The notes under the pieces were generated by a model. It saw only the letters and a program-made list of their open reading frames with translations, was not told the DNA's origin and did no database searches. Below, piece after piece: positions 1-64,000 of a stretch of DNA of 64,000 bases; position 1 is the stretch's first letter; each line of letters begins with the position of its first letter. This stretch comes from Clavaria fumosa (Eukaryota; Basidiomycota; Agaricomycetes; Agaricales; Clavariaceae): the NCBI GenBank assembly GCA_951802425.1, contig OX637794.1:3596001-3660000 (forward strand). Reading direction: 5' to 3'. A program made the position numbers and the translations under genes.

Positions 1-231
1 CGACAGGTCCAGGGCAGGACCAGTTCCTGGTTGCCCGAGGCAACAGCAACTAGTGCAGACATCAGTTGGTGACCCTTCAGGCACACTTCCTGATCCTGTG
101 CTATGTCACACAAGTAAAGTCCAGCACTCTGGACATAAGTCTGAGAGCCTGGAGTTGCGATTGGGGGTCCGGAGACTGCTGGAGAAGGTCGGAGAAGGTC
201 GGAGAATACTCTGGTTGGCATGGGCATGACA
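1..231 (-). repeat. partial 3' LTR of gypsy D2
   Basis: The reverse complement starts TGTCATGCCC at 231 and matches the start of both gypsy D LTRs. A purine-rich tract (gagagggagatac) lies just before it, as at 18986. The rest of the LTR lies outside the window. Confidence 0.85.
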
Positions 232-440
232 GTATCTCCCTCTCAGGGCCAAGCCCTTGAGGCTCTGGATCTGTTACCACCCCTGGACCAGATTGGGGCA
301 TTCGGATCAAGGCATTCGCAATCCAAGGATGGAAATGGGATCGGAGATTCGTCGGAGTTCAAAATCCGTGGCCAGATATATAATCTGGGGCATCAATCCA
401 CCACCGGTCCCCTCTCCTTAGACCTGAACCACCACCAGGC

Positions 441-1615
441 ATGGCTGACGAAGACACCAACTACGAAGACCAACTCCAGAAACTCCTGGCAGAGATGGAA
501 GCGCTGCAGGTGGCAAAGGCACGGAGGGAGAAGGAGGCGGCGGAGCAGAGGAGACAAGAGGAGGAGGCGGAGATGAAGCGGAGGGAGGAGGAGGTGGAGC
601 GGAAACAAAAGGAGGAGGAGGTGGAGACAAGGAGGAAGGAAGAAGAGGCAGGGAAAAGAGTACAGGAATGGAGGAAGGAGTTGGAGGCGGTGCGGGCCAC
701 AACGAAGCTGGTGGCTAGCATGGAGGAGTCAGTAACCTCCAGGAGGCGGCGGAGAAAGCGGTGCGGGAGCAGAAGGAGGAGGAGGCACAGAGGAAGTGTG
801 CAGTGGAGATTGTGGAGGCCCAGGGGACCTCGGCCAGAGTAACATGTGAGCGTTGCTCCCAGAAGAAATTGGTAAGTTCTCCTGTCTTCGCCAGAGATCG
901 CGCTAAACTCCGGGCCAGGAATGCAAGTGGATGGGGCTGGCGAGAACTCGGAGTTGTGACAAGTGCCAGGAGAAGTGGGTCAGGTGCGTGTGGCCGGGGA
1001 AGGCAAAGGGCAAGGGGAAGGGAAAGGACAAGGGAAAGTGGGTCGTGCATCGGGGGATGAAGTCCAATGTGATGGTGGAGTCGGACTTGGACCGGAGGTG
1101 GGGACGGAGGCAGAGGGTGAGCTGGAGGTGGAGGCAAGGCCGGCGAAGAAGCTCCGGGCCAAGGATTTCGAGCCGGAGCTGGATCTCCAGTCTGCAAACT
1201 GGTTCCTCCAGGCCAATGCAGAGAAGATCCACGAAGTCCGGATGCACCGGAACGCAGTGCTGAAGGGGCTGGAGAAGATGACGAGGAGGCTGGAGGCGGT
1301 GATCGGGCAGGTGAGTGTTTTCTGGGGCATCCGTGGAGTTCGGAACTGAACTCCGGTAGCTCGTCCCAGATTTTGTCAAGCACCTCAACATGAACAAGCT
1401 GCTCGCGGAGAAGGAGCAGCTCACACAGGATAACCGGATCCTGTGGAGGTTGCTGGAGCGACAAGATCTGGAGATGGCCCGGGCAGTTGGAGCAGGAGAT
1501 TGCACACTCCCATCAGTCTTTGCTGATGGATGTGCGGCCAGAGGTGGGAGACAGAGGAGAACAGGAGATGGAGACAGAGGATGCGGAGGGGGAACTGGAC
1601 TTAGGTCCAGTGTAA
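441..1615 (+). pseudogene. antisense accessory gene of gypsy D family (copy in D2)
   Basis: This runs opposite to the retrotransposon's own genes. It opens with a Glu/Lys/Arg-rich coiled coil (441-740) much like the one at 18775 in gypsy D. It then shows TCERCSQK, an intron-like gap (gtaagt near 870, acceptor near 919), and a second cysteine cluster SCDKCQEKWVRC (about 954-989) followed by a Lys/Gly-rich stretch and a C-terminal coiled coil (about 1390-1480), ending at TAA 1613-1615. At least one frame change after the first coiled coil (about 730) suggests decay. Function is unknown; the C-x2-C-x6-C spacing hints at zinc or nucleic-acid binding. Confidence 0.6.
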
Positions 1616-1670
1616 ATTATACCATATACATATGTTTTTTTTTTGTTTTTGCAAATCAGATTTCCATTGA

Positions 1671-2509
1671 TCAGACCTTGTGTGAACTAAGTCCAAGTGG
1701 TCCGGGTTTGTTGGGGTAAGTGGAATGGAAGTCCGCGACGAGGTCTGGTGCATGCTCAAGCTCCGTAGCGAGCAGCCAGGAGGTTTCTTCGTCAGTTCCT
1801 TTGTAACCTGTCCACTGGACCAAGTAGAGTAGCTTTCAATTCTTCCTCTGGTTGTCGTACTTAGAATCCAAAATTTCTGTTATCTCGAATTCCAGTTCTC
1901 CATCAACAACTATGGGTTCCGGAGGGGGCTGGATCCGGTTTGGAATTGTGTTGGGTGTCGCCAATTCCAGCATTGAAATGTGGAATACCGGATGTATGGA
2001 GCAGAGGGTTTCTGGGAGTCGGAGGGTGAAGGAGCTTTGTCCGGCTTGAGCGATGATCTCGTAAGGTCCGAGCATTTTCTCGCTGAGCCTTTTGGACAGT
2101 CAGGTGGTGCGGAAGAATTCTGCCTTGATGAAAACTTTGTTTCTGATGTGGAAATCCAGGGCTGGAATATGATGCCAGTCAGCAGACTTTTGGTACCACT
2201 GCTGTGCGGCAAGGATTTGTTGCCGGAGTTCCTGGTGGAGAGTTTCCAGGTCAGTGACATAAGTCTGGGCATGGGAGGAAGTCATGTCCTGGTTGACTCG
2301 GATGGAAATGCTGGGATGGTAGCCTTTGTTAGCGAAGAATGGCGAAATTCCGGTCCTCTCACTCGGAGCGTTGTTATATGCAAATTCTGTGAGCAGGAGG
2401 AGCTCGGACCAATTATCTTGCTGATAATTGCAGTAAGACCGGAGATACTGCTCCAGTGTCTGATTCGACCATTCGGTTTGACCATCTGCTTCCGGGTGAT
2501 GTCCAGATG
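1671..2509 (-). pseudogene. integrase end and chromodomain of gypsy D2
   Basis: Read on the minus strand it gives ADGQTEWSNQTLEQYLRSY of the integrase core end, the linker SSFTLRLPETL, and the chromodomain stretch LLYLVQWTGYKGTDEETSW. An in-frame stop follows DNQRKN. The codon at 2019-2021 (minus) is CGA, where gypsy D has TGA at 17152-17154, which shows that the stop in D arose by a C to T change. Confidence 0.85.
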
Positions 2510-2647
2510 TGAAATGGAGAGTCCAGATAGCTTCTTTCGTTGCATTTGCAGAGGCCATGTACTCCGCTTCAACGGTGGAGAGTGCAACCATGGGCTGTTT
2601 CTTTGACGACCAGGAGACAGTGCCGCCAGCAATGTCGAAAACGAATC
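2510..2647 (-). pseudogene. copia C RNase H, 3' piece beyond gypsy A
   Basis: The minus strand encodes FDIAGGTVSWSSKKQPMVA and TVEAEYMASANATKEAIW, the C-terminal half of a Ty1/copia RNase H. Its first bases, GATTC (2643-2647 as gaatc), duplicate the GATTC at 49869-49873 on the far side of gypsy A. This is therefore the continuation of the copia C frame that stops at 23801 and 49873, moved here by the inversion. It ends abruptly at D2. Confidence 0.88.
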
Positions 2648-3298
2648 TGTCGCGGTCGATCCTAAATCTGGAGCTCAAAGGTCGTGGTGAGGTCACAACA
2701 AGGTCGCGAAGGTCACATGGATAGCTGATGTAAAGGCTCAACGAGGAGGTAGAAAGAGGCGATTTCTGAAGAATATCAAAGTCTAAGGAATACATGCTGA
2801 GTGTCTACTCATATATATACTGGAGTCCACAACCATAGGAACGATATTAGTACAAGGTAGTAAGAGAAGACATACAACGGGAGCGACAGTAGGGAGGGAA
2901 TGAAAGTATCCGGGTAACGATCGCGAAGTCGTCATGGTCCCAAGAAGGGAAGCGTCGGTCGGCGGGGGAATGGGATGGCGGTATAAGGGCGCCAGGGGAA
3001 CAGGAAATCATCATGGGAAGAGGATGGGGATGCCAAGGGGACGGGATAGCGGTAAAGGCGGGGCGCAGGAGGGAACAAGGTCGCATTAGGGATGATCGCT
3101 TGATGGGCGATGTCAGGTGTCAGCTCGTTGACAGGGTGATGGCATCCCGCTTGATGTGCCATCACATACTTGGGCCGTACTGTCAGTGGTGGTCACGTGA
3201 GTTCTCGTGACTTACTGATCATGTGACAGGTCACGTGTCCGTGACCTTTGGGGGTCACGTGTCCGTGACCTTTGGGGTCACGTGATGTCGCCGCAACA
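2648..3298 (-). repeat. 3' LTR of gypsy A
   Basis: 651 bp, 5'-TG...CA-3' on the minus strand (TGTTGCGGCGACATC to GACCGCGACA). It matches the LTR at 49874-50490 apart from a roughly 30-bp tandem duplication of the GGTCACGGACACGTGACC module present only here. It is followed by the target duplication GATTC. Confidence 0.9.
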
Positions 3299-3309
3299 TA
3301 TTCCCCTTC

Positions 3310-6030
3310 CTAAGATTTGTTCTCCTGAACAAACTCCGCAACGGCCCCCTTCGCATGCGTGAGGTTCTCCAGGGGTTCCCAGGTATTCTCCTCGGGCGGA
3401 TAACCTACCCAGCTCACCAGGTACTGGACCTTCCCTCTCCTCTTCCTCTTGGCTAGGACTCTCTTGACATCATACTGCTCACCTCCCTCTATGAGTTCGG
3501 GCGGTGGTCGAACGGAGGATGGGTCTCCTCGAAAGGGCTTGAGTAAGGTCTCGTTGAAGACCAGGTGGATCTGCCAGCTCGGGGGAAGGGTGAGGCGATA
3601 GGCCGAGGTTCCTACCTTCTCCTCCACAGGGAAGGGGCCGACGAACTTGGGCCCAAGCTTCTTAGAGGGGAGTTTGAGGGGGAGGTTCCGCGAGTCTAGA
3701 TACACCAGGCCACCCTTCTTATAGATTTCCGGCTCTCATGAATGGTCGTCATAAGTCGCGGAGTCGGTTGTTTGTCCCTTCCGCAAGACATCCCGGAGGC
3801 GGTCACGGGCAGCGGAAATTCGCGCGAGGAATTCGTCAGCGGCGGGTATATCGAAGCTGGCGGGGAAATCGGGGATTGGGGCGGGGTCAAAGCCGTGAAG
3901 AGCCGAAAAGGGAGTGATGTCCAAGTCGTGGATGGGTCGCGAGTTAAGAGCGAACTGGGCGAGGGGGAGCACGGCGGCCCAATCGGCCTGGTCTTCCTTG
4001 GTCAGTGCACGGAGGACTACCTCTACCTCCTGGTTAGCTCTCTCTACTTGCCTGTCTGTCTGCGGGTGGTAGGCAGTGGAAGCAGCGGATTTGATGCCCA
4101 GCTTATCATAGACCTCGCGCATAAACTTGGAAATAAACTGGCCCCCTCGATCAGATACTACCTTCTCCGGAAGCCCATAGTAGGCATAGACCTTTTCGAG
4201 GAGAATCGAAGCTGCTCCTTCCGACGTGAGTTCCTTGACAGTTGGGGTGAGGACAATGGTCTTGGTTAAGTGATCTTTGATCACCAAGATCATGTCATAG
4301 CCTGCAGATTCCGAGACTGGGCCGATCAAGTCCCAACCGATGACTTGCCAAGGTCGCGAGGGGATTGGGAGAGGGTGAAGGGGGGCCGGTTTTCGTCCGC
4401 GTCGGGGTTTGATCCTCGGGCAGACATCGCAGGCGATAACATAGGCACGGGTGTCCTTCTTAAGTGTGGGCCAGTACCAGTATTTCGCGACCGCAACCTG
4501 GGTTTTGGAGATCCCCGGGTGTATGGTAGTTCGAGACGAGTGGTGGAGGTCGAAGATGTCTTTCACGAGCGATGCCGGGACCCAGAGCTTCTCGTGTACC
4601 CGGAAGTATCCCTCTTTATCCTTTTCCGCTTCTTCTGGAGGGGTCTCCAGGGCCTGTTCGATCCTCAGCCTCTCCATTAGAGACAGGGTCTCGTTGACCC
4701 GGAAAAAGTGGTCTGGCAATAGAACTTGGGCAGGGCAGGGAGGTTGGTCATCGTAGTCGGGGTGTCGGGAAAGAGCATCAGTGGCAGCATTCGACTTTCC
4801 GGAGCGAGGAACGATCTTGAAGCGGAAGAGGGACAGGAACTGTCTCCATTGGTTCTGGCGTCCATTGAGCGGGTTTGGCTTCCGGAAGTACGAAAGGTTC
4901 TTATGGTCCGTATGGACCTCAAAATCCTGGCCGAGGAGGTAGTGTTGCCACTCCTCGAGTGCTCTTATCACCGCGAGGAGTTCCAGGTCGTAAACGTCGT
5001 AATTCAGCTGGGCATCCCGGAGCTTTGTCAATAGACAGTCCACCATTCTTCACACTCTGTCCTGTTGCTGGTACAGGATAGCCGAGGTCGCGATCTCGCT
5101 GGCGTCCATCTCGATCTTCCATGGCATTCCGTCCTGTGGGATCGCGACCTGGACCGAATTCCTGATTGCATCCTGGATGTCGTAGAACAACTTTAGCGTG
5201 GCGTCCGTTAAATTAAATTCACCTTTGCCGGTGCAGGCATGGAGAGGGGCGGCAATCTTGGCATAATTCGGAATGTACCGCCGATAGTAGCTTCCGAGAG
5301 CCGTGTACCTTTGCGCATCCTTGGCAGACTTCGGAATCGGCCAGTTGTCGATTGCCGAGCACCTCTTCTCGCTCTTCTCGATGGTTCCTTGTCAGATCTT
5401 ATTTCCGAGGAAAGTCACCTCCGTCCGCTCGAATTCGCACTTCGCGGGTTTGACGGTCAGGTGATTCTCTTGGAGAACCCGGAAAACGCGTGCAGTAAGG
5501 TCGCGAAGTTCTTCGCGAGTGTCGGAACAGATGAGAATGTCGTCGATGTATACGAAGACCTGACCGGTGGCCACCAGATCCTTCAGGATACTGTCCATAA
5601 AGCCTTGAAAGATCGCAGGGGCATTAGTAACTCCGAAAGGCATGACTCCGCAGAGAAATTGGCCGTATTCGCATATAAATGCTAACAACTTCTCGCTCTC
5701 CTTCGATGCCCGGATGTTGTTGAATCCAATCCGGATGTCAATTTTTGAATAATACCGGAACTTCTGTAAGCAATCGTAGATGTTCCGGATGAGAGGGAGA
5801 GGGTAGGCATTCTTGACCGTGACTTCGTTTAGCCGTTTGTAGTCGACCACAGGCTGGAGCTTGTCTCCTTCGTTCTTGAAAAAGAGAGGACTAGCCCAGG
5901 GCGACTGACCTGGATAAATTCATCCAGTCGCGAGGTTCTCGTCTAGCCACTTCCGGAGCTCTGCACGGTATGCCTTGGGTGTCGGGTAAATCTGAGACCG
6001 GTATGGACGGGCATCGTTCTGTTCCAACGG
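3310..6030 (-). pseudogene. gypsy A pol: RT, RNase H, integrase, chromodomain
   Basis: From right to left on the minus strand: the start of RT (QNDARPYRSQIYPTP), RT with the active site VYIDDIL (near 5530), RNase H (NYDVYDLELLAVIRALEEW and the ALSRH end), the integrase zinc region (CDVCPRIKPRR), the DDE core with VSDRGGQF and AYHPQTD, and a chromodomain (VQYLVSWVGYPPEENTWEP). Stops and frame changes at about 5900, 5390-5050 and 3735 break it, so it is not functional. It is only the 3' half: protease and gag lie inverted at 50491-52920. Chromodomains in this family are thought to steer integration to marked histones. Confidence 0.92.
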
Positions 6031-6036
6031 GCAGAG
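6018..6036. other. left breakpoint of about 46.9-kb inversion
   Basis: Left of this point the minus strand reads the start of gypsy A RT; right of it the plus strand reads the middle of gypsy B gag. Neither is an LTR end. The A and B sequences share a short tract here (about cagagttgag), so the exact base cannot be fixed. The partner breakpoint is at about 52920. Confidence 0.8.
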
Positions 6037-7113
6037 TTGAGTGCAGAAAAGGACTCAGGAATCCTGGTCCATTGGCTGGAGTTGAACCTGAGTAGGAGGT
6101 TGGTGGAGAGGATCTATGGTGTCTCCCTGATGCCAGAGACTTATGGAGAATGGAAAGTGCTGGCAGAACGACTGGATGCCCAGCAAAGGCGATTTGACAC
6201 GATGGTCATGGAATGGACACCGTGACCCATTGCGACCCCTGCGCGACCTTTCACGACCCCTGTGCAACCCACCACGACCTTTTCGCGACCTGCCGCGACC
6301 CTCTCGCGCCCTCTGAATGTGGCCATGGGCCATGGATGTGCCCCTGCTGATGAGAGACATTGTTTCCGATGCCACCAGATTGGGCATGCTGTCCATTTCT
6401 GCCCCCTGCCCAACATGCATCCGCAGGTCCCAAGAGCCTGAACCTGTGGAGTGCCAGGTACCCCCCGAACAATGGAGGATTACCGGAGAGAGATTGCGTT
6501 GCTCCAAGCAAAACTGGAGCCACTTGAGAGAGAAAGGAGGACTCTGGCTGGAGAGAAGAGTCATTCCAGCCCCCATTCCATCCCTGTGCCCACGGCAAGT
6601 ATACCGAAGTATACTATCTTGCAGCAGAGACATACCCAAATTGGGGCTGAGGTGAAAGAGGAAGTGAGACTGGCAGAGCACCCAACCAAGGTGCAGCCAG
6701 AGGTGGAGAAACGTGTGCCACAAGAGCTAGCCATCCAGGTGCACTTGGAGGCCCTCAGCACTGGCAAGTGGGCTACGACCAAGGCCCTTGTCAACTCAGG
6801 ATGCACCAACTGTTTCATGGATTTGGAGTGGGTGAAAAGAGTGGGCCTGGAGCCATCTCCCTTGCTGAACCCAATCACAATGTACAATGTGGATGGGTCA
6901 CAGAACAGAGAGGGTAAAATCCGGTTTGGAATTGAGCTGCTGGTGAAGGTGGGCGACCATCGTGAACAGGTCCATTTCCTGCTGGGAAAGATCCAATCCC
7001 ACAAGGTCATCCTTGGGCATGACTGGCTCAAGCGACACAACCCTGACATCAACTGGAAGAAGGCAGAGCTGAGCCTTACCCACTGCCCCCCACAGTGTTC
7101 CCCATCCCCTTGA
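6031..7113 (+). pseudogene. gypsy B gag C-terminus and protease
   Basis: The gag C-terminal part (ILVHWLELNLSRRLVERIYG) matches the copy at 62761-62900. A frame-broken stretch follows at 6225-6450, then a retropepsin domain: the active-site motif is LVNSGCTNCF (near 6790) where DSG is expected, and the C-terminal part is VILGHDWLKRHNP. The catalytic Asp is replaced by Asn (GAC to AAC), which should abolish protease activity. Degraded copy. Confidence 0.85.
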
Positions 7114-7269
7114 ACCCCTGCCCCCCCAAAAATGAGTACCCTCGCATCCGCGAGTATTCTGGACACCCATTTTCCCAACTCTGGCCCTACCCCCAATTGG
7201 CCCAGCCACTACCCTTTGGTTTTTAGTGAAGTGAAGTGGGATGAGCTTCCCCGCTCCCGACCAGACTTC

Positions 7270-10072
7270 AATATTAAAATAGTTCAAAAAGGACCCTGAG
7301 CACCTCTCCTCCAAGCTATACTCACTGACACAGCAGGAGATGGTGGAGATGAACCATTGGGTGGATGAGCAGCTCGCTTCTAGATGAATCTGGCCCTTGA
7401 AATCCCCATATGCCAGCCCCTTCTTCTTCAAACATGAGAAGGACAAGCTGCAGCTGATCATCGACTACTCGAGGCTGAATGCACACCTGATCAAGGACAA
7501 GTACCCCCTCCCTCGCATCTGAGACACAGTGGATGTGCTTAAAGGAGCATCGATCTACTCTAAGATTGATGCAAAGGGAGGTTTCCCATCCATGCAGGTC
7601 TGGCCAGAGCACCAGCACTGCTGTGCCTTCTTGACACCTCGTGGACTCTTTGAATCTGCAGTTATGTGGTTTGGACTACAGAATGCCCCTGCTACCTTCC
7701 AACGCTTCATGAATCACATGTTGAGGGAGGACATTGCAGGAGGACATGTGAGGGCCTATGTGGATGATGTCATTGTGTTTGCAGAGGACTTGGCTACACA
7801 CCAGTACTGGATGGATCAAGTCTTGAGGAAGTTTGGAGAGAATGGGTTGTGTCTCAAACTCAGTAAATGCAAGTTTGAGAAGAGTGAGATCATCTTCCTG
7901 GGGATGAAGATCTCTCACAACCAGCTAGAGCATGGCCCAGCCAAGGGTGCAGCAGTCTGAGATTGGCCATATCCTAGGAATGTGAAGGATGTCCAGAGGT
8001 TCAATGGGATGTTGAACTACCTCCACCAGCACATCACGAATCTTTCTGCTCAGGCAAAGCCACTCTTCCGGCTGACTGGGAATGTTCCATGGAAATGGGA
8101 GGAGGAGGAGGAAGCAGCCTTTTGAGATCTCCGCCAGGCACTCGTATTGGCCCCGGTCTTGGCTCTGCCTCAGGACAAAGGGAGATGGAAGGTACAGACA
8201 GATGTGAGTAACCTGGCAACTGGTGGAGTGCTCTCGCAGCAGCAGACAGATGGAACCTGGAGAGTTGTTGACTATATCTCCAAGGCCCTCACTGCAGCTG
8301 AGAAGAACTATGATGTGTACAACAAGGAGTTCTTGGCTGTGATTTGGGCACTTCGTGAGTGGCGGGCATACCTCATTGGAGCGGATGAGATGATTGAGAT
8401 CTGGACAGACCATGCGAACCTCCAGTACTTCCAGAAGCCCCAGGGGTCGAAACCGAGGCAGGTCCGTTGGGTTGGAGAGCTCCAGTGCTTTGACTTTGAG
8501 ATAAAGTATCGCACTGGCAAGTTGAATATGAAGGCAGATGCACTCTCCTGGAGACCAGACTATGGAGAGAAGGTGGAGGAGGATGCACCAGTGCAAGTTT
8601 TCCTGGAAATGGAAGTCTGTGTGTCGTTCACATTGGAAATGGAGACGCTACTCCAGAAAAATAGTGCAGTACACATACAGAAGCTGGAGGAGCTTGATGA
8701 CAAGTGGACACGAGATCGTACTGGACTCTGGCGAAAGGGGATAGTCACTTGGGTCCCCCTAGGAGCTTGTGAGGCTGTCCTCGAGTTTGAGCATGACCTC
8801 CCTGCTGCTGGACACCCTGGACCCCGAAAGTTGAGAGCAGCACTGGTGAAGGGTTATTGGTGGCCAGACATGGTGAAGGATGCGGATCAGTATGCCCAGG
8901 GGTGTGAGACATGCCAGAGGACAAAGCCTGACCATACCAAGTGTGCTGCCCCACTGCACCCCCATCCAGTTCCCAATGGTCCCTGGTCAGTGATCTCATG
9001 GGATATAGTCGGTCCCCTCCCCCTCTCCCGTGGACATAATGCCATCCTTGTCATCGTTGACAAGTTCACAAAATGGACACTGCTTGAAGCAATCAGGCTT
9101 GACCTCACGGGACTTGGAGTGGCACATCTCCTCTGGGATCGAGTGTTTCACGACCATGGAGTCCCTCATAAGGTCGTGAGTGACCGAGGCTCCCAGTTTG
9201 TGTCTCGGTTCATGAAGGAGTTCTACTCTATGATCCAAGTAAAGGCAAACCCAAGTATGGCCTTCCACCCACAGACTGATGGGCAGATGGAGCGGGCAAA
9301 TCAGGAGATGGAGATCTATCTCTGGGCCTATGTGGACCACCTCCAGGATGATTGGGCCAAGTGGTTGTCGACTGCTGAGTTTGCTCTTAACAATCGTGAG
9401 CACTCTGCAACAGGACAGACACCTTTCTTCCTCGACTATGGCCAGCACCCATGGAATGGGGGACTCCGCCCACCTTCTGAGGTGAACCCAGCAGAGGATG
9501 AGTGGATGGCTGAGCTCACGGAGTCCTGAAGAGCAGCCAAGGAGGCGATGGAGAAAGCGGCGGCAGCAATGAAGAAGAGCTACGATAAAGGGAAACACCC
9601 AAGTTGGGAGTACTCTGAGGGAGATCTTGTCTGGCTGGACACTAGAAACTTGAAGATGGACTGGCCCTCTAAAAAGCTTGACAACAAGAGAGCAGGCCCC
9701 TTTGCAGTTGAGGAGAAGGTGGGACCTGCTGGGTATCACCTCAAGCTCCCTCAGGCCTGGCGCATCCATCAGGTCTTCAACAAGTTGCTGTTGATGCCAT
9801 ACCATCCCCCTTCTTTCCTTTCACAGAACCTGCCTCCCCCTCCACCCCCTATGATTGATGATGACCACCTGGAGTATGATGTGGAGGCGATCCTTGATGT
9901 TAAGAAGGTGGGGTGTGGGGTGAAGTACTTGGTGAAGTGGTTGGGATACCCAGTGGAGGAAAACACTTGGGAGCCCCATAGGAACCTCACTAATGTAACA
10001 TTGCTTCTCCAGGACTTCTTCCTCTCCTACCCTGACAAGGCCAAGCTAGCTGGTTGGGACACCCAGCCTTAA
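7270..10072 (+). pseudogene. gypsy B pol: RT, RNase H, integrase, chromodomain
   Basis: RT starts at KLQLIIDYSRLN (about 7447) with the active site AYVDDVIVF (about 7756). RNase H follows (VNKEF/LAVIWALREWRAYLIG region, about 8320-8400), then the integrase zinc finger (CETCQRTKPDH), the DDE core with VVSDRGSQF and AFHPQTDGQMERAN, and a chromodomain (VKYLVKWLGYPVEENTWEP, about 9920-9990). Stops at about 7385, 7520, 7960, 8125 and 9529 split the frame. The C-terminal stop is at 10070-10072, followed by a purine tract (agaggggggtgat) just before the LTR. Confidence 0.9.
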
Positions 10073-10083
10073 GAGGGGGGTGA

Positions 10084-10373
10084 TGTTAGGATCACTTACA
10101 TAAGCCATCCCAAAGAGGAGTTATGGAGAAACTGGGGAGGGTTGTTAGAAGGTCACATGACCTGTGGCTGTGGTCAGATTACATAATCGTAAGATCACAT
10201 GACCTAGGGCCTGGGCGCATCACGTGATCCGAGGGTCCAAGCGTGGGAAAGTCGGCAAGTGCCGGGGCTCTTGCTATAAGTACTTCGTTGTTTCCTTTTT
10301 TGTACTCTTTTCCCCTTATCTTAGTATTGTCATCATGACCTTACACTTAAGTTGTGTGAGACCAAGTCTGATA
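10084..10373 (+). repeat. 3' LTR of gypsy B
   Basis: 290 bp, TGTTAGGATC to GTCTGATA. It matches the opposite LTR at 53891-54181 at roughly 95% by eye. It contains CACGTGA-type palindromes and a TATA-like TATAAGTA. Confidence 0.88.
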
Positions 10374-11254
10374 CGGAAGGACTGCATTATTCACCTCTGA
10401 AAGGTCCAACCAGGGACGAGGCATGGGAACCAAAGGGAAGGGCCCCCAGTCATGCAAACCGGCTCCCACAGACAAGTGCAGATATTGCAGACACCTGGGC
10501 CATTGGGCTGATAAGTGTCCGCAGCATGAGGATGACAAGCAGAAAAGAGAGAAGTCTACCTCGGCCGGCAAATCAGCAAATGCAGTAGTCACCGATGAGG
10601 AAGAACCTGACTCACATGAGGTTGGACATGTCTACATTGCCATCGACTCACACAAGGGTGCCGGGACTATTCTGGACACAGGTGCAACTGGCCATATGTT
10701 CTGCAATAGGGCCCACTTTGATTCTTATCAGCCATCACAAGGCGAGACCGTCTCAGTCGGTGACAGGCAGAACATACCTGTGGCCGGGCGAGGGACCATA
10801 GCCTTAGATGTCGAATGTCCGAGTGGGGTCCACAAGGTCGCCCTCCACAGTGCCCTACATGTTCCGCGGCTTGGAATGAACTTAATCAGTCTAGGGGCAC
10901 TTCAGTCAGATGGTGCAACTTACCGGAGCGAGCCTAATGGCATTGCAGTCTCGATGGGTGGCGAGGTCTTCCTCACAGCGAGACTTGACAGCGGCCTTTA
11001 CCATGTCAGCACTAGCGAGGGTGTCCAGGGTGCCGCTTTCACCGTTTCTAGCGGGAGCCTCCGCTTATGGCACCGTCGCTTCGGCCACCTGCATCTCGAG
11101 GCCATGAGGGACTTGGTCCACAAAAATATGGTGAAAGGACTTACTTTGACTGGTCCAAGGGACTATGACCATGTCTGCGAAGGTTGTGCCCTGGGCAAGT
11201 CGCATCAACTCCCTTTTCTAAAGGAGAATATGCACAGATGGAGTTAGTGGTCGC
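10374..11254 (+). pseudogene. copia C' gag C-terminus, protease and integrase start
   Basis: Encodes a zinc knuckle CRYCRHLGHWADKC (about 10480), a Ty1/copia protease with ILDTGATGHMF (about 10670), and the integrase zinc region LWHRRFGHLHLEAMRD with CEGCALGKSHQLPF. It ends where a second copia LTR (element C) begins at 11255. Its 5' part lies at 54182-55113, separated by gypsy B and the inversion. About 85-90% similar by eye to element C at 20780-21600. Confidence 0.88.
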
Positions 11255-11578
11255 TGATAACGTTGAATGTCTATTAGGCTACTGGTGCGGCGTACACACT
11301 TATACTCTACCTTTTGATCCTTGTTATTCCCTTCTTGCTCATTTACGCTCCTGCTACGTTGCACAGATCCCCACTGCTCCTTCGTTTCTTCTCTTGCGGA
11401 TCTCGCCTAGCACGCACCTTCCCCCCTTCTTGTTCTGCTCTGCCCATCTCGTTTATATAGTCGACTCTGTTGTATCCTAGAGGTTCACATTTCCGTCTCA
11501 CCCACATGAACCTCTAGGTCCATACTCTTACTTTGGTGTACACATTTCCATCTCACCCACATGAACCTCTAGGCGCAG
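11255..11578 (+). repeat. 5' LTR of copia C (3' edge approximate)
   Basis: Starts TGATAACGTTG and matches the C' LTR (reverse complement of 54850-55113, TGACAACATTGG). It includes TTTATATAG (TATA-like) near 11452 and a repeated gaggttcac/gaacctctagg segment. The 3' edge is uncertain because the other LTR of element C is not in the window. Confidence 0.7.
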
Positions 11579-11588
11579 CTGTGAGATT

Positions 11589-11846
11589 ATGAGACCCACA
11601 GCGGGCTCACTCGACATGCCCTCTTCAGGCAACATTATTAAGTTTGCTAAACTTAACAGGCAAAACGATGTGGTATGGGCAGTACACATGGAAGACACCT
11701 TGTCATCAAGATATCTATGGATGATTGTTGATGGTACAGAGCCACGCCCAGGCAGCCCGGTCATACGAGAAGGGACACCACCTACCGAGGCTGAACATAC
11801 GCAGCTTCATGAAGTCCAGGATTGGGTCACGAGAGACCGTGCGGCA
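11589..11846 (+). pseudogene. copia C gag N-terminus
   Basis: ATG at 11589 opens a gag N-terminus (NIIKFAKLNRQNDVVWAVHM, then RYLWMIVDGTEP). It is cut at 11846 by the hAT-type MITE and resumes in frame at 20335 after one copy of the 8-bp duplication GTGCGGCA. The parallel C' copy at 54182-54836 has no such insertion, which confirms the join. Confidence 0.88.
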
Positions 11847-11859
11847 TAGTGTTGCCACA

Positions 11860-12606
11860 TGTCACGCCCGTGCCAACCGGACTATTCTCCGGCCTCCTCC
11901 GACCTTCTCCGGCGGTCTCCGGACCCCCGATCTCAACTCCGGGCTCTTGGACTTATGTCCAGAGCGCCGGACTTTACTTGCGCGATGTAGCGCAGGATCA
12001 GGAAGTGTGCCTGAAGGGCCACCAACTGATGTCCACACTAGTTGCTGTTGCTTCGAGCAACCAGGAACTGGTCCTGCCCCGGACCCATCGCCCGGACAAT
12101 TGATGGACTCCCGGAAACATCTGTACAATCATAGTTAGTAGTTTAACGTTTGTCCCGATCAGATTCCGTCTCCGTCCCGTAGTCCTGTTGTAAAGATCTT
12201 CTCCTGACTCCCGGACATTTCTCCGTAGCTACGAACAGATTCCGTAGTCGTACCGGAGTTATCTCCGTCGCTAGCATCGCCCCGGACTTTAGTATAAGTA
12301 CTCGTAGATTACCGCCTTGTCTAGCCAGTCTGATAATCAACCTCGCCCGCTCGCATTCTACTCCGCTAAAGCCCGAAACCTGTCTCCTTCGACTTCCCGA
12401 AATCCGAGACACTGATCCGCAGAGGGAGTCGTTTCAATACGTTCGCCAAGTCTCGTCCGAACCCAAGTCCAACTCCGCCCAAACTCCGGATTGCCCCGCC
12501 ACGCCCAGACTTCGTTACTCCTGCCCGGACTTTGTCATACACGCCCAGACTTTGTTATTCCCGCCCGGACTTTACTCCGCCCGACCTCCGCGACATAGAC
12601 GTAACA
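11860..12606 (+). repeat. 5' LTR of gypsy D
   Basis: 747 bp, TGTCACGCCC to GACGTAACA. It holds repeated 'cccggactttg' blocks near its 3' end. The following gtattatcagactg may be the primer binding site (methionine-tRNA-like in many fungal gypsy elements), but this is unverified. Confidence 0.93.
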
Positions 12607-12637
12607 GTATTATCAGACTGACCACTCTGCGCTCACA

Positions 12638-13792
12638 ATGTCCGAACCTCCCCGACGCAGTGGCCGCTTGCGCCCAAGTGCCAGACTGACGACCCCTGGT
12701 GGGTCCGACGTTGGAGAACTCATTAATCCGACCCCTCCTGGCGAGGGGGACGAACCAGCCCAACCCGCTCCACGTAAAACCCGATCCCGTTCTCCTCCGG
12801 CTGAACAGCCCGACTCCCCCTTATCCGACCCCGACTCCGAAGCCCCGAACCTCGCGAACGCGATCTGCGCCTTGGCCGCGTCCACCAAGGAACGAGGCAC
12901 CTCGTCTTCCCGCGTCAAGGAACCGGAGCCGTTCAACGGCTCCAACACCAAGAAGCTCCGCAGCTTCTTGGTTCAATGCGAATTGAATTTCCGAGACCGC
13001 CTGAGGACTTTCAGCGAGGACTCGGTGAAAATTAACTTTGCCATCTCTTTCCTGCAGGGAACTGCTCTCGAGTGGTTCGAACCTGCTCTCCTAGGCGAAG
13101 CCCCGGATGCCGACTGGATTTCCGACTGGAACTTATTCGTCCAGGAACTCCGGGATAACTTCGGACCGCACAATCCCATCGGAGATGCGGAGGCCGAACT
13201 CGACTGCCTCCACATGAAAGACTCCCAACGGATCACGACGTACAACGTCGAGTTTAACCGGATTGCCGCGCGGCTCCGGTGGGACGAAGCCGCGCTCCGG
13301 CACAACTATTACCGCGGACTCCCGAACCGCCTCAAGGACGAGATCTCCCGAGTCGGGAAACCGACTTCCCTCCCTGTCCTGTGCAAACTCTGCCAGGACA
13401 TCGACGCGCGATACTGGGAGCGTCAAGGAGAACGTTCCTGCGACGTGCCCGCGAAATCCGACAGCAAGCCCCGCCAAGGAAACAACTCCGGACAATCGTC
13501 CGGAGGAAACAAACCCGCCAATAATTCCGGAGGAACTTCAAACGCCTCCGGATCCGCACGAAAGACCGATCCCCCGAAGGACAACAAGATCGGCAAAGAC
13601 GGGAAGCTAACTCCGGAGGAACGGAAACGCCGCTTCGACAACAACCTCTGCCTTGTTTGCGGAGGTACCGGACATGTTGCGAAGGACTGCCCGAAGTCCC
13701 GGAACACGCAGGGCAAGAAGGCCCGAACCGTCACGACCTCCGACACAGTTCCGGAGGTTAAGGCTGCAGCTGCTCGGGCAAAAAACTCCTGA
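12638..13792 (+). CDS. gypsy D gag polyprotein
   Basis: 384 residues from ATG 12638. After a Pro/Arg/Ser-rich N-terminus comes a capsid-like retrotransposon gag domain (FNGSNTKKLRSFLVQCELNF, FLQGTALEWFEP, about residues 95-220). A Ser/Gly/Asn-rich spacer and a CCHC zinc knuckle CLVCGGTGHVAKDC (about residues 347-360) follow. The frame is intact and ends at TGA 13790-13792. An A AAA AAC sequence two codons before the stop would shift ribosomes into the pol frame. Gag would form the particle and bind the RNA through its knuckle. Confidence 0.93.
   Translation: MSEPPRRSGRLRPSARLTTPGGSDVGELINPTPPGEGDEPAQPAPRKTRSRSPPAEQPDSPLSDPDSEAPNLANAICALAASTKERGTSSSRVKEPEPFNGSNTKKLRSFLVQCELNFRDRLRTFSEDSVKINFAISFLQGTALEWFEPALLGEAPDADWISDWNLFVQELRDNFGPHNPIGDAEAELDCLHMKDSQRITTYNVEFNRIAARLRWDEAALRHNYYRGLPNRLKDEISRVGKPTSLPVLCKLCQDIDARYWERQGERSCDVPAKSDSKPRQGNNSGQSSGGNKPANNSGGTSNASGSARKTDPPKDNKIGKDGKLTPEERKRRFDNNLCLVCGGTGHVAKDCPKSRNTQGKKARTVTTSDTVPEVKAAAARAKNS
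13780..13786 (+). other. -1 ribosomal frameshift slippery heptamer (A AAA AAC)
   Basis: In the gag frame the codons are GCA AAA AAC TCC TGA. The A AAA AAC is a canonical X XXY YYZ slippery site. A -1 slip continues as CTC CTG AGT GGC, exactly the open frame leading into the protease at about 13930. No downstream pseudoknot was checked. Confidence 0.75.
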
Positions 13793-16700
13793 GTGGCCCT
13801 TCGAAGTCCGCACTACCGGAGGACCGCGCCGCCCCAGCCAGTGCACGTTACGAGTTCCGCCTCGGCGCATCTGCCGTTTCCCCTTCCTCCGACTCCCTGT
13901 ATATAACTTTGTCCGCTCCGAATATAGATCGTTCCCCGTATTTCCGGACCTTGGTTGATTCCGGGTCATCGCACTGTTTCATAAGTCCCGACTTCGTTAA
14001 GGAAAACAAACTCCGAACAACTCCGATTTCTCCCATGTCACTCCGACTCTTCGATGGCTCCTCCACGAACGTCGTTGACTCCAAACTCACCCTCTCCATC
14101 CAGTTCCCTACTGGAGAACTTTTCAAGTTAGAATTCCTGGTAGCCCGAATGGATCCCGCCTGCTCCGCTGTCCTCGGATATAACTGGCTCACCCACTACA
14201 ACCCGTTGGTTGACTGGGTTAGAGGCAGTGTCGAATTCCGGACACCGGAGTATTCCCGAACATCAAATCCGACTTCCGACCCCCGAACCCTGACTCCGAA
14301 AGTGGGAACTACTGTCCTCACTCCCCCTCCGAAATCACCACCATGGCACGTGGAGATTTGTTTTGTCAACGCGGTGGAATTTACCAAGATCTCCGAATCA
14401 AAGGGATCTCGGACTTTCATGCTGCACCATTTTGGTGACGAAACATCCGTCCGCTCCGTCGCAACCGAACCGGTGGACCTGTCCTCCGTCCCGGAGGAAT
14501 ACCACGACTTCGCTGATGTGTTCAGCAAGACGAAAGCGGACACTCTAGCTCCGCATCGACCGTACGACCTCCGGATTAATCTGGAAGAAGGTAAAACTCC
14601 GCCCCATGGGCCGATATATTCCCTCTCCCAGACGGAGCTCCGTACACTGCAGGATTTCCTCGATGAACATCTCCGCATCGGATTTATCCGCCCGACCAGC
14701 TCTTCCCATGGAGCTCCTGTCTTATTCGTCCGGAAAAAGGATGGAAGTCTCCGGCTATGCGTGGACTTCCGAGCCCTTAACCGGATTACCCGGAAAGACC
14801 GATACCCGATCCCCCTGACCCGCGATCTGCTGGACGTAGCCGGAAGTGCAAAGGTATACACCAAAATCGATCTCCGGCATGCGTACCATCTGGTCCGGAT
14901 CGCAGAATGCGACGAATGGAAAACCGCCTTCCGGACCCGGTACGGTTCGTTCGAATGGTGCGTTATGCCCTTCGGACTTACTAATGCCCCTGCGGCATTT
15001 CAACACTTCGTAAACGATGTGTTTTCCGACCTCCTGGACAAGTTTATGATCATCTATCTGGACGACATCCTGGTATACTCCGACAACCTGGAATCGCATG
15101 TAGAGCATGTCCAAGAAGTATTCCGGCGCTTACGCGCCAACGGACTTTTCGCTCACGCAGGGAAATGCTTTTTCCATACTGAAAGAGTTGAGTACCTAGG
15201 TTTCCTGCTCTCTCCGGAAGGACTCGCGATGGACCCGGCGAAGGTGAAAGCCATTACGGAATGGCTGGAGCCCCGGAAAGTGAAGGACGTCCAGTCCTTC
15301 CTCGGATTCGCCAACTTTTACCGGAGATTCATCTTCCGGTACTCCGACATCGTCATCCCTCTAACCCGACTCACACGGAAGTCCACCATCTGGAACTTCA
15401 ACCCCGACTGCTGGGAAGCCTTCAAAACCCTCAAGACGGCTTTTACCTCGGCCCCGATACTGGCGAACTTCGTTCCCGGCGTCCCAATAATTGTGGAAAC
15501 AGACGCTTCGGACTACGCGGTCGCCGCGATACTCTCCGTGGAATCGCCACCCGGAGAAATTCATCCGGTCGCTTTTCACTCCCGGACATTGCACGACGCG
15601 GAGTTGAACTACGACACCCACGACAAGGAACTCCTGGCCATATTCGAGGCATTCGGTGAGTGGCGTCACTACCTCGAAGGTTCCGCTATTCCGGTCCACG
15701 TTATTATGGACCACAAGAACCTGGAATACTTCGGAACTACCCAGACATTGTCTCGGAGACAAGCCCGGTGGTCGGAATTCCTCTCCGGTTTCAACATGGT
15801 TATCCGATTTCGCCCCGGAAAACTTGGAACAAAACCCGACACTCTTACCCGACGATGGGACGTTTACCCCAAAGAGGGAGATAGTGGCTATGCCAGCGTA
15901 AATCCGCAGAACCTCCGACCGATTTTTACCTCTGAACAGCTGGCCACCTCCCTCCGAGCAACCTCCCTCGAAGGACTCGCACTCTGATCCGTCCTTGTCA
16001 TGGACGAGGAAAAACTCCGAACGGACATCCGGAACTCGCTCCGCGATGATCCGGTCGCAAGCACATGCCTGGACAAAGTTCTCTCGGGCACCGGAGATAT
16101 TCCCCGGTGGACTGTAGATGCGTCCGGCTTCCTGCGACTGGACGACTGGATATACGTTCCAGATTCCAACGACCTCCGACTCCGTGTCCTGCTGTACAGG
16201 CACGACCACCCGATCTCCGGACATTTCGGACAAAACAAAACCCTGGATTTGATCCGAAGGGAGTATACGTGGCCCGGACTTCGCAGTTTCATCTCAGAGT
16301 ATTGCAACTCCTGTACTAACTGTGGCAGGTCAAAGCCCCGAAGGCACCGACCTTACGGTCTCCTCCACCAACTCCCGGTCCCGGAATTACCATGGAATTC
16401 AATCTCCATAGACTTCATTGAACACCTCCCGCAATCCGACGGATTTAATTCCATCCTTGTCGTCGTTGACCGCTTTTCCAAGCAAGGAATTTTTACCCCG
16501 ACTTTCAACACAGTTACATCGACGGACCTTGCCGGACTTTTCCTCCAGCACGTTTTCTCCAAACACGGAGTTCCCTCACACGTAACCTCCGATCGCGGAC
16601 CGGAATTCGTTTCTCACTTTTTCCGCTCCCTCGGGAAAGCGCTCGACATGACTCTCCATTTCACGTCCAGACATCACCTGGAGGCAGACGGTCAAACTGA

Positions 16701-17487
16701 ATGGTTAAATCAGACCCTGGAGCAGTATCTCCGGTCTTACTGCAACTATCAGCAAGACAATTGGTCTGAACTCCTCCCGCTCACGGAGTTCGCTTACAAC
16801 AACGCTCCGAGCGAGACGACCGGAATTTCACCGTCCTTTGCTAACAAGGGTTACCACCCTAGCATCTCCGTCCGCGTCGACCAGGACATGACCTCCTCCC
16901 GTGCCCAGACATATGTCGCTGACCTGGAAACTCTCCACCAGGAACTCCGGCAACAAATCCTTGCCGCGCAGCAACGGTACCAAAAGTCCGCTGACCGGCA
17001 ACGTCTTCCGGCCCCGGATTTCCGCGTCGGAAACAAAGTTTTCGTCAAAGCGGAATTCTTCCGCACCACCCGACCGTCCAAAAAGCTCAGCGAGAAAATG
17101 CTCGGACCTTACGAGATCATCGCTCAAGCCGGACGAAGCTCCTTCACGCTCTGACTCCCGGAAACCCTCCGCTCCGTACATCCGGTCTTCCACGTGTCAA
17201 TGCTGGAATTAGCGACACCGAACACCATTCCGAACCGGATCCAGCCCCCTCCGGAACCCGTAGTTGTCGACGGAGAACTGGAATTCGAGATCACGGAGAT
17301 TTTGGATTCTAAGTACGACAACCGGAGGAAGAATTGTAAGCTACTCTACCTAGTCCGGTGGACGGGTTACAAAGGAACCGACGAAGAGACCTCCTGGCTG
17401 CTCGCTACAGAGCTTGAGCACGCCCCGGACCTTGTCGCGGACTTCCACTCCACTTACCCTGACAAACCCGGACCACTCGGAGTTTAG
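13787..17487 (+). pseudogene. gypsy D pol polyprotein (two internal stops)
   Basis: In the -1 frame relative to gag: protease with LVDSGSSHCF (about 13945), RT with KIDLRHAYH and the active site IIYLDDILVYS (about 15050), RNase H (IIVETDASDYAVAAIL and the NYDTHDKELLAIF stretch), integrase zinc finger (CNSCTNCGRSKPRRH), DDE core (DFIEHLPQ, TSDRGPEF, LEADGQTEW), and chromodomain (LLYLVRWTGYKGTDEETSW). All parts are in one frame, broken only by TGA at 15985-15987 (between RNase H and integrase) and at 17152-17154. The second is CGA in copy D2, so both look like CpG deamination. Otherwise it is well preserved. Confidence 0.92.
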
Positions 17488-17577
17488 CCTCCACTCGGAC
17501 TTAGTTCACACGAAGTCCGATCAACGGAAATCCGATTCGCAAAAAATATATATATATATATATATATACAAGATAAT

Positions 17578-18775
17578 TTACACCGGACCCAAGTCCGGTT
17601 CCCCCTCCACATCCTCCACCTCCATCTCCGCATCTCCCGTCTCCGGCTGCACTCCCACCAACGAAGATCGACGGGAGCGCACGGTCTCCTGCTCCACCGC
17701 CCAGGCCAACTCCGGATCTTGTCGCTCCAGCACCCTCCGCAGGATCCGGTTATCCTGCGCAAGTTGATCCCTCTCCGCGATCATCTTGTTCATGTTGAGG
17801 TGCTCGACGAAGTCCGGGACGAGCTGCCGGAGTTCAGTTCCGAACTCCGCGGAAGCCCCGGAAATGACCCACCTGCCCGATTGCCGCCTCCAGCCTCCTT
17901 GTCATCTTCTCCAGCCCCTTCACCATCGAGTTCCGGTGCATCCGGATCTCGTTGTTCTTCTCCGCGCTGGCCCGGAGGAACCAATTGGTGGACTGGAGAT
18001 CTAGCTCCGGCTCGTAATCCTCGGCCCGGAGCTTTTTCGCCGGCCTCGCCTCTATCTCCGGCTCGCCCTCCGCCTCCATCTCCGACCTCCGATCCAAGTC
18101 CGACTCCACCATGGCGTCGGACTTCGTCCCCCGACGCGCGACCCGCTTTCCCTTGTCCTTTCCCTTTCCCTTGCCCTTGGCCTTCCCCGGCCACACGCAC
18201 CTGACCCGCTTCTCCCGACACTGGTCGCAACTCCGGGTCCTCGCCGGCCCCGTCCATTTGCATTCCTGGACCGGAGTTTAGCGCGATCTCCGGCGACGAA
18301 AGGAGGACTTACCAATTTTTTCTGGGAGCAACGCTCACACGTTACTCCGGCAGAGGTCCCTTGGGCCTCCGCGATCTCCGCCGCGCGCTTCCTCCTCCTT
18401 TTGCTCCCGCACCGCCTTCTCCGCCGCCTCCTGGAGCTGCACCGACTCCTCCATGCTCGCCACCATCTTCGTTGTGGCCCGCGCCGCCTCCAACTCCTTC
18501 CTCCGCTCCTTCGCTCTTTTCCCCGCCTCTTCCTCCTTCCTCCGCTCCTTCGCTCTTTTCCCCGCCTCTTCCTCCTTCCTCCTCGTCTCCACCTCCTCCT
18601 CCTTCCGTTTCCGCTCTGCCTCCTCCTCCCTCCGTCTCATCTCCGTCTCCTCCTCTTGTCTCCTCCACTCCGCCGCCTCCTTCTCCTTCCGCGCCTTCCC
18701 CGCCTTCAGCGCTTCCATCTCTGCCTGGAGTTTCCGGAGTTGTACTTCGTATCCGTTGTCTTCTTCGTCAGTCAT
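17578..18775 (-). CDS. antisense accessory gene of gypsy D with cysteine clusters
   Basis: It lies between the chromodomain and the 3' LTR, on the strand opposite to gag-pol. Exon 1 (about 18775-18330) encodes a charged coiled coil ending NVCERCSQKNW. A GT-AG intron (gtaagt to cag, about 18316-18262) joins it to ECKWTGPARTRSCDQCREKR and VRCVWPGKAKG, giving two C-x2-C-x6-C clusters and a Lys/Gly-rich stretch. A second intron (about 17867) leads to a leucine-zipper-like end (ERDQLAQDNRILRRVLERQ) and stop at 17578. The same layout is conserved in copy D2. Function is unknown; nuclear nucleic-acid binding is plausible. It is not a standard gypsy gene, and an RNA- or transport-related role is possible. 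Confidence 0.68.
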
Positions 18776-18985
18776 GCCTGGTGGTGGTTCAGGTCTAAGG
18801 AGAGGGGACCGGTGATGGACTGTTGCCCTGGATTATATACCCGGCCACGGAATTCGAACTCCGACGAAATCTCCAATCCCATTTCCGTCCTCGGATCGCG
18901 ATCGCCTTGATCCAGTTGCCCCAATCCGGTCCAGGGGTGATAACGGATCCAGGGCCTCGAGGGCTTGGCCCTAAGAGGGAGATAC

Positions 18986-19732
18986 TGTCATGCCCGTGCC
19001 AACCGGACTATTCTCCGGCCTCCTCCGACCTTCTCCGGCGGTCTCCGGACCCCCGATCTCAACTCCGGGCTCTCGGACTTATGTCCAGAGCGCCGGACTT
19101 TACTTGCGCGACATAGCGCAGGATCAGGAAGTGTGCCTGAAGGGCCACCAACTGATGTCCGCACTAGTTGCTGTTGCTTCGAGCAACCAGGAACTGGTCC
19201 TGCCCCGGACCCGTCGCCCGGACAATTGATGGACTCCCGGAAACATCCGTACAATCATAGTTAGTAGTTTAACGTTTGTCCCAATCAGATTCCGTCTCCG
19301 TCCCATAGTCCCGTTGTAAAGATCTTCTCCTGACTCCCGGACATTTCTCCGTAGCTACGAACAGATTCCGTAGTCGTACCGGAGTTATCTCTGTCGCTAG
19401 CATCGCCCCGGACTTTAGTATAAGTACTCGTAGATTACCGCCTTGTCTAGCCAGTCTGATAATCAACCTCGCCCGCTTGCATTCTACTCCGCTAAAGCCC
19501 GAAACCCGTCTCCTTCGACTTCCCGAAATCCGAGACACTGATCCGCAGAGGGTGTCGTTTCAATACGTTCGCCAAGTCTCGTCCGAACCCAAGTCCAACT
19601 CCGCCCAAACTCCGGATCGCCCCGCCGCGCCCGGACTTCATTACTCCTGCCCGGACTTTGTCATACACGCCCAGACTTTGTTATTCCCGCCCGGACTTTA
19701 CTCCGCCCGACCTCCACAACATAGACATAACA
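18986..19732 (+). repeat. 3' LTR of gypsy D
   Basis: 747 bp, TGTCATGCCC to GACATAACA, preceded by the purine tract aagagggagatac. It is followed by the duplicated CCACA. The only non-CpG difference from the 5' LTR I found is A/T at about 12427 against 19553. Confidence 0.93.
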
Positions 19733-20326
19733 CCACAGCTAGACTAGTCATGAGCCAGCTAGACCAGCTGCAGCTAGTGACTACTCTAGCTGGTCTCAAT
19801 TTGTCTTAGCTGTAGTCATAGCTGCAGCTGGTGAGTTTAGCTGACTATAGCCATGGCTTAGCTGTCAATTCTTATATTATAATTATGTGTTCATTCTCAC
19901 CACTGTAATGCCCTGGTGGCCATGACACTGCAGTACTGCTACTTTGACTAATAATGCAATGCCACCACTATCACCAGTTACAACTACTGTCACTGTCAGT
20001 TCATAAGCTGGTTCATATGCAACAAGTATAAGAATGATTAAGTCAGCACAGCAGGGATAAAAAGGTGAGTTACAACATGGCTAACAAGATAATAGAGCAT
20101 TTAACAGTGAAATATTTGAAAGATAAAGTGCTATTCTCAACTTATTTCACTTGAAACTTTACATCAAACCTAGCCATAGCTTAGCTGCAGCTATCAGCTA
20201 TGGAAATATCAATAGCCATAGTCATAGCTGCTTTGTAGCCATAGCTGATTGCAAGCTAGGCTACAGCTACAATCAGCTAAGGCTATGGCTATTAGTCAGC
20301 TACTAGTCATAGCTGTGGCAACACTA

Positions 20327-23300
20327 GTGCGGCATGCAGTATCATCCAATATGGCTGCGATGTCACTCAGTGGCCGCATATTTCGAGTTGCACAACTGCA
20401 AAAGACACCTGGGAGACTCTTCAGAAGTTCCATCATGATAATCAGATGGAGATAGACATTCACTATTATTTTGAGGAGCTGTTTATGCAGAAGTACGTTG
20501 AAGGCGCATTCATGGGTGATCACATAGCAGCTATGTTGGACTTACAGCAACAGATCGCAGCAACAGGCGAGTCGATTCCCGACATCTGGGTCGCCCACGC
20601 AGTGGCACGCACTCGCACTCTCCCTACCCAAGGGTCTGGCCTGGGATGTGGTAAAAGTCCAACTCCTCCGGACGAAGCCCCTGACATTGGAAATGGTCAG
20701 CGCTACACTTCAAGCAGAGGCGAACCAATGCATGTGCGACAAGGTCGGCGGCGGAACTGCATTATTTACCTCTGAAAGGTCCAACCAGGGACAAGGCACG
20801 GGAACCAAGGGAAAGGGCTCCCAGTCACGCAAGCCAGCTCCCATGGACGAGTGCAGATACTGCAGACACCTGGGCCACTGGGCTGATAAGTGTCCACAGC
20901 GCGAGGACGACAGGCGGAAAAGGGAGAAGTCTACCTCAGCTGGTGGATCAGCAAATACAGTTGTTGCCGATGAGGAAGAGCCTGATTCCCGCGAGGTCGG
21001 ACATGTCTACGTCACTGTCGACTCACGTAGGGGCGCTGGGACTATTCTGGACATGGGCACGACTGGCCATATGTTCTGTGATAGGGCCCACTTCGATTCG
21101 TATCAGCCATCGCAAGGCGAGACTGTCTCGGTTGGTGACAAGCGAAACATACCTGTAGCTGGGCGAGGGACTGTAGCCTTGGATGTCGATTGCGGGGTCC
21201 GCAAGGTCGCCCTCCACGGTGCTCTACATGTCCCACAACTTGGGATGAATTTAATCAGCTTGGGGGCACTTCAGTCTGATGGTGCGACTTACAGGAGCAA
21301 ACCTAATGGCATCGCAGTCTCGATGGCCAGCGAGGTCTTTCTCACAGCGAGACTCGACGGCAGTCTCTATCACGTCGATGTTGGCGAAAGCATTCAGGGT
21401 GCTGCCTTCACTGCTTCTAGCGGGAGCCTTCGCCTGTGGCATCGTCACTTTGGTCATCTGCACCTCGAAGCCGTGAGGGACTTAGCCTGTAGAGGTATGG
21501 TGCGAGGACTTACCTTGACTAGCCCAAAGGACTACGACCATGTTTGCGAGGGTTGCACCCTGGGCAAGTCGCATCGACTCCCGTTCCCAAAGGCTGGTGA
21601 AACAAAGTACGCACGGATGGAGTTAGCTGTTGCCGACCTCACAGGACCTATGCACGTTACCACCTGGTCCGGAATGGCTTACGCCCTCGTTGTCGTCGAG
21701 GCGAGCACACGCTTCGTCACTGGCCGCCTGCTGAGGTCCAAACGAGAGGCCACAGACGCACTAAAAGATATAATAACAGTTCTTGAGCATCAGTCCGGTC
21801 AGAAGGTGAAAAGATTACGAACTGACAACGGCACGGAGTTCATTAATCCTGCTATCAACGACCTCTGCTGACGAAATGGAATACTGCATGAGACAACAGC
21901 CCCATACACACTGGAGCAGAACAGCATTGCCGAGCGAGCAATAGTTACTTGCTTCGAAATGGTGAGGTGCATGATACACTCCAGTGGAATGGACTCACGT
22001 TATTGGGGCGAGGCCTTTATGTACACCACCCACATTCGCAATCTTTCCCCCACGTCGGCCTTGCCCGGTGTCGTTCCCTACGAGGCGTGGACTGGCCGCA
22101 AACCTGACGTGTCGCATCTTCGTGTCTTCGGTTCTGTCGCATATGCGAATATCCCTAAAAAGATCCACGAGGGTAAGCTCGAGGCAACGGCAGTCAAATG
22201 TCGCTTACTAGGTTGGTGGGCGGACGAAACCAAAGGATACAGGTTGGAGAACCTCGAGACGAAGGAACTCATCACCTCCCAGGACGTACGTTTTGTCGAG
22301 GATGAGTAGCCGACCGATATTGCTGCGTTTGATGATCCAGTGGGAGATATCAGCCCTATCACAGACCCCCTAGGGACCCAAACACAAGGTGAGGACGAAA
22401 GAGCGACCGCGACGGGCGAGGTTCCAAGTGACGAGGACACCTCCGAGCCGCCAACGTCTTAGGATGAGAACATTCCGGGCCCACCTCAGGGCCCCCCACC
22501 TGACCACGAGCGCCCCTCCAGAGTGCGACGTCCTCCCACTAGGTTCGGCATCGCGGCTACGGAAGACGAGATCGATTCAGCTATCAAGCAAACTGGTGAG
22601 ATGACGCACCATGCTCTTGTAGTTACTGCCGATGACCCACGTACTTACCGCGAGGCGATGCGATGCGAGCAAGCCAAGCAGTGGGAGAAAGCAGCCGCTG
22701 TTGAGTTAGAGCAACTGCGGACATCCGGAACGTTCGAGTGGGTACAGCGCATCCCAGATGGTCGCAAAGCAGTTGGGAGCTGCATAGTCTTTCAAACAAA
22801 GTGAGATGGTGATGGGAGGATCGTCAAACACAAGGCAAGAATCGTTGCAAGGGGATACTCACAGATTCCCGGGCAGGATTTCAAGTTCACCTTCTCATCC
22901 ATTGCTCGTCTTACCACCCTCCGTGCCCTCTTGGCTATGGCAGCTAGGGAGGACTGGGAACTTCACCAAGTAGACGTCGTTGGTGCGTATCTGCAGGGTG
23001 ATTTAACTGAGGAACTATATGTCGAACCACCTGAGGGAGTACGCACTGATAAAACCGACCAACGCTTTTGGCACCTTCGACGACCCCTCTATGGCCTCAA
23101 ACAGGCTGGCAGGCAGTGGAAAGTCAAGCTTGACGGAGCCATGAGACGACTCGGATTCGCCAGCAGCTCGGCCGACGATTGTTTGTATATGAAACGCAAA
23201 GCAGAAAAGGTGGATGTGGTCGTCCTGGTATATGTCGACGATATGGCCGTCGCAGCTACGCAGGCACAGGGTATCGTGTGGTTCAAGTCTGAACTAGCGA

Positions 23301-23801
23301 AGTTGTTTCAGATATCCGATCTAGGTGAACTGAAACATATCCTGGGGATCCGAATACGGCATGACCGCAAGTCCCGAACGATCCGATTGGACCAGACCGC
23401 CTACATTAAGGGGCTACTCTCACGACATGGCATGGACAATTGTACCCCTGTTGCCATGCCTGCCACTGTCAGGGACCGTCTCACCATTGCTTATTGTCCC
23501 TCTAGTCCCACCGAGAGAAAATCGTATGACGAATTTGAAGCTGAATTCCGTTACCTCGAGTGCCTGGGAGGTGTGCTTTACACTACACACACTCGCCTGG
23601 ACATTCAGTACGCTACCTGTGTTTGTGCTCAGTTCGGTTCCAATTCAGGGAAGCCTCACTTGGTTGCTCTCAAACAAATCCTTAGATATCTTCGAGGGAC
23701 TGTCAACTATGGCCTTATCCTGGGTGGAAAGAACGACAGCACAGATGTGGTCGGATGGACAGATTTTGGGCACAGGATTCGGATGACCGCCGCTTGGTTG
23801 C
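20327..23801 (+). pseudogene. copia C gag (continued), protease, integrase, RT, RNase H
   Basis: Gag resumes (KDTWETLQKFHHDNQMEIDI), then a zinc knuckle CRYCRHLGHWADKC (about 20850). The protease has ILDMGTTGHMF, with DMG in place of DTG/DSG. The integrase has HRHFGHLHLE...CEGC and a core with LRTDNGTEF. RT has DVVGAYLQGDLTEELYVEPP and the active site LVYVDDMAVAA (about 23230), then RNase H to DSDDRRLVA. Stops at 21869-21871 (before RNG) and 22802-22804 (after FQTK) look like CGA to TGA changes; 22306-22308 is another. The frame is cut at 23801 by the KDZ element and continues at 49867 and 2647. Confidence 0.92.
23795..23801 (+). repeat. target-site duplication of KDZ element, left (TGGTTGC)
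   Basis: TGGTTGC directly precedes the inverted repeat CACCCCCTTCAGC; the same seven bases follow the right repeat at 49860-49866. With one copy removed the copia frame reads DDRRLVAGF without a break. Confidence 0.9.
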
Positions 23802-24359
23802 CACCCCCTTCAGCACACCCACCCCCTATCCAAAAGGCCTAGCCGATTTTGACTGATGCCCTTTTTATGGGCCCAGCTGATCGTCGGCCGAGATATAGCT
23901 TTATAGGCTTGGCCGATCAACTTGATATACCAAAATCCTGCCAGGCATACAGGGATCCCATGGTAATGATGATACCCTTTCAAAAGGGCTGGCCGACACC
24001 CATTTTAGGAACCAGTGTAGAGGGTCTGAAGCACCCTATTCAAACATTTCTCTCACTTACATGACAAATTAGATCAAAAAGCTGGGGATAAAGCATATGC
24101 ACAAGATTAGGAAGCAAAGATCAGATGTGCTATTTGATAGATATGTAAATTACAAGGTCATCTGCATCATTTGAGACTCCTTATCATCTGAGACTCCTCC
24201 ATGACAACTTAACATAGTTGGGTGAGATGAAAACAAATATGCCTTCCAATAGGTCTTCAAAGGGTAGAAGCAAATGTACCAATCGAATATGCAATGGAGC
24301 CATTATAAACTAGAGTGAAATGTGGTTGTCAACTGAGTCAGGATATTCTTTGGAAAAGG

Positions 24360-24620
24360 ATGGGCCTTAATATCCTTTCTGAAGAGTATTCAAATCCACT
24401 TTGAATACGTGTTCTAAAGGAGAATGTATTGTTATTGTTCAAATATTCTTGCAATGTAGAAGTTGTGCATGTGAGTCTGTTATCACACCTTGTGATTATA
24501 TCATTCTGTGGCTGTGCCCGGAATCCCGGGTGTGACAGTCACACTGTGACCAACTCTGCATAAGAGTATTCAAATCCACTTTGAATATGTGTTCTAAAGA
24601 AGAGGAGAATGTATTAGAAT
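24360..24620 (-). promoter_or_regulatory. shared upstream module, outer copy in left arm
   Basis: Contains GCTGTGCCCGGAATCCCGGG followed by TGTGACAGTCACACTGTGAC, flanked by two copies of gagtattcaaatccactttga. It resembles the modules at 27262-27463, 45690-45890 and the mirror positions. No gene starts from this copy inside the element, so it may be a terminal protein-binding site or a relic promoter. Confidence 0.5.
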
Positions 24621-25090
24621 TGTTCAGGATGAGCCTTTGTACATAAAAATGATCCATTGTGGTCTAGAATTAAATTGAGGAAGTGATGCAAAGCAGTATA
24701 TAATCTGATATTCCTTATAAAGAGACAAACCATTATAAAAGGACCCACATATGTGGTTCAATGGGGCACACTCCACCTTCAACAATCTAGTGGGAATAAT
24801 GAAGGAGGATATTATTATCAGATATTGCTTATAAAGGTATGAATCTTCTGAACAGCATGATGCATCTAATAACAAGACTCAAATATGCTTTCTGATAGGC
24901 ACAGGTTCTTCAATGATGTAATGCAAAGCTGACTGATTCAGGAAGTGGATCATTATCTGAAATTCCTTAGAAAGGGCCAAACTATAGGCACCACAAAAGG
25001 ACAGATTGCAAAGAATTATTAGGACCTAGTGAGACATCATGCAGATTGATATGCACTACAAATGACTGTCACCAGTGTCAAGGATGATTT

Positions 25091-27198
25091 TCAGTGCTTC
25101 ACCCTTGGTCGCAGTACCCGCTTCTTGGCATCCATGGAAGCCCTCTCTCTAGCCCTGGTCCTATATTGCTTAGACCTCTCCTCCTCCTCTTCATCATGGT
25201 ATACCCTTTTCCTCTTGGGCAGGCTGGGCCCTGCCTCCTTGTGGATCTGAACTGCCATATGAGCAACAAGGCCATGAACATCTCTATGCACACCCACATC
25301 ATCCCACATCCCTTGTTCTCCTGTCCAAAATTCCATTATCTGTATTGTATTTATGCTGGACTGGAAAATTCTCACCTGGATGTTGCCTGTCATGGTCACC
25401 TTCTAACCCATTCCCCTCAATACCATCACCCCTTCACATATCCACCTGCTTGCTCAGACAGGATTCTTCTGCATCACTATCAGGGGGAACAGAAGCCTCA
25501 ACCCTATCATCATTATCCCCATCATAGATGCACCCCGAATCACTGTCTGACTCATCTGAGCCAATGTCTTCACTATGTGCATTTCAAATGTGCATTGATG
25601 ATGATGATGATGATGATAATGATGATATGAGAACACTCACTCAGTACTGATATGGACAGGCTGGACCTCTCGTTCTTTCCCCTTCTTGAGGGAGAGCCTC
25701 TTCACCTCTTTGTCAGATGACAATGATGGCTCTTGTTCAGGTTGCTGGTGATAGTTGACTAGATGCCTTGATGGCTTCCCTCTCTGGTGCTGTGGGAGAA
25801 CATATTGAAACCGTAATATTTTCTGGCCCAAAGTCTGTCGGTGATGCAGGAAATCACAGAGCCTTCTGACATCGACATATTGCATTTTTGAAGGCTCATG
25901 AATTTGCATTCCCTCTGGAAGGTATTCATGAGGAATAAACTTGTGTGGAGCATCAGCTATCAGTTGCCAAGGGACAGCAACCTTCTTGTTTTTTGTTGTA
26001 TTGCCTACATGTTGGAAGTAACTTGTCAGACTTGGACTATTGAGCAAGACAGACTCACGATAAGTGATAGTAAAAAATGACTGCAAAATTTCTTTGAGTT
26101 GTGCGAGTGGTAGGTTGAGTTCCAAAGGAAGAATGGGCCATCCCTCATGATCTGTTAGCAAATCCCATGGCACACTAATATCTCTTCCTTTCCTTGATAG
26201 CATCTCCTCTTCATCAACAAAAGGCTTCCTTTGTAACTCATCTGAAATCCTGTCAGTACTTCCCCAACCTTGGCTTCACATCATTTTCTCACCATTCCAT
26301 GTCTCAGCCAAATATTTATCCCACTCCTCCCACACCTCACAACCAACTTTGTGAAATTGTACCTTGAACCCACTAGTCACAGGTCCAGGGGTCTGAATCC
26401 TGGAGCATGTATACAGAGAATTAATCTGATGGACCAGTGGGCATGCAATTGAGACTCACTTTGCCTTCTTTATATTCCCTTTCTCATCTTGCCAGCCAGT
26501 CAACATAAATAATTCAACACCCATCTGCTCCTTTGCAAAACGGGCAAACTTCAGGGCCTCATGCATAAATTTGCGAGAAGCCAATCTCCAAGCAACATTT
26601 CAGCCATTCTACTGGTTGAGAAAGGTAAATTAAAATACTCACTCTCTCTGCACAGGAACTGGGACAGGCTCCCTATTCCATTTCTCTACCAACCCCACGT
26701 ATTTCTGATGCTCCTCTTGTGTTAGCTCTTGACAAATCTCAGTCCTAGCACGACGATATGAGCTGAGGAACTGGACTGATCCCCTCTCAGCATTTGACAA
26801 CTCCTGGGCCCTGGCATTGATGATCCCCTTCTTGCACTGCTCCACAACACGCTGGAGGGTCCACCTCTGTCGTTTGCTGAACTGAAGGCCTTGGTTGCCA
26901 TCATCTTCTGAACCAGAAGACTCCTCCCCTCCACTGACAGCCCTGCGGTTATTGTGGAGCCAATTGCGAATTTTCTATGAACAGACAAACATCAAATCAA
27001 CTCAGGAGACACATAAAATGCATAAGTTACGGTGCTAAGATCCTCTGGGACACATTTGTTGTCCTGCTCAGCTGAATCCTTGATTTTCGCTTTGATTTGC
27101 TTGACAATTTCGAGGCGGTCTTTTGAGTTTGCCTGTCTGTAGGCTACAAGACTTTCTGTGAGTATTTTGGTATACTCTGGGGTCATCCACCGTGTCAT
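25091..27198 (-). pseudogene. repeat-arm gene, left copy (unknown function)
   Basis: First ATG at 27198 (MTRWMTPEYTKILTES). After an intron (gt near 27033, ag near 26973) comes KIRNWLHNNRR, loosely like the recognition helix of homeodomains, then TLQRVVEQCKKGIINARAQE, further exons around 26600-26340, and a long exon 26203-25637 (ISVPWDLLTDHEGWPILPLE). The C-terminus is acidic then basic (PKRKRVYHDEEEEERSKQYR). In-frame TGA codons near 26278 and 25435 occur identically in the right copy: either shared inactivating changes or unrecognised introns. I recall similar hypothetical proteins in agaricomycetes but no function. The basic tail suggests a nuclear protein. Confidence 0.6.
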
Positions 27199-27261
27199 TT
27201 TCTTTGCTAGCCTAACTGATAAAGCAGTGGCGTTGTTGGGAAGCAAGAGGTGGTGTGTCAC

Positions 27262-27463
27262 GTGAGAAAATAACTTGGCTCATGTGAGTCACTTGTCACG
27301 CGTTGTGACTGTGACTTGCTGAGGCTGTGCCCGGGACCCCGGGTGTGACAGTTACACTGTGACTGTAACTCTCCATAACAATATGCAAAATGTCCTTTGA
27401 GTATGTGAGCCTTGTGTATTTTTTTAATGTACGAAATTCCACAGCAGTCACATCTCACAGCCA
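27262..27463 (-). promoter_or_regulatory. shared upstream module of left repeat-arm gene
   Basis: Lies 65-265 bp upstream of the ATG at 27198. Core GCTGTGCCCGGGACCCCGGG then TGTGACAGTTACACTGTGAC, a G+C palindrome followed by GTGAC inverted repeats. It forms the inner end of the repeat arm. Confidence 0.55.
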
Positions 27464-27592
27464 TTACGAACTGTTAGTTTCTTTCAAAAAAAGTAAATGC
27501 ATATATACATCAAGCAAGGGTTCCGATGACTCAGTCGGTGCTTCCTAGTACATGTGCTCTATTCTATGTCTAATCAAAATCAATGGCTAGGG

Positions 27593-30500
27593 TCAGGCAT
27601 TGAAACCGCGCCTCTGTCTCACACAGACCATCGATTCCATGTCTGAATTATCTGTTGTATTGATTAGAAAATCTGCTGCATCTAGATGAAAGTATATAAT
27701 GAAACACATACCATCATGCGGGGAGAGGGGCCTCTTAGAACGTATTGTCCCCAACTCAGAACGGTCATCTCCTGCATCACTGTCCTCTTGCTCTTCTTCA
27801 GAGACCTGTTCATAAATTGGATCGTCCAGCAAATCTCCCAGCTCCGTCCAAACCTGAGTATTGTCGCGGGGAAATATGTGGAAGTCAGGGCCATCCCAGG
27901 AGAACCAATTACCAGCACTGGTATCGTCATGGAGCAACTTCTGGAAGGCATCCAGAAGGTCTTGCCAGTCTTTCCGAAGGTGCTCAAGCACTGCTGCAAT
28001 CACCTGCTGTGCAGTGATTGTGAGTGGTGCCTTTTTCTCCCACCTTTTCATGTAAGAACAAAGTGCCGCGCCAAACTGGATGAGCAATTTGTAGAAGAGA
28101 TATGATGGGTTCACCCCTTGACCACCAATCTCAAGAATGTATCATTTGATGAACCAGCTCTGGAAGATGCGGTATCGCCACATCGCAACGTTTTGCTCTT
28201 CAAGTATTTCAGGCGGTGGTTTCCTCCCATGTGACTTGAGGCCAAGGGCTATCACAAATTCAAGCATGTTCCCCACCATGATAATATCGAGGAGTCCATG
28301 TCTTGTTGTGACATCGGGGATGTGGGCAAGTGCCTCACCAAATGCTAAAACAATTATCAGATGACATACATAATGATGGAGAGATTCTACCATATTTGGA
28401 TTTCCCCGTGACGTAGTGCTCAACCCAGACTGCCATCATCTTGCACAAGTATGTGGTCGTTGATTGGTGCTCTTGATTGGTGATTATCGGGTTGAGCACA
28501 AACGTATGCAGGGCTGAAGCACAGCTGCGAGCTATCGTGGATGCGGAATAAAAGTGCCGGCCATAAACAATCGTCGGCTCTGGGCCAAGCACAAAATGGA
28601 GTGTGCCAGGACACATGAAACTGTAGGATTGTCAGTAAATATTGCACGTGATAATTATTGCAACTCACAAAATATCTCCTGTCTTCAGGTGTATAGCCTC
28701 TGCACATAAAAATTCTTTTCCGGTGCTACAATCACCCCAACTGAGGGGGAAGGCATGCGTCGAAAAGATATTGCCGCGATAGTCGTAGTCTTCTGCGTCT
28801 GTACGGCAGCCCACCACTTTGACCCTGACATGACAGTCGAAACAACTGCAAGGCCAACATCATCAATATGGGGCATGCTGATGGTCCCACCAGTGGCTGC
28901 AATGCCCCAGATCAGGTCGTCTTTGTCAGGTTGGTTTGTGAAGCCATCCATCTTTTGGGTTTGGTGGCGTGCCCACTCATGAGTTGCAAAAGCGCTGATT
29001 TAGTTATTGTTTCAGTTGTCATGTGTCAGAGCAACAAATGGGACATGCCTGAATCGAGGTGGTGGAGGGAGGCTGAGGCTTCCCATTGGGAAGTCAAGGC
29101 CATTCAAAATCCGTTGTTTTGTAATATCACGTGTTGACTCCAGCAAATCGTGGAGTGTCCCAGTGTGGAGCAGATTTGCATCAGAGTGCTTTCGCATCTC
29201 TGCAACTATAGAAGCTGACTTAGATGAATCAACTTGAAAAATATTTTAGACTCACCTTGGAACACACATTCCTGATGTAGAGGAGCCAATGTCGATAATC
29301 CCTCCTCATCAAAGTCGAGGGTTGAAATTGGCGTATTCGTAATAAGAATATGTCGACGATGGAACACCTCTTGAATTTCCAGACTAGTCATCTTCATGAA
29401 CTCAGTCCAGGTTGTGACGAGTATCGCAGACGCATCTGGATGGAATGTTCGCGACCTGGCAGTTGGAAGACGATGCTTAGGGACCTGATTGACATATTCC
29501 TCTTCGACCATTTCTATTATGTCCATTAGGACAGGATACTCGCGGAATGCCTGCTTTATTTTGAGAGATATCCATGAAAAAAAGTGTTAAACGTACTGAA
29601 TCTGAAGTCGTGAAATGCTCATAGACGGTTGGCTCGGTATCAGGATTTGCATCATACATTTTGACTTTGATGGAGTGATTCTCCATCTGCATTGTGTGAA
29701 TTAAAATATTACGCAGTAGTTGAGATTTTGCTTACCTTGGGGAGGGGTAAAGAGGAGAGCTCCTCCACTTTCTCTACATGCTAAATAAAACAATTCAATC
29801 AGCATTTGTTGGGGTGTCAATATAAGTCATACCTTGACCGTCAGGTCAATGATACTCCGAATTGGCTTCAAGGCAGCCTTTCTACCCTGGTGGATGGGTC
29901 CAGGTGGCTTTGTCTTGCCTTGGCCCACATGTGTATCCTGTGTCGCCTTTCCTTTCCCTTTCCTCATCACAGCTTCCTCATTGGGGATCAACTTGTCATC
30001 CTTATTCTCCTGGTCTGATTCATGCCGGAGTCTCTTTGCTGCCCTTCGCATTGGACGATGAACCTTGTGTTTCAGTGGCTTCTCCAATGCACCTTCAGCT
30101 TCTTCAGCGTCTTGAGTGTCTGAGAGCTCCTGCTGGTCGTATTCGAGCATGGGGAAAATTGGTGTTTGCTCAATCAGACCTGCTTCATGAGCAGAAGTGA
30201 CGCCCTGGGGATCTGCTTCCAGAGCAGGAATGATGTCTTCGACATGCTCTGGGGGACCAGCTTCAGGAGCAATGATGGGCTCTGCTTCTTCTTCGATGGA
30301 ACATGGTTCGGGAGCTGTGATGACACGTTGGACTTGCCCTTTCTTTGCAGTCAGTTTCATTCAGGGACGAAAAGATCAAAATAACATACGGGATGGAGAA
30401 TACCAATCCATCTGAATTTCTGGCCCCTTGAACTGCACCTGAAGGTCTTGAAACTCTGTAAGGAAGCCATTCAGGGCCGCTGATGAGTCGCCAGTGATGC

Positions 30501-31799
30501 TTGTTTGCATCAGAGCTCTCCACAGTGCTTTCTCCGTCAATCCCAAAAACGCAGGCTTTTCGTTACCCAAGTACATTGCAGTCTATATTGCCTGTTTCGT
30601 AAACACAATCTGACATAAAAATGAGGCACTCACCGATACCAAGAAACTTCGTCGCAGTTGCGACTGGTCAAATGCCCTTGTTGTCAGGGCAAAAAGGGGA
30701 CTGACAGAGAGGCAGTAGTGGAAGAGTCCGCGCACATGCTTGAAGAGCATCGGGCCAAGACATGGATCTGTGAGCCTTGAGACAAGGCTGGAAGACAGAG
30801 GAAGACCCTCGCTTTCTAATTGTCTGTGTGAAAAAACTTAGTTGGAAATTTGGATAAGGCAAACTATGTTGCTCTCACTCATTTAAAATATTGACCCAGT
30901 CCTGGGTCGACTCAGCAAAACCTGTGGCATTATTCTGAGAGATTGTTAGTTATAATTCCCAACAAAAAATTTGCTGGACACAAACCAAGCCAAACCAAGT
31001 GATGGCAAATGCCATCATCTCAAAGTTTAGAAGTACGGACTTGACCTGGATGTCTCGCATTCGTTCCAGGCCCCCACCAAGGAACTTTACAGCTTTGATC
31101 AGTTGTTCCTGCTTTGGCGAAGGGTGTGCAGGAAGGGAGGTGCCAAAATATGCCGCAGAATTCGTCAATGGATCCATGGCTTGAAAGCTTTGAGACCCCT
31201 GTGCTTTTTCAATGGGCTTGAGCCAATCCTTAATGGTACCAATATACTATGAAAGATAAGAAACTTGGAATAAGGGAAAGAAATTTAATGCACATCGCTA
31301 AACTTCTTGGGCATCTTAGGCAATTCAGATCGAGGCATTAGCTGGGATGGAGAAGCCTCAACAATCGAAAATGCCAAGCGGTCCAAAAGGGCATGACGAA
31401 AAACGAAATGAGCAGCACTCATGAGAGCCGATGTGTTGTGTTTCTCCCATTTCTCTCTGCTAACCAAGTCACTGTATGATGCCCGGAAGTATTTGTTGAC
31501 TGCTCTTTCCTTCTTCAGTGCCGTGCTTCCAGGTCCAAAACGATCCAAAGACTGAGCGATCGACTAGACGATTAGCTTTGATAAGCAAATAATCCTAAGT
31601 TTATAAGTTTGAATTGAACCTTGCAGAGGGAAACTTGCTCCTCTCCTAAGTTGTGGTGCTGTCCCAGCCAAGTAGCAATGTTGCTTTCCAGAAGTCCAGG
31701 CTTCATGATGATGTCGGTCAACCAAGGATAGTTTTGGAAAACAGCACTCGTGCGGACTGTTTGGGGATCGAAGATGGTGAGCAATGCTGAAGTCGACAT
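27593..31799 (-). CDS. JmjC-like 2OG-Fe(II) dioxygenase family protein
   Basis: A multi-exon gene from ATG 31799 (MSTSALLTIFDPQTVRTSAV) to stop 27593, with helical N-terminal exons and a Lys/Arg/Glu-rich middle (30360-29827) with nuclear-localisation-like tracts (MRRAAKRLRH). The cupin core at 28950-28550 reads ATGGTISMPHIDDVGLAVV, then GSKWWAAV and CPGTLHFVLGPEPTIVYGRH. This gives an HxD pair (H-I-D), a Lys after Gly-Ser, and a distal His, as in JmjC enzymes. Likely a nuclear demethylase-like or hydroxylase-like protein; the substrate is unknown. An in-frame TGA (28142-28144 on plus, read on minus) before YILEIGGQG would remove about the last 180 residues; it fits a CGA to TGA change. Exon borders are tentative. 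Confidence 0.75.
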
Positions 31800-31909
31800 T
31801 TTGCTTGTCAAGGAAGAGGATTTGTTCATCGAAGTAGACATTGAAGTGTGGTTTGGGAGTAAGTTCAAGTATGTAACAAGGATTCAAGTACTAAAAAAGG
31901 ATGAAATTG

Positions 31910-31975
31910 ACAGTGGCAGTGCCTGGGATCCCCACTGTTACATGTCACACCTGTTACACTGTCATGGGCCTCTGC
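31910..31975 (-). promoter_or_regulatory. degenerate copy of shared upstream module, 5' of JmjC-like gene
   Basis: Contains cagtgcctgggatccccac and gttacatgtcacacctgtta, a weaker version of the CCCGGG/GTGACAG module. It sits 111-176 bp upstream of the ATG at 31799. Confidence 0.35.
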
Positions 31976-32149
31976 TCTTGTGCTTCTGCTTGAAATCTGA
32001 ATGTAGCACAATCCGGGTGGTCTCCCTCTAATGACATGGAAGTGTATGAGCACAGAAGGCTCCGAAATGAAAGGAAAGGTAACATGAGAAAAATAATGTC
32101 ATTTGTAGTACAATTTTCAGCGATATCAGCACTAGGCATCCCCGCTGGA

Positions 32150-33160
32150 TGACACCTTCCTGTCCTTGGAGACTTCCTCCACCTCCTGACCACCGCCATC
32201 CCCTGTTGCATTACATCACCCCCATCTCATCACTCCCTGCCCTGCCGCCACCCCTGATTGGTCTGCTTCATCATGTGTCTGATGGGGCAGGGAACGGCTT
32301 GCTCCCTGCCCCGCCATGGTCCCCGCCCTGCCATGCTCCTCATCTGCCACACTCCCCGCCCTGCTGCCACCCTCGATCTGTCATGCATCACCGCCGTGCT
32401 GCTGCCCCTGCTCCCTCCTCCCTGCTGCCACCTCTGTTCCTCCATGCCTTGCTACCGTCCCTGATCCCTGACCCGCTTCCCATCCTGACCTGCTTGTCGC
32501 CAACCAATTCTGTGACCTGCTCGTCGCCCACCCATTCCCCGCCCTGCTGCCACCCCGGTTCCACATTCCACACCCTGCTGCCATTCCCTGCCCTGCTGCT
32601 CCTACTGCCACTCTCCGCCCAGCCGCTCCTTGCCCAATGGCCCCAGTCCCTGCCATTGGTCTATGACCACTGTTGGGGGCTTGGGCCATTATCACTGCAT
32701 GCTGCCGCGCCACCGCTGCCGCCGCCGTCCTCGTCGTCCTTGCTGGCCGTGCCAATGCTGCTGCTGCTGCGACGCCGCCACCGTCGTCATTGCTGGCCAT
32801 GCAGCCGTCACGATCGTCACTATTGATGGCCGCTGCTGTCGTCGTCGTTGTCGTCGCTGGCCACGTAGCCATCATTGTTGCTGCTGCTGCCGCTGCCGCA
32901 ATGGCCCCAGTCCCTGACATTGGTCTATGACCACTGTTGGGGGCTTGGGCCATTTCTGCTGCATGCTGCTGTGCCGCTGCCGCCGCCGCCGTCGTCATCG
33001 CTGGCCGCTGCTGCTGCCGCCGTTGTCGTCGTCACTGGCCATGCAGCCGCCGCCGCCACCACTGTCATCACCGCCGTCGTTGCTGGCCATGCAACCATCG
33101 TTGTCGTTGTCATTGATGCTGCCGCCGTGGTTGCCGTGAGGCTGAAAGAGTAGCAAGGGG
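32150..33160. repeat. G+C-rich low-complexity region
   Basis: Runs of ctgccc, cgccgt and tgctgc triplets produce long open frames on both strands with no domain-like sequence. A module of about 60 bp (caatggccccagtccctg ... gggggcttgggccatt) occurs at 32635-32698 and 32893-32957 and inverted at 34850-34905. No gene is supported here. Confidence 0.7.
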
Positions 33161-34150
33161 AGAAGGGGGATGGGATAACAACGCACCATTGCTGACATGA
33201 GGTTGGGAGTGGGCAGTAAGGCGGGGTTGGTGTAGGCAGAGTACAGGGTGCACCAGATGGCATATGCAGGGCCCAGGCAGTGTGGATGGAACGCGGGGTG
33301 CGCCAGGTGTTGTGGATGGAGTGCAGGGTGTGCTAAGCGGTGTGGGCAGGGTGCAGGGTGCACTAAGCGGCAGAAGCAGGGCACTGGGTGCACTGGAATT
33401 AGCAGAGCAGAGAGCGGGTGGTCGAGAAGCGGGTCAGACGCGGCAGAGCGAGGAGCGAGCGGGTGAGGCATGGCAGGATTGAGCAGGGCAGTGAGAAGGC
33501 AACACGTGATCGTGTAATTTATTGAGATCATGTGACATATCAATATAAACAAACAGAGCCAAATGTTGAATCGCCTTAGATATCAAACAAACAAACAAAA
33601 GATGGTCGCACCATCTTTTGTCTTCCGCTCCATCACCTCGCTCTTGTCTGCCTCATCACTCTCGTCCGCCTCGTCACTCTCGTCCGCCTCATTGCTCTTG
33701 TCCGCCTCGTCGCTCTTGTCCGCCTTGTTTCCCCTGTCTACCCGCCCACCGAGCCTCCTGCTACGCCGCCTGGGACATCTATTTTATGGTTCGTGATGGA
33801 CAGGGACAGCATTCTCTGTGCGGCAACTGCAGTGCTGCACAGGGAATGCTGCCCTTGTCTGTCATCAGGTGTCTCTTAGCTCGACACCTGCAGAGGTGCG
33901 TGTATTCCAATGCGACTCATTATTGGTCGATGTGGTGCTCGTTGATGTGGTTTTTCAGAATTTTATGTGAAGAGGGTGGCCGTATGGGCCTTTTTGTTTG
34001 GTGGTGGCTTAGATGCGAGCCGGCCCCAACCAACCCTCATTCATACCCACCTGGGGTGGCCAATTGGGCCAAGGATGTGAGTGTCGTCTATTATGCAGAC
34101 GACCTCCCCCAACCCCTCATCATTGTAAGTGATTTTGCCTTGCTTGTGCT
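33161..34150. other. non-coding stretch with short repeats and hairpins
   Basis: Holds ggtgtgcagggtgc-type repeats at 33240-33380, a perfect 10-bp stem with 3-base loop at 33597-33619 (aaaagatggt/accatctttt), a ctcgtccgcctcgtcact tandem array at about 33636-33725, and an imperfect hairpin with arms of about 33 bases at 33797-33870. No convincing gene. Confidence 0.55.
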
Positions 34151-34375
34151 CATACCCTGGGGTTGCCGTATGGGCTCCGAGATGGACTGCTAGCCGCCAT
34201 GTGGTTAGCGTCCTCTCACCCCACTCATACCTTGGGGTTGCCGTATGGGCTCCGGGATGGACTGCTAGCCGCCATGTGGTTAGCGTCCTCTCACCCCACT
34301 CATACCTTGGGGTTGCCGTATGGGCTCCGGGATGGACAGCTAGCTGCCATGTGGTTAGCGTCCTCCCACCCCAGT
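34151..34375. repeat. 75-bp tandem repeat, three copies
   Basis: Units begin at 34151, 34226 and 34301 (cataccYtggggttgccgta), exact period 75. Copies differ by a few bases. The period is a multiple of three, so an open frame runs through, but no start, splice or domain context supports a protein. Confidence 0.9.
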
Positions 34376-34692
34376 TTCTTACAGATTCCCTCTCTTATGG
34401 ACAACAATCAGTAAGTCCGTTTTTTTTATCTACTCGAGACTGGGGGGAACTCTTGCTTCAGCGAAGTGGGGCACTGCTTAGATTGCAGTGCCCTCTTTGC
34501 AATGAAGCATATATTGCGATGTGAATGGCTAGTCAGAGGTGGATTTGGCCACCCATCCTCTGACGTAAATGCCTGACATGGTTTTCTTTTTGATACGTTT
34601 TACACTAGACTTGTAAATTATTTGTACTTGACGCTTTTTTTGAAATGAAGATGATATAAAGAAATCATACTGTAACTTATGCAGTTTTGCAG

Positions 34693-34710
34693 CCCTAACC
34701 CTAACCCTAA
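34693..34710 (+). repeat. interstitial telomere-type repeat (CCCTAA)x3
   Basis: Three exact CCCTAA units, the fungal telomere motif TTAGGG on the other strand, inside the transposon. Too short to be a chromosome end. Confidence 0.8.
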
Positions 34711-35537
34711 GCAGGGCTAGTGGCTTCGAAGCCATGCACCCTCTGCTGTCATCACACATCCTGTGAAGGGAGTGTTTTTCATCAGTTTACGCCATTTGTA
34801 TGTGGCGGCAATGACAGTGGTGGCGGCTGCGGCTGCAGCATGCGGCAGCAATGGCCCAAGCCCCCAACAGTGGTCACAGACCAATGGCGGGGACTGGGGC
34901 CATTGGTGGCAGCAGGGACAGGGCAGAAGCAGAGCGTCAGGGTGGGGAAAGGGAGCAGCGGTGGCAGCAGGGCAGGGCGGGACAGCATGGCAGTGGCAGG
35001 CATGCACAAGGTCTTGTCTCCGCAAGTATCCGCTACAGGGCCATAGCACGAATGCCAAGAGGGCACGACGGCACCAGTAGGTAAATACAAGGAGAGGAGA
35101 GCAGGTAGACACAAAGGGACAACTATAAACAAGTGAATGAGAATTATTATAGACACAAGTAAACGAGAGAACGTTTGAGCATTAGCCCTTCTCAACACTC
35201 ATCATGCTCTCTTGATGCTTTGTCCCAGCCTTGGATATATTCTTGTTGTGCCTTTGTAACTACACATACAGTAGTCTTTCCTGGTCTGAACATGTCTTGT
35301 TCCCCCTTTGTCCAATCATTGTACTTGCCTACCCTGGTAGTTATAGAAACTTCCTTCTTGTCTGAACTTATTGCTTCACACCTTGTTCTCCCCTCTGTCT
35401 AATCGTTGTGTGGTACCACTGTCGACTGAACCTCCCCTATTCAAGAGATGTAGTCTTGTATTGTTGTAGTCAAGGTGATCTGGAAAACATTATATATGCA
35501 TGACCCTCACTCTCTCTTAGTGCTTATCCCCCTCACA
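34711..35537. other. upstream region of H3-tail-mimic gene
   Basis: Contains the inverted copy of the ggcccaagcccccaacagtgg module (34850-34905) and AT-richer sequence near the gene with tatatatgcatg at about 35490 as a possible TATA element. No other gene seen. Confidence 0.4.
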
Positions 35538-37115
35538 ATGGCTCGAAACAAACAAACAGCACAGAGAAGTACCGGCGGTCGCGCTCTCCGCATTGTCCCA
35601 GGGTCAGCTGTATCCACAAGAACGACAGCTACTTCTACAGCGCTGGTTAGACCAGAATTTGCTAGTGAGGGTGAAAATGTGAGTATTCGCCTTTGCTCTG
35701 AGCACTGGTACAAAACAATAAACTTTTTCCACAGTTCTGCTACATGTGCCTTAATGGTGGTTTTCTTTTTGTCTGTGATTACTGTGCTCGGGCGCTATGC
35801 ACAAAATGCCTCACTGTCCCGACTTCGATCGACACCGAACACCTCAAGTTCATGTGTCTCACCTGCCATGCTCGGTCTTTCAAAGGACCCACCCTCAGCC
35901 CATATTATGTGAGCATTGATTTACTTATTCTGTTTCGTTCTCTTATCTTTGCATTGTAGGGGTTCTATTTGACAAAGGGCCTCGACATCATCGACGGGAA
36001 GCCCGACACGGCAAGATTGCGACCAGCGTTTGCACAACCTCTCAAGGTAGTAGGCAATTTTCAAATGACTGCAAATTCTCGTGTCAGCAACAAGGGACTA
36101 CTTGTCTTGCACTTTCTCCTCAAAGGAATGGATCATGCTGGAACGCCGGCAAGACTTCTCGCCGACTATATGCGGTCGTATCTTGGAGATGAGGCGTTGC
36201 AGTATGAAGAGGTTGTGTTCAATCTTGCCAATGACATCCTTATCAATTTGCACGCAGAGTACATGAAGAGCTTGGTGCATAAGATTCAGTATGAGCTTTC
36301 TGTTTCATATCATATTGTACTAACCATTTTCACAGAAATAAACATCCCCGTGTCGTAATTTTTATTACGAATCATTCTCATGATGACACTGGCGACCTCT
36401 TTCTTTCACCTGGGTTATGCACCCAGGTCAAACCCGTGAGTTTGTTTACAATGCATCTGCCTCCAGCTAATTTGAAGCCTTAGTTTCTCGACGTCCTCCT
36501 CCCACCTGCCCACTTGACATTCCTCAAAGGGGCAGAGGTCACATTGTGGATGATGTCCTGTGGAACATTAGTCAAGAACTTCCGTAGTTATTCAGAGCTA
36601 GCAGAGGCAACCAAGCGGTAAGACAATAACTAGCACTCTCAATTTGCTAATTAATCAAAATTTCCAGCCTTTTGATTTCGGATGTCATCGCATTCACAGC
36701 CGCTGAGCTGCAACCTTGCCTTACGGCAGGGTTTGTAGTTGGCTATGCCCAGCAAGTTCTGGTGGAGGGATTCCCTCTGGAGGACTGTCTCCGGAGGCTC
36801 CTACCTGCGACATCAGCAATTTGTTGCCACACCGACATCGTCCATCTCCAGGCAAGAGAGGGACAAATACGTGGTGCTCGTTATATGTGGGTTCACCCTG
36901 AGCTTCGCCCTTGGGGAAATCAGCTCCCAGTGCAGTGCAAGGCTTGTGGCTGCATCCGCTCCTGGGTCTCATCTACTGGTAATGCTGGGGCGAGAATATT
37001 TGCTTGTCGAAATCCGCAGTGCACCAACAAACTTATCTTCAATGCACCTGAGGAGAAAGTTTGGCTGGGAGGCGAAATTTTTGGAGGGCGCTGGCTAATT
37101 ATAAATCAACAGTAG
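35538..37115 (+). CDS. histone H3-tail-mimic protein with PHD-like zinc finger
   Basis: Six exons (35538-35678, 35735-35908, 35960-36288, 36336-36435, 36484-36617, 36668-37115), all GT-AG and phase-consistent, give 441 residues with no internal stop. After Met the protein reads ARNKQTAQRSTGGRALRI; histone H3 is ARTKQTARKSTGGKAPRK, so 12 of 17 positions match. K4 is kept, K9 and K14 become Arg, K18 becomes Ile. Residues 48-105 form a C8 finger (CYMC, CDYC, CTKC, CLTC) with PHD-like spacing. The middle (about 106-290) is an unrecognised domain including RVVIFITNHSHDD. A C-terminal CxxC...CxxxxC ribbon (CKACGCIRSW, CRNPQCTNK) ends it. It could act as bait for H3K4 writers or readers. I recall similar hypothetical proteins in agaricomycetes. 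Confidence 0.85.
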
Positions 37116-38200
37116 TGTAAAGCATCTGTTCCTTCACATATGAAGGAACATGGATATCTGACCTAACCGCCTGACCCACACTAAATGATGGCAATATAAC
37201 CTACAAACCCATGCCACATACCTCTGTCCCCACTTCATCCTTTATCTCATAAATACGTACCATACATACAACCATGTCTTTGTCTTTGCCAATGTTGCAG
37301 TATATAAATGCTGATTCAACGGCCCAATCATCAATTAATGAGGCATACATGAGGGCCAATCAAGAGACATCATTGGGCAAATGTGTAGGCCCAGCCTGAA
37401 AAATGTATTACCTGCGAAGACTGCATGTTGGCCGAATTGTAAATTTGTAGTAATGAACATATAGGCCTACATAACTGTGGCTAATACATTGCTCAATGGC
37501 CCATTCATCAATTAATGAGGCATATATCAGGGCCAACATAAAGGCCTAGATGACACTGGCTCTCACATTGCCTTGTTACCAGCTACTCTGATTGAACTTC
37601 TCTAAATGACTATCCTCTGCCATCAATGCTGTACTGTGTGCCTGTCATATGATAGCATCACAATATATGAAAATACCTCACGAGCCCGAATGCCTCTGTG
37701 GAGACACGATCCCAACAACTCCAGCGACGAGATACATAGACCATATATTCCATAATTGCTGAGCATACGACGAACACCGACACATACTATCGGAAGTGCA
37801 TCGCGACCACTCTCCGCCAATCCCGCTCAGTGGTACCAAAGGACTACTTGCCATCGCGAAATTCTTACAAATCTCCGGAGTATTCACCTCAACCGGAGAG
37901 CCGCTCAAACCCCCTATCCCACTAGAACTACCCAGCCTTAACCTCTTCGATACTGCATCATACCCAACAAACCCGCCTGACCCACACTAAATGACGGCAA
38001 TATAACCTACAAACCCATGCCACATACCTCTGTCCCCAATTCATCCTTTATCTCATAAATATGCACCATACGTACAACCGCGTCTTTGTCTTTGCCAATG
38101 TTGCAGTATATAAATGCTGATTCAAAAGAAGAATAGAAAAAAAAGGAGTCATGTGACCTTGTTGACTGTCAAACCCCCTAACATAGATTTGCGAATTCAG
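37116..38200. other. intergenic: direct repeats and LINE remnant
   Basis: A segment of about 150 bp (ctgacccacactaaatga to tatataaatgctgattcaa) occurs at 37167-37319 and again at 37976-38124, about 95% alike. Both contain TATATAAA, and the second could serve as the TET/JBP gene promoter. Between them lie another direct repeat (atcaattaatgaggcata at about 37330 and 37508) and a LINE 3' fragment. Confidence 0.6.
37672..37990 (+). pseudogene. non-LTR retrotransposon (Tad-like LINE) C-terminal fragment
   Basis: The plus strand reads PECLCGDTIPTTPATRYIDH, then IFHNC, a stop, AYDEHRHILSEV and TKGLLAIAKFLQISGVFT, ending at an Asn/Pro-rich tail. This matches the conserved C-terminal CxC...H...C region of fungal Tad-like LINE polyproteins. 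5'-truncated; the TGA fits a CGA change. Confidence 0.65.
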
Positions 38201-39688
38201 CTCATCCAATGGCCAAAAGGAAGCATCAAGAGACTGACTTATCTGGCTCAAACAAGAGGACCAATTATGCTCCTTGTGATGCGTATGTATCGTCTAACTG
38301 AGCTGAGTTGATGTCTAATGCCCACCCAAGGCCATCTACTTTGAAAGGCACCATGTGGAGCCTCTTACGCACTACGATACGCAAGCACGTAACTCATAAA
38401 ATGCAAAAGCCACTCAAGACAAGGCAAGTCATCAATTTTTAATCCTGTTAAGCCAGCTAAAATTGAAGGAAGGTTGAAAATTTGGGGCGAACTTGAGGAA
38501 TTGAGAGTTGCCATGGATTCCAGCAACGAGAGTAATGCTGACGACCAACCTGTGACTCAAGAAGAACTACAACGTGTAGTTCTAACTGTGGCCTATGCCC
38601 TCTTCAACCCAAGTGCGTTAGCTTAAATGACTTGCAACAATCAGCTGAACACTTTGACCATTCAGTTCAAACGGAATGGGACATAGATCGGTTTGCAGAC
38701 AGTGTGAAACATATCAATCTCATAGCCAAACGCAGCAATAATTTCGATGCAGCCTTGGTGAAATTCAGCAAGTATTTCAAGCAGCCTCAAGACCTCGGTG
38801 TTCAAGAGGAACCCTGCACAATAATTGATAAGCACGGTCGTATCTTGCTGTGGGCTCTGCCTGGAATTCTTTCTAGTGCTAGAGTGGTGAGATAAGGCAA
38901 TCAAATTTGAACCATATTTTCTAACCAATTTACAGGAGCAGTACAACAGAGGGTGTGAGCACATTAGCAAGCATCTGGACAGAGACTTGCCAAGTAATGC
39001 TGGGCGTACTACGGGATTTGTCGAACCTGAAGGCGGAGGTCGTTTTGGTGCCGGAATCAAGTCCTTCTCTCCTGGCTGGTTTATGCAAGGCCAGCAACAG
39101 GTAATGCTGTCACATAACTACCTTGTTTTACTGTCTCAATGTCAACAGCTCAGTGATAAACTGCATGCTTCGACCAGCTTGCAGACTGCATATGGTTCCT
39201 CCTTCATTCGAGGAATCGCACATGCAGAGAAGCTGTGCAATTCAATTATGGCCTTGGTCGCACCAGAACAATATGACTTTGGGAGCTCAGCCATTGACCA
39301 AGTGCAATCTGGGGTGGCAATGGCAAAAACATACAAGAATGTGCAGCTTTGGCCCTCAATCTTTACGGCAATGGAAGTCATCATGAACAGGAAGACTCCT
39401 GCACATCGCGACAAGGGAGGCTGCCTGGCTCACTACGATCTTTTGGTTAGTGCTGGAACTCACAAGCAGGCATACATGACACTCCAGGAACTTGGTGGTC
39501 AATTTGCCTACAATCCTGGAACTGTCCTTGTATTTGCGGGTAAAGTTTTTCTGCATGAAGTGATGGATTGGGAGGGTGGCGAACGATTGTGCATTGCTCA
39601 TTTCATGAAAGATTCTGTTCATGACCGTCTACAGATACCACGACCAACTTACCCAACTCAAAATACGTACATGCAATTGTTGACCTAG
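38201..39688 (+). CDS. TET/JBP-family 2OG-Fe(II) dioxygenase
   Basis: Probable ATG at 38201 (MAKRKHQETDLSGSNKR). Exons include a stretch near 38430-38610 (KIEGRLKIWGELEELRVAMD), 38643-38887 (EWDIDRFADSVKHIN), about 38937-39101 and 39150-39688; borders of the first exons are tentative. The catalytic exon shows HRDKGG (HxD iron ligands, about 39400), LLVSAGTHKQAYMTLQELGG, YNPGTVLVFAGKVFLHEV with the distal His, and GERLCIAHFMKDSVHDRL with the Arg expected to bind 2-oxoglutarate. These are hallmarks of fungal TET/JBP enzymes, which oxidise 5-methylcytosine in DNA. No broken residue is seen. Such genes are known neighbours of KDZ transposases; it converges on the transposase 111 bp away. Confidence 0.85.
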
Positions 39689-39799
39689 GTACATTTATAT
39701 AGAAACTGGTCACTTCATCACTGTTGCTGAACTCCAGGAAAAGAGCTTCTGTCTGGGTGAAATTCCAGTGCTTTGTATCCCCACAATTGATGTGGCTAG

Positions 39800-42700
39800 C
39801 TAAGATTTGACTTGTGGTAGACTCAAAATATCACCCCAGGCAGTAGATGCAGCCTCCTTCATCCACTTCCATACCATAGCCTGCTTCTCAGCATAGCTTC
39901 TGTGACCATGCAAGCACTGTGTTTCTGCCCAGACTCTCCTCCTCTCCCATTCCCTTTGTTGGTGTGAATACCATGCCAATGCCCATGTCATTTCGTGTCT
40001 CACCAATAACATCTCTTCTTCCCACCTGTCATATCGAGCCTTTGCTCTCAGCCAGTTCACCCTCAATACTTATTTCAGTCAGCATAGAAACATATGAGGA
40101 AGCTAACATATCGAAGAACTCACTTTCATTCATCAAAGGGTTCCCGGCATTCCCCCCAGTCCCAATCCTCCAGAACCAGGGTAATGCATCATTTCGCTGC
40201 CCAATCCGGTTTTCCTCTGCCACATCTGTGTTAACTTTCAAGTCCGTGTCTTGGAGAACTTGAAACTTCTCAAGTACATGTGCAGGTGCTCCCAGGCTTA
40301 TCAAGGCAGACCTAGCACACTTGTACCTCCCAGTATACTCCTTGATCTTGTCATTCACTTGGAGGAGTTCTGAGCGGCTCCTGGTCTTGCTTGCCTGGGT
40401 TTTGGATTTTCGAATTCGTATCTTGTAAAGCAACGACTTGTGTCCGATTGCCAGTCTGAGCCCTTCAAGTGACTCCTCTGCTTGTACCACCCGCAGCTGT
40501 ATTTCTTGATCCACAAATTTTTCCCACCCATTTTTCAAGCAGAAGTCGTGGCCAAACGTAGAAGGCATCCAAAGCCTGTTCTGCATGAAATGCTGCTCGT
40601 CCATGTCCAGGTCTTCCACATCACCATCTTGAGGATCATCCTGTGTTTCTTCTCTAGGTCCAGTGTCTTCTGGCATGGTCTCCTGGTGTTGGTCATCCCA
40701 CTCGAAATCTCCCAGAACAGTATAGACTCGTTGGTTGAAATTTTCAATTTTGGATTGAAGTGCATTCTGTTTATCAATAATGCTTTGCTTCTGAGCTGCT
40801 GTGAGTCTCCTCTTCCGGGTTAGGTCAATTGAACATCTGGAGGCTCATTGGCATGTGTGTAGGCTTAGCATCTTGGATGTCACTTACTGAATATGTTCCA
40901 GATCCATGCCTTGAGTCAGGAATGATGTAATCCCCGAAGGTACTCCAGTTTCTTTTTCCCTAGCTGAGAGAGTTAGCCTGATATCTGCAAGAGTTGGTGC
41001 TTCATATTGAAATTTTCAGATTTCTGTCTCTAGTGATGAAGTGAGGAATATCAACTCACTCTTTTCCAGTTGTATATCGTATATTTTGAGGGCTTCCCCT
41101 CGATTTTGCAGAGCAATCTGCTCTAAATTCATCCATTCTTCTCTTGCTTCTGATCCAATCCCTTCATTCAAATCATTGAATGCAATCTTGGTTTGTCGAA
41201 GACCTTCTGTTGCAGCATTGTACTTCGCCAGGAGGGCCTTCACTAGATTGCATATTCAGTTATCCCAAATTTGCTTAGAAAATTTTGATACCCACCAATA
41301 CCCACTGTTTTCTTCCAGTTTGAATCTCGCATGTAGTTGTCTAATATTTCGTGCCGATGTGCCTTGCTCATGGCCCGTATGCTGCTGGAGACCTTGTTCA
41401 GGTTTGACCACAGAGTCTCCAAAATCTCTCCATCTTGTTGGCCAGCACCATGAACAAAGTTCAAGGAGAACAGTGGGAAACAGGAACGAATGTGTGCCCC
41501 CAAGTGAAATTTACCCACTGCAGGTATGATTGTTGTTGAAGGGTGCACAGACAGATACTGGCTCCCCTGGACCCTCTTGTCGAAATTGCGAATCCACTGA
41601 CAACAGATATCATAGATGACTAAAGTCTCTGTCATCCCTTCTGTCCTATATTTGATAGCTTGGCAAATTGCATAGTCAATGTTGATGTGACTGGAAGAAA
41701 AAGCAACAAGTATTTGCAACCAAATTAAAATATACAGACATTTTCAGCTCACCGCTCGCCCTTCTGGAAATCAACCACAGAATGTGGCACGAAACACCCA
41801 TGCCGTGAGCAGGCACATGCCCCTATTCCCGTGGCTTCCAGGTGACTTGAGTGAGCATTTGACTGGCTTATAGCCCTGTGATTTGAGCATTTTGATTTCT
41901 GTTGTAGGAGTGAATCTCAGGTGACCAGTCCAAGTTAGACACCTACATCTCGAATCTCTAAGCCCTCAGAGAGGTGATGTTGATAATTCACCTCCTCTAC
42001 AATATATGCCTCTCCATTTGCTAACCTAACATCTTTCTCTGCTCTTCGCATTTTCAAGTGTTCTGCTGAGAAATTTCCATCAACAACCAGGGATCTGCGG
42101 AAAAGCCATCTGGCATTTCTTTATCAGGGTTCACATGCATTCAATGAAAACAAGACTTACTGATCTGGTTGACTTTGCCAGTTGTTAGGAAGATTAATGC
42201 CAGGTTGAGGGCAAGCAGGACAAAACAGTGCTAGGTCCCCATTTCCTGTTTTCCTATCCAAGTCATGCCCAAAACCAAATCGTTTTCTATTTGTCAAGTC
42301 TCGCCATTGACGAGATACTCTCATTAGTTCACGGTATCGATCCTAATGCCAGCAGCTTGTCAATACAAATGGAGGGAAAAGGAGAGGAGGATACTAACTG
42401 GTACAGTGTCTGGGAAAGCATTAGAGGTAAATCTCTTTAGTTTGGAGTAAAAGGCGCCTGCTGAGGTTTTACACTCCATAGCCTCAATATGGAAGTGACC
42501 AAGAACTTCAAATGTGAACACTGTTTGAGGTTTCGTATAGCTGGCAGGAAACAGATGGTGTTGAAGCAGCTGTATATGGTGGGAAGGAGCATTTGAGCAT
42601 TGGCAGTAATAGATGCTCCGTCGGCACACTCCATTTGAGTGTACAACTAGAAGCAGACTTGCACCTGGCCTATCCAAATTAGGTTCATTTCTGGTATCTT

Positions 42701-43400
42701 GCTCCCATTGATCCTTCTCCCTGTACCCTTCCTCTTTGAATTCTGGACACGGTGAGCCTTGATGCCCTAAGTGAATCGCCAGTCCAACATGTAGGAGATC
42801 AGATGGCAGGAAACAAACTCCATTCCAAACGTCAATGGAATGGAATGGGATATTGATGTGAGATTTGGCGCAGCATGAGGAGCAAGTTGCAGGCCAATAG
42901 AAACAATCACGGCATCGAAACTTGAAGTTGTTCTGATTGCAGACCTGACAAATTTTGGAAGGGGGTGGAGCTTCTAATTCCAAGATTTCCCTCAGGTAAG
43001 CTGTTCTTAAAGGAAGCCAATCCTCAAGGAATTCATTCTGAGTCTGAATGTGTACATTTTCAGATACTTCAGCATACAGAGAACAACTTGGAGTCCTCAC
43101 CTTTCCTTGCTTTTTCTTATGTGAAATCCTTTGGGCATCAGAATCCAGTATGCACTCAGGGTCACCATCTGCATTAAATGTAAAGGGCAGAGTCTGTTTG
43201 GCCTCGCTATGGGGTGTTTGGGGGAGTAGGGAATCATTGGAGCAGGTCCCAGACCAAAGCTTGCTATGTAGAACGTTGTATGGTTGAGCAGGTTGTTTGT
43301 AGACATTTCGAGACTTCAAAAAGGATTTCCGCAGTCGTTTATTGTAAATTGAAACAAATTCAACCTCCTGGGCATGTTCTTTTCGTTTAGTGATTGGCAT
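39800..43400 (-). CDS. KDZ-superfamily transposase with CxC2 cysteine cluster
   Basis: First ATG at 43400 (MPITKRKEHAQEVEFVS). The N-terminal exon has the CxC2-type cluster CQVCNQNNFKFRCRDC...CSSCCAKSH. Later exons give FCPACPQPGINLPNNW, the first catalytic Asp in LVVDGNFSAEHLKMRRAEKD, GIGACACSRHGCFVPHSVVD, the second Asp in YDICCQWIRNFDKRV, and HGAGQQDGEILETLWSNLN with the third acidic residue. This is a complete DDE-like set for KDZ (Kyakuja-Dileera-Zisupton) transposases. The C-terminus is helical (NWLRAKARYDRWEEEM). No internal stop was found in the exons. It should cut and rejoin the element's ends in the nucleus. Four 47-bp repeats lie directly upstream of the ATG. Confidence 0.9.
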
Positions 43401-43418
43401 GGCGGAGGTTGCAGTGGA

Positions 43419-43608
43419 CAAAGTGTTGTGTCATGTGATTGGGCTGACTGAAAAACTCACATATGCAAAGTGTTGTGTCATGTGATTGGGCTGACTGAAA
43501 AACTCACATATGCAAAGTGTTGTGTCATGTGATTGGGCTGACTGAAAAACTCACATATGCAAAGTGTTGTGTCATGTGATTGGGCTGACTGAAAAACTCA
43601 CATATGCA
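43419..43608. repeat. 47-bp tandem repeat, four copies, 5' of transposase
   Basis: Units start at 43419, 43466, 43513 and 43560 (caaagtgttgtgtcatgtga...), exact period 47 and nearly identical. They occupy 19-208 bp upstream of the transposase ATG, so they lie in its promoter or 5' leader. No spacer pattern. Confidence 0.95.
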
Positions 43609-43705
43609 ACTTCTATGTTGCAAAGTGTTAGAGTAATACAAATACAAGATACAATAAAATTCCAGTGGCAGTAGAATTACAAGAAGAAAGGCCTGTAAAT
43701 GGCAA

Positions 43706-45457
43706 TCAGACTATCCTTTGTTTTTCATGCTCAAACCAACTCTTCTCTGCAACGGTGAGGATCTCTTCTTGTAGCCTTGTCCGAAGCCCACCAATCCTCC
43801 AGCACTTCCATGCTTGTTCAATGTCTTGTTGAGACATCAAGGGGTTCTAAGGGATGTTGAAATGACATTAGAAGAAGAAAAGAAATATCCAATTACCAGC
43901 ACCACATCCATTAATCTGTCACCTTCATGCAACCACAGCCTTGCAAAATGGATCGCATATATGCCACAATCATCTCCGTTTTTCTGTTTTGGAACCTAAG
44001 CAAGAACATATGAAAATATATGAAGCACCCTTTTTTGCACAATTTGCCACAAACCTTTGGTTGGATAACCTTTGGGTCCTTGGTGTACTTTAGGCCCTGT
44101 TGATGCCCAAGCTCTCGGAAGAGGTCTTGGATTGCCTTTGCGTCTTTGGAATGCACCCTGTCACGAAAAAAGCTGTCAAGTATGACAATGGTACTGTAAA
44201 GATGTTAGTACCAAAAATATTGCAAGAAATGGTACACTCACCATCCCCAGTTACCATCTGGCTGATCGACTAGAAAGCAATGGCCTGGGTTTGCCACAAT
44301 TATGGTAAACCAATGCTTCCTGTAATAGGTATAGCATCCCCATAAATTCCAACAAGATATCAGCCACGTACAGTTCCTCACTGAACCCAGGAATAATCCA
44401 GTATCTGCATTTGTGTGCAGATTCTGGAAGCCATGCGATAATATCTCTGGTGCCATCCTTTCTTCTAATAAATGATCAGCTTTCACCCACATCATTAAGG
44501 GGTGAAATTACCTCAGTACTGGAAGGAAATATGTATTTGCAAGCCATATTCCAGATGCCCCTGTTTCCAATGCTTTGTATGTCTCTCTGTCCACCTTGAG
44601 CATTGTTAACAATTGAACATTGGTTGACGTACTGAAGTGCAAAGTTGACAATATCTCCCCCTATCCATTGACCAGCCTTGAGTTGGTCAAGTTCAATATC
44701 TTTCAATTGAACTGGACCTAGAAGCATATGTGTGCTCCCAACACTACAATGAGAAAAATATGTCAAATATATTGATTACATGAGGTTATTGATCTACCCT
44801 GATGTTGTCCCACCAGATACCCATGCAGCTTCGGATTCCTCAGGTCTTATGATATTGCCAATCATTAATGTTGAAATTTAGCTTTCAAAACAAGCCACAT
44901 ACCTAAGATATTGCCATGTGTCTCCCGGAAAGTTAGGCTTGACAGATTGAACAAATGCTTCGTATGTTTGTTGACTCCAGAGACTTGATTCTTGGTCAAA
45001 AAGGAGAAATAGTTTTGGAAACAGTACCCGTCCTAGATCCTCTCAGACAGACATGGAGCAAGCTTTCAAAAGTACATACCTTTAGTCTTGCCCCAAAACT
45101 GTGCTAATTGGGGTTTCAAAGGTCGAACCAGATTGACATGGAGGACCATGACCACATGACGCCCTTTCTTATCAGGGTGACTCATCTAATGTCATTAGTA
45201 ACGCCTATCCTGCAGTTTGGGGAGACTCACTTTACAAGCTGATGAATCCCTTTCTAAGCGAACTTGTACTTGGGGAAACCCCATGCCTGTCAAAGTCATT
45301 GCAGCCCTTTCACAACTCAGTGAGGAGATTGAATGGACAAGAACAAAAGTACTTACATGGCACCCTGGACTTGAAACGAGGCAACCAAGGATTTGGGGTT
45401 GCTGGTGTTTCCACCCACACGGACAGCAGCACAAGGAAGGATGATTGGGGCAGACAT
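43706..45457 (-). CDS. Ulp1-like (C48) cysteine peptidase
   Basis: Probable ATG at 45457 (MSAPIILPCAAVRVGGNTSN); seven or more small exons joined at GT-AG sites. Typical Ulp1 features in order: QLKAGQWIGGDIVNFALQYV (substrate-binding strand), YYRKHWFTIIVANP with the catalytic His, FLVDQPDG with the catalytic Asp, then after an intron (about 44057-43999) VPKQKNGDDCGIYAIHFARL with the Gln and nucleophile Cys. The triad is intact. The family removes SUMO or related modifiers from nuclear proteins. It lies head-to-tail upstream of the transposase on the same strand, about 300 bp away. Possible roles are protecting the transposase or silencing factors from sumoylation; this is inferred. Confidence 0.8.
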
Positions 45458-45689
45458 GGTGGATATCGACAAAAGTGTATGCGACAGTCACACTATGTGA
45501 CATCTGTTATCACAGCATCAGCACAGCCACACTAACTTTATGAGTGGGTAATCTTTTGGAAAATACAGCGTTGTTCACAACCCCTGTGGACCAGCATGAC
45601 TATCTGACATTGTCTGGTACCACAATTGTGAGCCATAGTTGTATCACAAATTTATGCAAAGATATTCAAGCAAAGGTTCTGCTGACGTT

Positions 45690-45890
45690 AGTCAGCTTTT
45701 CCTAGTTTCTGCAATAATAGCAATACATTCTCCTCTTACCCAGAACACACATATTCAAAGAGCATTTGGATATTCTGATGCCAAGCTATGGTCACAGTGT
45801 GAGTCACACCCGTAATCCTGGGCATAGCCACAACAAGTCACAGTCACATCTCCCAACACACAATTCACATGAGCAAAGCTATGTTATTTT
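45690..45890 (+). promoter_or_regulatory. shared upstream module near Ulp1-like gene
   Basis: Reads caatacattctcctcttacc, acatattcaaagagc, ggtcacagtgtgagtcacac and ccgtaatcctgggcatagcc: the same order of blocks as in the arm modules, more diverged. It lies 230-430 bp upstream of the peptidase ATG, but in the orientation opposite to that relation in the arm genes (core motif is symmetric). Confidence 0.45.
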
Positions 45891-46197
45891 GCATCAAAAT
45901 GTGCCATTGCTTCACTTCAGAAGCAATATCATATATATATAATGCAGAGAAGGCTTCGGATCGAGAGGACTGGAGTTCATGCGAGAGACGTAGTGTATTC
46001 AGTAGTGTAATAAAGATCACAAGGATAGCACATACCTGGAGTTCACGCGAGAGACGTGAAGCTCCAGATACGGCGGTACGAAAAATCCTCAGGGCCCTGA
46101 GGCCACTGCGCTGGCAAGCACGTAACCAATAGGAGTTTAAACTAAACGTACTAGTCCTCTTTCAGATAGACCATTAGCCGAACCTTCGTCATCACTC
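45891..46197. other. spacer between Ulp1-like region and right arm
   Basis: Contains a repeated ggagttcaYgcgagagacgt (about 45972 and 46041). No gene or RNA recognised. Confidence 0.4.
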
Positions 46198-46399
46198 TGG
46201 CTGTAAGATGTGACTGCTGTGGAATTTCGTACATTAAAAAAATACACAAGGCTCACATATTCAAAGGACATTTTGCATATTGTTATGGAGAGTTACGGTC
46301 ACAGTGTAACTGTCACACCCGGGGTCCCGGGCACAGCCTCAGCAAGTCACAGTCACAACGCGTGACAAGTGACTCACATGAGCCAAGTTATTTTCTCAC
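46198..46399 (+). promoter_or_regulatory. shared upstream module of right repeat-arm gene
   Basis: Mirror of 27262-27463, 64-265 bp upstream of the ATG at 46463. Contains cacccggggtcccgggcac flanked by GTCAC repeats. Confidence 0.55.
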
Positions 46400-46462
46400 G
46401 TGACACACCACCTCTTGCTTCCCAACAACGCCACTGCTTTATCAGTTAGGCTAGCAAAGAAA

Positions 46463-48570
46463 ATGACACGGTGGATGACCCCAGAGTATACCAAAATACT
46501 CACAGAAAGTCTTGTAGCCTACAGACAGGCAAACTCAAAAGACCGCCTCGAAATTGTCAAGCAAATCAAAGCGAAAATCAAGGATTCAGCTGAGCAGGAC
46601 AACAAATGTGTCCCAGAGGATCTTAGCACCGTAACTTATGCATTTTATGTGTCTCCTGAGTTGATTTGATGTTTGTCTGTTCATAGAAAATTCGCAATTG
46701 GCTCCACAATAACCGCAGGGCTGTCAGTGGAGGGGAGGAGTCTTCTGGTTCAGAAGATGATGGCAACCAAGGCCTTCAGTTCAGCAAACGACAGAGGTGG
46801 ACCCTCCAGCGTGTTGTGGAGCAGTGCAAGAAGGGGATCATCAATGCCAGGGCCCAGGAGTTGTCAAATGCTGAGAGGGGATCAGTCCAGTTCCTCAGCT
46901 CATATCGTCGTGCTAGGACTGAGATTTGTCAAGAGCTAACACAAGAGGAGCATCAGAAATACATGGGGTTGGTAGAGAAATGGAATAGGGAGCCTGTCCC
47001 AGTTCCTGTGCAGAGAGAGTGAGTATTTTAATTTACCTTTCTCAACCAGTAGAATGGCTGAAATGTTGCTTGGAGATTGGCTTCTCGCAAATTTATGCAT
47101 GAGGCCCTGAAGTTTGCCCGTTTTGCAAAGGAGCAGATGGGTGTTGAATTATTTATGTTGACTGGCTGGCAAGATGAGAAAGGGAATATAAAGAAGGCAA
47201 AGTGAGTCTCAATTGCATGCCCACTGGTCCATCAGATTAATTCTCTGTATACATGCTCCAGGATTCAGACCCCTGGACCTGTGACTAGTGGGTTCAAGGT
47301 ACAATTTCACAAAGTTGGTTGTGAGGTGTGGGAGGAGTGGGATAAATATTTGGCTGAGACATGGAATGGTGAGAAAATGATGTGAAGCCAAGGTTGGGGA
47401 AGTACTGACAGGATTTCAGATGAGTTACAAAGGAAGCCTTTTGTTGATGAAGAGGAGATGCTATCAAGGAAAGGAAGAGATATTAGTGTGCCATGGGATT
47501 TGCTAACAGATCATGAGGGATGGCCCATTCTTCCTTTGGAACTCAACCTACCACTCGCACAACTCAAAGAAATTTTGCAGTCATTTTTTACTATCACTTA
47601 TCGTGAGTCTGTCTTGCTCAATAGTCCAAGTCTGACAAGTTACTTCCAACATGTAGGCAATACAACAAAAAACAAGAAGGTTGCTGTCCCTTGGCAACTG
47701 ATAGCTGATGCTCCACACAAGTTTATTCCTCATGAATACCTTCCAGAGGGAATGCAAATTCATGAGCCTTCAAAAATGCAATATGTCGATGTCAGAAGGC
47801 TCTGTGATTTCCTGCATCACCGACAGACTTTGGGCCAGAAAATATTACGGTTTCAATATGTTCTCCCACAGCACCAGAGAGGGAAGCCATCAAGGCATCT
47901 AGTCAACTATCACCAGCAACCTGAACAAGAGCCATCATTGTCATCTGACAAAGAGGTGAAGAGGCTCTCCCTCAAGAAGGGGAAAGAACGAGAGGTCCAG
48001 CCTGTCCATATCAGTACTGAGTGAGTGTTCTCATATCATCATTATCATCATCATCATCATCATCAATGCACATTTGAAATGCACATAGTGAAGACATTGG
48101 CTCAGATGAGTCAGACAGTGATTCGGGGTGCATCTATGATGGGGATAATGATGATAGGGTTGAGGCTTCTGTTCCCCCTGATAGTGATGCAGAAGAATCC
48201 TGTCTGAGCAAGCAGGTGGATATGTGAAGGGGTGATGGTATTGAGGGGAATGGGTTAGAAGGTGACCATGACAGGCAACATCCAGGTGAGAATTTTCCAG
48301 TCCAGCATAAATACAATACAGATAATGGAATTTTGGACAGGAGAACAAGGGATGTGGGATGATGTGGGTGTGCATAGAGATGTTCATGGCCTTGTTGCTC
48401 ATATGGCAGTTCAGATCCACAAGGAGGCAGGGCCCAGCCTGCCCAAGAGGAAAAGGGTATACCATGATGAAGAGGAGGAGGAGAGGTCTAAGCAATATAG
48501 GACCAGGGCTAGAGAGAGGGCTTCCATGGATGCCAAGAAGCGGGTACTGCGACCAAGGGTGAAGCACTGA
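46463..48570 (+). pseudogene. repeat-arm gene, right copy (unknown function)
   Basis: Same locus as 25091-27198 in mirror orientation, with MTRWMTPEYTKIL start, KIRNWLHNNRR after the first intron, the long exon 47458-48024 and the basic C-terminus ending at 48570. The one protein difference noticed is Met for Val in QKYMGLVEKWN. It carries the same in-frame TGA codons (about 47383 and 48226). If those are spliced out or read in another exon phase, the element has two expressed copies; otherwise both are dead in the same way. Confidence 0.6.
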
Positions 48571-49040
48571 AAATCATCCTTGACACTGGTGACAGTCATT
48601 TGTAGTGCATATCAATCTGCATGATGTCTCACTAGGTCCTAATAATTCTTTGCAATCTGTCCTTTTGTGGTGCCTATAGTTTGGCCCTTTCTAAGGAATT
48701 TCAGATAATGATCCACTTCCTGAATCAGTCAGCTTTGCATTACATCATTGAAGAACCTGTGCCTATCAGAAAGCATATTTGAGTCTTGTTATTAGATGCA
48801 TCATGCTGTTCAGAAGATTCATACCTTTATAAGCAATATCTGATAATAATATCCTCCTTCATTATTCCCACTAGATTGTTGAAGGTGGAGTGTGCCCCAT
48901 TGAACCACATATGTGGGTCCTTTTATAATGGTTTGTCTCTTTATAAGGAATATCAGATTATATACTGCTTTGCATCACTTCCTCAATTTAATTCTAGACC
49001 ACAATGGATCATTTTTATGTACAAAGGCTCATCCTGAACA

Positions 49041-49301
49041 ATTCTAATACATTCTCCTCTTCTTTAGAACACATATTCAAAGTGGATTTGAATACTCTTA
49101 TGCAGAGTTGGTCACAGTGTGACTGTCACACCCGGGATTCCGGGCACAGCCACAGAATGATATAATCACAAGGTGTGATAACAGACTCACATGCACAACT
49201 TCTACATTGCAAGAATATTTGAACAATAACAATACATTCTCCTTTAGAACACGTATTCAAAGTGGATTTGAATACTCTTCAGAAAGGATATTAAGGCCCA
49301 T
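49041..49301 (+). promoter_or_regulatory. shared upstream module, outer copy in right arm
   Basis: Mirror of 24360-24620, with gtcacacccgggattccggg and paired acatattcaaagtggattt blocks. Confidence 0.5.
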
Positions 49302-49859
49302 CCTTTTCCAAAGAATATCCTGACTCAGTTGACAACCACATTTCACTCTAGTTTATAATGGCTCCATTGCATATTCGATTGGTACATTTGCTTCTACCCT
49401 TTGAAGACCTATTGGAAGGCATATTTGTTTTCATCTCACCCAACTATGTTAAGTTGTCATGGAGGAGTCTCAGATGATAAGGAGTCTCAAATGATGCAGA
49501 TGACCTTGTAATTTACATATCTATCAAATAGCACATCTGATCTTTGCTTCCTAATCTTGTGCATATGCTTTATCCCCAGCTTTTTGATCTAATTTGTCAT
49601 GTAAGTGAGAGAAATGTTTGAATAGGGTGCTTCAGACCCTCTACACTGGTTCCTAAAATGGGTGTCGGCCAGCCCTTTTGAAAGGGTATCATCATTACCA
49701 TGGGATCCCTGTATGCCTGGCAGGATTTTGGTATATCAAGTTGATCGGCCAAGCCTATAAAGCTATATCTCGGCCGACGATCGGCTGGGCCCATAAAAAG
49801 GGCATCAGTCAAAATCGGCTAGGCCTTTTGGATAGGGGGTGGGTGTGCTGAAGGGGGTG

Positions 49860-49873
49860 TGGTTGCGGGATTC
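49860..49873 (+). pseudogene. copia C sliver between KDZ element and gypsy A, with TSDs
   Basis: Fourteen bases: TGGTTGC (duplication from the KDZ element) then GGGATTC, whose last five, GATTC, are the duplication from gypsy A. It is the only copia sequence left between the two insertions and ties both histories together. Confidence 0.9.
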
Positions 49874-50490
49874 TGTCGCGGCGACATCACGTGACCCCCA
49901 AAGGTCGCGGACACATGACCTGTCACATGATCAGTAAGTCACGAGAACTCACATGACCACCACTGACAGTACGGCCCAAGTATGTGATGGCACATCAAGC
50001 GGGATGCCATCACCCTGTCAACGAGCTGACACCTGACATCGCCCATCAAGCGACCATCCCTAACACGACCTTGTTCCCTCCCACGCCCCGCCTTTACCGC
50101 TGTCCCGTCCCCTTGGCATCCCCATCCTCTTCCCACGACGACTTCCTGTTCCCCTGGCGCCCTTATACCGCCATCCCGTTCCCCCGCCGACCGACACTTC
50201 CCTTCTTGGGACCATGATGACTTCGCGATCGTTACCCAGATACTTTCATTCCCTCCCTACTGTCACTCCCGTTGTATGTCTTCTCTTACTACCTTGTACT
50301 AATATCATTCCTATGGTCGTGGACTCCAGTATATATATGAGTAGACACTCAGCATGTATTCCTTAGACTTTGATATTCTTCAGAAATTGCCTCTTTCTAC
50401 CTCCTCGTTGAGCCTTTACGTCAGCTATCCACGTGACCTTCGCGACCTCACCGCGACCTTTGAGCTCCAGATTTAGGATCGACCACGACA
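49874..50490 (+). repeat. 5' LTR of gypsy A
   Basis: 617 bp, TGTCGCGGCGACATC to GACCACGACA. Similar to 2648-3298 (minus). The next bases taatatcaaagtc may be the primer binding site. Confidence 0.9.
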
Positions 50491-52290
50491 TAATATCAAA
50501 GTCTCAACCCCATCCCTCGTCCCAACTCGACGTCTGCGACGTCCCGACATCGACGACCGACTCAAACCAACTCTGCCCGGCCCTCCTAACATACCTGGAA
50601 AGCCACGACCCTCGCTATTTCGCCAAGCTGGATTCTCAAACGTTGAGAAAGAAGAATTTGCCAGAACCCCTAGGCCTCACAGACAGGCAGAAGCAACACC
50701 GCTTTTTCGCTCTTCGCTACATCGATCGCCACACACTGGTACCCATCACTCGCTGCAACTCCCCGGACGGATGACCGCCATGGAGCACCGTTTATCGTTC
50801 AGTCGAACGACAGTTTATCAAAACCGGTCCTTGGTCCTGGAGAGAGATCCGTGAGCAGAAGCTCCACCCAGGCTACTTCCCCAGAGAGTTTCCCGCGCTA
50901 CTTACCGCCGCCCTTAACCAAGAAATATTCCGTCAGGCTACTGAAGGCCTGACGATTGAGGACATCGAAAACGTCGAGTCCCCGCCGAGAACGCCCTCGC
51001 CCGCTCCTACCCCATGACCCCCTACCTACACCACCGCCTCGGTTCAGACCGACGCCCCTGAGCCCGAACCCGCCCCCGAGCGTTTCTTACGAGCACGCAC
51101 AGCCAACGCTTGGCTCGTCATCGACACCAGCCAAAACCCGCCCCGACTTGCCTCTTGGGCGCCCATCAACCCCCGAGCGTATCCTAGTGCCTGGCCTCAG
51201 CCTGCTTCAGATATCCGAAGAAGTCTTCAGGACGCCCTCGGCCAGCAGAGCAACCTCGCCACCACCCACAAACCTTGCCCTCCCCGTTCGACTCGATCCC
51301 CCGACACCTCGGACTCCTTCTCCCCCTCCTCAGTCTCCTCCGTCTCCTTCGCCTCCGATTCAACGGAACTCCCGGACATCGACGAGGAACTCCGCGGATA
51401 CGATGTCTAGCGGATTTACTATTGCCCCTTTCGACAGGAGTAGCGTTGCCTACCAGACTTTTGTCCGGCAGCTCAATGTCTTCTTCCTTGCCAAGCCAGA
51501 TAGGTTTAACACAGACCTAAAACAAATTTTGTTTGCCCTTAACCAGATGCGCGGAGGATATGCCGGAGATTGGGCCAACTCCGTGGTCGAGAAGATAGTC
51601 GCGAACCCTGCCTCGTGCCCTACTTGGGCCGTCTTCAGAGGAAGCATGGATGCTGAGTTTTCGGACTTGGTAGAGAAGGAGAACGCCTACCTTAAGCTTG
51701 GGAAGCTTAAGCAAGGTAAACGCCCAGTAAAAGAGTTCCTGACAGAGTTCGACCAGTTAATTGCAAAGGCCGAACTCTCTGAGCAAACTCATGGAGACCT
51801 CCTCATCACCCTCCTCGAACCCGCCCTCAACTACAATATCACTGATCGCATCTATGCCGCCACCACCCTTCCACCCAACTATTCCGCCTGGAAGAGGAAG
51901 GCCCTCGCCATCGACCTAATGCTAGAACGTCGCGATGCCATGCGCCCCGCCCGGCAGATCGTCTACGCGAAACCACCTGATCGCCCGGCCCCACGACCTT
52001 CCGCACCTCCACAACACAACCCGAATGCAATGCAGGTCGACCGGATTCTGTCACGCGGCAATTGCTACAATTGTCAGCAGCCCCGGCCACCTCGCACACA
52101 ATTGCCCGCTCCCTCGAAAGCCCCCCCGAGTTCCCCGGATCGATGTCCGGGCCAACGACACCTCGACCACGACCGCCGATGAGCTTGAGGCCCTGGTGGC
52201 CCAGCTCCGCAACACTATCGAGGTGAAGGATAAGGAACTCGGGGCGCTGAAAGAGGCGAAGGCGGATTTTCCCGCAGGTGAGGAATGAAG
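50491..52290 (+). pseudogene. gypsy A gag
   Basis: A frame from about 50491 (ESHDPRYFAKLDSQTLRKKN) is interrupted by TGA at 50772-50774 and again later. The capsid part begins MSSGFTIAPFDRSSVAYQTF (about 51403), with LKLGKLKQGKRPVKEFLTEF (about 51690). A zinc knuckle CYNCQQ...GHLAHNC near 52062-52110 is split by a frameshift. A coiled stretch follows to 52288. Degraded. Confidence 0.85.
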
Positions 52291-52299
52291 GAAGCAGCT

Positions 52300-52920
52300 T
52301 CCCCGCCTAAGTCCCCCCCTTGTACTAGTACCATGACAATGCCAGTCTCTGATTCGTCTCCCGAACTGCTCCTAAGGATGACGAAGATAGTGGGCCACCA
52401 AGAAACAGCCCAACTCAAATTCAGAGTTCAAATCTCCCCCCCTGCCTTCCCAAGTAGAGCCATGCATGGGAAAGTGCTTATTGACAGCGGCAGCACAACC
52501 TCGGTCATGGATCACAGTTTCGCCAACCGGAACCGTTTTCCCATGGAGCGACTCCCATCCCCGATGATCACAAGGAACGCAGACGGCACCGCGAACTCGC
52601 GAGGACCCATTACTCACTTCACAAAGGTCGCGGTCGAGTTCGGTCTTGGACACCGCGAAATTATCGAGTGCTACCTAGGCGACTACCCTGACTTCGACCT
52701 TGTGCTAGGCGATGATTGGCTCCGGAAGCACAACCCTACCATCGACTGGCGAACTTGCTCCCTCGAATTTCGACATTGCCGTGACCTTCCCTGCAGTGCC
52801 GCGGTCCGTGTCATCGCGAATGACTCCCCCGACTGGCCGACTCTCTTCCTGCGAGTATTTGGAGAAGAGTTCTATAACATTTTACCCCTGCACCATCCCG
52901 GAGTCGACATCGACATCCAG
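52300..52920 (+). pseudogene. gypsy A protease, truncated by inversion
   Basis: Retropepsin domain with HGKVLIDSGSTTSVMDHSF (active site DSG) and FDLVLGDDWLRKHNPTIDW, ending in HHPGVDIDIQ. It stops at 52920 where gypsy B gag begins on the other strand. The RT that should follow is at 6030-5392, minus. Confidence 0.88.
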
Positions 52921-52926
52921 CTAGGG
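52912..52926. other. right breakpoint of about 46.9-kb inversion
   Basis: Gypsy A protease (plus) abuts gypsy B gag (minus, FARFET end). B continues at 6031 (plus) and A continues at 6030 (minus), so turning the interval around makes both elements contiguous. Confidence 0.82.
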
Positions 52927-53319
52927 TGTCTCGAATCTTGCAAAAAACTCTGGTGCCATCGTGGCACCATGTTTCAACCCTGCAATATCAGCAAGGGCAG
53001 TCACACGGTTGTTTGGGTCATCGAACACTCGCTTCATCTCCTCCACAAACTCCACCCAGGTTCCGGCCTCGCCACTACCCAGGATCTCTTCTGCTTTCAT
53101 ATTTGCCCATTCATCAGCAAATCCATCTCCAGTAATTTTGCTCAAAGCAAAGAGGACCTTCACCAGGTCCATAGCATAGGTAGTCGGGTTCACCATAAAC
53201 AAGAGGCGAAGTGATGGGAGGAATGTACAGAAGTTCCTTTTCTGCCCATCAAAGGGGGCAACAGATAGGTCAAGCCTCATAGGTTGGGCTACAGGTGGGG
53301 CAACATGGTCTGCCATCAC
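52921..53319 (-). pseudogene. gypsy B gag N-terminal part
   Basis: Encodes DLSVAPFDGQKRNFCTFLPS and VLFALSKITGDGFADEWANM, then AEEILGSGEAGTWVEFVEEM. This is about 85% like the copy at 62390-62757. It ends at FARFET, the exact place where the plus-strand part at 6031 resumes. Confidence 0.88.
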
Positions 53320-53890
53320 AGGCCCTGGATGCTGTAAATAAAGTTCTGGGCCTTGGGCACTCAGGATTTCTTCGATCTCCTAACAGTCATGTCCTCTTAG
53401 GCTGCTCTTCTGTGTACTTATGTACCTATAGAACTCTTATTCTATGAAACTTTTGTTAACATGGGGCCTGAATGGTGTCCCAGGTGGTCACTCCACAACT
53501 CCTAATGAGTTGCCTGTGTGCCCTTCTGACAATGGTCACAGAGCAAGGGCCCTGTCCACTGGACCAGGAAACTACAGAAAGACTATGTAGGGGCCTTTCC
53601 TTGCCCTGTACACTACACGATTCACTGGTATGTAGCTGTAAAACAAAGTTCTGGGCCTTGGGCACTCGGTATCACTTGGGGAGGGTCACAGTAGACTTCC
53701 TCTGGGTCTGGTCATGTGTATCTACACACAGTAAAAATTTCATGCAGTTCTGTTACACACTGCGGGCAGGGTAAAGAAAAAGAGGATGATAGGGGCTGAG
53801 CTGTGACAACGTGTCACAGTTTGAGATTAAGGGTCCAGGCTAGCCAGGTTAGGACACAGGGCTAGGGCGGACAGGTGGATCTTAGTATTA
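53320..53890 (-). other. gypsy B untranslated leader
   Basis: Matches the leader of the second B copy (61921-62390). Holds a direct repeat aaagttctgggccttgggca at about 53340 and 53645. No gene. Confidence 0.75.
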
Positions 53891-54181
53891 TATCAGACTG
53901 GGTCTCACACAACTTAAGTGTAAGGTCATGACGACAATACTAAGATAAGGGGAAAAGAGTACAAAAAAGGAAACGATGAAGTACTTATAGTGAGAGCCCC
54001 AGCACTTGCCGACTTTCCCATGCTCGGACCCTCGGATCACGTGATGCGCCCAGGCCCTAGGTCATGTGATCTTACGTGATTACATAATCCAACCCAGCCA
54101 CAGGTCATGTGACCTTCTAATAACCCTCCCCAGTTTCTCCATAACTCCTCTTTGGGATGGCTTATGTAAGCGATCCTAACA
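53891..54181 (-). repeat. 5' LTR of gypsy B
   Basis: 291 bp, starting TGTTAGGATCG at 54181 on the minus strand and ending CTGATA. Next to it, 54182-54186 reads CGGCA on minus, the likely target duplication. Confidence 0.88.
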
Positions 54182-54836
54182 TGCCGCCGACCTTGTCATG
54201 CATGCGTCAGTTTGCCTCCACTTGAAGCATAGCGCTGACCATTTCCAATGTCAGGAGGAGCTGAACTTTAACCACATCCCAGGCTGGACCCTTGGGTAGG
54301 GAGAGTGCAAGTGCACGGGCGACCCAGATATCAGGAATCGTCTCGCCTGTCGCCACGATCTGTTGCTGTAAGTCTAACATAGCTGCTATGTGATTGCCCA
54401 TAAATGTGCCTTCGACATATTTCCATGTGAAGAGCTCCTCGAAGTAATAATGAACATCTATTTCCATCTGATTATCACAATGGAACTTCTGAAGCGTCTC
54501 CCAGGTGTCTCTTGCAGTTGTGCAACTTGAAATGTGTGGCCACTGAGTGACATCGCAGCCATATTGGATGATACTGCATGCCGCATGGTCCCTTGGGACC
54601 CAGTCCTGGACTTCATGGAGCTGCGCACACTCGGCCTCGCTAGGCAGTGTCCCTTCTCATACGACAGGGCTGGCAGGGCGTGGCTCTGTACCATCGACAA
54701 TCATCCACAGATACCTTGAAGACAAGGTGTCCTCCATGTGTACTGCCCATACCACATAGTTTTGCCTGTTAAGTTTAGCAAACTTAATAATGTCACCTGA
54801 AGAGGACATGTCAAGTGAACCTGCTGCGGGTCTCAT
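54182..54836 (-). pseudogene. copia C' gag N-terminus
   Basis: Minus-strand ATG at 54836; includes DIIKFAKLNRQNYVVWAVHM and KDTWETLQ-like ARDTWETLQKFHCDNQMEID. Stops near 54655 (after SPVV) and 54210. Interrupted at 54182 by gypsy B and continued at 10374. Confidence 0.85.
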
Positions 54837-54849
54837 ATTCTCACAGCAG

Positions 54850-55113
54850 CGCCTAGAGGTTCACGTGAGTGAGACGAAGAGCGTGAACCTCCAGGATACA
54901 ATGGAGTGAACTATATAAAGGATATGAGCAGAGCAGGTCAAGAAGGACAAGTACGCTAGGCAAGATCCGCAAGAGAAGAAACAAGGGGAATGCGAGGGGA
55001 TCTGCATAGCGTTGTGGGAGTGTAAATGAGCAAGAAGGGCACAACAGAGATCAAAAGTCAAAAGGTAAGTGTACACGCCGCACCAATAGTCCAATAGACG
55101 TCCAATGTTGTCA
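54850..55113 (-). repeat. 5' LTR of copia C' (inner edge approximate)
   Basis: Reverse complement starts TGACAACATTGGACG at 55113 and follows the C LTR at 11255. It has a TATA-like tatataaag near 54915 (plus numbering). Confidence 0.7.
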
Positions 55114-55947
55114 GAAAGTCATGTGTTTTGTGATTTATAAGCTTTCATGAAAATGACAGTAAGACAGGTCTAAGACTGCCTAAGTCACTTCACACTTTTC
55201 CTGATGTTGCACTTTGGCTTGCCAAGTTCAGCATCATCACTTTCATGAGATGAGGGGGGCTCTTGAGCTCATGCTGTCTTCTTGACCTCTCGTTTTACCA
55301 TCATATCATATGGTAACAGCCAGGCACAGAAGTAAGAAATTTTATTAGGGGCACTCTAGCTAGGTACCAAATCACACAAAGAATTGAAGCACATTTCAAG
55401 GTTGAAGTGGCTCTTGGACCACTTCACTGCTTCAGCAATGATTTGGACTTTTGGCATTTCAGGCAAATGTAGATCACTCCCTGAATTGTTTGCTAAATTG
55501 TCATTGAAATGTTGACTCTGACTGTCCTTATTATTTCTGGCCATGTACAAATTCAGTTTGCTGATAACAATGTGAATATTGATAAAATATTTTTCAACTC
55601 TTTTACCATGCCCTCCAGCTCATCATTGCCTGCAGAATGAGTATAATATCATGGAAATCCAAGGAGAATTGGATGAGAAATTGCCATTTGAAAATTTCCA
55701 TGAACTTTCTCAAAATTCAACCAAATCACTCCATTCTTTTTGCAAGGCTCTAGAGCTCCTTTTTTCATGAAGAATGGGTATTTTCACTCATTGATATCTT
55801 GAGAATTGATAGAGTAATGACTAAACTACTTTTAGGTGAAAAAAAGTGCATTGTGCCACAGTCTCCAAATATTTGCAAACAGCTGTAATAGTAGTGCTGC
55901 GGCTTTGCCACAATTGCAACTCCGCTAACCTTGATCTCGATTCTCAT
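55114..55947. other. no gene recognised
   Basis: AT-rich sequence outside copia C'. Short open frames on both strands lack domains or splice support. It may include the promoter of the gene at 55948. Confidence 0.4.
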
Positions 55948-58900
55948 ATGAACCAGCCTTCTGGCAGTCTCAAGAGATCCAGTTCTCAGGCCGACCCTCC
56001 AATGGCTGGACCCTCTCGAAAGCGTCTGGAGACGACTCTGGAAGAAGTGCCGGAGACGACTCTGGAAGAAGTGCCTAATGACCTCGATGATACCGCCCAC
56101 ACCCGCCAAGACAAGTCAGTGCTTGATTTTGTCGAACGTCTCGGGGGGGGTTGGGAGACTTTCAACAAATTATGTGCTATAATTCTTCTCGGAAAGATTG
56201 TATCGGTCTCCGAAGGGAAACTCGACCCGAAGTTCAGAGAAAACGACGAAGCGATGGCGCTGCTCGAGCATCCGGGATTGATGGAGAAGCTGACAGACGC
56301 ATGGAAAGCTAGAAGGTTCAGGGACATACGAAACTTGAGTGCGATATCTGCAGTTCAAAGAAGACTAGATAATATCTGACGCATACACAGAGATTCTACG
56401 CCTATCAACGGGCAACACCATTTCCAGAGAAGCCATTGGCGTTCCAGTAGGATATAGTAAGTCGTCATGTCTTCGGTGGTCTATTCCCGCGTTCATATAC
56501 CATTCCCCCTGCACTAGAGGACGGTAAGTTTGTCAGTGGTCTGTTAGGCGCTCATTCACCGATGCTATGTTATTCAGCTGTTATCAGCGCCTGGAGATCA
56601 AATTACATCGGCCAATCCCACAAAGCCTTACTCAGAGCGGTGGACGATGTCCATACTTTGGATGAAAAATCCAACTATGCCAAGATTCTCACGATCACCC
56701 AATCTTCGGGAATGGGGAAATCCAAAACGGTGGATGCAATTGCAAAGGAGCGGATACTTCTCCCATTGTGCATCCGTGAAGATCTTGGTGCTGACACCTT
56801 TGGTACGAGACATTGACTACACACGGATCAGTTCGCTGACATCCGAGAATTTAGCATATCCTCTGCCAGATACTGCGGTTCGCGACTTTCTCCTTGGAGC
56901 CCCAAGCACAGATAGGGGGGAAGAGTGCAAAGACTACTTGAGATCATTCCTGCGTTCTCTTTTCGACGAAGTACGATGCTTGCTCGAAACATTCAAAGGG
57001 ACCAAAGGGACAAATGCAACATATTCAACAGTGGCGAATAAATTCTACGATTTTTTTGGGCACCAGGAGGAGCGAAATTTATTCTATGCAAAGGTTATCA
57101 AGAAGACGAATGGCAAAGTTGCTACTCCGGCGGAGACTTGGGAAGCGTTCGGGCTCACTCTGAACGCCCTAAAGACGTATTGCACCGATTGGCCACCCGA
57201 GACATCTTGCCCTCTCATAATTTCGATGGACGAGGTGCATACCCTTTTCACTGCACGCACCGAGGACGCTCGGAGTTCCTATACACTATATTCACGGTTG
57301 AAGTTTGTATTGAGCGAGTTGGTCAAATATCCCTTTTGTGTGGTCTTTCTTTCCACCGTGAGCAGCGTCAGTAAACTTGCTCCATCAAAGGCGGTTGCAG
57401 ATTCTCTGCGGGAAAAATCCGAAGATCGTGTTCTTCCAGCCCCGTTCACAGAGCTTCCCTTCGACGTCCATATCATTGAAGATCCCCTTAGTCCTGGGAT
57501 GGAAACTCTAGCTTCTGTTGGTTCGTTTAGATTTGCTGCAAGGTTTGGGCGTCCCCTGTATGTCCATTCTAACTTTGGAGAGTCATGACATCCTCACCTT
57601 GATATTCTAGGTTTCATGCAACATTTACATCTCGCCTGAGTGAGGGAAAGGAATCTTTGGAGCAAATTGGTCTTGAACTGATGCGCGTCGCGCGAATGAA
57701 GCTCTCTGGACGGGATAAACTCGTGGCACCTTCTATCCTGGATGCGTCATCCATCGCTATTCTGTCAGCCCGACTTCTTCTTGACCTTTCTCCCACCGCT
57801 TCAATGGCGAGAAAATACGAAGAAGATCAAGTTCGCTCTCATATGCGAATTCTATACTCTGTTAGTCAAGATCGGGAGACAATTGTGTCTGGATCATCCC
57901 CTGAGCCAGTCATTGCTGAGGCATCTGCTCAACTGATGCATTCTTCCGTTGACGTCCATGGTAGCAGGGTGCCGTACATGAATGTATGGGATCTCCTTGT
58001 GAGGTTCGTCGACAGGGGGTTGCTACCTCAGGGTACCATCGGAGAGCTGCTGGGTCGTGCTTTGAGCATTTTCGCAATGGATCGTGCTATCGAAAGCACG
58101 CCAGATAAACGGGAACTCAAGTATCAGACGCCTGTGAAAGTCGTGGATTACTACAAAGCGCTCCTCACCGATGAAGCCTGGAAAGTTGTGAGGAACTCTG
58201 TACCTGCCAACCACTCAAACCTCACGGAGGAATACATATCAAGGCCGTTCGAAGAAGCGTTTGCGGATGCCTACTTCCATTTTTCTCATTATGGCAAAGC
58301 AAATGACGAGACGCCAATACAAGATTGCTACGGTTGGGCCGCTTGGCTCCGAGGGACAGCAATTGTCTGCCAATTAAACCAGATGCGAACCGACCGTGCA
58401 ATTCCCATCATCTTTTCCAAACCGGATCACGGAATCTCCGCACAATTGACATCAATGGCATTGGAGCAGGATAAGACAAGCCCATTGGAAGACCCTGGAA
58501 CCGTTACAATCCAATCTGCTGAGATCCTTGGTGTATTCACACAAGGCCAGAATTTGCCATATATTGCCGCGGTCCATTGCTATGGTGTAACCAAAAATGA
58601 AGGTGTACGCGTGCTTGGCCCAACCCGTGAACTCCGAGGAAAACAACGTTGCGAAGCCGCCCCACGCTACCAGATTGATTTTCGGGGGCTGGCTGCATAC
58701 AGAGATCTCAATGACCAAATGAAGGCTGATATTCATAGGATGATTGAAGGCACAAAAAATGCGTTGTTCACCCACCACCCTCGGCAAGAGTGTCTTAATT
58801 TAGTTCATCAGATGTTACCCTTGCTGAATGGACATGCGTCAGCAACAGCGTGGTTTGGTGGGTTGGGAGCATCAGCGTCAGGAAATGAACAAGGACAACC

Positions 58901-58967
58901 ATTGCAAAGTAGGGGCCAGAAAGAGCGGAACCGGCAACGGAAGGGGAAGGGAAAAGCGAAGAATTAA
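55948..58967 (+). CDS. large P-loop NTPase of a fungal lineage-specific family
   Basis: Start MNQPSGSLKRSSSQADPPMA at 55948. Exons: 55948-about 56370, about 56440-56525, 56579-56800, 56846-57557 and 57611-58967, mostly joined at clear GT-AG sites. The join near 56379 (TGA after RRLDNI) is uncertain and may be a frameshift. ITQSSGMGKSKTVDAIAKER is a Walker A motif and CPLIISMDEVHTLF a Walker B. The C-terminal part (FADAYFHFSHYGKANDETPI, GWAAWLRGTAIVCQLNQM, TDRAIPIIF, ALEQDK) resembles the restriction-endonuclease-like region I associate with expanded agaricomycete and Crinkler-type proteins; that is an inference. A Lys/Arg-rich tail suggests nuclear location. Possibly a host gene or a genome-conflict protein. 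Confidence 0.65.
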
Positions 58968-59134
58968 ATGTGCACTCGCATGAATTTTTATTATAGCTGT
59001 TGAATGCGACAGAAGTGTAATTTCGTCTGACTGGATGGCAACACCAATGCTTTCGAATGGTGTGCACAAATTGGGCATGCTGCTGATGTGTGGGTATGTT
59101 CTTGCCCTTGTTCATTCTCAAAGCTAACAAATCA
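58968..59134. other. 3' flank of P-loop gene
   Basis: Short AT-rich stretch before the hAT remnant; nothing recognised. Confidence 0.4.
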
Positions 59135-59815
59135 GCCAAGGTGAACCTGCTGACCCTTTGAAAATGTATGGGGGTATGGCCTTTGGTTCCACTGTCACCC
59201 CCCTTTGTCAACTTGCTTGCTGTATACTATCTATCTGTGTGAATTCTGCATCTTGTGAATACCTCTTCAGTGCATTTGGCTTGATTCTCAACCAACTTCA
59301 CTCACAACTCAGGGGAAAAGCTATGACAGACCTGGCCAAACTTTGATTGCACCTTTGGGATGAGCATTTGAGGGATGGGACTGTCAAAACTCACCTCAAG
59401 TGTCACTTAACCTCCCAAACTCCCATTCTGCCAACCCTAGCTACACCACACTCAGAGCTTGAGGCTTCTGGGTCCCTGGTTGAATCTGTGCCTACACCCA
59501 CCTCTGAGGCCAGCAGGACTGTGTCATTTGCAAGCATTGCTCAAAATTTGATCCAACAGCTTCACAAAGATGAGGACAGTGTGTTGGGCATGGATATTTC
59601 AGTCACTCACAACGATAAGATCAAGGTCAGAGTCCTTTTCAATTCTGAAAATGAGTACTGGGTCAGCCAGACCAAGCAATACACTTTGCATGGGTAAATG
59701 AAGAGCTTGAGATGTATGATCTGATAGAGGCAGATGCTGGAGGTGAGGAAGGGGCTGAACCAGAGCTGGACATCATGCTGGAGTCATTGCTAGTCCCTTA
59801 GTATACACAATCTGA
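59135..59815 (+). pseudogene. hAT transposase C-terminal (dimerisation) remnant
   Basis: GSTVTPLCQLACCILSICVN and SASCEYLFSAFGLILNQLHS are the hallmark of the hAT C-terminal dimerisation domain in basidiomycetes. After a stop (59343-59345) the frame resumes LHLWDEHLRDGTVKTHLKCH and ends in an acidic tail near 59800. Catalytic regions are missing, so this is a dead fragment. Confidence 0.82.
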
Positions 59816-60914
59816 CTAAATTTTGCAAGTGACAGCAATGCCACTGCAAGCCAGAGGCAATGCTGCATTCATTCCTAATTGAAGCAAAGCCCATGTTTGG
59901 GCTTGGCCTTGGTGTGCCACATGTTCATGGGATCATGGCATTTCACATGGGATCTCACTGAGCCTGCCAACATAATGGCAACATTGAATCCACTGATGCT
60001 ATAAAATCTTCATCATTCTCAGGGCAGCTACTATCTTCTTTACCCTCCCCCTCTTCTGCTGGCTGGATTAGCTCATTCAAAGTGGGTGGGTGTTAGGGTA
60101 CTTAATGGTCTATAGTACCTAGCCCCTTGAGCAAGTGGTTCAGCACCTTCTGCGTCTCTTCAATCATTCCCTATGCCCTCTCTTAGTCCTCTACCTGTTC
60201 TGTACTACTTACCCATGTAAACTTGCTCCCAATATGACCTAAGCTATGAAAGGTGACACTAAGAGGGAAAGAAATGGCTCTACAGTAGGAATGGAGAACT
60301 GCACAAACAAACAGTCTTTACCATTGAATTCCCACTGCCTTGTTACCCTTATATGCATAAAGACAGAAGGAAATAACTGTTATTTACTCCCTCAAGCTGG
60401 TTCTACTATTGTTTAAGCTACATCCTAGTATTACTGAAATAGCACTAAAGGGAGGCTTTACAGCTGTTTGCAAAAAAGCTAGCCATGTGACTGAAACCAA
60501 AAAATTTGACCAAAAAACTTTTGAGTCATATCTCACTCAATTCTGGGTCAATCAGTGAGATCTTTTCAGATTTACCACACAACTGACCCTGCCTGAGGTG
60601 CCCAGACCATCAATATCTTGTAATTATCACAAGATAAGAATGTTGGTTTTTGCACCACATTTTGCAGTTTGTGATCTGTGTGAGGTAATATGAGCTTTTC
60701 AGGTGCTGAAAACACACTAGAAAAATCCACAGGTCATATCCTGAGGTGCAAGAAGTAAATTTATTAGTCAGATGTAATGAAATAGCTTTCTATGGGATCA
60801 AATGGCAAGGTTCATTATTTAATGACTTTTTCTTTTGCAACAATGATAGTAATACATTTCAAGGCACCTCAGGATATGATATTTAGATACCTTGGATGTG
60901 TTTCCAGGGTTTTC
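59816..60914. other. no gene recognised
   Basis: AT-rich intergenic sequence with no long frames. The text at 60095-60420 (gggtacttaatggtctatag) could be an old LTR but has no partner in the window. Confidence 0.4.
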
Positions 60915-61043
60915 TGTTAGGATTGCTTACATAATTACTTTGCCTTTTCCTTTTTTGTACTCTTTTCCCCTGTCATGACCCTTAAGTTGTGTGAGACCCA
61001 GTCTGATATAATACTAAGATCTGCCCATCTGCCCTAGCCCCGT

Positions 61044-61920
61044 TGTAAGGAAAATACATGGTTCGCATGTGTAAACATGCATTTCCCCGGCTATCCGAAC
61101 ACCCTAGGACACATCAACTCCATGACCGATAAACCCTCAGCACTGTCCAATGTTGTCCGATAACATCTGATGTCAACTGATAAATGCGAATGTCGGACTG
61201 CCCGGATACAAGTGTCTCGTGGTCGCCAGGATTTACCAGCGTTATACACCACCCGAACAATTGCATTCCATGAAACACAGCACGGTCAGCGCTCATCTCC
61301 ATTGATATTTCATATTATGTCTTTCTCCTAAATCATAACCACCCATGCACTCCAAACCCTTCATAGTACTATGCCCATTGTTCCTGCTACGCCTTATGCT
61401 GTACCACTACCCCCTTTCATTCCTACGAGCGGTCCGGATGGACCCCTTTTATCGGACATTTTCTCTCTCCATCCTACTAACTTTCTTTATGGTATAACTC
61501 TTGCATATGACTGCCCAAATGATGTTACCTTACCCAATTTAACTTCCAGACATTTCCATAGACCTGATCATCCAGTACATACAAAATGTATTTAGGCAAA
61601 GACCGGAATCTACAAAAAAAGGCAGCTCTCTGAACACCCACATTGTGCTGTGAACTTTAGTAGGTTCACCCTTCGTTGTACCTATCGATCCACTGGCCTT
61701 CGCCATTGCCAGCCCCTCACACCCTTGAGCCAATCTTCGGAATTCACCAGATCCAATACCGGATACTCTGGACAGCATACATTCACTCTCTCTGAGCCAC
61801 ACATACTCAGCCTCTGTATCCTCCAAGGATCTCTTTAGTGTTCCTGTTGTGTGACAAGACCCCCTGAAGATCCTGGCCACGAACACCTATTTGCAGCCAA
61901 CACCAGTCCAGCCTACTACA
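61044..61920 (+). mobile_element. 877-bp solo-LTR-like insertion in gypsy B copy
   Basis: Interrupts the B leader between 'gccctagccc' and 'gtgtcctaacc' as seen in the other copy (near 53860). Ends are TGTAAGG...CTACTACA, the TG...CA form of an LTR. The duplication is unclear (ccgt left, cggt right). No coding capacity seen. Confidence 0.6.
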
Positions 61921-62397
61921 CGGTGTCCTAACCCGGCTAGCCTGGACCCTTAATTTCATACTGTGACATGTTGTCACAGCTCAGCCCCTATCATCCTCTA
62001 TCTCTTTACCCTGCCTGTGGTGTGCAACAGAACCACATGAAAATTTTACTGTGTATAGATACACATGACCCAAACTGGAGCACAGCCACCATACTCCTCC
62101 CAGTGAATTGTGTAGTGTACAGGGCAAGGAATGGCCCTCTACATAGTCTTTCTAGTAGTTTCCTGGTCCAGTGGACAGGGCCCTTGCTCTGTGACCATTG
62201 TCAGAAGGGCACACAGGCAACTCATTAAGAGTTGTGGAGTGACCACCTGGGACACCATTTGGGCCCCATGCTAGCAAGAATAAGAGTTCTATAGTACATA
62301 AGTACATAGAAGAGCAGCCTAAGACAACAGGACTGCTAAGAGATTGAAGAAATCCTGAGTGCCCAAGGCCCAGAACTTTATTTTACAGTGCTATAGA

Positions 62398-63451
62398 ATG
62401 CTGGACCTAGCTGTTGCCCCCTTTGATGGGCAGAAAAGGAACTTCTGTACATTCCTCCAATCCCTTTGCCTCCTGTTTATGGCGAACCCGACTACCTATG
62501 CTGTGGACCTGGTGAAGGTCCTCTTTGCTCTGAGCAAAATTGTTGGAGATGGATTTGCTGCAGAATGGGCAAATATGAAGGCAGAAGAGATCCTGGGTAG
62601 TGGCGAGGCCGGAACCTGGGCAGAGTTTGTGGATGAGATGAAGCAGGCATTTGATGACCCAAATGATCATATGACTGCCCTTGCTGATATTGCAAGGTTG
62701 AAACAGGGTGCCACGATGGCACTGGAGTTCTTCGCAAAATTTGAGACACTGGTCTGACAGGTGGAGTTGAGTGAAGAGAAGGACTCAGGAGTCCTAGTCC
62801 ATTGGCTGGAGTTGAACCTGAGTAGGAGGCTGGTGGGGAGGATCTATGGTGTCTCCCCAATGCCAGAGACTTATGGAGAATGGAGGATGCTGGCAGAAAG
62901 ACTTGATGCCCAGCAAAGACAACTGGATGGGATACTCATGGAATGGATACCACGACCCACCATGACCTCTGCATGACCTTTTGCAACCCTTGCGCAACCC
63001 GTGGCGACCCTACTGCAACCTGGTGCGACCTTTCCGCAACCTCTGGATGGGCCCCTGCTGATGAGAGACATTGTTTCTGATGCCACCAGACTGGCCATGC
63101 TGTCTGATTCTGCCCCCTGCCCAATATGTATCTGCAGGTCCCAAGGGCCCAAACCTGTGCAGTACCGTGTGCCCCCCAAATGGCAGAGGAATATGAGAAA
63201 GAGATTGTGTGGCTTTGAGCCTGCCTGGAGCTGTACAAGAGAGAGAGGAGGGCTCCTGCTGGGGAGAAGGACTGTGCCAGCCCCCTTTCTGTCCCTGTGC
63301 CTGCTGCAAGTATACCCCGATATACTATCTTGCAGCAGAGACATACCCGAATTGGGGCTGAGGTGAAGGAGGAAGTGAGGCTGGCAGAGTGCCCAACCAT
63401 GGTGCAGCCAGAAGTGGGGAAATGTGTGCCATGAGAGCTAGCCATCCAGGT
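62398..63451 (+). pseudogene. gag of second gypsy B copy
   Basis: Reads MLDLAVAPFDGQKRNFCTFL through EFFAKFETLV, a stop (62756-62758), then QVELSEEKDSGVLVHWLELN across the point where element B is split by the inversion. This copy therefore shows the unbroken order of gag. It is degraded after 62975. Confidence 0.85.
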
Positions 63452-64000
63452 TACGAGTTCTTGATTTATCAAGAATTCATTCTTATCAACCCAAAAAAGG
63501 GCCCATCCTTCATTGATTGATTCATTGATTGATTCATTGATTCATCTTTTTGAATGCCTATAGACAAAACTTTCTCAATTTATTAGCCAAAAATCTGAAA
63601 ATATTATGGGATGTAGTATACAATAAGACACATGATATATCTCAAAACTGCATTGATATCTGTGTGCATTCACTCACAATTTAGGAAACAATGTGTAAAA
63701 TGAAAAAAAAATCTCAGACTTCAATTAAATTCTAGAAATCTTGAAAATATTCATGAAGGTAACCTATCATGATAGCATTTTTCAAAATACCGTGTTTTCA
63801 TTAAATCCCACTAGTTCTTCCAGCAATAATATATTAGTTTAATAAAGACAGACAATCATTTTTTCTTTCATCTTTTCTTTTCTTTCATGCTGTGAATCTG
63901 CTTCGTGCCAATTTCAAACTCTGACAATCTGGAAAGTTGCACTCAGGCACTTCTATGAGTTGATGGATTCTCACCATATTTTGAGAGTAGGTGGATATGT
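63452..64000. other. no gene recognised
   Basis: AT-rich. Contains a short 'ttgattgattca' tandem repeat at about 63512-63545. Nothing else supported. Confidence 0.5.

What the first reader, a model, noticed from the sequence alone, without database searches (positions are those of the whole stretch)
23802..49859. A 26-kb KDZ transposon carrying its own chromatin and DNA-methylation toolkit
One bounded element combines a KDZ transposase, TET/JBP dioxygenase, JmjC-like protein, histone H3-tail mimic with a PHD-like finger, Ulp1-like peptidase and two arm genes. KDZ plus TET/JBP linkage is established for basidiomycetes; the full set inside one target duplication is, to my knowledge, not described. 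The simplest reading is a mobile element that edits methylation, histone marks and SUMO to escape silencing or time its movement.
Basis: partly seen in the sequence, partly recalled or inferred. Interest (0 to 1): 0.96.

Follow-up and report, generated by a model that had tools for sequence, protein, structure and literature searches.

The report
Giant transposon carrying histone-tail mimic
A 26-kilobase jumping gene, repeated many times in what is likely a mushroom genome, carries in one package its transposase, a DNA-demethylase-type gene, predicted histone- and SUMO-acting genes and a copy of the histone H3 tail, a set that would likely help it resist the host's silencing.

Summary
Window 23802-49859 is one insertion: 3,662-bp inverted arms (5 mismatches), CA...TG ends, 7-bp duplication TGGTTGC. 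Of 13 testable end pairs in this genome, 9 have an exact 7-bp duplication and 2 one mismatch. KDZ and TET/JBP pass Pfam cut-offs; Ulp1 passes in a diverged relative; JmjC and PHD score below cut-off. An H3 N-terminal tail mimic recurs in nine distinct forms, mostly near KDZ genes, keeping R2, Q5, G12 and R17 in 9 of 9 and K4 in 7 of 9, but K9 in 3 of 9. It is joined to a PHD-like finger whose best PDB matches include H3K4me0 readers. Against simple escape: copies differ mainly by CpG decay, so they are probably methylated, and the window's JmjC-like gene is frameshifted. KDZ-TET linkage is known; the rest was not found in the papers searched.

The parts
23795..23801 (.). left target-site duplication TGGTTGC
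49860..49866 (.). right target-site duplication TGGTTGC
23802..27463 (+). left inverted arm, 3,662 bp
46198..49859 (-). right inverted arm, 3,662 bp, 5 mismatches to the left arm
25091..27198 (-). left arm gene, predicted 577 aa, no assigned family
46463..48570 (+). right arm gene, mirror copy, predicted 577 aa
27593..31841 (-). JmjC-like gene, out of frame in the window copy
   Evidence: domain evidence on relatives
35538..37115 (+). H3-tail/PHD-like gene, predicted 441 aa
35538..35591 (+). histone H3 N-terminal tail mimic MARNKQTAQRSTGGRALR
35735..35908 (+). PHD-like zinc finger exon (Cys where PHD fingers usually have His)
38209..39688 (+). TET/JBP dioxygenase gene, predicted 414 aa
39800..43400 (-). 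KDZ transposase gene with CxC2 cysteine cluster, predicted 1,057 aa
43706..45457 (-). Ulp1-like cysteine protease gene, predicted about 422 aa, with DDCGIYAIHF motif
   Evidence: PF02902 and SENP matches on the relative

Best explanation
This is a 26-kb KDZ (Kyakuja-type) DNA transposon with gene-bearing 3.66-kb inverted arms and a 7-bp target duplication, and its TET/JBP, JmjC-like, Ulp1-like and H3-tail/PHD-like proteins are predicted to act together to undo or mask the host's DNA-methyl, histone and SUMO silencing marks. Shown: the ends, the duplications, short relatives with the same ends, the gene set, its recurrence between inverted arms in three families, pN well below pS between two of them, and heavy CpG decay of the copies. 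Inferred: the KDZ protein cuts and joins the ends; TET oxidises 5-methylcytosine on the element; the JmjC-like protein acts on a histone or other nuclear protein; the Ulp1-like protease removes SUMO. The H3-tail protein would present an A1-R2-T3-K4 end, mostly without K9 and always without K14, either to its own PHD-like finger (self-assembly) or to host H3K4me0 readers and LSD1-type enzymes as a decoy. Because copies still look methylated over time, the likely benefit is short windows of expression and movement, not permanent escape.
For: Element and mobility. Gene set in one insertion. Recurrence: of 28 neighbouring arm-gene pairs under 50 kb apart, 26 face (-,+), 2 (+,-), 0 the same way; 21 of the 26 enclose KDZ, TET, JmjC-like, H3-tail and Ulp1-like entries. 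Selection between two families 43-64% identical: pN 0.22-0.39 against pS 0.66-0.86 for six gene pairs. H3 tails: 37 of 62 within 6 kb of a KDZ exon, random mean 2.2, maximum 7 in 500 draws. PHD-like finger: best PDB matches PHF21A/BHC80, SP140, CHD4, AIRE among 47 sequences at E up to 10; PMC3471955 (passages) names the BHC80, AIRE, CHD4 and TRIM24 PHDs as H3K4me0 readers. C5-methyltransferase-like matches at two places of the genome. CpG transitions 47 times and 21 times the rate at other C/G sites.
Against: No expression, methylation or binding data. JmjC and PHD assignments are below Pfam cut-offs, and a two-sequence JmjC-like profile found no JmjC chain in the PDB. The window's JmjC-like gene is frameshifted and the C11 copy has a stop in it. 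CpG decay suggests that the copies are methylated despite TET. At 6 kb the tails are not enriched near JmjC-like (2 of 62, random 1.1) or arm genes (1 of 62, random 1.5). The finger and the arm exon could not be modelled well (pLDDT 46 and 52). Family D has no complete set in 3 pairs.
Confidence: 0.6

Rival explanations
1. The extra genes are transposition machinery, not counter-silencing: the H3-tail/PHD-like protein tethers the transposase complex to chromatin and helps to choose targets, and the Ulp1-like and JmjC-like proteins tune its stability.
For: The tail's steadiest partner is the transposase: 37 of 62 tails lie within 6 kb of KDZ, and the cluster type tail plus KDZ with no other marker occurs 21 times among 206 clusters.
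Against: CcTET, a relative of this TET, oxidises 5mC (PMC12730594, section 24 part 1), and methylation pressure is visible in the copies.
Confidence: 0.25
2. The genes are host-serving or passive cargo picked up by a transposon, with no role in its own spread.
For: Many single-marker clusters exist, and several copies carry stops or frameshifts.
Against: The same set is kept between inverted arms in three families with pN well below pS in all six gene pairs compared; passive cargo should decay or differ.
Confidence: 0.1
3. The H3-like start is a nuclear-import or nucleic-acid-binding basic stretch that resembles H3 by chance or by descent, not a reader-binding mimic.
For: The tails are basic and short; the PDB match to H3 is weak (best E 0.014).
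Against: Identity is concentrated at the extreme N-terminus and at R2, K4, Q5, G12 and R17 across nine forms, while K14 and R8 are never kept; the next-best stretch of the window has 6 identities against 12.
Confidence: 0.15

Closest known systems
TET+ Kyakuja transposons of Agaricomycotina (Kyakuja-1_LB, Kyakuja-2_LB; Kojima 2025, PMC12730594; outline, sections 10, 18, 34, part 1 of section 24 and find passages seen)
   Same: KDZ transposase with a TET/JBP gene, 7-bp TSD, CA..TG termini
   Different: Those two are stated to have no TIRs; here 3.66-kb arms each hold a gene, and JmjC-like, Ulp1-like and H3-tail/PHD-like genes are present. The words Ulp1, JmjC and PHD do not occur in that paper's main text.
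TET/JBP-KDZ association in fungi (Iyer et al. 2014, not readable here; known only through Kojima's text)
   Same: TET/JBP genes beside KDZ transposase genes
   Different: Whether further linked genes were described there could not be checked.
Vandal anti-silencing proteins and SET-bearing HarbingerS transposons (as cited in PMC12730594, passages)
   Same: Transposons that carry regulators of epigenetic marks
   Different: No histone-tail mimic and no such multi-gene set is mentioned in those passages.
Histone H3 mimics such as influenza NS1 and SNAG-type LSD1 ligands (recalled, no call)
   Same: Short H3-like ends on non-histone proteins
   Different: Not transposon-borne and not joined to a PHD-like finger (recalled).

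Membership tests
KDZ superfamily | KDZ transposase domain with CxC cysteine cluster | tested here: met
   PF18758 2.1e-30, PF18803 5.2e-27
Kyakuja | 7-bp TSD and CA..TG termini | tested here: met
   9 of 13 pairs exact, 2 with one mismatch, 2 fail; CACCCCC...GGGGGTG ends
Kyakuja | absence of TIRs as stated for the two described Laccaria families | tested here: not met
   3,662-bp inverted arms; this separates it from those two families, and it is not known to define all Kyakuja
Kyakuja | transposase groups with Kyakuja in a tree | not tested
   no reference transposases were at hand
TET/JBP dioxygenases | 2OG-Fe dioxygenase domain of the TET/JBP type | tested here: met
   PF12851 1.2e-18; CcTet 1e-21
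Ulp1/SENP proteases (C48) | C48 domain with DCG motif | tested here: met
   PF02902 7.9e-5 above cut-off on the C8 relative; DDCGIYAIHF in the window; SENP matches from E 0.0046
JmjC hydroxylases | JmjC domain with HxD...H | tested here: inconclusive
   PF02373 0.012 over positions 5-108 of 114, below cut-off; PHIDD and PGTLHFV conserved; no JmjC chain in the PDB search
PHD fingers that read H3K4me0 | PHD zinc pattern and similarity to known readers | tested here: inconclusive
   PF00628 0.0033, below cut-off; PHF21A 1.7e-4; His replaced by Cys; model unusable
Starship or Polinton giant elements | tyrosine-recombinase captain, or DNA polymerase B and integrase | not tested
   no such search was made; considered only because of size

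The most novel reading that the evidence does not exclude
A transposon carries a self-reading histone decoy: a protein with an H3 tail and an H3K4me0-type PHD finger in one chain, its tail conserved across many KDZ families. It is the hub of a six-gene cassette that strips DNA methyl groups, histone marks and SUMO from the element, and the cassette travels between gene-bearing arms that are kept alike by copying one arm from the other.
Probability: 0.3. Interest if true: 0.92.

Novelty: new variant of a known kind. Interest (0 to 1): 0.8.

Why it matters
Why KDZ elements carry TET genes is open. Here TET is one part of a recurrent set that includes a histone H3 tail mimic, which can be tested as a 20-residue peptide. 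It would be a rare case of histone mimicry by a transposon, and the tails' pattern (R2, Q5, G12, R17 kept; K9 mostly and K14 wholly lost) makes sharp predictions about which readers they bind. The CpG-decay signature gives a measure of the methylation pressure that these genes would oppose.

Tried and rejected
Empty site: an 800-base query of the two joined flanks gave 41 matches (40 of 223 candidates scored), dominated by an LTR that begins next to the insertion point; none spans the junction. A 551-base check of one LTR copy matched only the LTR edge. The copia-type frame reads AQDSDDRRLVAGF across the joined site, which is suggestive only.

Relatives elsewhere: the H3-tail/PHD-like protein alone and a three-sequence alignment without the tail gave nothing at E 1e-3, 7,994 best candidates scored each time. 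TET gave 21 proteins of 336 candidates, one named from Suillus, so fungi are at least partly covered, but no genomic context is given.

Structures: arm exon (pLDDT 52) and finger (pLDDT 46) were too poor, so no fold search was run.

Papers (listings unless stated): Kyakuja-Dileera-Zisupton 6 papers; a five-term TET/SUMO search 0; Kyakuja 12; histone mimic + transposon 28, 15 listed, none about this by title or abstract start; KDZ + transposon + JmjC 0; ARTKQTA + transposon + fungi 1, about Suv39h1; Zisupton + Ulp1 0; Ulp1/transposon/SUMO set 9, none about KDZ by title; PHD/BHC80/mimic set 52, 10 listed. Iyer 2014 could not be read.

Rows dropped before counts: by hand I merged pieces of one copy, so searches used 146 of 150 KDZ rows, 66 of 77 TET, 68 of 85 JmjC-like, 99 and 98 of 150 arm rows, and 62 of 63 tail rows; one search used 45 Ulp1-like entries from the 46 and 18 rows. 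The KDZ and arm searches scored 150 of 164 and 150 of 183 candidates. Families A-D are my own labels from identity to the window, tail form and span.
Full report
OBSERVATION. The window lies at C1:3596001-3660000 of an unnamed 48.76-Mb, 17-contig genome. The element runs 23802-49859 with 3,662-bp arms (5 mismatches) and a 7-bp TSD. Of 40 ends examined, 39 keep the terminus. Of 14 pairs, 13 were testable: 9 exact 7-bp TSDs, 2 with one mismatch, one (C2:570602/601808) with three, and one (C1:3227889/3237919) with none and inverted flanks. Of three short pairs (8.8-10 kb) two have exact TSDs; the one read in full (C10:64666-73486) is a near-palindrome that shares about 770 terminal bases with the window element and no match to its coding genes, so the ends alone appear enough for movement in trans (inference).

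GENES. No annotation exists, so exons were predicted by a script from codon usage, splice signals and conservation with a diverged relative at C8:2314-2343 kb. KDZ and TET are firm. Ulp1-like is firm through the relative. JmjC-like and PHD-like rest on sub-threshold profile hits with conserved motifs. The arm gene has no assigned family; a weak GTF2I-repeat hit appears in both families. The window's JmjC-like gene lacks 10 bases relative to the C11 copy and is out of frame; C11's has a stop elsewhere. The H3-tail gene is fully covered with no stop and no gap in 8 of 20 loci examined, the window's own included (one of the eight has lost a finger cysteine). The TET exon is full-length and open in 10 of 77 rows.

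RECURRENCE. Own-genome searches gave large families. Arm genes closer than 50 kb form 28 neighbouring pairs: 26 face (-,+), 2 (+,-), none the same way. Of the 26, 21 enclose tail, JmjC-like, KDZ, TET and Ulp1-like entries; by family, A 12 of 13, B 6 of 7, C 3 of 3, D 0 of 3. The C8 relative (family C) has the genes in a different order. Protein identity between it and the window is 51.5% (arm), 43.9% (H3-tail/PHD-like), 51.5% (TET), 64.2% (KDZ), 42.6% (Ulp1-like) and 50.1% (JmjC-like), with pN 0.22-0.39 and pS 0.66-0.86; synonymous change is saturated for four of the six. In the C8 relative the H3 tail sits on a paralogue 27% identical to the window gene, beside one 44% identical in which no tail was found.

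HISTONE-TAIL MIMIC. Window: MARNKQTAQRSTGGRALR. A PDB search with its exon gave 122 sequences up to E 10, best 0.014; the 60 shown are H3 or H3-related chains and peptides, one of them Cse4. A search with the C8 relative's tail found 40 places; 12 were fetched and all 12 read as H3-like starts, one with a later stop. Those 12 hold seven distinct forms; with the window's and C8's, nine. Over the nine: A1 8, R2 9, T3 7, K4 7, Q5 9, T6 4, A7 6, R8 0, K9 3, S10 6, T11 7, G12 9, G13 3, K14 0, A15 4, P16 0, R17 9. Decayed copies of the window form vary further, one with a changed R2. Of 62 tails, 37 are within 6 kb of a KDZ exon (random mean 2.2) and 52 within 30 kb (10.0); within 30 kb, 34 have TET (4.9), 29 JmjC-like (4.5) and 32 arm genes (6.5); at 6 kb JmjC-like (2) and arm genes (1) are not enriched (random places on contigs C1-C12). 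So the tail goes with KDZ elements at large, beyond the giant ones.

PHD-LIKE FINGER. Best PDB matches: PHF21A/BHC80 1.7e-4, SP140, CHD4, AIRE, TRIM66, and lower ATRX, TRIM24, TRIM33, among 47 sequences that also include unrelated zinc fingers. PMC3471955 and PMC10124903 (passages only) describe PHDs of this type, BHC80 included, as binding the extreme N-terminus of H3 with unmodified K4. A ligand-like tail and a reader-like finger in one protein suggest self-assembly or decoy; this is untested.

ARMS EVOLVE TOGETHER. Among 11 arms from six elements (2,438 ungapped columns), 12 sites are private to both arms of one element, none is shared only by same-side arms of different elements, 24 are singletons and 11 fit neither. 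In 4 of 5 elements with both arms the two are mutual nearest neighbours; C10 is the exception, and only part of its right arm was aligned. Copying between arms is the likely cause, for example gene conversion or repair from the other arm.

METHYLATION PRESSURE. Window against C11: 138 of 180 differences are CpG transitions, 10.3% of CpG sites against 0.22% of other C/G sites. Over 35 comparisons of fetched loci with the window: 792 of 1,280 differences, 13.9% against 0.65% (these overlap in copies and regions and include C11, so they are not independent). CpG observed/expected is 0.43 in the element, 0.80 and 0.61 in the flanks, and 0.67 in the C8 relative. C5-methyltransferase-like matches lie at two places of the genome. 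So the elements are most likely methylated in the germ line: a pressure that TET would oppose, and a sign that it does not win permanently.

NOVELTY. KDZ-TET elements with 7-bp TSDs and CA..TG ends are known (PMC12730594). Not found in the searches named under Tried and rejected: gene-bearing long arms, the JmjC-like and Ulp1-like genes in KDZ elements, and the H3-tail/PHD-like protein. Iyer 2014 was not readable and most subscription papers are not held, so absence from print is not shown.

Noticed in passing
window 23802-49859 against other copies: Divergence between copies is dominated by CpG transitions, 21-47 times the rate at other C/G sites.
   Followed up: yes
G000:C10:64666-73486 (L089, L110, L088): An 8.8-kb near-palindromic element with the same ends and an exact 7-bp TSD; inside it matches window 33784-34711 but not the coding genes.
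   Followed up: partly
G000 positions such as C1:165981, C4:116535, C5:114618, C12:123021, C14:75167: JmjC-like relatives, about 37% identical to the window, with equal scores near the ends of many contigs, suggesting a subtelomeric repeat with a JmjC-like gene.
   Followed up: no
window 24386-24407 and 24566-24587; also 49253-49274 in the right arm: Palindromes of the type GTATTCAAA-n-TTTGAATA in the arms, possible protein-binding sites.
   Followed up: no
window 22805-23842 and 49867-50266: The element interrupts a copia-type reverse transcriptase frame (PF07727 2.8e-57) beside an LTR with many copies.
   Followed up: partly
C8:2323597-2325967 and C8:2329279-2330748 (L072, L073): The C8 relative has two PHD-like paralogues, and an H3 tail was found on only one.
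   Followed up: partly
window 56548-58964: Two open frames of 346 and 454 codons with no Pfam hit at E 1e-3.
   Followed up: no
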